Below are positions 1-34,995 of a stretch of DNA of 34,995 nt, in pieces. The stretch is from Bacteroidaceae bacterium (lineage in GTDB: Bacteria > Bacteroidota > Bacteroidia > Bacteroidales > Bacteroidaceae). Both the position numbers and the translations under genes were made by a program. The stretch covers positions 1 through 34,995 of the forward strand of contig JAFXGV010000058.1 in assembly GCA_017536765.1 (NCBI GenBank), written 5' to 3'. The notes below the pieces were generated by a model. That model saw only the letters and a list, made by a program, of their open reading frames with translations, did no database searches and had not been told where the DNA came from. Each line of letters begins with the position of its first letter. The stretch's first letter is position 1.

Positions 1-1
1 C

Positions 2-928
2 GACAGGATAGGCAGCGTCACCATCACCAAAAAGGGGATGATGATTTTCAACAAACAGGCGGTGGAGGAATGGAGCGTGCGCAAGGAGCCTTTGGTTATC
101 ATTCTATGCGATGTCGCGGAGTTCGAGAACAGGAAAAACAATCTTATTGCCATTGGAGAAAGAGAGGCCAAGAAGAGGTATGACAAACGACTTGCCGAAA
201 TTGAGGCCCAATATAAAGAGGAGTCAGTGGAGTATTACAAAAAGTTGGATGAACTGCACAAGGAGCTGTCGGCGGCAAAGGAGAATATGGAAAAATATGC
301 CGATGTGTTTGCCCGCATAGACGAGAGCGAGATTGATACTTTGGCACAACAGGCAGTGGAGCTGTTCAACGCCGGCGAGGTGGAAAGAGCCATTGAACTT
401 TTTGAGCAAGGGAATTATATAGAAAAGGTAAAAACCGCAAATAACACGATAGACGAGGCCGAACTGCTTATATCAACCGGCAATGAAGCAAAATCTCTTG
501 CCGAAGAGGATTTCAAGAGATTTCTGCAAAATTTGAAAACACAAATAGAGATATATAAAGAACAGAATAATTGGGAGAAAGCAAAGGAATTGCTTAAATC
601 TATGGCCGACAAGGTAAATAACTTTGAGACCGCCCTTGAATACGCCACACTATGCAAAGAGTTGAAGGACCACAATGAAGCTGAAATATATTATTCCCGA
701 TGTTTGGAGTTAGCGCCAAATGATGATGAGCGTGCAAAGATTTTAAGCAATATGGCCCATATATATTCAATCACCAAAAGACAAAACGAAAGCAAAAATT
801 ATTATAAACAAGCGTTGGATATATACAAAAGACTTACAAAAGAGAACCCCCAAATGTATGAACAAGATATAAACCGCATTACAGAAAAACTACAAAAACT
901 GAATGATGAAAGAGAACAAGCAAAATAA
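2..928 (+). CDS. Coiled-coil/TPR protein, 5'-truncated by the window edge
   Basis: The reading frame is open to the first bases of the window, so the gene begins upstream; the first in-frame ATG is at 38, but residues before it (a short beta-like stretch, VTITKKG) look like part of the protein. Such stretches resemble the end of a carboxypeptidase-regulatory-like beta domain (inference). A charged coiled coil follows (about residues 30-95 counted from 38). The C-terminal third has TPR-like helical pairs, for example AEIYYSRCLELAPND and ESKNYYKQALDIYKR. The stop overlaps the next gene by 26 bases, so the two are probably co-transcribed and may work together, the TPR part acting as a protein-interaction scaffold for the TIR partner. 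No enzyme motif is visible. The exact function is unknown. Confidence 0.75.
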   Translation, partial: DRIGSVTITKKGMMIFNKQAVEEWSVRKEPLVIILCDVAEFENRKNNLIAIGEREAKKRYDKRLAEIEAQYKEESVEYYKKLDELHKELSAAKENMEKYADVFARIDESEIDTLAQQAVELFNAGEVERAIELFEQGNYIEKVKTANNTIDEAELLISTGNEAKSLAEEDFKRFLQNLKTQIEIYKEQNNWEKAKELLKSMADKVNNFETALEYATLCKELKDHNEAEIYYSRCLELAPNDDERAKILSNMAHIYSITKRQNESKNYYKQALDIYKRLTKENPQMYEQDINRITEKLQKLNDEREQAK

Positions 929-2057
929 CAACTATAAATATTTCGCATTTATAAGCTACAACTCCAAGGACATTAAATGGGGGAAGCGCCTGCAACGCAA
1001 GCTGGAAGAGTACAAAATGCCGGCAACACAATGCAATGAGCGCGGTTGGAAGCGCAAACCAATAAAACCGATATTTTTTGCACCCACCGACATACAACCA
1101 GGCGGGTTGAACGATGAACTGAAAGAAAGGCTGCGTGCATCGCGCAACCTCATAGTTATATGCTCGCCCAACTCGGCAAAGTCGGAATGGGTGGGCAGGG
1201 AGATTGAATTCTTCCATTCATTAGGGAGGAGCAAGAACATTCATTTTTTCATTGTAGATGGTATTCCAAACAGTGGGAACGAAGATACCGAGTGTTTTAA
1301 CCCCATTGTAAAAGAGTTGGGCATTCCGGAAATTCTCGGCGCCAATATCCACGAAAAGGTTTTCCGTTACCCGTGGCTCAACAGGGAGCGGGCATATGTG
1401 CAACTTATAACCAAGCTGCTGGATGTAGAATTTGACTATATATGGCAAAGACACAAACGCAGGTTAGTAGAACATACAATATACAGGATTCTTGGAGTAT
1501 TGCTTGTAATTGCCACTATTTTGGGTGTGTGGATAAAAAGCAGCAGTGTAGATGTGAGCGTGCGATTACACGAGGCTACCTGCCACAACAGCCAACTGCC
1601 ACCAATGGAGGATGCCATTATTACAATTACACTTGACAATGAAACGAAGTGCGATACCATTAAAAAGGAGGGAGATGCGATGCTGTTCCATAACATACCG
1701 CAAAAATTCATAGGGAACGAGGCGAGAATAACCTGCCGAGCTGCTAATTTCCGTGATATCGACACCACAATGATTCTTAGCCAAGATATGACATTGAACA
1801 TATGTCGCGACACCATAAAATATGGAAATATACATTTTCAGCTATACGACCTTGAAGCCGACCGCCCGGTGAGCAACCAGAGAATTGTTATAGACGAACG
1901 GGAAGCAACATCCGATGCCAATGGATATGTAAATATGTATATACCGCTTAAAGAGCAGAAACAGGAGTATAGGATAGAGAGCGACGTTCCTCTAAACGAA
2001 AATTCAATTGTAATGCCTTGTAATAAAAACACGGTTATCACGATAATGAGCAACTAA
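903..2057 (+). CDS. TIR-domain protein with a transmembrane segment and C-terminal beta domain
   Basis: Residues about 12-180 form a TIR domain: it opens with FAFISYNSKD (box 1), has IVICSPNSAKSEWVGREIEFF (split here as IVICSPNS then SEWVGREIEFF) around residues 84-104, and a Glu at about 100 in the position typical of bacterial TIR NADases. A single hydrophobic segment at about 192-210 (GVLLVIATILGVW) should anchor it in the membrane with the TIR domain in the cytoplasm. The remaining 175 residues look like two beta-rich modules outside the membrane; the last contains EREATSDANGYVNMYIPL, typical of carboxypeptidase-regulatory-like folds. Bacterial TIR proteins often act in defence or signalling by cleaving NAD; that role is inferred. 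It overlaps the TPR gene upstream and converges on the portal gene. Confidence 0.8.
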   Translation: MMKENKQNNNYKYFAFISYNSKDIKWGKRLQRKLEEYKMPATQCNERGWKRKPIKPIFFAPTDIQPGGLNDELKERLRASRNLIVICSPNSAKSEWVGREIEFFHSLGRSKNIHFFIVDGIPNSGNEDTECFNPIVKELGIPEILGANIHEKVFRYPWLNRERAYVQLITKLLDVEFDYIWQRHKRRLVEHTIYRILGVLLVIATILGVWIKSSSVDVSVRLHEATCHNSQLPPMEDAIITITLDNETKCDTIKKEGDAMLFHNIPQKFIGNEARITCRAANFRDIDTTMILSQDMTLNICRDTIKYGNIHFQLYDLEADRPVSNQRIVIDEREATSDANGYVNMYIPLKEQKQEYRIESDVPLNENSIVMPCNKNTVITIMSN

Positions 2058-2092
2058 CAGGAAAGGAACCACGCGTGGTTCCTTTCCTGTTA
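2055..2092. terminator. Perfect 38-bp palindrome between convergent genes
   Basis: Two 19-base arms are exactly complementary with no separate loop, centred on CACGCGTG. The palindrome starts at the stop codon of the TIR gene and ends 2 bases before the stop of the portal gene, so it probably ends transcription in both directions. There is no clear T-run on either side, so termination by this hairpin is inferred from its position. Confidence 0.7.
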
Positions 2093-2094
2093 GT

Positions 2095-4119
2095 TTACTG
2101 CAAGGGTACCTCTGCTGCAGGCTGTTGCGACGGCACAGCAGCCTCATCCACGACAGGTGGCACTTGCACTTGTTCTTGTGGCACAAACGACTGCGCTGCT
2201 ATAGACTGCTGCATCTGTGCGAGCAGTTCGGGTGGAATGCCGCCCATTGGTGCGCCCTCCTGCACCTGCTGCTCGTTGCGCTTTATGGCCTCCAATATTT
2301 TGGTAGCAAACGGGAAGGAACTGTTTTCGAGCATTGTTTTCACATCCACGGCATTGGCGCGGAAGAGTTCCATAAGAAAATCGTTAGCCAGCATTTGGTA
2401 GGCGGGTGTGTTATAGCCCTCGGCTATGGTGAGGTCTATTTCGGCACACTGCACCTTTTCGGGGTTGTACCACTTTGATTCGGCATCGTATTCGCTGCCG
2501 GCAAGGTCTATGTAACGCACATCGGTATAGAACTGCTGTATTGTTTTCATCAGTTTTATGTCGCGCCTGCGACGGAATGTGCGAAAGCTGTCGAACAACC
2601 CCTTGAGGTTAAGTGACGAATTGTGCGTTTGCTGCGCATAAAGGCTTGCGGGAGTACCTGCACGCGGTGCCTGCCCCTGCAATGCAGAGTTCACGCCAGA
2701 TATTTCATTTATGAGCCTCAGTTGCAGATTGAGCAGTTCAAAGTCGCCTGCAACGGCTGCACCGCTGTTGTATTGGCGCACCACCCCATCAATGCTTTGC
2801 CCGGGTTTCAGTTTCACAAAGAGCACTCCGTTGTAGCGTACATATTCATCTATGACCTCCTCGCGGCTCATACTCTCAAAGGCATCGTCATCTACCACAA
2901 GCACGCCTTTAGAGGATGTACCGCGTATGAAATCTATGAGTGTGGCAGTGCGGTTTATGGCTCTTTGCTGGTCAATGAACTGCTCCACGAAATTGCCTAA
3001 CTTGCCCTGCACAAGAGGATATAGGTGAAGCACATAGTTGTGCTCGCCGTGCCAATATGGGCTGCGCCCCTCTTGCAACACATCGCCATAGGGTGTCATA
3101 TAGCGGTAATACCAATAGCGCTCGGTGGCAAAGGTGTAGTCGATAAGCAGAATATCCTCTTGTGCAGTGCCCGCCGCTTCGCCTTCGGCTATGCGGCGCC
3201 TGTTTTCCTCCTCGAAGTATTGTTTCGAGGAGGATGTATATGGCATATATCCCCAGGTCCCTTTTGCGGTATCGTTCCATAGATAGGCATCGCGCGACTC
3301 CTGTTTCCACCCCAAAATAACGCGGCATAGGTCGCTGCGCGACGGGGTGTAGAAGGAGAGCGAAGCAACCTCGTCGCCCTGCATTGCACGGGCGATTTCC
3401 GGGCACAAGGAGGAAGCAGAGGCATACAGTTCCTTTATGCGTGCCTTTTCGTGCGGCGAACGCCCGAAGTGGGTGAGCACTTGCTCGAGCGGGAGGTCGA
3501 AGAGTTCACCAATGCAGGTGAGGTCCCACATACGCACATCCTCGAGGTGGGTGTTAAAGAAGAGGCGTGACGGGTTCACGCTATAAACCCACACATCCTT
3601 TTGCCCCTTGCAAGGGTTTATGCCATACTCAACACGTTGGGCTGCCATACCACCGTTGAGCAACAGGCGCATAGAGTCGGAATCTAACTCTTCCATCTCG
3701 TTTATGTCGTGCACATACTCTATTGCCACGGACATCATCTCGCCCACACGGCTCTCTTGGCTATCGCGGGCCACGCAGACGGGGCGCAGAAGATTCTGCC
3801 TCATCTGGCCATCTATGTTACTGAGTATGGGGGCTATCATATTGTTTTTCAAGGGAACCTTGCCATTCTTTTTAATGAGCGCTCCCTCGGTGATATATTG
3901 CCCTGTATCGGGATCGCGTACATAGTCGCCCCACTGGTCACCGTAGCTATACATAAGGCTTCGTCGCAGTTTGCGACGAGCCTCATCGAGTGCACTCCAG
4001 CAAGCGGCGCACTCGTTTAGGAATTCAATGGCGGTTGCAGGCTCCTTTACCTCCACTCCATCGTATGTGGGTGGCTGTGCCTTAACGCGCCTGTTGAGGA
4101 ATTTATTCATAACAGCCAT
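2095..4119 (-). CDS. Phage portal protein (P22/podovirus type)
   Basis: This 674-residue protein has the features of podovirus-type portals: an early SYGDQWGDYV segment, then IAPILSNIDGQMRQN, and a long alpha/beta body including VVDDDAFESMSREEV and a helical region around NLQLRLINEISGVNSALQGQ. The C-terminal 100 residues are Pro/Gln/Glu-rich, as in many such portals. The portal forms the dodecameric ring at one capsid vertex through which DNA is packaged by terminase and ejected. It is the last gene of the minus-strand unit that starts at 9890 and follows the giant protein after a 3-base gap. No frameshift or internal stop is seen. The terminase and capsid genes that should partner it lie more than 20 kb away, beyond the ATP synthase operon. 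Confidence 0.85.
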   Translation of the reverse strand: MAVMNKFLNRRVKAQPPTYDGVEVKEPATAIEFLNECAACWSALDEARRKLRRSLMYSYGDQWGDYVRDPDTGQYITEGALIKKNGKVPLKNNMIAPILSNIDGQMRQNLLRPVCVARDSQESRVGEMMSVAIEYVHDINEMEELDSDSMRLLLNGGMAAQRVEYGINPCKGQKDVWVYSVNPSRLFFNTHLEDVRMWDLTCIGELFDLPLEQVLTHFGRSPHEKARIKELYASASSLCPEIARAMQGDEVASLSFYTPSRSDLCRVILGWKQESRDAYLWNDTAKGTWGYMPYTSSSKQYFEEENRRRIAEGEAAGTAQEDILLIDYTFATERYWYYRYMTPYGDVLQEGRSPYWHGEHNYVLHLYPLVQGKLGNFVEQFIDQQRAINRTATLIDFIRGTSSKGVLVVDDDAFESMSREEVIDEYVRYNGVLFVKLKPGQSIDGVVRQYNSGAAVAGDFELLNLQLRLINEISGVNSALQGQAPRAGTPASLYAQQTHNSSLNLKGLFDSFRTFRRRRDIKLMKTIQQFYTDVRYIDLAGSEYDAESKWYNPEKVQCAEIDLTIAEGYNTPAYQMLANDFLMELFRANAVDVKTMLENSSFPFATKILEAIKRNEQQVQEGAPMGGIPPELLAQMQQSIAAQSFVPQEQVQVPPVVDEAAVPSQQPAAEVPLQ

Positions 4120-4122
4120 AGT

Positions 4123-7100
4123 TTAGTGGTTATTATCATCGAGATAGCTGCTGCCGAAGATATCGAAATCATCGTTAAGGCCATACCTAACCTTTAACCT
4201 ATCCTCTAATTCGTTTATCACCTGGCCTCTTGGGACCATACCCTGCAATGCTTTGCTGCCAAAGTGCATTTTTGCCAATGGCATTGATGCAATCTCGCTA
4301 AATATCTCGGCCTCACGCAACTCAACATAACTATTCTTTTTGGGATCCTTGGCTGCATCGGGTGCTTCAACAGGATCTATAAGGAGCAGAGATGTATAGT
4401 CCTCCTTCGCGCGTTTACGGCGTATCACCTCCTCGTATTTAGCCAATGCCTTTTGGGCTGCCTCTTTTATATACCTATGCTTTATGTTATTAAAGTATTC
4501 ATACATCATAGGGTTTCGGCGTGCTTTCACAAGCAGTTCGTCTATGTTTATATCCTTTATCTCATAGTTGGGATTGGCCCACTCCCCGGGCAAGCCATAG
4601 GACTCGTATCTCTTGTATCGGTAGAGTTCGTCCAATGGGCCGCGCAAGAAGTTCATCGCTTCGGCAAGGTTGGCAAACGACTTTTGGTCGCTGCGGGGTG
4701 TCTCCTCGGTAAGGGAGGGAGCATTCCTATCACGCTCATAGGGTGTCATAAACTGGCGTTTGTATGCGTTGGCGGCCTCTACATCGCTGCTTTGGGCAAA
4801 AGGTTTGTTGAACAACTGCCCAAGGAGATAATCGCTACCGGTGGGATAGCGCTGCAAAAACTGCTCCGGGCCCATCTTATAATGATTTGTGAAAAGTATT
4901 GATGCCCTCACCGCGGTGTTGCTGAGCGCAGGATCTTCCTGTGCCTTTATTATCGTTTGAGCCATATTCACCGCTTCGTTATACTCGCGTTTTACCGTCC
5001 TCGACCTGTTGAGTTCCATAAAATCCAAACGGGGAGCAAACCCCTCCTCTATTTGAATCATATATTGCAGCTGGGGTACTATGTCGCGCTTCAGTTCGCT
5101 GTTCTTAAAAACTGCCTGTGGCGTTACATACATTACATTGCGCATCTGGTCATATTTGCAAGTGCCCTCTATCTTGTCGGTTACCTCCACCTTCACATCG
5201 GCCAATTTGGGATATGCCGTGTAGAAAAGAGGATCGTCCACCAGATGGCGCAGTTTTATTACGGTACCGGCAAATACCCGCTCATAGTTTCGGCAAAGGT
5301 TGTTCAAGAAATCTTCGTGCTTGGGACTTGGGTTGTCACCGGCTGCCCCTTTAATGGCATTGTAGATGTTGGCCACTCTTTGATCCTTTAGCTCCAGTAC
5401 CATACCTGCAAGGTCGCGCAACTCAAGTTGCTCCTCACCTATTTCGGTGCGCCATCGGCCATCGGCACCCTTTTCCCAGCCTGTTGATGCCCATTGTTCT
5501 TGCGTATTGCCCAAAGCCCCATCGGGAGCATTGTTTTTAAGGTAATCTTCGTACTGCTTACTTGCTGCCAAACGGTTTGCTCCACGCTTGCCAATCAAGC
5601 GATATAAAGGATAATCTTGTACATCGTCTATTCCATAGGAATCGGGTTGTTCAAGCATTTTCCTTTTTTGGTCAAACAAAAAGGAGGGTGTAGCGGCAAG
5701 AGCGCTCTTCTTATCGGGGTAACGCTCTTGCAAATATCTGTTGTGTGCCACGGCATCGTAAAAATCGGTCACTCCGGCAAGTGAGGAAAATTTCCCAAGC
5801 AACTGCGCACGGTAGTGGTCGGGGTGTTGTCTTCTAAGCATTGCCTTTTGGTGAGCATCCAAAAAGTCCTGCAAATCACTCTTTGTAATATTGTCATTAT
5901 CGGGCGAATAGAATTTTTTACCCACAAGCATCTTCTTGAAAATGTTCTTGACATCGTTCAGTAACATATTCTCTTTGCGAGTGAGCAAGTTACGCTCGAG
6001 CAAGGTGGCAAGATACTCCTCAATGGCAGCATAGCCATCGATACCATATTGCTGACCTATTTTATGAATTTCACGAATCACTGTAGGATCGGCACGATTG
6101 TAAATCTCATCGTAGAAATCATAAAGATATTTGCCCATAAGATTGGAGAGGCCGGCGTGCCCTATCGCTTCGTGAACAAGCGTTTTCTCCAGTTCGTGCA
6201 CATCCCTGACATTGGGCAAATTTATATAAATCTTGCCGCTTTGGTTATCGAACCAGCCAAATGCCGACACTTTTTCGTTATACCCATCCACATCCTTGCC
6301 ATCGAAAGGAATGGAGCGTTCGTCGTATATGAAATTGACGTCAAAGCCCAATTGTGTGGACAACTGTACGGCACGCGACTGAAATTTCATAAAATCTTTA
6401 GGGGTGTTCTTTATTCCATAAACGCTCCAAGCATAGGGCTCATTCCACCTCTTTGGCACCTCGATGGGGAATTTCAAACGACCGGTAAGAGCACGGGCCG
6501 GGACAGGCGCTGTTCCGTTATCCATATTGTATTCGGCATATCTTCGACGTTCCTCGTTCTTTGCATCGTAATTGGTATAACCGGGATAATCGGAAGCCTC
6601 CATTTCGCTATCTATGGCACGAAGGCGGGCCTGGTCCACCCCATCTTTGAGAGCATCCACCTCCTTTTCAATAACGGCAAGGTACTCATCGAGCGCCCTA
6701 TTGGCAGCCTCAGAGATATAATTTGTGCGCATATCAATGGCCTGCAGCAAGTATCCATCATCAAGGCCATACTTTTTTTCAAGATTGCGACGAGTTTTTT
6801 GCAACAGGTATCCCACTCTCTTATCGCTCAATCCTGCATGCTGAATAATCTCGTGGAGCAACGCGTTCTCTTCCGGGTTCGTAGATTGGTTGTTGACACT
6901 CTTATATATTGTATCTATTATCTTGTCAACATTCATCCCCTTATCACTTGCATACTTGCCTACCTGGCGAAAGAAATTATCGGAATAGTATTCGGCCAGG
7001 AGTTCCGACTCGCCGATGGAAATCCTATTCTTGCGCAAAGAACCTGAAACAATATTCAGGTTTTCTTTTATTTGTGCATCGGTAAGATTCTCGCGTGTAT

Positions 7101-8856
7101 CTATGCGCCTGCCATTTATATCATAGAGAGAGAAGTTGTAATTACCTTCAGGGGTTTTCTCCACTCTATAATCGACAGGCATAGGAGGAGTGGATGTTAT
7201 CTTGTTTTCCACAAGAAACATCAGTTTTGCACGGGTTGATGCCGAAAGCTCATTGCTCGACATCATTTGAAGATACTTGTTCTTCAAATCGCTTATATGA
7301 GCGGACGTCTCTTTTTGAGGCGTGCTCAAAGCAGATTCGAGTTGCGAAACAAAATGTTCCGGTTCCACACCGGTTCTCATCATCTCCTTCTGCTCGGCAG
7401 ATGTGAAACATAGCTCTTTTTTTAGTTTACCATCGGTATTGAGCTTGGCATAACCGCCACGAGGACGCCAATGGGCCAGGCGCATAGCACCAAGCGTAGC
7501 CATACTGTCACCGAAATCGGCCAGCAAATCTATGGGCTCCACATCAACACCCGACAACAACTTGTCAACGCCCGAAACAGCCGTAAAAACAGCCGATTCG
7601 GCACCAAGCACACCTGCTGCGGCAGCCATCTTCTTACCACCGGTGAGGCCATAGGACTTCATTCTGAGTGGCGTGCCAACCAGGCCCACCGCTGCACCGG
7701 TGGCCAAGCCCTTGCCATAAGCCTTTACAGCCTTGTCTATATCTATTCCATCGTTGGCAAGTAGGTCGTCGGCTATGCTGTTGCCCGCATCGTATGTACC
7801 AAGTGTGAGGCCTTGCGTGGCCGAACTTTCCGCTATTTTGGCAGCCATTCTGCTCTTGATTGCCTGCTCCACTATACGTTCGGCCACAGGAGCCTGCATT
7901 CCCTTAACGGCATATTTTTTGGCAAGCGACGATGAAAGGTTCTTTGCAATGCCGGCCACGCCCTTTACTGCGCTTGACGAAACACCTCCGATAGCGGAAA
8001 ACATAGGCATATCCACAAGCAGTGAGCCTACACCCGCTGCAAGATCTTCGAAATGGTTGGCATCGTACGAAGCAAGGCCTTCGCGGTCGATAAGGCTTTG
8101 AGAATTGTTCTGCGCAAGAGCATTGCGTTTCCAATCGATGAGCTTGCCTGTGAGCGAATTGTTGTACGAGCTGCGGGCAATGTATTCGGCACTGCTTTTA
8201 GGAGCAGCTTCATCTACATACTCCTCGTAAAGCCTTTGCTCCAAACGGGGTTCGAGTATATCGTCGCGGAATTCCTGTGGCGACATACGTGCATAGGATG
8301 CATATTGGCTTGCTATTCTGTTGAGCTCGGTATCATCGGCATTATGCATTGTTCGTGCAATCACCTTGTCGGGGGCCGATGCACTTTGCATTGCACCTAA
8401 CGCAGCATCGCTGTTAGCACCGGGTACCGATGCATAACGCAAATACTCGTTGCGGGCATTCTGCTCGGCTGCTGTGCGTTCTTTCTTGAATGTATCTTTA
8501 AGACCATTCTGATAAACCTCTTCTGCGGCATCGCGCATAGCCTTGTCCGATGTTGCAAACAGACGACGACGGCGCAGTTCGTCGTTGGGCGATGGAACGA
8601 GGAAACTGCGAGCCGAGTTATTGTACTGTTCTATCTTTTGCGCCTCGTTTATGGGAGCAGCCAATTCCTGCTGTTCGTTTTGCATCTGTGCGGAGACAAT
8701 TCGCGCATCGTCTATCATAGCCTGGCGCTGTTCATCGGAAAGCGGTAAACTTAATTTATCACCATAGTTATTATAACCGTAAATGTTTTCTTTCAGTTTT
8801 TTTTGCTTGGAATTCCCGTATTCAAGGATTCCGTTTTCATCTTTTCTTTTTGTCAT
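4123..8856 (-). CDS. Giant virion/ejection-type protein with a zincin (HEAIGH) motif
   Basis: The start at 8856 is chosen because its ATG overlaps the upstream stop as ATGA; the open frame extends 25 codons further but without support. The product is about 1577 residues. The N-terminal part is Gln/Ala/Glu-rich and helical. Residues about 280-480 have Gly/Ala-rich hydrophobic helices (for example VGSLLVDMPMFSAIGG and GLATGAAVGLVG) that could enter a membrane. Near residue 893 is VHEAIGHAGL, a HExxH zinc-metalloprotease signature, and AIEEYLATL about 45 residues later could give the third ligand. The size, position next to portal and two small proteins, and helical content resemble T7 gp16-type internal proteins and phage polyvalent proteins. 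A role in genome or protein delivery into the recipient cell is inferred; protease activity is unproven. Confidence 0.7.
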   Translation of the reverse strand: MTKRKDENGILEYGNSKQKKLKENIYGYNNYGDKLSLPLSDEQRQAMIDDARIVSAQMQNEQQELAAPINEAQKIEQYNNSARSFLVPSPNDELRRRRLFATSDKAMRDAAEEVYQNGLKDTFKKERTAAEQNARNEYLRYASVPGANSDAALGAMQSASAPDKVIARTMHNADDTELNRIASQYASYARMSPQEFRDDILEPRLEQRLYEEYVDEAAPKSSAEYIARSSYNNSLTGKLIDWKRNALAQNNSQSLIDREGLASYDANHFEDLAAGVGSLLVDMPMFSAIGGVSSSAVKGVAGIAKNLSSSLAKKYAVKGMQAPVAERIVEQAIKSRMAAKIAESSATQGLTLGTYDAGNSIADDLLANDGIDIDKAVKAYGKGLATGAAVGLVGTPLRMKSYGLTGGKKMAAAAGVLGAESAVFTAVSGVDKLLSGVDVEPIDLLADFGDSMATLGAMRLAHWRPRGGYAKLNTDGKLKKELCFTSAEQKEMMRTGVEPEHFVSQLESALSTPQKETSAHISDLKNKYLQMMSSNELSASTRAKLMFLVENKITSTPPMPVDYRVEKTPEGNYNFSLYDINGRRIDTRENLTDAQIKENLNIVSGSLRKNRISIGESELLAEYYSDNFFRQVGKYASDKGMNVDKIIDTIYKSVNNQSTNPEENALLHEIIQHAGLSDKRVGYLLQKTRRNLEKKYGLDDGYLLQAIDMRTNYISEAANRALDEYLAVIEKEVDALKDGVDQARLRAIDSEMEASDYPGYTNYDAKNEERRRYAEYNMDNGTAPVPARALTGRLKFPIEVPKRWNEPYAWSVYGIKNTPKDFMKFQSRAVQLSTQLGFDVNFIYDERSIPFDGKDVDGYNEKVSAFGWFDNQSGKIYINLPNVRDVHELEKTLVHEAIGHAGLSNLMGKYLYDFYDEIYNRADPTVIREIHKIGQQYGIDGYAAIEEYLATLLERNLLTRKENMLLNDVKNIFKKMLVGKKFYSPDNDNITKSDLQDFLDAHQKAMLRRQHPDHYRAQLLGKFSSLAGVTDFYDAVAHNRYLQERYPDKKSALAATPSFLFDQKRKMLEQPDSYGIDDVQDYPLYRLIGKRGANRLAASKQYEDYLKNNAPDGALGNTQEQWASTGWEKGADGRWRTEIGEEQLELRDLAGMVLELKDQRVANIYNAIKGAAGDNPSPKHEDFLNNLCRNYERVFAGTVIKLRHLVDDPLFYTAYPKLADVKVEVTDKIEGTCKYDQMRNVMYVTPQAVFKNSELKRDIVPQLQYMIQIEEGFAPRLDFMELNRSRTVKREYNEAVNMAQTIIKAQEDPALSNTAVRASILFTNHYKMGPEQFLQRYPTGSDYLLGQLFNKPFAQSSDVEAANAYKRQFMTPYERDRNAPSLTEETPRSDQKSFANLAEAMNFLRGPLDELYRYKRYESYGLPGEWANPNYEIKDINIDELLVKARRNPMMYEYFNNIKHRYIKEAAQKALAKYEEVIRRKRAKEDYTSLLLIDPVEAPDAAKDPKKNSYVELREAEIFSEIASMPLAKMHFGSKALQGMVPRGQVINELEDRLKVRYGLNDDFDIFGSSYLDDNNH

Positions 8857-9341
8857 AATGTATGTTTTTTGTTTGAATACCAATAAGGAGGTTTTGAGAT
8901 TGCATTTTGAGGTTTTACCCCGCTTGCCCATTGCGCAGGCGCAAAACCCGATGCCGGCAGGGTTGTAGCTGTTTTATTCGCAAACGGATTGGGCACCTGC
9001 TTTTTAGAGATATCGATAAGCGGGTTATAGGCTGTTTTTGCGGCAGGGGTATTCTGCTTCAATTGCAGGGCCGCCATTTTTCCTTCGTAATCGACAAGTG
9101 CTTTGCGATAGCGTTCTTGCGCCTCCTCATACTCTTTGTTGGCAACACCCGTACGCGGCTTGCCGGTAACATTGTAGCGTATGGTTCCGTTTTGTGCCAC
9201 AAGAGAGAGTAGGTTTTTTGTAAAATCGGCAAATGCAGCAACATTGCGCCTGCGGTTGGCACGGCGGTATTCGTTCTCATAATTATTCAGCTGTGAAAGC
9301 CAATGCTTCTTCAGCAGCTCGGTACTGTCATTGTTGCTCAT
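8853..9341 (-). CDS. Small probable internal virion protein, second gene of the portal unit
   Basis: This 162-residue protein is helical and basic in its first half (YRRANRRRNVAAFADF) and Pro/Lys-rich with low complexity in its last third. I do not recognise the family. Its place between a T7 gp14-like protein and the giant protein is the place of a second internal or core protein in podoviruses, so that is the best guess. It starts at the ATG at 9341, 21 bases after the previous gene, and its TGA overlaps the ATG of the giant gene, indicating translational coupling. Confidence 0.6.
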   Translation of the reverse strand: MSNNDSTELLKKHWLSQLNNYENEYRRANRRRNVAAFADFTKNLLSLVAQNGTIRYNVTGKPRTGVANKEYEEAQERYRKALVDYEGKMAALQLKQNTPAAKTAYNPLIDISKKQVPNPFANKTATTLPASGFAPAQWASGVKPQNAISKPPYWYSNKKHTL

Positions 9342-9362
9342 TGGTTTATCTGTTTTATGGAA

Positions 9363-9890
9363 CTACTTGTCGTCTTCTCTGCCCCAGTTTATACCCATAA
9401 GCGCATCCTCGAGCAGATTAAAGACGTTAGAGGCGCTTTGCGCTGCCATACGCTCGTCCATCGACAGGTTGGAGAGTTCACTGTTCATCAATGCCTGCTT
9501 ATTGTTTCGATGGACAGCATCGATGTTTTGCTTGCGGGCATCGTCTTGCGCGGCAAGATTTGTCATAAGATTCTCCATCGTATGCAAACCCTGTTGGTTA
9601 CTTGCTATTGAATACTCGGGTGTTGCTCCGTTAATTGCGGCGTAGGCCCTGTTTTGTTTGTTTTGGCGACTCAATGTTTTTTCCACTCTTTTTATTGCCG
9701 CACGCGCCGATGAGTTGTTGAGGAAATCACCGAAATAGTTTCTCCTATACCAGCTATCCTCCACTGCCGCTGCACGTTTGAGCAGCGCCTTTTGTTTGTC
9801 GCGGGCATCGGCCGCCCCAAACAGGCCTTTGACACCCGAATAGAGGCCCAATGCCCCATTCAATCCTGATAAAATTGTAAATGCACTCAT
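9363..9890 (-). CDS. Probable internal virion protein (T7 gp14-like)
   Basis: The start at 9890 (MSAFTILSGLNGALG) is preferred over an upstream ATG at 9956 because the promoter at 9904-9938 lies between them. The 175-residue product has a short amphipathic Gly/Leu/Ala N-terminus (residues 1-22), then long polar helices rich in Asn, Gln and Ala, with the repeated kind of pattern seen in podovirus internal proteins of the T7 gp14 sort (QNKQNRAYAAI, MNSELSNLSMDERMAAQ). These proteins leave the capsid with the DNA and help form a channel across the envelope. The assignment rests on composition, size and order relative to the giant protein and portal. It is first in its operon. Confidence 0.6.
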   Translation of the reverse strand: MSAFTILSGLNGALGLYSGVKGLFGAADARDKQKALLKRAAAVEDSWYRRNYFGDFLNNSSARAAIKRVEKTLSRQNKQNRAYAAINGATPEYSIASNQQGLHTMENLMTNLAAQDDARKQNIDAVHRNNKQALMNSELSNLSMDERMAAQSASNVFNLLEDALMGINWGREDDK

Positions 9891-9903
9891 AAGTTTTTTT
9901 GCT

Positions 9904-9938
9904 GCAAAAGAAATGCCTAAATGCAAAAAGCAGGTTGC
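9904..9938 (-). promoter_or_regulatory. Shared phage-set promoter (copy 1, minus strand)
   Basis: On the minus strand it reads GCAACCTG, 18 bases, TTCTTTTGC, 35 bp in all. The box ends 14 bases upstream of the ATG at 9890. It has the same length and end motifs as the four other copies at 9982, 28389, 28621 and 29139, and it is the weakest match (G instead of T at the end of the upstream box). Confidence 0.6.
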
Positions 9939-9981
9939 AATAATGCCAAAAACCACTGTTTATCAGCATTTTAGTATTATC

Positions 9982-10016
9982 ACAACCTTATTCGAGGGTA
10001 TGCGTATTATCTTCGC
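9982..10016 (+). promoter_or_regulatory. Shared phage-set promoter (copy 2, plus strand)
   Basis: It reads ACAACCTT, 18 bases, TATCTTCGC, and is preceded by TATC. The downstream box resembles the Bacteroidota -7 element TAnnTTTG with one change. The 12-base upstream block and the 9-base downstream block are identical to those at 29135-29173, while the 18 bases between them differ, which points to selection on the two boxes. Confidence 0.75.
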
Positions 10017-10033
10017 GAACAAAGATTTCAGCT

Positions 10034-10282
10034 ATGGTAAAAAGCAAGAAAAACAGCTGTGTCACCATTGACGATGTGCACAGCGAAACCCTCTCGCTTT
10101 TTCATCGCCTTATACAACGGTTGGAAAAACTTACAGCCAACTGCGAGGACCCGGGCACCATAAACCAGGCGCTTAAAACAACTGCCGATTTTCTTGTGAA
10201 GCTAAACAAGGAACGCGAACAGGGCGACGATGGATTGGGAGCACTGCTGCAGCAGACACTCAAAGGGATTGAAGGAGAGTGA
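10034..10282 (+). CDS. Small acidic helical protein of the phage-like set
   Basis: This 82-residue protein is predicted helical throughout (ETLSLFHRLIQRLEKL, then ALKTTADFLVKLNKERE) with an acidic C-terminus. I do not recognise the family. It starts 18 bases after a promoter of the phage-set type and ends at a strong palindrome, so it is a single-gene unit, divergent from the portal operon. A small terminase subunit or another DNA-packaging factor would fit by size and helical content, since no certain small terminase is seen elsewhere, but this is only a guess. Confidence 0.65.
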   Translation: MVKSKKNSCVTIDDVHSETLSLFHRLIQRLEKLTANCEDPGTINQALKTTADFLVKLNKEREQGDDGLGALLQQTLKGIEGE

Positions 10283-10290
10283 GGGAAAAA

Positions 10291-10324
10291 ATCAAGGGTG
10301 TGTCACGCGTGACACACCCTTGAT
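10291..10324. terminator. Perfect 34-bp palindromic terminator between convergent genes
   Basis: Two 17-base arms (ATCAAGGGTGTGTCACG and its complement) are perfect and centred on CACGCGTG. On the minus strand the hairpin is followed by TTTTTTCCC, which fits an intrinsic terminator for the ATP synthase/lipoprotein transcript; from the other side it can stop the small plus-strand gene. Confidence 0.85.
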
Positions 10325-10346
10325 GAATTATAATTGAATAAGGTAA

Positions 10347-11450
10347 TTATTGTAAAAGTTTTTCGGCAGAATTTATAAGTTCGTCACACGACAAACCCCT
10401 GTAATTTATAATACCCTTTTTATCTATGAGAATATAATATGGGCACTTATCTATACCATAAACAGTGAGTACCTGGCTGTTCCAGCCTCTGAAGTCATTT
10501 AGCTGCAATCCTGCGGGAGCATACCGTTTCAGTGCCGATAGCCACTGTTCGCGATTGCCGTCGAGCGACACACCCACAACCGACACCTTGCCGCTGTTTT
10601 TCTTCTCGAATTCGCCTATCAACGACAGTTCGTTGAGCGAACGGCGGTTATCGGAGGCCCAAATGGCAACTATCACGGGCGTGTCGCGCCCTGCGACATC
10701 CGAAAGGGCGCGGCTGCCACCATCGGCATCTAACGACACAAAATCGGCATACATATTACCTACGGCATATTTGCAAATAGCGCTGTAATATTTGCGCATA
10801 TATGATATTAAGTAGTCGCTCTTGTAATCTGCGGGCAGTTGCTCAATATATTTGAGCGCATTGGCGGGTTCCAAGATATTGAAATTGGTTTTAATTATGT
10901 GCATACCCACCACGTTGTCGATATTCTGCTCTATTGCACGATAAACAATGGTGCGGTGATGAACAGCGGTGACAGCCATAACCTTGTCGGCCTCCTCCAC
11001 CGCCTTGTCCGAGAGTGTGGGGTTTTGCGCCTTTTTGTCATAGTATCGTTTGTACAGCTGTTTTACCAAAGCTACGGAATCGTTATAGCTTTGCAATCTG
11101 TCGTTAAGCGGCGAGCCCGACACACGTGCATAATCCTGCAACACGGTAACGGTGAGCGGCTCATTCTCGGCAACTATATCTATATTGCGATGCACCCTGC
11201 CCTGTTTGTTATAGGTAACGATGTTGCACATAGCAGGGGTATTTACATTTGCTGCAAGTTCAAAAGCACCATCCTCCACTGCACAAGAGGCAAGCGTGGC
11301 GACATTGCCTGTTGCATCGATATGCACAAGATGAAGGCTGTCGCCATTGGCAAGACCGGCTTCGACGACTCCTGTTATATGTAAATTATTCTTATCGCCA
11401 CAGGCTGTTATTATGGCAACTACGGCTATAAAAAAAAGTATCTTCTTCAT
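10347..11450 (-). CDS. Thioredoxin-fold lipoprotein (DUF4369/TlpA-like) lacking the CxxC motif
   Basis: The first 17 residues are a lipoprotein signal with the lipobox IITAC, so the mature protein should be lipid-anchored in the cell envelope. The N-terminal half (about 20-130) looks like the beta-rich DUF4369 domain of Bacteroidota thiol-disulfide proteins. The C-terminal part (about 250-367) has the thioredoxin/AhpC-like core (PVIVAIWASDNRRSLNEL, SVVGVSLDGNREQW, the cis-Pro region KCPYYILIDKKG). Where an active member would have WCxxC there is WASDNR, so no redox cysteine pair is present and oxidoreductase activity is unlikely. It starts 1 base after the atpG stop and is therefore probably in the ATP synthase transcript. 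Confidence 0.85.
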   Translation of the reverse strand: MKKILFFIAVVAIITACGDKNNLHITGVVEAGLANGDSLHLVHIDATGNVATLASCAVEDGAFELAANVNTPAMCNIVTYNKQGRVHRNIDIVAENEPLTVTVLQDYARVSGSPLNDRLQSYNDSVALVKQLYKRYYDKKAQNPTLSDKAVEEADKVMAVTAVHHRTIVYRAIEQNIDNVVGMHIIKTNFNILEPANALKYIEQLPADYKSDYLISYMRKYYSAICKYAVGNMYADFVSLDADGGSRALSDVAGRDTPVIVAIWASDNRRSLNELSLIGEFEKKNSGKVSVVGVSLDGNREQWLSALKRYAPAGLQLNDFRGWNSQVLTVYGIDKCPYYILIDKKGIINYRGLSCDELINSAEKLLQ

Positions 11451-11451
11451 T

Positions 11452-12315
11452 TTATTGGTTTGTGCTGCCCGACACTATATCGAGCAATTCATTAGTAATA
11501 GCTTGCTGGCGGCCTTTGTTATATTCGAGCACAAGCTCGGCTATAAGGTCATCGGCATTGTCGGTTGCTATCTGCATAGCCATCATACGGGCGGCGTGCT
11601 CGGCTGCTGCAGAATCGAGCAATGTGGTAAACAGGTGCAGTGTTATAACCTTTGGCAACAACCGGCCTACAAGTTCCTCTTTGCCCGGTTCAACAATATA
11701 TTCGATGGTTTGCACCTCGCCACCCTGTGCAACATCCTCTATTTCCACCGGCAGGAACACCTCTCTTACAGGAGCTTGCTTGGCTGCCGAGAAGAAGCGG
11801 TTGTAGAGAATTTCAATTTTATCGAAATCACCTGCGGCGAATTGTGCCATAAAGCTTTCTGCGGCAGACGAAACTGCCTGATAAGAGATTTTTTCGGCCT
11901 GCGGCATAAGCGCATCGTTTTGCACAAGGCCCATCTTCTTTATCGCTTCGGATATCTTTTTCCCCACCGGGAACAGTTCAACAGCCACCCCTGCTGCGGT
12001 ATATTCATCAATGACCTCTTTTGCAGTGCGTATGATGTTGGCATTGAAACCACCGCAAAGGCTCGACGAGGATGATATAACCACTATTGCCACACGCTTC
12101 ACATCGCGCACTGCGGTATAAGGGGTGGATATGCTGCCTGTACTATGTAAAAAGGTTGAGAGTATATCGGAAAGTTTCTCATGGTAAGGACGCATACCCT
12201 CTATCGCTGCTTGCGCGCGACGGAGTTTGGCGGCAGAAACCAACTTCATTGCCGAGGTTATCTTCTGCGTTGTCTTTACCGATTGTATTCTCTGTTTTAC
12301 CTCCTTCAAATTCAT
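11452..12315 (-). CDS. atpG: ATP synthase F1 gamma subunit
   Basis: The 287-residue protein has the family hallmarks: the N-terminal MNLKEVKQRIQSVKTTQKIT helix with SAMKLVSAAKLRRA, and the C-terminal helix RMMAMQIATDNADDLIAEL ending in ITNELLDIVSG. Gamma forms the central rotating shaft that links proton flow through Fo to catalysis in F1. It is the last ATP synthase gene of the operon, 8 bases after atpA and 1 base before the lipoprotein gene. Length is normal and no damage is visible. Confidence 0.97.
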   Translation of the reverse strand: MNLKEVKQRIQSVKTTQKITSAMKLVSAAKLRRAQAAIEGMRPYHEKLSDILSTFLHSTGSISTPYTAVRDVKRVAIVVISSSSSLCGGFNANIIRTAKEVIDEYTAAGVAVELFPVGKKISEAIKKMGLVQNDALMPQAEKISYQAVSSAAESFMAQFAAGDFDKIEILYNRFFSAAKQAPVREVFLPVEIEDVAQGGEVQTIEYIVEPGKEELVGRLLPKVITLHLFTTLLDSAAAEHAARMMAMQIATDNADDLIAELVLEYNKGRQQAITNELLDIVSGSTNQ

Positions 12316-12323
12316 ATCCTTCT

Positions 12324-13901
12324 TTAATTAAGGGTGGCGGCTATTTCGGCTGCTGCATCTTCAATTATTTTGGCTACTTCATCGTTTATGATACCCGATG
12401 CCAACACATCGAGCACATCGGCCTTGTGGCGCGTGCGCATAACATCGAGGAAAAGCGTTTCAAATTCCTGAACCTTGTCGAGTGGCACTTTAGACAGCAT
12501 ATTGTGCACACCGCAATAAAGAACGGCTATCTGCTCACCAACAGGCATTGGGGAATATTGCGGCTGCACCAACAGGTGATTGGTGCGCCTTCCACGCTCT
12601 ATTACCATCATTGTCACGGGGTCCATATCGCTGCCGAACTTGGCAAACGCCTCCAGTTCACGGAACTGCGCCTGGTCTATCTTAAGCGTACCCGCAACCT
12701 TTTTCATCGATTTAATCTGCGCATTACCACCCACGCGCGACACTGAGATACCCACGTTCACCGCAGGGCGGAAGCCCTGATTGAAGAGGTCGCTCTCCAG
12801 ATATATCTGACCATCGGTAATAGAGATTACGTTTGTGGGTATGTATGCCGACACATCGCCTGCCTGTGTCTCTATAATAGGCAGGGCTGTGAGCGAACCG
12901 CCACCCTTCACCTTGCCTTTGAGCGATGGCGGCAGGTCGTTCATCTGCTCGGCTACCTCTTGCTGGTTTATTATTTTGGCGGCACGCTCGAGCAGGCGCG
13001 AATGGAGATAGAAGACATCGCCCGGGTATGCCTCGCGGCCCGATGGGCGGCGCAAGATGAGCGACACCTCGCGGTAGGCAACAGCCTGTTTTGAGAGGTC
13101 GTCATAAACCACAAGCGCGTGCCTGCCTGTGTCGCGGAAATACTCGCCGATGGCTGCACCCGCCATAGGTGCATAGTATTGCATTGCGGCGGTATCGGCT
13201 GCTGTGGCAACCACCACCACGGTATATTCCAATGCTCCGTGTGAACGCAAAGTGTTTACTATAGATGCCACGGTGGAGCCCTTTTGACCTATTGCCACAT
13301 ATATGCAATAGACAGGCTTGCCTGCCTCGTAATTGGCACGTTGGTTTATTATTGTGTCTATGGCTATGGCCGTTTTGCCCGTTTGGCGGTCACCGATGAT
13401 GAGCTCGCGCTGGCCTCGGCCGATGGGAATCATAGAATCTATGGATTTAAGGCCTGTTTGCAGCGGTTCTGTCACCGGTTGGCGGAATATCACACCCGGG
13501 GCTTTGCGGTCAAGCGGCAGTTCGTACAACTCACCTTCGATATCACCCTTGCCGTCGAGAGGCTCGCCAAGGGGGGTAATCACACGACCTAACATACCCT
13601 CGCCCACGTTAAGCGATGCAATGCGCCCGGTACGTTTCACACTCATTCCCTCTTTTATCTTGTCGGTGGGGCCCAAAAGTATGGCACCCACATTATCCTC
13701 TTCGAGGTTCATTACAATGGCCTTTATTCCATTGTCGAATTCAAGGAGCTCCTCGGCCTCGGCATTATTAAGGCCATAGATGCGCACCACACCGTCGTTC
13801 ACCTGCAACACCGTGCCTACCTCGTCGTACTTTGCCCCGCTGTTGATACCTTTCAGTTGCTCAAGCAGCACGGCCGACACCTCACTTGGTTTAATATTCA
13901 T
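12324..13901 (-). CDS. atpA: ATP synthase F1 alpha subunit
   Basis: The start at 13901 ([16 protein letters not shown]) is chosen because it forms a TAATG overlap with the end of atpH and matches the usual N-terminus; an upstream in-frame ATG lies inside atpH. The product is 525 residues. The P-loop GDRQTGKT is at about 170-177, and the QKGSTVA and [15 protein letters not shown] segments (nucleotide-binding and the VYDDLSKQA signature) are intact. Alpha subunits hold the non-catalytic nucleotide sites in the alpha3-beta3 hexamer. Confidence 0.97.
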
Positions 13902-14449
13902 TATACTATCTTCTTGTTTGATTTTACAATCGTTTTCCTGATCTCGCTCAATTGGTTTCTCACGCTTGCATCGTAACGGAGATAATTGGCCTGGCACACG
14001 AAGCCGCCTATTATGGAATCATCTACTATGTTCCTTATCTCCACATCCACACTCTCCTGTGATTCCAAGATTTCTGCAACCCTGTCAAGAAAAGAGTCGG
14101 GCATAGGCACAGCTGTGGTTACCTTCATTGCCACCACCTTGTTTTCCAGTCGGTATATACCAATGTAGGCATAAGCGATATAAAGGAGCATATCCTCGCG
14201 TTCCTGCTTTACCACAAGCGTGATAAAATGTTCAAAAACAGACGAAGGTTCCACGGCCGAGCATATGAGTGCCACCTTCTCGCTGTGAGAAAGCGAGGGA
14301 CTTTTGAGCACCGCGGGCAGCTCCTTCACCTGGCGCAAAGCATCCTTCAGCTGCTGCATATTTTTATATACGGCAGCCTGTGCATTATGCTCCTTGGCAT
14401 ATTCGTAGAGCGCTTTAGCGTATCGTATGGAAATTACTCCGGTGTTCAT
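13901..14449 (-). CDS. atpH: ATP synthase F1 delta subunit
   Basis: The 182-residue protein begins [18 protein letters not shown], the usual RYA(K)ALYE start of delta, and ends with the conserved C-terminal sheet region ([26 protein letters not shown] split as [17 protein letters not shown]). It joins the peripheral stalk (b subunits) to the top of the alpha3-beta3 head. It overlaps atpF (ATGA) upstream and atpA (TAATG) downstream, so its translation is coupled with both. Confidence 0.93.
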
Positions 14450-14955
14450 TGCTCAGCATTTTTTTTTGCAACAGCCTCATCCACCATTTTGTTTGCATAG
14501 GCTTGTTGCTCCTTGTCGCCCGACAGTTCTTTGCGCAATATCTTCTCGGCAATGGAGAGGGAGAGTTCGGCTACGCTGTTGCGTATCTGCAGCAAGGCAT
14601 CCTCCTTCTCCTGCTCAATGAGCCTTTTTGTTTCGGCAAGCATCTTGCTACCCTCGGCTGCCGCCTGTTCGCGCGCCTCTTTTATGAGCTGTTCGCGTGT
14701 GGCAGCGGCATCGCGCAATATTTGTGTCTGTTCTTCGCGCGCCGCATTTAGAATGGCCTCACCCTCTGCCTTTATGTTGGCAAGCCTCTCGTTTGCCTCC
14801 TTGGCATTCTTCAAGGAATCGTCAATAAACCGCTTACGCTCATCTATCATAGATGTAATAGCGGGGAAGCCATACCTGGCAAGTATGAAAAAGACTATTC
14901 CGAACGCTACGAGCATCCAGAAGAGCAGACCGGCATCGGGTAACAGTATAGACAT
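14446..14955 (-). CDS. atpF: ATP synthase Fo b subunit
   Basis: The 169-residue protein has one N-terminal membrane helix (LLFWMLVAFGIVFFILARY, about 9-28), followed by a long charged coiled coil (AREEQTQILRDAAATREQLI and so on) that forms the peripheral stalk. This is the standard architecture and length for b. It follows atpE after 15 bases, and its TGA overlaps the atpH start. Confidence 0.95.
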   Translation of the reverse strand: MSILLPDAGLLFWMLVAFGIVFFILARYGFPAITSMIDERKRFIDDSLKNAKEANERLANIKAEGEAILNAAREEQTQILRDAAATREQLIKEAREQAAAEGSKMLAETKRLIEQEKEDALLQIRNSVAELSLSIAEKILRKELSGDKEQQAYANKMVDEAVAKKNAEQ

Positions 14956-14970
14956 TGCTGCTATGCTTTA

Positions 14971-15225
14971 TTATAACAAAATGACAAGAATTGACACAAG
15001 GATGGCAAACATTGCAACACCCTCTATGAGGGCGGCTGCCAAAATCATACTCGAGCGGATATCACCCGCAGCCTCGGGCTGACGTGCAATAGACTCCAAC
15101 GCTGTGGCGGCAATACGTGATATACCCATTGCAGCACCAATAACCACAACACTTGCAGCAATAGCCGCAACCGATTTAGAAAGGCTCACGCCAAGAGCCG
15201 CTTGTAAAAGAATTGACATAAACAT
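14971..15225 (-). CDS. atpE: ATP synthase Fo c subunit
   Basis: Two hydrophobic helices flank the polar loop ARQPEA. The ion-binding Glu is in AALIEGVAMF at residue 68 (66 if translation starts at the second ATG, 15219). A Gly follows the Glu, and the Ser/Thr and Gln ligands typical of sodium-binding rings are not evident, so proton coupling is more likely. The product of 84 residues has a normal length. It forms the rotor ring of Fo. Confidence 0.95.
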   Translation of the reverse strand: MFMSILLQAALGVSLSKSVAAIAASVVVIGAAMGISRIAATALESIARQPEAAGDIRSSMILAAALIEGVAMFAILVSILVILL

Positions 15226-15252
15226 AGTTCTATAATTTATAAAGTTAATATT

Positions 15253-16332
15253 CTATTTATTTTCATTGTCATCGCTGCCGTGATGTTGTGGTTGGGCAAG
15301 CCCTATGAACACCGCCGACAACATTGTGAATACAAATGCCTGGATAAACGCCACCAGCAACTCCAGTATGTTCATAAACACAGAGAACATTACCGAAATA
15401 ACAGTCATTGCACTGCCAAGATATTTGTTCACAGCCATTGTTATGAATATGAGGCATACGAAAACCAGCAGCGCAGTGTGCCCTGCAAATATATTGGCAA
15501 AAAGACGCACAGTGAGCGCAAATGGTTTCACTATTATACCTATGAGTTCTATGAAAGGCATCAACGGCACAGGCAACTTAAGCCACACGGGAACATCGGG
15601 CCAGAAAATCTCTTTCCAATACTCCTTGTTGCCAAAAAGATTCACTGCTATGAAGGTGCAGAGCGAAAGCCCCAAAGTAACCGCGATGTTTCCCGTCACG
15701 TTAGCACCACCGGGGAATATGGGCAAAAGCCCCATAAGATTACTCAACAGAATGAAGAAAAACACCGTGAGCAAATAGGGAGTAAAACGCGCTGCCTCCT
15801 TGCCCACATTGGGCTTTATCACATCGTCAACTATCATTATTATAACAGCCTCCATTGCCCCCACAAAGCCACGCGGCACCTCATCGGTGCCACTATGCCG
15901 CTTGTACCAACGGGCAACGGAAAGCACCAAAACAACCAGCAACAGGGCATTGAGAAAAATGGCAAGCACGTTTTTGGTTATAGAAATATCGAGCAAGGGG
16001 CGTGAGAAGGTGCCATCGGCACCCTGCTCCACTATCTTACCTTCGGCAGCACCCTCGCGGGCTATGCTGAAACCGCGATGGGTGTCGGTATGATGAAAAA
16101 CAGATGACGAAAAGAGGGCCCACCCCTCACGCTCGCTGTAAAGGATAACAGGGAGCGGTATTGTTATATGCTTGTTGCCTATGGTGGTTATGTGCCACTC
16201 GTAGGAGTCCTTCAGGTGGTCGAATATGGTTTTTGTAGCATCGAACGAGGCTGCGCTGCCGGCTGCTGCCGGTAACTGCAAGGGAGCAACCGACAGCAAC
16301 ATTATCATCATATATCGAACAAGCCTCATCAT
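15253..16332 (-). CDS. atpB: ATP synthase Fo a subunit with a secreted N-terminal extension
   Basis: The 359-residue protein starts with a signal-peptide-like segment (about 1-25) and an extra domain of about 100 residues before the first Fo helix; this extension is typical of Bacteroidota AtpB. The catalytic helix contains IVKPFALTVRLFANIFAGH, whose Arg (VRLFAN) is the essential residue at the proton channel. The C-terminus AFVFTMLSAVFIGLAQ is the usual last helix. Subunit a carries the two half-channels for protons. It lies between the AtpI-like gene (4-base gap) and atpE. Confidence 0.95.
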   Translation of the reverse strand: MMRLVRYMMIMLLSVAPLQLPAAAGSAASFDATKTIFDHLKDSYEWHITTIGNKHITIPLPVILYSEREGWALFSSSVFHHTDTHRGFSIAREGAAEGKIVEQGADGTFSRPLLDISITKNVLAIFLNALLLVVLVLSVARWYKRHSGTDEVPRGFVGAMEAVIIMIVDDVIKPNVGKEAARFTPYLLTVFFFILLSNLMGLLPIFPGGANVTGNIAVTLGLSLCTFIAVNLFGNKEYWKEIFWPDVPVWLKLPVPLMPFIELIGIIVKPFALTVRLFANIFAGHTALLVFVCLIFITMAVNKYLGSAMTVISVMFSVFMNILELLVAFIQAFVFTMLSAVFIGLAQPQHHGSDDNENK

Positions 16333-16336
16333 ACCT

Positions 16337-16729
16337 TTATTTACTCTTTTTTATATGTTTCTTTGCATATATGCTATATGCACACTCGGGCACAAGCAGC
16401 AGCAGATAATATACTATGAAATTAAAGATTATAGCCACCACATATTGGCGCATAAAAAATGCCAGTGCGGTAATGAACACCATTGAAACAAACATCTTCA
16501 CAGCCTTGAAGCCTATGAGAAATTTTGTAAAATCAATGGCGGTCATAGGGCGATGGGCAAAGAATACAGCCACAAGATAGAATAGCCAAAAATAGAGCGG
16601 CACAAACAGGTGCCCCTTAAATGAATATTGCGGGAAGACGGTTGCCATAAACACCTCGCCCACAAGTGTGAGCAAGAATATTACAGCCGTCACAGCAAAT
16701 GATATTTTCAAGAATCTGCTCATAACCAT
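16337..16729 (-). CDS. AtpI-like four-helix membrane protein in the ATP synthase operon
   Basis: The 130-residue protein has about four hydrophobic helices (ISFAVTAVIFLLTLVGEVFM, FVPLYFWLFYLVAVFF, MFVSMVFITALAFFM, VVAIIFNFIVYYLLLLV split across lines) and a Lys-rich end. Proteins of this size and place in Bacteroidota ATP synthase operons are AtpI-like and may help c-ring assembly; the sequence itself has no decisive motif, so this rests on topology and operon position. It can start at 16729 or at the second ATG at 16723. Confidence 0.75.
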   Translation of the reverse strand: MVMSRFLKISFAVTAVIFLLTLVGEVFMATVFPQYSFKGHLFVPLYFWLFYLVAVFFAHRPMTAIDFTKFLIGFKAVKMFVSMVFITALAFFMRQYVVAIIFNFIVYYLLLLVPECAYSIYAKKHIKKSK

Positions 16730-16735
16730 ATACTT

Positions 16736-16984
16736 TTACACCTCCACGCAGGCCGTCACCTCGTTGTTTTTAACCTCGACGAAACCACCAAGCACTGCCA
16801 CGGAACCATTCTCGGTACCATCCCAGCTGATAACACCCTTTTGCAAGGTGGAGATAAGGGGGGCGTGGTTGTGCAACACCACGAACGGAGCCTGCCCGCC
16901 GGGGAGCGACACGCGCGTAGCTTCACCACTGAACAGCGTTCTCTCGGGTGAGAGTATTGTTATTTTTATGGTAGCGCCCTCCAT
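16736..16984 (-). CDS. atpC: ATP synthase F1 epsilon subunit, short form
   Basis: The 82-residue protein contains only the N-terminal beta-sandwich domain (ITILSPERTLFSGEATRVSLPG, split here at ERTL; HNHAPLISTLQKG). The C-terminal two-helix domain that inhibits ATP hydrolysis in many bacteria is missing, as is usual for Bacteroidota. Inhibition by that mechanism should therefore be absent. It lies 6 bases after atpD. Confidence 0.92.
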   Translation of the reverse strand: MEGATIKITILSPERTLFSGEATRVSLPGGQAPFVVLHNHAPLISTLQKGVISWDGTENGSVAVLGGFVEVKNNEVTACVEV

Positions 16985-16990
16985 AGTGTG

Positions 16991-18535
<1,545 letters not shown>

Positions 18536-18670
18536 TTAATATTTACATTGCAACGTCTGTTTATAACAAAACAGCAGGCTTGTATGTTGCACATTAAAAA
18601 ATACAGGCGTATACAAACATAAACAACATATTCAACACGCCTGCCACCAAACTTTACACTATTTTGTTTA

Positions 18671-18678
18671 CAAAGATA
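18671..18678 (-). promoter_or_regulatory. Likely -7 box of the ATP synthase operon
   Basis: On the minus strand this is TATCTTTG, an exact match to the Bacteroidota -7 consensus TAnnTTTG, about 150 bases upstream of atpD. No good TTTG -33 box is seen at 19-21 bases, so the call is moderate. The CAACCTT box of the phage-set promoters is absent here. The rest of the 18521-18766 interval shows only AT-rich leader sequence. Confidence 0.5.
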
Positions 18679-18766
18679 TTCTTTTTTTCCAATATTCCTA
18701 ATAATCACACATCATTTTGCCTACAAAAAACTCTTTTTGTTCACTTTTATAGGAATAAAGAATAAA

Positions 18767-18792
18767 AAAAGGAGCCTCGCGGGGCTCCTTTT
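18767..18792 (-). terminator. Intrinsic terminator of the S24 repressor gene
   Basis: The stem GGAGCC/GGCTCC is flanked by A and T runs; on the minus strand it ends in TTTTTTT. It lies immediately after the repressor stop at 18796, separating that gene from the ATP synthase operon. Confidence 0.85.
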
Positions 18793-18795
18793 ACA

Positions 18796-19428
18796 CTACA
18801 AACGTTCTATACGATTCACAACGTGGAACATTGCACAGATATCGTTCTTTTTTATTTTGAATGCCGGGTAATTGGGCGACACGCACCACATTATAGTGTC
18901 GTCGTTCTCGTCGGAGTGACAACGCTTTATCATACGCGACTCGTTTGTCACAATCATATATATCTTATCGGGGTCTACCTCGCGCAAGGACTCCACCCTG
19001 TTAACACCCACTATGTCGCCGGAATGAATTTCCGGCTCCATAGATGTACCCGACACGGGGAAATAGAATTGCGCCGACCAGTTGGGCATAGAAATATAAC
19101 CGGTGGGTTTTTCCATAAGAGGATCGAATACATCCTTGTGGCCCGCAGTCACGGGAAGGTCGCTGTAAAAAGGAGCCGATGTGGAAAGGGCCTGTACGGC
19201 ATCTGCATCCTGCAACATCTCGCCTTGGCCAAGCACTAACCACGAGGGAGATATATCGGTAAAAGTACTCAAAAGGGAATAGACAAGTTCCATACCCACT
19301 TTTCCATTTTCATTTACTTGGCGATTGAGGGTGCGCTGAGGAATTCCCAGCAGTTTACTCGCCTTGTTTACATTTATTTTTTTTGCCTTAAAGACACTCA
19401 ACACCCTCTCCTTCATTGTACGTTCCAT
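18796..19428 (-). CDS. XRE/S24 repressor (CI/LexA-like, probably self-cleaving)
   Basis: Residues about 1-70 are a helix-turn-helix domain (NVNKASKLLGIPQRTLNRQV is the HTH). Residues about 90-210 are an S24 peptidase domain: the nucleophile is Ser129 in SGTSMEPEIHSGDIV, the general-base Lys is Lys168 in MIKR, and an Ala-Gly pair at 95-96 (PVTAGHK) is a plausible self-cleavage site. Such proteins repress prophage or SOS genes until RecA filaments trigger cleavage. It is divergent from two small genes and lies between the two halves of the phage-like set, so it is the best candidate regulator of that set (inference). The ATG at 19428 gives the usual MKERVL context 4 residues later. Confidence 0.88.
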   Translation of the reverse strand: MERTMKERVLSVFKAKKINVNKASKLLGIPQRTLNRQVNENGKVGMELVYSLLSTFTDISPSWLVLGQGEMLQDADAVQALSTSAPFYSDLPVTAGHKDVFDPLMEKPTGYISMPNWSAQFYFPVSGTSMEPEIHSGDIVGVNRVESLREVDPDKIYMIVTNESRMIKRCHSDENDDTIMWCVSPNYPAFKIKKNDICAMFHVVNRIERL

Positions 19429-19521
19429 AATTCAAAATTAAGTAGTTGTGACAGACATAGCGCAAAGCCGTTATTTAGACAAATTACAAAATAGCCATTT
19501 TTTGCTAATTTAGTTAATTTT

Positions 19522-19554
19522 ACAACTGTTTTTATAAAATTAGAACTATATTTG
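19522..19554 (+). promoter_or_regulatory. Promoter of the small genes divergent from the repressor
   Basis: The -7 box TATATTTG is at 19547-19554, with ACAACTGT 17 bases upstream. It resembles the phage-set promoters but lacks the CAACCTT core and is one base shorter. The 264-base interval 19429-19692 should also hold the repressor promoter and operators; I see no convincing operator palindrome, only weak AT-rich repeats. Confidence 0.5.
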
Positions 19555-19692
19555 CAGCCAATAACTGCTATCAACTGCAATTAAAGCGGCAGAACGCATA
19601 TCAGCAAAGCAAAAACAGGCTATTTTCAATTGCCACGGCAAACATAATACAATTATAAGAAAGGACAAAAAAAATCATAAGATATTTCAAAA

Positions 19693-20070
19693 ATGAGAGG
19701 TAGAATAATTTCAAAAACAAGGTTCGTCTGCGATTTCATTGCAGAAAAAGTTTTAGAATGGGTAGAATACCTATTCCATTTGTTCAAGAGAAGAACGGTG
19801 TGGACAAGCAACCTCACCGAGAGTTATCATATATACAAAAAACAGAGAAACAAAGCATTTGTTGAAGATTTTCTCAATGAACGAAAAAGAGTGCTTAATA
19901 TAAATAGGTATAAAATGGAGATAAAAACAGTTGACGAAGATTGCGACACAAACACCATAGGACAAGTGTTGCTTCTGCGCAAAAATAAACTTATATGCCA
20001 AGCTACACTAAAGACAAAAGAGAGCGACAGCCCCGATTGCAAACTAATATATTGGTCATTTGAAAATTAA
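19693..20070 (+). CDS. Unknown basic protein, divergent from the repressor
   Basis: The 125-residue protein is not recognised. It has a basic, helical first half (FVCDFIAEKVLEWVEYLFHLFKRR split as FIAEKVLEWVEYLFHLF) and a second half that looks beta-rich (VLLLRKNKLICQATLK, CKLIYWSFEN). It is transcribed away from the S24 repressor, the position where phages keep early genes or activators, so a regulatory role is possible but not shown. About 140 bases lie between the likely -7 box and the start. A small membrane-protein gene follows after 13 bases. Confidence 0.6.
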   Translation: MRGRIISKTRFVCDFIAEKVLEWVEYLFHLFKRRTVWTSNLTESYHIYKKQRNKAFVEDFLNERKRVLNINRYKMEIKTVDEDCDTNTIGQVLLLRKNKLICQATLKTKESDSPDCKLIYWSFEN

Positions 20071-20083
20071 AAAAAATAGAATT

Positions 20084-20284
20084 ATGAGAACAACCACACT
20101 TATGTCATTACAGTTTATCAGCCTCATTACAATGATAGGCTGTGCAGAATCCTTGTTATGCAAAGTTATGCCAACCATACTGTTTGTGTTATCTTTTTCC
20201 GTGTTCGCCGCTTGCAGCATATACATAAGCAAGCACGAAAAGGAACTTATCCGCGACAACGCAAGACGATACAAAAAGGCATAA
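20084..20284 (+). CDS. Small two-helix membrane protein
   Basis: The 66-residue product has two hydrophobic segments (LMSLQFISLITMIGC and MPTILFVLSFSVFAACSIYI) and a charged tail (KHEKELIRDNARRYKKA). The ATG at 20084 is preferred over an upstream TTG in the same frame. It is in one unit with 19693-20070 and ends just before a strong terminator. The family is not recognised; size and topology would allow a small holin or antiholin-like protein, but nothing specific supports that. Confidence 0.55.
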   Translation: MRTTTLMSLQFISLITMIGCAESLLCKVMPTILFVLSFSVFAACSIYISKHEKELIRDNARRYKKA

Positions 20285-20294
20285 AATAAACATA

Positions 20295-20344
20295 CAATAG
20301 CAACGGGGCTGTAAATCTTTGAAATTACAGCCCCGTTGCTATTG
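20295..20344. terminator. Bidirectional terminator with 20-bp perfect arms
   Basis: Arms 20295-20314 and 20325-20344 are perfectly complementary (CAATAGCAACGGGGC...) around a 10-base loop. The hairpin lies between the convergent ends of the small membrane-protein gene and the last gene of the tail/capsid operon. Confidence 0.85.
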
Positions 20345-20764
20345 TCAATCGCGCCTTGGTTTTTCCCTTAACGACAGAATATGCTCAATTGCCGCAGCGT
20401 TTTCCATATTAAGCGTGCGATAGAGCGTAGCGCTGTCGCTCTTCACAAAATCGAGCCATCGTGCGAAGAGCGAGTGTACAAGATAGTTCTCGCACAAAGC
20501 TGCAAGAGTGGCGGTTCTGTCGGTTTTCCAGTTAGACGGCATATTTAGTTCATATACTATTTCGTCTGAGTTTTTTATAAGCGTTGCATAGGGCGAAAGC
20601 AGTTTCAACACCTCGGCAAGCGTAGCCGACAGCATAATTTCTATTTTAGCGCTGTCGTCGGCTGTAGATGCAACAAGTTCGGGGGCCGATAATTTGTTAC
20701 CCAAATGTGCCGACATACTATGCAGTTCCTCTATTATTTTTTCTTTTTCTATTATTAGTTCCAT
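20345..20764 (-). CDS. Small helical protein, paralogue of two terminase-operon genes
   Basis: This 139-residue protein is the last gene of the capsid/tail unit, 2 bases after the nozzle gene. It shares a pattern with the products of 29191-29697 and 29701-30177: an S-[ST]-x-DD element, about 15 residues, then a helix ending in (A/N)E(L/V), and later a Y-x(2)-(H/K/N)-x(3)-R/Q-WL helix (NYLVHSLFARWLDF here). I do not know the family. The context suggests a structural or connector component of the particle. Confidence 0.6.
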   Translation of the reverse strand: MELIIEKEKIIEELHSMSAHLGNKLSAPELVASTADDSAKIEIMLSATLAEVLKLLSPYATLIKNSDEIVYELNMPSNWKTDRTATLAALCENYLVHSLFARWLDFVKSDSATLYRTLNMENAAAIEHILSLREKPRRD

Positions 20765-20766
20765 AA

Positions 20767-23664
20767 TTAACGTAAACGATTATTCCATACACACTCTATT
20801 GACAATTCTGCACCCACCACCCTGCTATCGGCGGCTATTGCACCGGACAAGGCAATAACATAGTACTTGTACGATTGCGTGGGAAAGAAAGGGAAAACCA
20901 CATCGTTGAAATCTTTCTCCTTTTCCACGCCGCAAAGCAATTTGAAGTGAACGCCATCGTTGCTGCACAACAGATAACAACCCAACCCTGCATATTCATA
21001 CGAAGCACTTTGCGTGGTCATCTTCACCGATGCGTGCAACATCAGCTGTATAATTCTTTTAGGCAACTTTGTGCCCCACAATTGCGGGCGGGTAATAAGC
21101 AACACGGGAGCATACCCTCCGGAATTATTATTTTGCAACAGCGAAATGTAGCTTTTATCATCGACACAAGTATTTGTAACAAGATGGGGGTAGCAGTTTA
21201 CAAAACAGGTATACCCGCGGTTCACTTTTGCCCAGCACCCGTTCTCGAGCGAGAATACATATGTGTATTCATAGCGCGGGTTCGATATCCAAATCTCCTT
21301 TTCACTTGCCAGAAAACCTATTACAACATCCTTAATATACTCCTTGAATAATATGCGACCTACTGCCGATGTGTTATATGAGAGCGCGGCAATTTTGTAG
21401 AATATCGATGATGGTGTAATCTCCTTTATAGGCATTTCGTTACTATCCAACGATGCCGACAAGCAGGTGAGTTCACCTCCTTGCAATAGCATTACACCTT
21501 TATCGCTCACAAAAACCACACCGGAATCGATACAGCAAAGCGATGCGGGGTTTATGCACACCTCACGCGATAAAGGATGCGCTGCCGCATAGGTGACATT
21601 GCCCGATGCATCCACCGCCATTGCCCATATACCATCTCTGCAGAAGACATAAAGCGGATGTTGGCCGAACTGACCTTGCGACAAAGCAACCGTGTTGCTG
21701 CAAACCGCCAGGATATCTTCGTGCGAAGGTGTGTAGGTATTCTTGGCCGGGAAATAAAAGGGGTTATCCACAGCCGACACCTTCATAACATTCCCACGCA
21801 CCTCGCACGGGTTCACCTCGTCCACCTGCGGAATTTCGGGTAGCACCTCCCACGAAGAATCTATGGAGATATCCCTGATATCAAGTAAATTATCAAGCAC
21901 ATCGCCCTGCTTTATCACTATGGTAATGGTGTCTCCATCTACGGGATTCAGCGTAGATATAAGCGGGCGGTACTGGGCACTGCCACGCGCTGTGAATTCC
22001 ACATCGCCGTAATACCACCCCTTGCCTCCAATGTATTGGATTACATACTCTCCCGGGGTGTAAGAGAAGAATGCCTTGACATTTTCGGCCGACAGCAATA
22101 TGGGTTGTTGGCCATCGCTCATCCCACTCACTAAAGTAACTGTGCAACCATCGCCGTATGAATGAACATATGCTGCAAGATTCAATGTTTTGTGAGGTGT
22201 GAGAGGAAATGTTTTGCGATACACTGTAGAACCTATTTTAATGACAAACGTGGTTTCACAAGCTCGCGAATCGGGGTACATAATGTATGGCGTTATATAA
22301 TATGCGCCATCCTTCACTCCCAATGCAAATGTACCATCATACTCCCGCTTAACCACAGACATACCCATAGAGGTCTTTATTTTGGTATGCACCATTGCAT
22401 AGGTGGTAAGAGCAGCCTCCATTGCGGCAGGCAGATAATCATTGGAGTTGTATCCCTTAAAAAGCTGTTCGCGCATACCGGCAAGGTGCAAGCGCCCGTT
22501 GAACAGATAACTGCTTGCTGCAGTGCGTGCAACTGCCGGTGAATCCTCGTCGGGCATATTATCGCACAGCGCAAGGCCGGTGGCGGTAACATTCTTTACA
22601 CTGTCCACCAACACACCATCAATATTGTACTCCGCTATTTTATAGAACATTGCAGCGTTGGTTACGTCGGAAAGCAGTTCGCTGTTATCCTTGTTTACAT
22701 AGCGTTTATTTCCTCTTTCATTGGAATAATACATACCATTTCTAATGCTCCACTTGTCGGCTGTCTCGGCCACCTTATGCCCATATATGGAACCGCTGGT
22801 AAAGAGATCTATGGCCACAATGATATTCTCCCAAGCCTTCAGGTCAATGTTTTTGAAATGGAACGAAGGCTTGAAGCCCTGTACCTTCACCCTGTATCGG
22901 CTCGAAGAAGGTGCATTGCCATTGCCGGTATCTATTGCCTCCGCAGCGTAATTGTCGGCATCGCGTGCAAGGCCTGCAATGCTATTATCGTCATCTACAT
23001 AGTATATGGGCGAATAGCAGAGATAACTGCCATCGTACAGGCGGAATGCAAAACGGAACAGGGCTCTATCCACAAAATACCCTTTTGAGTGCAGTTCGGC
23101 AAGGCACTCGTCGAAAAAGCCCAATGATGCATTGCCCCAATAGAGCGGATCGTCTATATTATCCAGTGCCGGCATGAGCAGATAGCTGCCATCGGTTTTG
23201 AGCGAATAGACAATGGATTCCACTGAAAACGTAAGAGAAGGCATCGGGGGGCGCTCGCCAAGCCAACGATATTTATCGGCATCGTAAATAAGATAATATA
23301 TTGTTGAAACCGCAATACAGCATACGATGTTGCCCGAGAATTCAATGCGTTCAACGCCCTTGAGAAGCGGAAAGAGCATAAGTTCATCGGGCGAAGAGGC
23401 CGATGTCACTATTTTAAGATTTTTATCATAGAAATGCACCGGCAGTTCGTCGGAATTCTTTATGGCAAGATACATCTCCGATGCGGAATGCCAATAAATG
23501 CGGCTGTAAACCGACTCCAGTTCCGTGTCCTGCCCGGCGATGGGAATTGGGAGAAGAACACCATCGCGGTATCTCAAATTCACAACTTCCATACACTCGC
23601 CATCGGCAACTAACAGGTTGTCGCTACCTAACGTGAGGCCCTTAAAGGAAAAACTTTTTTGCAT
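20767..23664 (-). CDS. Tail nozzle/tubular protein B-like protein
   Basis: The 965-residue protein is beta-rich throughout, with a repeated beta-propeller-like pattern. A conserved stretch near residues 640-710 (QFGQHPLYVFCRDGIWAMAV, then HPLSREVCINPASLCCIDSG, VVFVSDKGVMLLQGG) is what I know from the large tail nozzle or stabilisation proteins of podoviruses of Bacteroidota, counterparts of T7 gp12. The protein should form the distal tail tube below the adaptor. It follows the spanin gene after 12 bases. Its length is within the family's range and the frame is intact. Assignment is from pattern recognition and position. Confidence 0.7.
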   Translation of the reverse strand: MQKSFSFKGLTLGSDNLLVADGECMEVVNLRYRDGVLLPIPIAGQDTELESVYSRIYWHSASEMYLAIKNSDELPVHFYDKNLKIVTSASSPDELMLFPLLKGVERIEFSGNIVCCIAVSTIYYLIYDADKYRWLGERPPMPSLTFSVESIVYSLKTDGSYLLMPALDNIDDPLYWGNASLGFFDECLAELHSKGYFVDRALFRFAFRLYDGSYLCYSPIYYVDDDNSIAGLARDADNYAAEAIDTGNGNAPSSSRYRVKVQGFKPSFHFKNIDLKAWENIIVAIDLFTSGSIYGHKVAETADKWSIRNGMYYSNERGNKRYVNKDNSELLSDVTNAAMFYKIAEYNIDGVLVDSVKNVTATGLALCDNMPDEDSPAVARTAASSYLFNGRLHLAGMREQLFKGYNSNDYLPAAMEAALTTYAMVHTKIKTSMGMSVVKREYDGTFALGVKDGAYYITPYIMYPDSRACETTFVIKIGSTVYRKTFPLTPHKTLNLAAYVHSYGDGCTVTLVSGMSDGQQPILLSAENVKAFFSYTPGEYVIQYIGGKGWYYGDVEFTARGSAQYRPLISTLNPVDGDTITIVIKQGDVLDNLLDIRDISIDSSWEVLPEIPQVDEVNPCEVRGNVMKVSAVDNPFYFPAKNTYTPSHEDILAVCSNTVALSQGQFGQHPLYVFCRDGIWAMAVDASGNVTYAAAHPLSREVCINPASLCCIDSGVVFVSDKGVMLLQGGELTCLSASLDSNEMPIKEITPSSIFYKIAALSYNTSAVGRILFKEYIKDVVIGFLASEKEIWISNPRYEYTYVFSLENGCWAKVNRGYTCFVNCYPHLVTNTCVDDKSYISLLQNNNSGGYAPVLLITRPQLWGTKLPKRIIQLMLHASVKMTTQSASYEYAGLGCYLLCSNDGVHFKLLCGVEKEKDFNDVVFPFFPTQSYKYYVIALSGAIAADSRVVGAELSIECVWNNRLR

Positions 23665-23676
23665 ATATCATTTCAT

Positions 23677-24069
23677 TTACAAATTCTTCAAACAGCGCCA
23701 CAATCTTTGCGGCAATCGGCATAGCAGCAATAACAACAGTAGCAGCGGCAACAACAATCGGCGAAGCGGAAAGATACGCGGTTTGGCTTTTTCCACGGTG
23801 ACAACACGCTCGCTGTATATTGTATCGCGTTTCAAGAAGGTGTCTATGCGCACCTTGTCGCGGTACAACGTGCGCACCCTTTCCAGGAACACAGTATCGG
23901 CCCGGCTTATAACGGAAACACTGTCGTGGATAAATATGCTATCGCGCACAATGTGATTGTTATAGCTATCACGCGTTGCAAACATATTTGTTTGTTGCCT
24001 GCCTGTTGCACACGATGCAACAAGCAGAACCAACAAACTAAACAATATTATTTTTCTCACCTGTTTCAT
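23677..24069 (-). CDS. Probable unimolecular spanin (lysis lipoprotein with C-terminal membrane helix)
   Basis: The protein of 130 residues has an N-terminal lipoprotein signal with lipobox LLVASC (Cys about 20), a polar periplasmic stretch with alternating DS/DT patterns (DSIFIHDSVSVI, DTVFLERVRT, RDTIYSERVV), and a nearly pure Leu C-terminal helix (RRLLLPLLLLLLLLCRL). An outer-membrane lipid anchor plus an inner-membrane helix in one protein is the u-spanin design, which fuses the two membranes during phage lysis. It overlaps the holin gene by 32 bases. No endolysin gene is beside it. Confidence 0.75.
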   Translation of the reverse strand: MKQVRKIILFSLLVLLVASCATGRQQTNMFATRDSYNNHIVRDSIFIHDSVSVISRADTVFLERVRTLYRDKVRIDTFLKRDTIYSERVVTVEKAKPRIFPLRRLLLPLLLLLLLLCRLPQRLWRCLKNL

Positions 24070-24511
24070 ATAGCTCTATATAATCTTTCAAACAGTCGCA
24101 GCGTTCCACCACCTTAAGGCTCAATATGTAGTACAAGAAATTGAGAACACTCAAGAGTGTGCTGTTCTCGCGGGTGAGCAAGCGGGCATTACGCACTATG
24201 TTGGTACCATAGAAATAGTATGCCACATACATCATAAACGACACACAATGCACGGCTGCACGCTCCTCGCCTTTAAGATGGCCCAACAGATATATGGCAG
24301 CAACCATTACAAAATATATGGCAGCATCACGAAAGAAGCAGAAAGCCTTCTTAAAACTCCAGTTGCGATGGTTGCCAAGGTCGGCAAGTATACCCACGAT
24401 AAAGTTGAGGGTGAAGAGCAGTACCAAACCATACATATCATCCTTTATGGGAAAAAGCAATCCCGCCACATTGGCAAAGAGCGATGCCACAATAAGTTTA
24501 AGACTATCCAT
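24038..24511 (-). CDS. Phage holin family protein
   Basis: The 157-residue protein has three to four hydrophobic helices (LKLIVASLFANVAGLLFP, DMYGLVLLFTLNFIVGIL, DAAIYFVMVAAIYLLGHL, SFMMYVAYYFYG) and a charged C-terminal tail, the usual layout of Bacteroidota phage holins. The motif LADLGNHRNWSFKKAFCFFRD between helices is typical. It should make the inner-membrane lesion that starts lysis. It is followed directly by the spanin, giving a lysis cassette inside the tail operon. Confidence 0.78.
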   Translation of the reverse strand: MDSLKLIVASLFANVAGLLFPIKDDMYGLVLLFTLNFIVGILADLGNHRNWSFKKAFCFFRDAAIYFVMVAAIYLLGHLKGEERAAVHCVSFMMYVAYYFYGTNIVRNARLLTRENSTLLSVLNFLYYILSLKVVERCDCLKDYIELYETGEKNNIV

Positions 24512-24518
24512 ATTCTGT

Positions 24519-24797
24519 TTATTGCATATATTTCACCAGGGAGAGCTCGCTGCGCGAGGAAAATTTAACACATTGCCCCTCCATCACCCCTTCGAGCGTT
24601 ATCTCGCACTTGGGAATATCCAAGCCGAAGTCGTCATATTTTATATACTCCTCCACTCCATCGATGCTCACAAGAAGGTTCACAGGGAAAGGGCCTTTTT
24701 TGTGCACTCTCACCCTCACATCACCTGCAGAACAGCACAAAGGAGCCGTTTCCCAACAGGTGCCATTGAATGATATCTCCAAACATCTAACAGCCAT
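24519..24797 (-). CDS. Small unknown virion-operon protein
   Basis: This 92-residue protein is probably all-beta (LEISFNGTCWETAPL, VRVRVHKKGPFPVNLLVSID). It lies between the adaptor (3-base gap) and the holin (7-base gap), so it is translated from the virion transcript. I do not recognise the family; a small head- or tail-decoration protein would fit. Confidence 0.6.
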   Translation of the reverse strand: MAVRCLEISFNGTCWETAPLCCSAGDVRVRVHKKGPFPVNLLVSIDGVEEYIKYDDFGLDIPKCEITLEGVMEGQCVKFSSRSELSLVKYMQ

Positions 24798-24800
24798 ATA

Positions 24801-25451
24801 TTATTGTTTTTTTTCTTTATTACACAGCGACAAGGCAAGTGACATAAAAGCATTTGCCGCATCGCGCCTTTCAAACATATTGTAAAGCAGAGCCACACAT
24901 TGGTACAGCACAGCCTGCACCAGAGGGTTAGACAATTCACTGTTCAGTCCTCTATTCTCGTCAAAAGCCGCCTCGTATGCAAAACTTTTCACAACAGGAA
25001 CCACCCCCTGTGGCAAGGAGTAGTAATAAAGCACAGGTTTTCCCAAGCTATTCACCCCTTCTACACATACAGGCCTGCAAGCACCCGCACGGGTATGCAT
25101 ATTGCTCTGTGCCCTCGCCTCTGCACTATCGGCTGCATACGGCCTGGTACAGGGGCGCTGCCACCCTTCCAGATGCAGTTGCAACAAGGTGACGTAATCA
25201 GTCGGCAACACTATTTCACCACTGCCATCGGCATTACTTTTAATTGCATCGGCAGCCGGTTCATATACGGCCGGGTTGAGCGAGCCATATGTTTTATGGT
25301 GCTGAACAAAGAGAACGGCATCGGGCATCAAGGCCTTTATGGTATCGGAAAGTTTGCGTGTATCCTCGCTCAAAGCGGTGAGTGCATTGTCCTCGTCGGG
25401 TTCGTTTATCAAAAGGCGCACCTTTTCGACGAGGATTGCGAAGGGTATCAT
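24801..25451 (-). CDS. Tail adaptor (T7 gp11 / tubular protein A-like)
   Basis: The ATG at 25451 forms an ATGA overlap with the preceding gene and is preferred over a TTG two codons upstream; the product is 216 residues. The start VEKVRLLINEPDED and the central LPTDYVTLLQLHLEGWQR, followed by a C-terminal helix rich in A and L (PLVQAVLYQCVALLYNMFERRDAANAF split as VQAVLYQCVALLYNMF), match the pattern of gp11-type adaptor/ring proteins of podoviruses. These bind below the portal and hold the nozzle. The position two genes before the holin and in the same operon as the nozzle agrees. Confidence 0.68.
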   Translation of the reverse strand: MIPFAILVEKVRLLINEPDEDNALTALSEDTRKLSDTIKALMPDAVLFVQHHKTYGSLNPAVYEPAADAIKSNADGSGEIVLPTDYVTLLQLHLEGWQRPCTRPYAADSAEARAQSNMHTRAGACRPVCVEGVNSLGKPVLYYYSLPQGVVPVVKSFAYEAAFDENRGLNSELSNPLVQAVLYQCVALLYNMFERRDAANAFMSLALSLCNKEKKQ

Positions 25452-25873
25452 AACCAATTGGGGAACGACACCCCCTTTTGTGCTGCCACAGCTTTAACGG
25501 CAGCCTTGTTCTGCAAGTCGGAGAGGCTGCAGCAATATGGCTCACCCATAAGCACCGTGCGCGCTTGTTGCAAATTAGAAACCTCGGTAAATACATCACC
25601 GGCTACTGTTTCGTCGGGCTCAGCCTCTTGTTCATTAGCAATAGTAGCTATATTATCGACCTTGCCGCGCCTTATTTCGCCACAGCGGAACGCCTGGCTG
25701 TTCTCTATTGCCTGCTGGTAGAGCGGATTATCGGTTGTGTATTGCGCAGGATATACTCCGGTGGAGTTTACCATTCCGCCTGTAAATTCTATTCGTATAA
25801 GCGCTTTACCCACGCGGAAGAAACTGTTTCGTTCCACCTGACCGTGTATCTCGTATGTAATTCTTTTTCCCAT
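25448..25873 (-). CDS. Small head-associated protein after the capsid gene
   Basis: The 141-residue protein starts with a beta-rich part (RITYEIHGQVERNSFFRVGK split as YEIHGQVERNSFFRVG) and ends with a short helical tail KAAVKAVAAQKGVSFPNW, a SAP/HeH-like ending that I have seen in head proteins of Bacteroidota phages. The first 70 residues describe a small domain with a Y-x-A-Q-Y segment. Its place right after the major capsid gene suggests a head or head-fibre protein, but the family is not certain. It overlaps the adaptor start by 4 bases. Confidence 0.6.
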   Translation of the reverse strand: MGKRITYEIHGQVERNSFFRVGKALIRIEFTGGMVNSTGVYPAQYTTDNPLYQQAIENSQAFRCGEIRRGKVDNIATIANEQEAEPDETVAGDVFTEVSNLQQARTVLMGEPYCCSLSDLQNKAAVKAVAAQKGVSFPNWL

Positions 25874-25890
25874 ATTTTACTGTTTTTTTA

Positions 25891-25919
25891 TTTTGGCACA
25901 CCCAAAAGGTGTGCCAAAA
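25891..25919. promoter_or_regulatory. Hairpin downstream of the major capsid gene
   Basis: Perfect 12-base arms (TTTTGGCACACC and its complement) enclose a 5-base loop in the 55-base gap after the capsid gene. There is no T-run behind it on the minus strand, so it is more likely an RNA-stabilising or partial-termination hairpin that raises capsid transcript over downstream genes. Confidence 0.6.
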
Positions 25920-25928
25920 AGTTCTTTT

Positions 25929-27551
25929 TTATGCCGCTATTATCTCACCGGTATATTCAACCCAGGTAGAACCATTGTAGGTTACTACCGAGCCTGCGCT
26001 GAACCACAGCTTATCCTCACCGTTTACACTATGCTTAACATCGGCTGTAAGCACCACCACATCGTTTGTCTTGGGCGATTCGGGGAGTGTTGCCGAGCTT
26101 GTCACGCGCGATGTACCGGGAATATCGCTCTCGGAAGCGGAGCCGTTTACCCAAATGTGGCTGTAGCCTTTGAGGCAGAGGCAGTCGATGGTCATAACCA
26201 CCTGGCGCTGTGCCTCTTCGCCGTCAACGTTCTCGGTTTTCGAGTCTTCATTTTTCATATAGTAGCGCACAAGGCCGTTGGCATCGATGAGACCACCGCA
26301 ATTGGAATAGCCGAGCGCATCGAGCGTGGGATCGTGTATGAGGTCGATGTCGCCAAACACGGTGTGTATGCGTGTGCACTCTATGCCGAAGACGTTGCTG
26401 TTGGTTACATTGATATTCTTGTGCAGTGTGAGATCTATCTTCTGAATATCATTGAGCAACTGCTTGCCCAGCAACCATATAGCCTTCTTGGTACAGTTGA
26501 AACCGGTGAATTTCACCATCGACAGGTTTATGAGGTCGGCAAAGGTTATCTTGGAAGCAAGGTCGTACTGGCGTTTGAACTGCCAACGGATACCTTTGCT
26601 GAAGTAATCCCACTGATAGCCCATAGCAGCATCCATAGCCTGCACTTTGAACTTTCCGGGCTGGCCCACCCACGCGGTGCGGCAACTCTCCAAGCGGAAC
26701 TGGCGCAGGATAGCCTCGGCAATCTGCGATTTGTTGAATTGTATGCGTTTCTTCTGCGCCGCAAAGTAGTCACTCACAATGCTGTTGCACAGCTGCTTCT
26801 GCAAGTACATACGCTCGGGCACGGGCACAATGGTGCTGGGTGCTATGAATTTTTGTGTTTCGTATGCAGCCGATGAGAGCAAAATAATCTCGGTGCCCGA
26901 GGGTATAGTGGGCACGGTGCAGTAGTCGTCGGTTGCATTAACCTTGGGGCCGTTCACAGCCATTGCTATAGGAGCCTCGGTTGTACTGTTCTTGCCCACG
27001 AAAAAGAGCATAAGGTCAACGCCGGGCATCTCTATCTGGCCGGTGGAATCGTAACCGTTCACACCCTTGCAGATGGCGGTGAAATACTCCTGAAAAATTT
27101 TCCTCTCACCGGTAGTGGAGAAGGGAATCTCGGCACGGGTGGCACCGATACCTGTGTAAGTTTCATTGGTATAGGCCTTGGAGCGCTTGTCGTCTATCAG
27201 GTAATGGTCAACCTCAAAGGAGGTGACACGCACCTGGCGGCGCACCTTACGTTTTATGGTGTCTATGACACTCTCGTCACTCGCCACCCCTATGATTCGG
27301 TCGTCTACCTCAGCCTCCATCAAATCGGGGCTCAGCTCCGATGCGTTTGAAACAGTAGTTGCATCGCCCAGGCCTTGTGTAGGCAAGCCGGCTATGCCTT
27401 TTGAGGGTTTTGTGGTTCCGGGGGCCACTACTGTTGCCATAGCAAGCGACAAACCGGCCTGTTCATCGGCAAAGAGTGCAAGCAGCACGGCCACAGCCAT
27501 AAGGAGAAGAAACATTGGATTCTCCTTGAAGAAATTAAAAACTTTTTTCAT
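25929..27551 (-). CDS. Major capsid protein (HK97-type inferred) with a hydrophobic N-terminus
   Basis: The 540-residue protein is in the scaffold-capsid order, 36 bases after the scaffold gene, and its body (IDTIKRKVRRQVRVTSFEVD split as IKRKVRRQVRVTSFEVDHY; FVGKNSTTEAPIAMAVNGPK; AALDGY-type central region) reads like the major capsid proteins of podoviruses infecting Bacteroidota. The first 40 residues are unusual: MKKVFNFFKENP followed by FLLLMAVAVLLALFA, a typical membrane helix, then SLAMATVVAPGTTKPSKG. This may be a leader removed during maturation. The C-terminal 70 residues form an Ig-like or insertion-type module (TADVKHSVNGEDKLWFSAGS). The frame is intact. Confidence 0.75.
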   Translation of the reverse strand: MKKVFNFFKENPMFLLLMAVAVLLALFADEQAGLSLAMATVVAPGTTKPSKGIAGLPTQGLGDATTVSNASELSPDLMEAEVDDRIIGVASDESVIDTIKRKVRRQVRVTSFEVDHYLIDDKRSKAYTNETYTGIGATRAEIPFSTTGERKIFQEYFTAICKGVNGYDSTGQIEMPGVDLMLFFVGKNSTTEAPIAMAVNGPKVNATDDYCTVPTIPSGTEIILLSSAAYETQKFIAPSTIVPVPERMYLQKQLCNSIVSDYFAAQKKRIQFNKSQIAEAILRQFRLESCRTAWVGQPGKFKVQAMDAAMGYQWDYFSKGIRWQFKRQYDLASKITFADLINLSMVKFTGFNCTKKAIWLLGKQLLNDIQKIDLTLHKNINVTNSNVFGIECTRIHTVFGDIDLIHDPTLDALGYSNCGGLIDANGLVRYYMKNEDSKTENVDGEEAQRQVVMTIDCLCLKGYSHIWVNGSASESDIPGTSRVTSSATLPESPKTNDVVVLTADVKHSVNGEDKLWFSAGSVVTYNGSTWVEYTGEIIAA

Positions 27552-27587
27552 TTTGTAATTTTGTTTATTGGTTATTGAATAAATGAT

Positions 27588-28361
27588 TTATGCATTAAGA
27601 GCATCTTCGATGAGCGAATTGTAACGACGTTTTTCGGGTTGTTGGGGAGCGGCGCTACTCAAGCCTTTTGGCATACCGTCGCCCATCTCCTCTCTCAAGC
27701 GTTGTATATTTGTATTGCGCCCCTTTATGTCACCGGCGGCAAAGGCATTTTCCACATCCTGCTCATAATTGAGGGCATTGTCGAGCGCTGTGCACACTTC
27801 ACGCGAATAGTTCCCCGAAAGGATGGGCATTGCTATATGTTCCCACACGCGGTTCATAAAATCGGCAGGCTCGTAACCACGCTCCTTGCAAAAAGCCTCT
27901 ATTACCGAACGACTTGCAGCAAGATTATCTTCGTAATTCTTTCGTTCCGTTGCCGCTCTCATTAACTCCTCTCTACGCTCCTCATCGGCTTGTAACATCT
28001 CCTCAAACTCGGGCGTACCTTCACTAAGGTTGCCCATTGAGCTGCCAAAGTAGCGTGCCAGAGCTGAGTGGGCGTTTCGCTTGCCGTCGATAATGTCAAT
28101 CATCATCTGCGCCAGGCGAGGATCGCGCTGCAACGCTTCGGCAAATTTATTGTTCTGCTCCTTGTTCTTGTACACATAGGCCAGCAGGGCCTCCTGGTAC
28201 ATCTCGTCGTTAATGTCGAAATTCTCGCCAAATATTCTTTTCAAACCTTCATCAAGGGTTGAAAACGGTGATGTTTCCACAGCATTCTCAATGGGTGCCG
28301 TTGCATCTGCCTGGAGCGTTTGCTCCACATTTTGTAATTCATTGTCTAAATTCTGTTTCAT
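27588..28361 (-). CDS. Scaffold-type protein
   Basis: The 257-residue protein is acidic and helical, with a Gln/Glu-rich N-terminus, a central helical region (ALARYFGSSMGNLSEGTPEF split as ARYFGSSMGNLSEG) and a basic end (PQQPEKRRYNSLIEDALNA). This composition and its place right before the major capsid gene fit a phage scaffolding protein that guides procapsid assembly and leaves before DNA entry. It is first in the minus-strand virion operon and starts 28 bases after the phage-set promoter at 28389-28423. Confidence 0.65.
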   Translation of the reverse strand: MKQNLDNELQNVEQTLQADATAPIENAVETSPFSTLDEGLKRIFGENFDINDEMYQEALLAYVYKNKEQNNKFAEALQRDPRLAQMMIDIIDGKRNAHSALARYFGSSMGNLSEGTPEFEEMLQADEERREELMRAATERKNYEDNLAASRSVIEAFCKERGYEPADFMNRVWEHIAMPILSGNYSREVCTALDNALNYEQDVENAFAAGDIKGRNTNIQRLREEMGDGMPKGLSSAAPQQPEKRRYNSLIEDALNA

Positions 28362-28388
28362 AAATTTTCATTTGTTTGTTTTTCTTCG

Positions 28389-28423
28389 GCAAAGGAAATA
28401 TCAAAACCGTCCGATAAGGTTGC
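28389..28423 (-). promoter_or_regulatory. Shared phage-set promoter (copy 3, minus strand)
   Basis: On the minus strand it reads GCAACCTT, 18 bases, TTCCTTTGC, with the same 35-bp geometry as the other copies. It precedes the nine-gene virion operon from 28361 down to 20345. Confidence 0.7.
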
Positions 28424-28620
28424 TATAATACCAAATAGACTGTTGCAGAAATACCAAAAAGCACCTCTTTGCGCGCACATATATAAAGTATAGGTTTTTA
28501 GCAACAATTTTCTAAAACAGATATTCTCAAATAAGGTAACACTGCAAGCAGCTGCCTTTTAACCACCTTATATGTGTTAATGAGTGTAAACGCAGCGTTG
28601 ATAAATAAATTGGCAAAACA
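28424..28620. other. AT-rich divergent intergenic spacer
   Basis: This stretch separates the promoter of the minus-strand virion operon from that of the first plus-strand terminase-operon gene. Apart from AT-rich sequence I see no gene, palindrome or repeat in it; it may hold the site for an activator of the phage-set promoters. Confidence 0.4.
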
Positions 28621-28655
28621 ACAACCTTTTAGCCATATTCGGCTACTATATTTGC
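28621..28655 (+). promoter_or_regulatory. Shared phage-set promoter (copy 4, plus strand)
   Basis: It reads ACAACCTT, 18 bases, TATATTTGC; the downstream box is a full match to TAnnTTTG. It lies 20 bases upstream of the start at 28676. Confidence 0.75.
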
Positions 28656-28675
28656 ACCATAAATTTTATAAATGT

Positions 28676-29095
28676 ATGGAAAACAAATCGGAACAATCGG
28701 TACGCAAAATGCGTAAGAACGACGTTACAACAGCGTTCTTCGAGACACTTAAAAAGATTAGGAAAACAAATCCTCTTGCCACGCAAAGCGATGTAATAGA
28801 GGAAGCGGTAAAGAGTGAAGCACCGCGCTTCTATGTGACATTTGAAAACGCACGCCGCTACATATCGCTTATGGCACGCAAAAAGAAGATTCCAATAGTG
28901 AATAAAAATAAATTGGAGATGTACAAGGAGATATACCGCCGCTACATAAAACGCATAAAGGAGACAAGCGAGCACTATCGTTTTGTAATTCTTGAACGCA
29001 TAATTGAGGAGCCTGCCCCATCGTTCTATCTGGACGAAGAGACCTTCAAAGGTATAGTTTACAGAACCCTGCGCGAACGCAGAGCCATAGCATAA
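28676..29095 (+). CDS. Small basic protein with an internal duplication, first of the terminase region
   Basis: The start at 28676 (MENKSEQSVRK) fits the promoter at 28621-28655; the open frame extends upstream through it. The 139-residue product is basic and has two similar units: VIEEAVKSEAPRFYVTFENA at about 40-59 and ILERIIEEPAPSFYLDEETF at about 104-123, both with an E-x(3)-AP-x-FY core followed by a basic helix. I recognise this kind of unit in Bacteroidota phage-like genes but not its function; a DNA-binding role (small terminase or regulator) is possible. It has its own promoter, and the next gene has another. Confidence 0.65.
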   Translation: MENKSEQSVRKMRKNDVTTAFFETLKKIRKTNPLATQSDVIEEAVKSEAPRFYVTFENARRYISLMARKKKIPIVNKNKLEMYKEIYRRYIKRIKETSEHYRFVILERIIEEPAPSFYLDEETFKGIVYRTLRERRAIA

Positions 29096-29138
29096 AAGTT
29101 GCTAAAAAGCCACAAAAGAAAACTCATTTATCAATATC

Positions 29139-29173
29139 ACAACCTTGCACGGCAAGCGGTGCACTATCTTCGC
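29139..29173 (+). promoter_or_regulatory. Shared phage-set promoter (copy 5, plus strand)
   Basis: It reads ACAACCTT, 18 bases, TATCTTCGC and matches copy 2 (9982-10016) exactly in both boxes and in the preceding TATC. It lies 17 bases upstream of the ATG at 29191 and drives the terminase large subunit operon. Confidence 0.75.
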
Positions 29174-29190
29174 AGCAAAAAAAAAGAACA

Positions 29191-29697
29191 ATGAAAGAGA
29201 TTAAACTTAAAGTACTGCACAAGAACATTGAACAGCGTATTCAAATCTACACCTATTACACCGGTGAAGCAAGAAAGGAGATTGGAATACCCGAACGCCT
29301 GGCAGCACAGATGCAGGTATCGAGCGACGACAGCACACAGTTGAGCGACCACATAGGCAATGCCATTGCCGAACTTGGCAACCTCATTTCACGCTATTTT
29401 GCCATTTGCAGCATCGAAGACATCTTTGACCAGGAGATAAACAGCAAATTATACATCTTCACGCTGCCAATGCCCGCCTTTTTCCCTGCAACAGCTCTCC
29501 CGCGCATTGAAAAAAGTATGGAAAGCTATGCCGTGAAACGCGTTCTTCAGCAGTGGTTGCTGCAACACCGCCCCGAGGAGGCGGCAATACCCGCAGCCGA
29601 AGCACAGACAATAGCATTGCAGCTGCGCGAGCTTTTTGCCCTGCGCCAAAAGCCGGTTATAGAGTTAAATGACCCCAACAGCATCATAGACCTATAA
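29191..29697 (+). CDS. Terminase-operon protein, paralogue A
   Basis: The 168-residue protein is helical. It has YTYYTGEARK near residue 20, SSDDSTQLSDHIGNAIAEL at about 44-62 (S-x-DD followed by a helix ending in AEL), and ESYAVKRVLQQWLLQ later. These elements recur in the next gene (29701) and in 20345-20764. The family is not known to me. As the first gene of the terL operon with a 3-base gap to the next, it may be a head-completion or connector component. Confidence 0.62.
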   Translation: MKEIKLKVLHKNIEQRIQIYTYYTGEARKEIGIPERLAAQMQVSSDDSTQLSDHIGNAIAELGNLISRYFAICSIEDIFDQEINSKLYIFTLPMPAFFPATALPRIEKSMESYAVKRVLQQWLLQHRPEEAAIPAAEAQTIALQLRELFALRQKPVIELNDPNSIIDL

Positions 29698-29700
29698 AAA

Positions 29701-30177
29701 ATGACAAACTGCATACTTATAAAGAGAAACGAACTGCAACAGCAAGCCGACCTTAAGAACTTTTATATGGGAGAGGCGGCCAAGCGCAAAGATGCCGATG
29801 CCGACACCCTACAAAGCAGCACCGATGACAAAGAACTATTCGTTATGTTCCTCAAAAGAGCATTGAACGAGCTCACTATGGCGGTTGCTCTTCGTTTCTC
29901 TTCTATAAAATACAACATAAACAAAGAGTATGTGGAGATTACGTTCGACACTACCGACAACAGTCGCACCCACTTGCTCCCTATGCTTAAGCAAGCAATA
30001 ACAGACTATTTGGTAAACGAGATGCTGCTACAGTGGCTGCAATTGCGACAACCTTATATGGCACAGCCATATATCGCATTGCGAGCCAACCTTTTTCACA
30101 ACGTGCAACAGATGTTTGCAAAATTCTATAACGGCAACCGTGTGCGCCGCCGTTCAACCGACTTGGCAGGTATATGA
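29701..30177 (+). CDS. Terminase-operon protein, paralogue B
   Basis: This 158-residue protein matches paralogue A in order and spacing of motifs: FYMGEAAKRK, SSTDDKELFVMFLKRALNEL and ITDYLVNEMLLQWLQL. Tandem position and similarity suggest they arose by duplication and may form a mixed ring or complex. The C-terminus is basic (NRVRRRSTDL). Its TGA overlaps the terL start as ATGA, so production of the two is coupled. Confidence 0.62.
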   Translation: MTNCILIKRNELQQQADLKNFYMGEAAKRKDADADTLQSSTDDKELFVMFLKRALNELTMAVALRFSSIKYNINKEYVEITFDTTDNSRTHLLPMLKQAITDYLVNEMLLQWLQLRQPYMAQPYIALRANLFHNVQQMFAKFYNGNRVRRRSTDLAGI

Positions 30178-32198
30178 CAATGAACAAAGAAAAAACAATA
30201 GCAGAAAACATCAAACGGCTGGGAGCAATCTCAGCCGTTTACAATCCTATAACAGGAGAAGGCTCCACCTCACTGCCCCGCAAGCGGGTTGCGATAGAGG
30301 GATTCCCGTTGCAGGAGATATGCCTCCCTACCACAATGCTCGCAGATGAAAGCACTAACAGGCTGGTGGAGGTGGGAGCTATGCGTTATATCGAAGAACG
30401 TGATGGGCACAATGCAACCAACAAAAGCATAGTAGCCCTGTGGCTCGACTTCTGCCTCACACGCATAAAACACGACTTTGAATATTGGGCAAGGAGTATG
30501 ACAACCATCTCGGACAAAGGCAAGGGGCGCGACATTCCATTCACGCTCAACCGTGCACAAAGGCAATATCTTGCAGCAATGGAGAAACTGCGCCTGGCCG
30601 GAGAGCCCATAGACATCATACTGTGCAAGGCACGCCAATGGGGCGGCAGCACCCTCACACAGCTATATATGCTGTGGATACAACTTGTTCACAAACGTAA
30701 CTGGAACAGTGTAATATGTGGCGACATAGAGAAGCAATCCTCCATTGTGGCCGGTATGCTTGCCAAGGTGATAAACCGCTACCCGCGTTGGGCCACGGGT
30801 GGCAGGCAGATAACCACAGCCCCTTACCAAGGGGCGCAGAAGACAAGAGTGATAAGCTGGAGCAACAGCCGCTATTCATTGGGCTCGTCGCAAAAGCCCG
30901 ATTCGCTGCGCAGCGAGGACATAAGTATGGCACACCTCACCGAGGTGGGCTTATGGAAGGCCACACAGGGGCGCAAACCCGAGGACCTCGTGCAATCAAT
31001 CTTCGGCTCAATTGCATCGGGAGCATACACGATGAAGGTACTCGAATCTACCGCTAAGGGAGTGGGCAACTTTTTTCACCGCACCTGGATAGATGCCACC
31101 GAGGGGCGCAACAACTTCACTCCCGTGTTTATCCCGTGGTACAGCATAGACATATACAGCAAGCCGATGAAAGAGAGCGACTACCCCGCCTTCATTGACA
31201 GCCTTAACGAGTATGAGCAACAGTTGTTTGGGCTTGGGGCCACATTAGAGGCTATCGCCTGGTACCGCGACAAACGGCGCGAAATGCCCGACGAATGGCG
31301 CCTCTTCTCGGAATTTCCCTCAACCGCAGCCGAGGCTTTCCAAAGCACAGGACACCGCGTGTTCCGCATATCGTATGTAAACAATATACGCCGCACCTGC
31401 GTGCCGGCACCGTTCAAGGGCGATATAGTGAGCCGCGGCTACATCACAAACGAGCAAGGGAAGCAGGTAGAGCAGACAGAGTTCCTACCCGCTGCACCCG
31501 GCGAGGATACAAACGCAGACTCGCTGTGGGTGTGGCTGATGCCCGACAACGAACAACCTCTGCGCGACCGCTACATAGTGGCCGTGGATGTGGGCGGTGT
31601 GAGCGACAAGGCCGACTACTCCTGCATAGTGGTAGCCGACCGCCTTGCAATGCTCGACGGCGGTGTACCCGAGATAGCTGCCTGCTGGCATGGCCATATA
31701 GAGCACGACAAATTAGCATGGAAGGCAGTAGAGATAGCACGCGCATACGGCAATGCCCTGCTCATAATAGAATCGAACACATTGGAGACGGAGGGCACCG
31801 AAGGCGATAATTTCGAATACATACTAAACGAAATAGCCGGCAAATACAGTAACCTCTTCAGCCGCACATCGCAGCAGGAGATAAAACAGGGGCGCCCACG
31901 CCGTTGGGGCTTCCACACCAATAATGCCACCAAACCTATGGTAATAAATTTTCTGATAAAAGCTCTGCGCGACGAGCTCTACATAGAACGCTGCCTGCAA
32001 ACCACGTACGAACTCGACCTCTACGAACTCAAAGAGAACGGCAAGGAGATGGGTGCCGTCGAGGGCAATCACGACGACCGCGTGATGGCCACAGCCATAC
32101 TCATTTGGGCCTGCTACAACCATCCCCTGCCCCAACGCCCCACAAGCGGGCACAACAGCAAACGTCGCACCCGCATTGTGAGTGAGGCCAGCATATAG
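30174..32198 (+). CDS. terL: Phage terminase large subunit
   Basis: The 674-residue protein has an N-terminal ATPase with Walker A region KARQWGGSTLTQ at about 152-163 and a hydrophobic/acidic Walker B region with the catalytic Glu in SMAHLTEVGLWK. The C-terminal RNase H-like nuclease has its acidic residues: IVAVDVGGVSDKADY (first Asp), ALLIIESNTLETEG (Glu) and GNHDDRVMATA (last Asp). All appear intact. It cuts concatemeric or chromosomal DNA and pumps it into the capsid through the portal. Whether it is site-specific or packs randomly (headful, as in gene transfer agents) cannot be told here. It starts with an ATGA overlap. Confidence 0.92.
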   Translation: MTMNKEKTIAENIKRLGAISAVYNPITGEGSTSLPRKRVAIEGFPLQEICLPTTMLADESTNRLVEVGAMRYIEERDGHNATNKSIVALWLDFCLTRIKHDFEYWARSMTTISDKGKGRDIPFTLNRAQRQYLAAMEKLRLAGEPIDIILCKARQWGGSTLTQLYMLWIQLVHKRNWNSVICGDIEKQSSIVAGMLAKVINRYPRWATGGRQITTAPYQGAQKTRVISWSNSRYSLGSSQKPDSLRSEDISMAHLTEVGLWKATQGRKPEDLVQSIFGSIASGAYTMKVLESTAKGVGNFFHRTWIDATEGRNNFTPVFIPWYSIDIYSKPMKESDYPAFIDSLNEYEQQLFGLGATLEAIAWYRDKRREMPDEWRLFSEFPSTAAEAFQSTGHRVFRISYVNNIRRTCVPAPFKGDIVSRGYITNEQGKQVEQTEFLPAAPGEDTNADSLWVWLMPDNEQPLRDRYIVAVDVGGVSDKADYSCIVVADRLAMLDGGVPEIAACWHGHIEHDKLAWKAVEIARAYGNALLIIESNTLETEGTEGDNFEYILNEIAGKYSNLFSRTSQQEIKQGRPRRWGFHTNNATKPMVINFLIKALRDELYIERCLQTTYELDLYELKENGKEMGAVEGNHDDRVMATAILIWACYNHPLPQRPTSGHNSKRRTRIVSEASI

Positions 32199-32252
32199 GA
32201 GCAACCATACAATGCGCATTAAAGACGATGCCACAATGCAGAACATTGCCAT

Positions 32253-32291
32253 AGGGGCAGGCACGGGGCCTGCCCAAAAGCCGTTGCCCCT
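32253..32291. repeat. Palindromic intergenic element after terL
   Basis: An inner stem GGGCAGGC/GCCTGCCC (32255-32262 and 32268-32275) overlaps an outer pair AGGGGCA/TGCCCCT (32253-32259 and 32285-32291). GC-rich palindromes of this kind are often dispersed in bacterial chromosomes; only one copy is in the window. Confidence 0.5.
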
Positions 32292-32300
32292 ACAATAAAA

Positions 32301-32330
32301 AATTGCGAGATGGTAAATCACCTCGCAATT
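32301..32330 (+). terminator. Hairpin between terL and the CRISPR array
   Basis: Perfect 9-base arms AATTGCGAG/CTCGCAATT enclose 12 bases. It probably ends the terL transcript, although no strong T-run follows. The following 32331-32421 is AT-rich and holds no gene; it is where a leader could lie. Confidence 0.5.
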
Positions 32331-32451
32331 ACACAAAGCCCCAAGCTTGATACCATCGCGCCATCCGGCGACTTTGTGATGCAAATATAAATACTTTTTT
32401 ATGAAACCCGAAGAACTAATGATTGTAATTTACTACGAAATGAGTATCTTT

Positions 32452-32521
32452 ACATAAGAAAGGAGGCGGTTCGGCATAATGCAAATATATTTGCCTTCTG
32501 CGCTCACCTTTCACTTTCTTT
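32452..32521 (+). repeat. 70-bp insert in CRISPR repeat 1
   Basis: The insert follows repeat position 30 and begins ACATAAGAAAGGAGGCGG. It contains the perfect palindrome GCAAATATATTTGC and ends TTCTTT; TCTTT occurs on both sides, so it may be a 65-bp element with a 5-bp target duplication. The outer parts form an imperfect hairpin (AAGAAAGG near one end, CCTTTCACTTT near the other), as in small MITE-like elements. Confidence 0.8.
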
Positions 32522-32572
32522 GAAATATCGAATACACCGAGAGTATGGTTATATTGATTTTGGCAATAATAT

Positions 32573-32611
32573 AGCAGTTGACCCACAATTTAAGGGTTGA
32601 CTGCTCTTTTT
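32573..32611 (+). terminator. Intrinsic terminator in the left end of the cassette
   Basis: The stem AGCAGTTGACCC/GGGTTGACTGCT pairs along all 12 positions (two G-U), with a 9-base loop and then CTTTTTATC. Part of the left terminal repeat forms the stem. It is oriented to stop transcripts entering the cassette from CRISPR repeat 1. Confidence 0.65.
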
Positions 32612-32679
32612 ATCTAGTAATAAATGTCCATCGGACTTGTCCGTAGATGGACTGATATTAAGCAAGGATTGATGGCTGC

Positions 32680-33510
32680 TTAATTATTCATCATATTGTT
32701 AGCATAATCTTGTAGTGCTTTAAATTCATCGGAAATTGATGTGTACTCTTTTCTAAGACCTTTTGCTTCAAGGTGTATGCTACCACGTTCTGTTCTCATC
32801 AAGTTGGCATGTAAGAAATTATCATAATCAAGTGGTATGTTTATTATAACAGAACCTTTGGTTTGTAATTCATTTGCAGCAGCCCTCCATTTATTGACAT
32901 TATTCCAACCTTCTTTGTTGTTATTGGTAAGGTTTATCTGAAAATCTTCCTTTAATATCTTATTGACAGACTCCTTGATGATTTGATGTAAATCACTTTC
33001 AGTTAGTCTTATTACTTGCTTTTTCATATCCTTTTTTGTTTTATATTCTTTATTTTCATTAATTGGATTTCTAGAAATACGAACTTGTGGCGGACTACAT
33101 TTACTTGTTGTATCTTTATATTGTCCTTCATTTATGTCCTTAATTGATTGTATTATTAACTTTTCATATTGAGGTGTTAGAAATTGTGGATTACCTTGAA
33201 GATTATACACATATTCATTAACCTTGATTGGTTTTTTACGAAACCTTTTTAACGTAAGACATTCCACTTCATTAAAAGTAACTTCGGTATCTTCAAATAC
33301 AATACTCACAATAGGTAATCCTTTCCATTTAGGATTCTTTTCTAATATATCATCCCATACATATAGTCTTGTACAGTGATTAGACAATCTCACTAATGTG
33401 TCACCTATCTGAGTGTAATATGAATCCTTTTCTTCCGTTGCTGGTACTCTGAATTGTACATACTGCAAAACTTTCTTAATTATCTCTCTTGAAAATGCCA
33501 TATATTTCAT
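32680..33510 (-). CDS. Unknown cassette protein with an IRLTESDLHQIIKES segment
   Basis: The 276-residue protein is not recognised as a transposase. The first 110 residues are mixed alpha/beta (LPIVSIVFEDTEVTFNEVE, LKRFRKKPIKVNEYVY). A charged linker is followed near residues 165-190 by MKKQVIRLTESDLHQIIKES, a short helical segment I have seen often in small ORFs of Bacteroidales and which may mark a module boundary. The last 70 residues are mostly polar. Start at 33510 or at the ATG at 33501. AT-rich codons set it apart from neighbouring genes. It is divergent from 33553 across a palindrome, so the pair may be co-regulated. Confidence 0.65.
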   Translation of the reverse strand: MKYMAFSREIIKKVLQYVQFRVPATEEKDSYYTQIGDTLVRLSNHCTRLYVWDDILEKNPKWKGLPIVSIVFEDTEVTFNEVECLTLKRFRKKPIKVNEYVYNLQGNPQFLTPQYEKLIIQSIKDINEGQYKDTTSKCSPPQVRISRNPINENKEYKTKKDMKKQVIRLTESDLHQIIKESVNKILKEDFQINLTNNNKEGWNNVNKWRAAANELQTKGSVIINIPLDYDNFLHANLMRTERGSIHLEAKGLRKEYTSISDEFKALQDYANNMMNN

Positions 33511-33525
33511 TTATTTATTATAAAT

Positions 33526-33552
33526 ATTTCTATTTTTGCAAAAAATAGAAAT
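33526..33552. promoter_or_regulatory. Palindromic operator-like site between the cassette genes
   Basis: Perfect 12-base arms ATTTCTATTTTT and AAAAATAGAAAT flank 3 bases and abut the ATG at 33553. The palindrome contains TATTTTTG (33531-33538), a -7 box for the plus-strand gene, so a bound protein would block it. The start of the minus-strand gene is 16 bases away. Confidence 0.55.
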
Positions 33553-34038
33553 ATGGAAATAAAACGTGATAATTTTAGATTTAATAGGATTATTAATCCA
33601 AGCAATGTCATTGAAGAATCAACATTGTTTTATATGGAACAAAACGATATAGACGATGATGATATTGTTTGTGGTGAACAAATTGAGGGTGGTGATAATA
33701 TAATTGTACTTCAAAATATAACAGAACCGTACCAAGGTGAACGTTATTGTTATTTAAAAACTAATACTATTATTGGTGGTGATGGACACACAAAATTGAT
33801 TACTATAAACAAAATTATCGTTGATAAGAATTTAATTAATCAGAGCTTATTTTTTAATATTTTCAAAATCTTATTACAACAAGAAGAAAACGAATATAAT
33901 AATAGAATAATGTTAACAACAAGGTTTAACGAATGCTTCAAAAACAGAGTGGTTGATATTGCCAATTCAATTTCAAATCGCATTTGTGAAATGTACTCCT
34001 TTACATCTGATTTGAATCCAAGTTTTATTATACCATAA
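33553..34038 (+). CDS. Unknown acidic cassette protein
   Basis: The 161-residue protein has an acidic first half (MEQNDIDDDDIVCGEQIEGG) and a helical second half (QSLFFNIFKILLQQEENEYN). I do not recognise the family and see no catalytic motif. It is transcribed divergently from 32680-33510 from inside a perfect palindrome and fills the right half of the cassette; 31 bases separate its stop from the right terminal repeat. A two-gene system such as toxin-antitoxin, defence or immunity is conceivable from the layout only. Confidence 0.65.
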   Translation: MEIKRDNFRFNRIINPSNVIEESTLFYMEQNDIDDDDIVCGEQIEGGDNIIVLQNITEPYQGERYCYLKTNTIIGGDGHTKLITINKIIVDKNLINQSLFFNIFKILLQQEENEYNNRIMLTTRFNECFKNRVVDIANSISNRICEMYSFTSDLNPSFIIP

Positions 34039-34138
34039 ATACAACTATTTCTGACTATAGTTTTTATTTTGGGTCAACTGCTATATTATTGCCTTGATTT
34101 TATTACCAGTTGTAATTTACTACGAAATGAGTATCTTT

Positions 34139-34208
34139 ACATAAGAAAGGAGGCGGTTCGGCATAATGCAAATATATTTGCCTTCTGCACTCACCTTTCA
34201 CGTTCTTT
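34139..34208 (+). repeat. 70-bp insert in CRISPR repeat 2
   Basis: It differs from the insert in repeat 1 by only a few bases (for example CACG for CACT near the end) and has the same intact 14-bp palindrome at the same place. Its host repeat shares the three substitutions found in repeat 1. Confidence 0.8.
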
Positions 34209-34285
34209 GAAATATCGAATACACCGCATATTTCGCAGTGTCTGCACAATAGGTCGTTGTAATTTGCTTCGGAATTAGTATCTTT

Positions 34286-34355
34286 ACATAAGAAAGGAGG
34301 CGGTTCGGCATAATGCAAATAAATTTACCTTCTGCACTCACCTTTCACTTTCTTT
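34286..34355 (+). repeat. 70-bp insert in CRISPR repeat 3
   Basis: It has the same insertion point and length, but the palindrome is changed (GCAAATAAATTTAC). Its host repeat lacks the three substitutions of repeats 1 and 2 and has one of its own. Confidence 0.8.
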
Positions 34356-34995
34356 GAAATATCGAATACACCCATAGGTAAGCAATGCGTTATACACAAA
34401 GCGTTGTAATTTGCTTCGAAATTAGTATCTTTGAAATATCGAATACACCCGCGTTCTGCCGCGATATGTTCTTTTTGTGTTGTAATTTGCTTCGAAATTA
34501 GTATCTTTGAAATATCGAATACACCCACCTCGCCCAGCGAGAGCTTTATCCTATCGTTGTAATTTGCTTCGAAATTAGTATCTTTGAAATATCGAATACA
34601 CCCTATTGTTGTTTATTCCATTGCGTTCCCAGTTGTAATTTGCTTCGAAATTAGTATCTTTGAAATATCGAATACACCATAGAAACTCCTTCTTGAGGTC
34701 TAATATAGTTGTAATTTGCTTCGAAATTAGTATCTTTGAAATATCGAATACACCTAATAGTTCTCCCAAGCTGGTTGAGCTGGTGTTGTAATTTGCTTCG
34801 AAATTAGTATCTTTGAAATATCGAATACACCCTGACGTTTAATAATTCATTCGTTTCTTTGTTGTAATTTGCTTCGAAATTAGTATCTTTGAAATATCGA
34901 ATACACCGTATGCCACCAACATAGAAGTGGCTGTACAGTTGTAATTTGCTTCGAAATTAGTATCTTTGAAATATCGAATACACCGAAATTGATTA

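What the first reader, a model, noticed from the sequence alone, without database searches (positions are those of the whole stretch)
2095..32198. Intact podovirus-type virion gene set split by the ATP synthase operon: candidate domesticated phage or gene-transfer-agent-like system
Seen: portal and internal proteins at 2095-10282; scaffold, capsid, adaptor, nozzle, holin, spanin and terminase at 20345-32198; between them the nine-gene ATP synthase operon plus a lipoprotein gene. Each virion function occurs once, all frames are open, and the two parts complement each other. No integrase, replication, RNA polymerase, tail-fibre or endolysin gene is visible. Known: gene transfer agents keep packaging, head, tail and lysis genes under host control, sometimes at several loci, and lack replication genes. 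Inferred: these halves form one particle maintained by the host. Alternatives are a rearranged defective prophage or an assembly chimera.
Basis: partly seen in the sequence, partly recalled or inferred. Interest (0 to 1): 0.92.

Follow-up and report, generated by a model that had tools for sequence, protein, structure and literature searches.

The report
Split, domesticated phage particle in Bacteroidaceae
A group of uncultured gut bacteria from ruminants appears to have kept, inherited and rewired the particle genes of an ancient phage, most likely as a machine that packages and moves the bacteria's own DNA; we know of no such gene transfer agent from this bacterial phylum.

Summary
The window holds a podovirus-type virion gene set cut in two by the ATP synthase operon. 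The same modules occur in nearly all 44 held genomes of this genus (uncultured ruminant-hindgut Bacteroidaceae). Capsid, terminase and portal genes are under strong purifying selection, follow the host rpoB tree without well-supported conflict (21 taxa, one misbinned-looking row dropped) and form one clade apart from the phage relatives compared. Module A mostly sits beside ligA (23 of 33). In phage relatives these genes lie together; one genome also carries an apparently complete prophage cousin elsewhere. I found a shared promoter box, followed by a Bacteroidetes-type -7 box, before the capsid, terminase and ejection/portal operons, before a third locus with a fibre-like gene, and before DUF6973 + lipoprotein cassettes in 5 of 24 genomes that have DUF6973. 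Of the phage relatives scanned, four lack the box and one pair has a single weak match. So the halves are one host-maintained, co-regulated system. Best reading: an independently evolved gene transfer agent (GTA), possibly triggered through an S24-type repressor. Random DNA packaging and delivery, both defining GTA features, could not be tested. Not a chimera, not a decaying prophage.

The parts
2095..4119 (-). portal protein (module A)
   Evidence: Pfam P22_portal 1.8e-35, PHROG portal; match in 41 of 44 genus genomes
4123..8931 (-). large 1602-aa internal/ejection-type protein (module A); holds an HExxH-like stretch (read by eye)
   Evidence: phrog_14770 3.6e-13; same place as the giant gene upstream of portal in BS-TP4 and relatives
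8853..9341 (-). internal protein 2 (module A), patchily detected in relatives
9363..9890 (-). internal protein 3 (ej3, module A); likely start 9890, not 9956
   Evidence: start inferred from promoter spacing and aligned genomes
9928..9951 (+). promoter box serving the ej3-ejection-portal operon (box lies on the strand opposite to the gene)
   Evidence: PWM score 24.2; ej3 class by position
9969..9992 (-). promoter box serving orf82
   Evidence: PWM score 20.4; orf82 class by position
10034..10282 (+). orf82, small conserved protein of unknown role
   Evidence: dN/dS 0-0.042 in the pairs with finite dS; ej3-orf82 pair adjacent in 37 of 43 genomes with fetched stretches
10347..18520 (-). host block between the halves: thioredoxin-like lipoprotein gene and F-type ATP synthase genes
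   Evidence: same place between the modules in 8 genomes
18796..19428 (-). S24-type repressor, N-terminal part helix-turn-helix-like by eye (likely regulator)
   Evidence: Pfam Peptidase_S24 9.2e-10; found in 26 of 44 genomes within the fetched stretches; Ser motif 25/25 of the intact ones
19693..20070 (+). orf125, divergent partner of the repressor
   Evidence: recurs beside the repressor; no Pfam match
20060..20284 (+). orf74, small hydrophobic protein
   Evidence: recurs beside the repressor; no Pfam match
20345..20764 (-). phrog_19255 family protein, copy a (module B), patchy in relatives
   Evidence: 3.4e-07
20767..23664 (-). tail nozzle (module B)
   Evidence: phrog_32516 5.1e-61; model matches phage nozzles
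23677..24069 (-). Rz-like spanin candidate (lipoprotein)
   Evidence: position and lipobox by eye; a short stretch 53% identical in prophage X116
24038..24511 (-). holin candidate
   Evidence: Pfam Phage_holin_4_1 3.3e-4, below cut-off; phrog_15037 6.6e-12
24519..24797 (-). orf92, virion-operon ORF, absent or undetected in some relatives
24801..25457 (-). adaptor (head-tail connector) candidate
   Evidence: phrog_22135 2.4e-13; same place in phage relatives
25448..25873 (-). orf141, conserved virion-operon ORF
25929..27551 (-). major capsid protein
   Evidence: phrog_26635 9.7e-23; HK97-fold matches; match in 43 of 44 genomes, one of them (G227) only to a distant phage copy
27588..28361 (-). 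scaffold candidate
   Evidence: phrog_22323 5.2e-15; directly before the capsid gene in relatives
28413..28459 (+). two promoter boxes serving the scaffold-capsid-tail operon
   Evidence: PWM scores 27.7 and 20.1; scaffold class by position
28608..28631 (-). promoter box serving the orf173/terminase operon
   Evidence: PWM score 24.8
28676..29095 (+). orf173 (likely start 28676), terminase-side protein, small-terminase candidate by position only
   Evidence: phrog_27246 1.9e-12; beside TerL in phage relatives
29126..29149 (-). promoter box serving 29191-32198
   Evidence: PWM score 22.3; p19255b class by position
29191..30177 (+). phrog_19255 family proteins, copies b (29191-29697) and c (29701-30177)
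   Evidence: 7.2e-08 and 4.6e-04
30174..32198 (+). large terminase
   Evidence: PHROG TerL 1.1e-21; ATPase and nuclease motif patterns present in 36 of 36 intact homologues

Best explanation
The window holds most of a gene transfer agent-like viriform. It is the virion gene set of a temperate podovirus-type phage (the group of Bacteroides phages BS-TP4, BF1-TP2, BKO1-TP3), domesticated in an ancestor of this genus and inherited vertically since. Shown: conservation, purifying selection, co-divergence with the host, a mostly fixed host locus, no recognised replication or integration genes in the set, and a common promoter class joining at least three separate loci. Inferred mechanism: a signal, perhaps DNA damage acting through cleavage of the S24-type repressor, switches on the box promoters. 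Scaffold, capsid, adaptor and nozzle build a short-tailed particle. The terminase, whose catalytic motifs are kept, fills it with cellular DNA by the headful route. Holin and spanin, with a lytic enzyme not yet identified, release it. The fibre-like protein and internal ejection proteins deliver the DNA to related cells.
For: Presence: capsid match in 43/44, TerL 43/44 (in G227 only a distant phage copy for both), portal 41/44 genus genomes, 11/11 of those >=90% complete; each of the 44 has at least one module. Outside the genus, capsid homologues in 10 of 188 family genomes drawn. Selection: dN/dS capsid 0.012-0.035, portal 0.017-0.064, TerL 0.023-0.088. Trees: 21 taxa, 13-15 of 18 splits shared with rpoB (shuffled labels: mean 0.3-0.4, at most 3), no conflict at >=95 support; genus copies one clade in three trees. 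Locus: ligA beyond portal in 23 of 33 genomes with 3 kb of room, 21 of them within 1.1 kb. Regulation: 135 box sites at score >=18 in 1.75 Mb; 131 lie upstream of genes of this set; -7 box at fixed spacing in 127/135; cross-trained test 29/34 and 25/37 versus 10/680 and 4/740 random stretches; strict pattern 134 times in 44 genomes versus 9 for the reversed control. No site >=16 in prophage X116, BS-TP4, L262 and L132.
Against: No particle, packaged DNA or transfer has been seen; the genus genomes I could name are MAGs. Stops: portal in G158 and G201, TerL in G228 and G224. My break flag marks ejectL in G067, G158, G207 and G211, though it also marks atpA in many genomes and is unreliable. Clade G172/G201/G208/G217/G222/G224 has no recognisable nozzle, spanin or holin, and G205 and G230 no holin. 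No endolysin identified. Synonymous divergence of capsid and atpD agrees in 4 of 6 pairs but not in G186-G229 (0.21/0.05) and G130-G216 (1.58/3.11); rpoB dS is lower than capsid dS in 5 of 6 pairs. Ten of 33 genomes show no ligA beyond portal. The strict box pattern is absent from 4 of 44 genomes, 3 of them among the 11 best. Amino-acid cost is mixed. Tyrosine recombinases lie beside the modules in 4 genomes. The repressor was found in only 26 of 44.
Confidence: 0.72

Rival explanations
1. A domesticated phage particle kept for another use, such as delivering protein toxins to competitors or killing on release, with DNA packaging secondary. The DUF6973 + lipoprotein cassettes under the same promoter would be effector and immunity genes loaded into, or released with, the particle.
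For: In G000 two tandem DUF6973 + lipoprotein cassettes each have the box and -7 box directly before the start codon. DUF6973 genes occur in 24 of 44 genomes; the box stands upstream in 5 of these: G000, G214, G101 and, by position, G046 and G186.
Against: In the other 19 genomes with DUF6973 no strict box site lies near it (positions; weaker sites not examined). Terminase motifs and portal are kept genus-wide, which a DNA-free particle would not need. The toxin role of DUF6973 is untested; no paper in the library names it.
Confidence: 0.15
2. Related temperate phages infect the genus again and again, and the split sets are recent prophages or fragments.
For: Prophage relatives do occur: X116 in G116, a more distant one in G227, and weak extra capsid matches in G227 and G231.
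Against: Genus copies form one clade in three gene trees, follow the host tree and mostly share a host locus; BS-TP4 integrase matched beside the modules in only 4 genomes. The best virome match to the capsid is 63% among 55 loci.
Confidence: 0.05
3. A rearranged, defective prophage in neutral decay.
For: No replication or integration genes recognised; some genes diverge fast or are undetected in one clade; isolated stops in 4 genomes.
Against: dN/dS far below 1 in the 12 genes compared, ten of them from this set; largely the same complement across the genus; a promoter element kept upstream of the operons.
Confidence: 0.04
4. An assembly or binning chimera.
For: The genomes are draft MAGs; the rpoB contig of G211 does look misbinned.
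Confidence: 0.01

Closest known systems
FpGTA of Faecalibacterium (PMC12946183, section 9 read)
   Same: podovirus-like virion genes, split into two operons about 125 kb apart in one strain, operon I present in all 12 Faecalibacterium genomes examined there, no replication gene among the products named
   Different: other phylum; no sequence comparison made here; there particles, 8.4-8.9 kb packaged DNA and proteomics were shown, here nothing experimental
RcGTA and other Rhodogtaviriformidae (PMC9662315 Introduction and Discussion; PMC7947584 passages)
   Same: vertical inheritance, several loci, caudoviricete origin, headful-type terminase ancestry proposed
   Different: siphovirus-like tail (recalled), alphaproteobacterial; tied there to cellular circuits such as quorum sensing, here to a box promoter and perhaps an S24 repressor
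Bacteroides phages BS-TP4, BF1-TP2, BKO1-TP3 and prophage X116 in G116
   Same: homologous portal (about 34% in the three phages; 56% in X116) and, in BS-TP4 and X116, TerL and capsid with the divergent terminase/scaffold layout
   Different: one cluster (in X116 portal and nozzle precede the terminase), with integrase and replication-initiator genes (BS-TP4 annotation; X116 homologues); no box site >=16 in BS-TP4 and X116
IMG/VR L301/L302 and the Bacteroides timonensis element L262
   Same: closest free relatives by TerL and portal (61-62%)
   Different: outside the genus clade; portal directly beside terminase; one weak box in L301/L302, none in L262

Membership tests
Gene transfer agent (six features, PMC9662315 Introduction) | caudoviricete-derived proteins form the particle | tested here: met
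   similarity of portal, TerL, capsid, nozzle; particles not seen
Gene transfer agent | encapsidates mostly random host DNA | not testable with these tools
   needs particles; only the kept TerL motifs bear on it
Gene transfer agent | fully endogenized, often at several loci | tested here: met
   two modules apart plus locus C; no integrase or replication gene recognised in the window
Gene transfer agent | its genome cannot be fully packaged | not testable with these tools
   head size unknown; in G224 portal and capsid lie about 103 kb apart on one contig, in G020 on different contigs
Gene transfer agent | mostly vertical inheritance and co-diversification with host | tested here: met
   synonymous divergence agrees with atpD in 4 of 6 pairs
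Gene transfer agent | encapsidated DNA is delivered to other cells | not testable with these tools
   experiment needed
GTA amino-acid-cost signature (recalled from Kogay et al.) | cheaper amino acids than viral homologues | tested here: inconclusive
   portal lower, TerL lower in carbon only, capsid higher; cost constants recalled
Temperate phage / prophage | integrase and replication genes with the virion genes | tested here: not met
   none recognised in the window; by tblastn with BS-TP4 proteins, integrase matches beside modules in 4 genomes only and no replication-initiator match in the fetched genus stretches

The most novel reading that the evidence does not exclude
A GTA of independent origin in Bacteroidota, whose three or more scattered loci are bound into one regulon by a promoter box, and whose regulon also holds strain-variable DUF6973 effector + lipoprotein immunity cassettes: a particle system that moves host DNA among kin and at the same time kills or excludes non-kin.
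Probability: 0.25. Interest if true: 0.95.

Novelty: new variant of a known kind. Interest (0 to 1): 0.87.

Why it matters
Six paper searches listed no paper whose title or abstract start reports a GTA in Bacteroidota; most hits were seen as listings only, the longer result lists were cut, and papers outside that library were not searched. If true, a main gut phylum has its own domesticated DNA-packaging particle, kept across a genus, with a readable promoter code that points to its regulon. That makes GTA birth testable: a free prophage cousin and the domesticated set coexist in one genome (G116), and in two species without the ATP synthase operon the halves lie next to each other (which state is older was not tested).

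Tried and rejected
Chimera, decaying prophage and repeated infection: see rivals. The first protein trees (22 taxa) showed 2 (capsid) or 3 (TerL, portal, concatenation) supported conflicts with rpoB. One rpoB row (G211) disagreed with that genome's atpD and virion genes (dS 1.10 against 0.52); I dropped that row and rebuilt with nucleotides, so both the row and the method changed. Only genomes with rpoB and three unflagged virion genes entered these trees. The codon-model run printed no omega, so dN/dS comes from NG86 on nine chosen pairs; pairs with saturated dS print no ratio. The amino-acid-cost test was mixed. The PI-PLC-like gene of locus C was not found in 10 other genomes. Rows flagged broken or short were left out of the trees with phages, which used a chosen set of relatives. 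MCP model confidence is moderate. Alignment A2 holds one meaningless 30-base row that I included by mistake; motif counts come. The box matrix was built on the module A and B spacers, so counts there lean towards it; (p19255b), 105 and 122 are the tests outside or across the training set.
Full report
WHAT IS THERE. The window is the whole contig C53 of a 2.36-Mb, 84-contig genome. Module A: portal, a 1602-aa ejection-type protein and two smaller internal proteins, with orf82 divergent. Module B: nozzle, spanin and holin candidates, adaptor, capsid and scaffold, with orf173, two phrog_19255 proteins and the large terminase divergent. Between them are the ATP synthase genes with a thioredoxin-like lipoprotein gene, then an S24-type repressor with two small ORFs. 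Family matches are; fold matches (capsid; nozzle).

WHOSE GENOME. The close relatives of the capsid in named genomes are MAGs of uncultured Bacteroidaceae/Bacteroidales, those with a sampling site in the title from cecum, colon or rectum of sheep, goat, dairy cattle, yak, water buffalo and deer. The genus is held as 44 genomes.

GENUS-WIDE. Capsid: 43 of 44 genomes; terminase: 43 of 44; portal: 41 of 44; 11 of 11 each among genomes at least 90% complete and at most 5% contaminated. In G227 the capsid and terminase matches are only to a distant phage copy, so the domesticated versions stand at 42 of 44 each. The other misses are G209 (capsid, terminase) and G203, G208, G210 (portal), 63-82% complete; each still has the other module. 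Outside the genus, 10 of 188 family genomes drawn had a capsid homologue. Stops inside frames: portal G158 and G201, terminase G228 and G224. About fifteen genes recur almost wherever the region is covered; ej2, orf92, p19255a, the repressor, orf125 and orf74 are patchier; nozzle, spanin and holin are not recognised in one clade of six, holin also not in G205 and G230.

VERTICAL. With 21 taxa the nucleotide trees of capsid, terminase and portal share 15, 14 and 13 of 18 splits with rpoB; shuffled labels share 0.3-0.4 on average and never more than 3. All ten rpoB splits with support >=95 are in the capsid and terminase trees, nine in the portal tree, with no conflict at that level. An earlier protein-based run that included G211 showed 2-3 such conflicts; that row's rpoB disagrees with its own atpD and virion genes. 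Synonymous divergence of capsid and atpD agrees in four of six pairs (0.52/0.52, 1.50/1.54, 1.83/1.93, 1.70/1.62) and not in G186-G229 (0.21/0.05) and G130-G216 (1.58/3.11); rpoB dS is lower than capsid dS in five of six pairs and higher in the G211 pair. dN/dS is 0.012-0.035 (capsid), 0.017-0.064 (portal) and 0.023-0.088 (terminase). In trees with chosen phage relatives, genus copies form one clade for terminase (36 genus rows, 34 others), portal (39, 24) and capsid (41, 36).

LOCUS AND THE ATP SYNTHASE. ligA lies beyond portal in 23 of the 33 genomes with at least 3 kb of room, 21 within 1.1 kb and two at 9 and 18.5 kb; in 10 it was not seen. The window's own contig ends too soon to tell. 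The order capsid module - repressor - ATP synthase - module A is complete on one contig in 8 genomes. In G206 and G207, where no F-type atpD was found, the repressor stands 985 and 27 bases from orf82: without the operon the halves are neighbours. In other clades the modules are far apart: about 103 kb on one contig in G224, different contigs in G020. F-type atpD was found in 31 of 44 genomes.

FREE RELATIVES. In BS-TP4 (temperate, 64 kb), X227, L301/L302 and L262 portal, terminase, scaffold and capsid are contiguous, with the ejection gene before portal where it was matched; in prophage X116 they form one cluster in another order. G116 carries X116 besides the split set; homologues of integrase, replication initiator and PAPS reductase lie within about 50 kb around it (25-34% identity), so it looks complete. 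The best virome match to the capsid is 63% (55 loci).

A SHARED PROMOTER. The divergent spacers of both halves share a box, in gene direction aAtTGtCAaTtCAGCAACCTTgt. Scanning 1.75 Mb of genus DNA gave 135 sites at score >=18: upstream of scaffold 40, ej3 31, orf82 30, p19255b 17, orf173 10, orf125 3; elsewhere 4. TT[TC]G, the core of the Bacteroidetes -7 box (recalled), follows at an offset of 18-19 in 127 of 135. A matrix trained on module A alone finds the module B spacer in 29 of 34 genomes, and the reverse in 25 of 37; random genus stretches 10 of 680 and 4 of 740. In whole genomes the strict pattern occurs 134 times, in 40 of 44 genomes, against 9 for the reversed control (my counts from its table); it is absent from G020, G067, G085 and G224. 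In G000, with up to one mismatch, 28 sites against 9, six of them in the window. Prophages X116 and BS-TP4 and stretches L262 and L132 have no site >=16; L301/L302 have one weak site in the matching spacer. Regulatory unity of the halves is thus supported at sequence level.

MORE OF THE REGULON. The box also stands before (i) locus C, a fibre-like protein, a glycosyltransferase in G000, G101 and G206 and, in G000, a PI-PLC-like protein, near nagB-like genes (names by eye except Pfam hits); the glycosyltransferase is found in 12 of 44 genomes at E<=1e-40; (ii) DUF6973 + lipoprotein cassettes, two in tandem in G000; of 24 genomes with DUF6973 five show a box upstream and 19 no strict site nearby; (iii) a DUF5675 protein in G144. 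Other box sites stand before genes of no clear role. Whether (ii) and (iii) are lysis enzymes or effectors is open.

MECHANISM. Supported: one inherited, selected, co-regulated virion set without recognised replication or integration genes. Inferred: release of an S24-type repressor (of 25 intact ones the Ser pattern fits 25, the Ala-Gly pattern 23, the Lys pattern 21; in the misfits printed, Ala-Gly and Lys are still there), activation of box promoters by an unidentified regulator, headful packaging of host DNA, lysis and delivery. The closest precedent is FpGTA, also podovirus-like and split. Of the six defining GTA features three are met, three untestable here, none failed.

PAPERS. PMC12946183: abstract, outline, passages, section 9. 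PMC9662315: abstract, Introduction, Discussion. PMC7947584: passages. Others: listings only.

Noticed in passing
window 34105-34987: CRISPR-like array: 10 repeat copies, eight of them 89-100% alike at 76-77-base spacing, resembling (recalled) type II-C Bacteroidetes repeats. No cas genes looked for.
   Followed up: partly
window 38-2057: TPR protein followed by a TIR-domain protein (Pfam TIR_2 2.3e-10; ThsB-like in PADLOC 3.7e-08) beyond portal; within the fetched stretches the TIR gene was found only in G000 and the close relative G211. Possible defence pair.
   Followed up: partly
window 11452-18520 and relatives: No F-type atpD found in 13 of 44 genus genomes, only weak hits or none: possibly repeated loss of the operon within one genus, though the genomes are drafts.
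   Followed up: partly
L438 201-1209 and 2862-3966 (G000:C46): Two tandem DUF6973 + lipoprotein cassettes with nearly identical promoters, like duplicated effector/immunity modules.
   Followed up: partly
G130:C56:1-4452 (L097): A region similar to the 2645-aa BS-TP4 gp14 lies beyond the terminase of G130 (25% over 1153 aa).
   Followed up: no
G207:C16:3849-4721, G214:C116:15709-16563, G218:C99, G225 (L208): Tyrosine-recombinase-like ORFs next to the modules in four genomes: passengers or relics of rearrangement.
   Followed up: no
window 32680-33510: orf276 with an RLTESDLHQIIKESV stretch, reminiscent (recalled) of Bacteroides phage proteins; a box-like site at 32892 lies inside it with no gene of the set downstream.
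   Followed up: no
G211 rpoB contig (L140): rpoB of MAG G211 disagrees with its atpD and virion genes, likely misbinned.
   Followed up: partly
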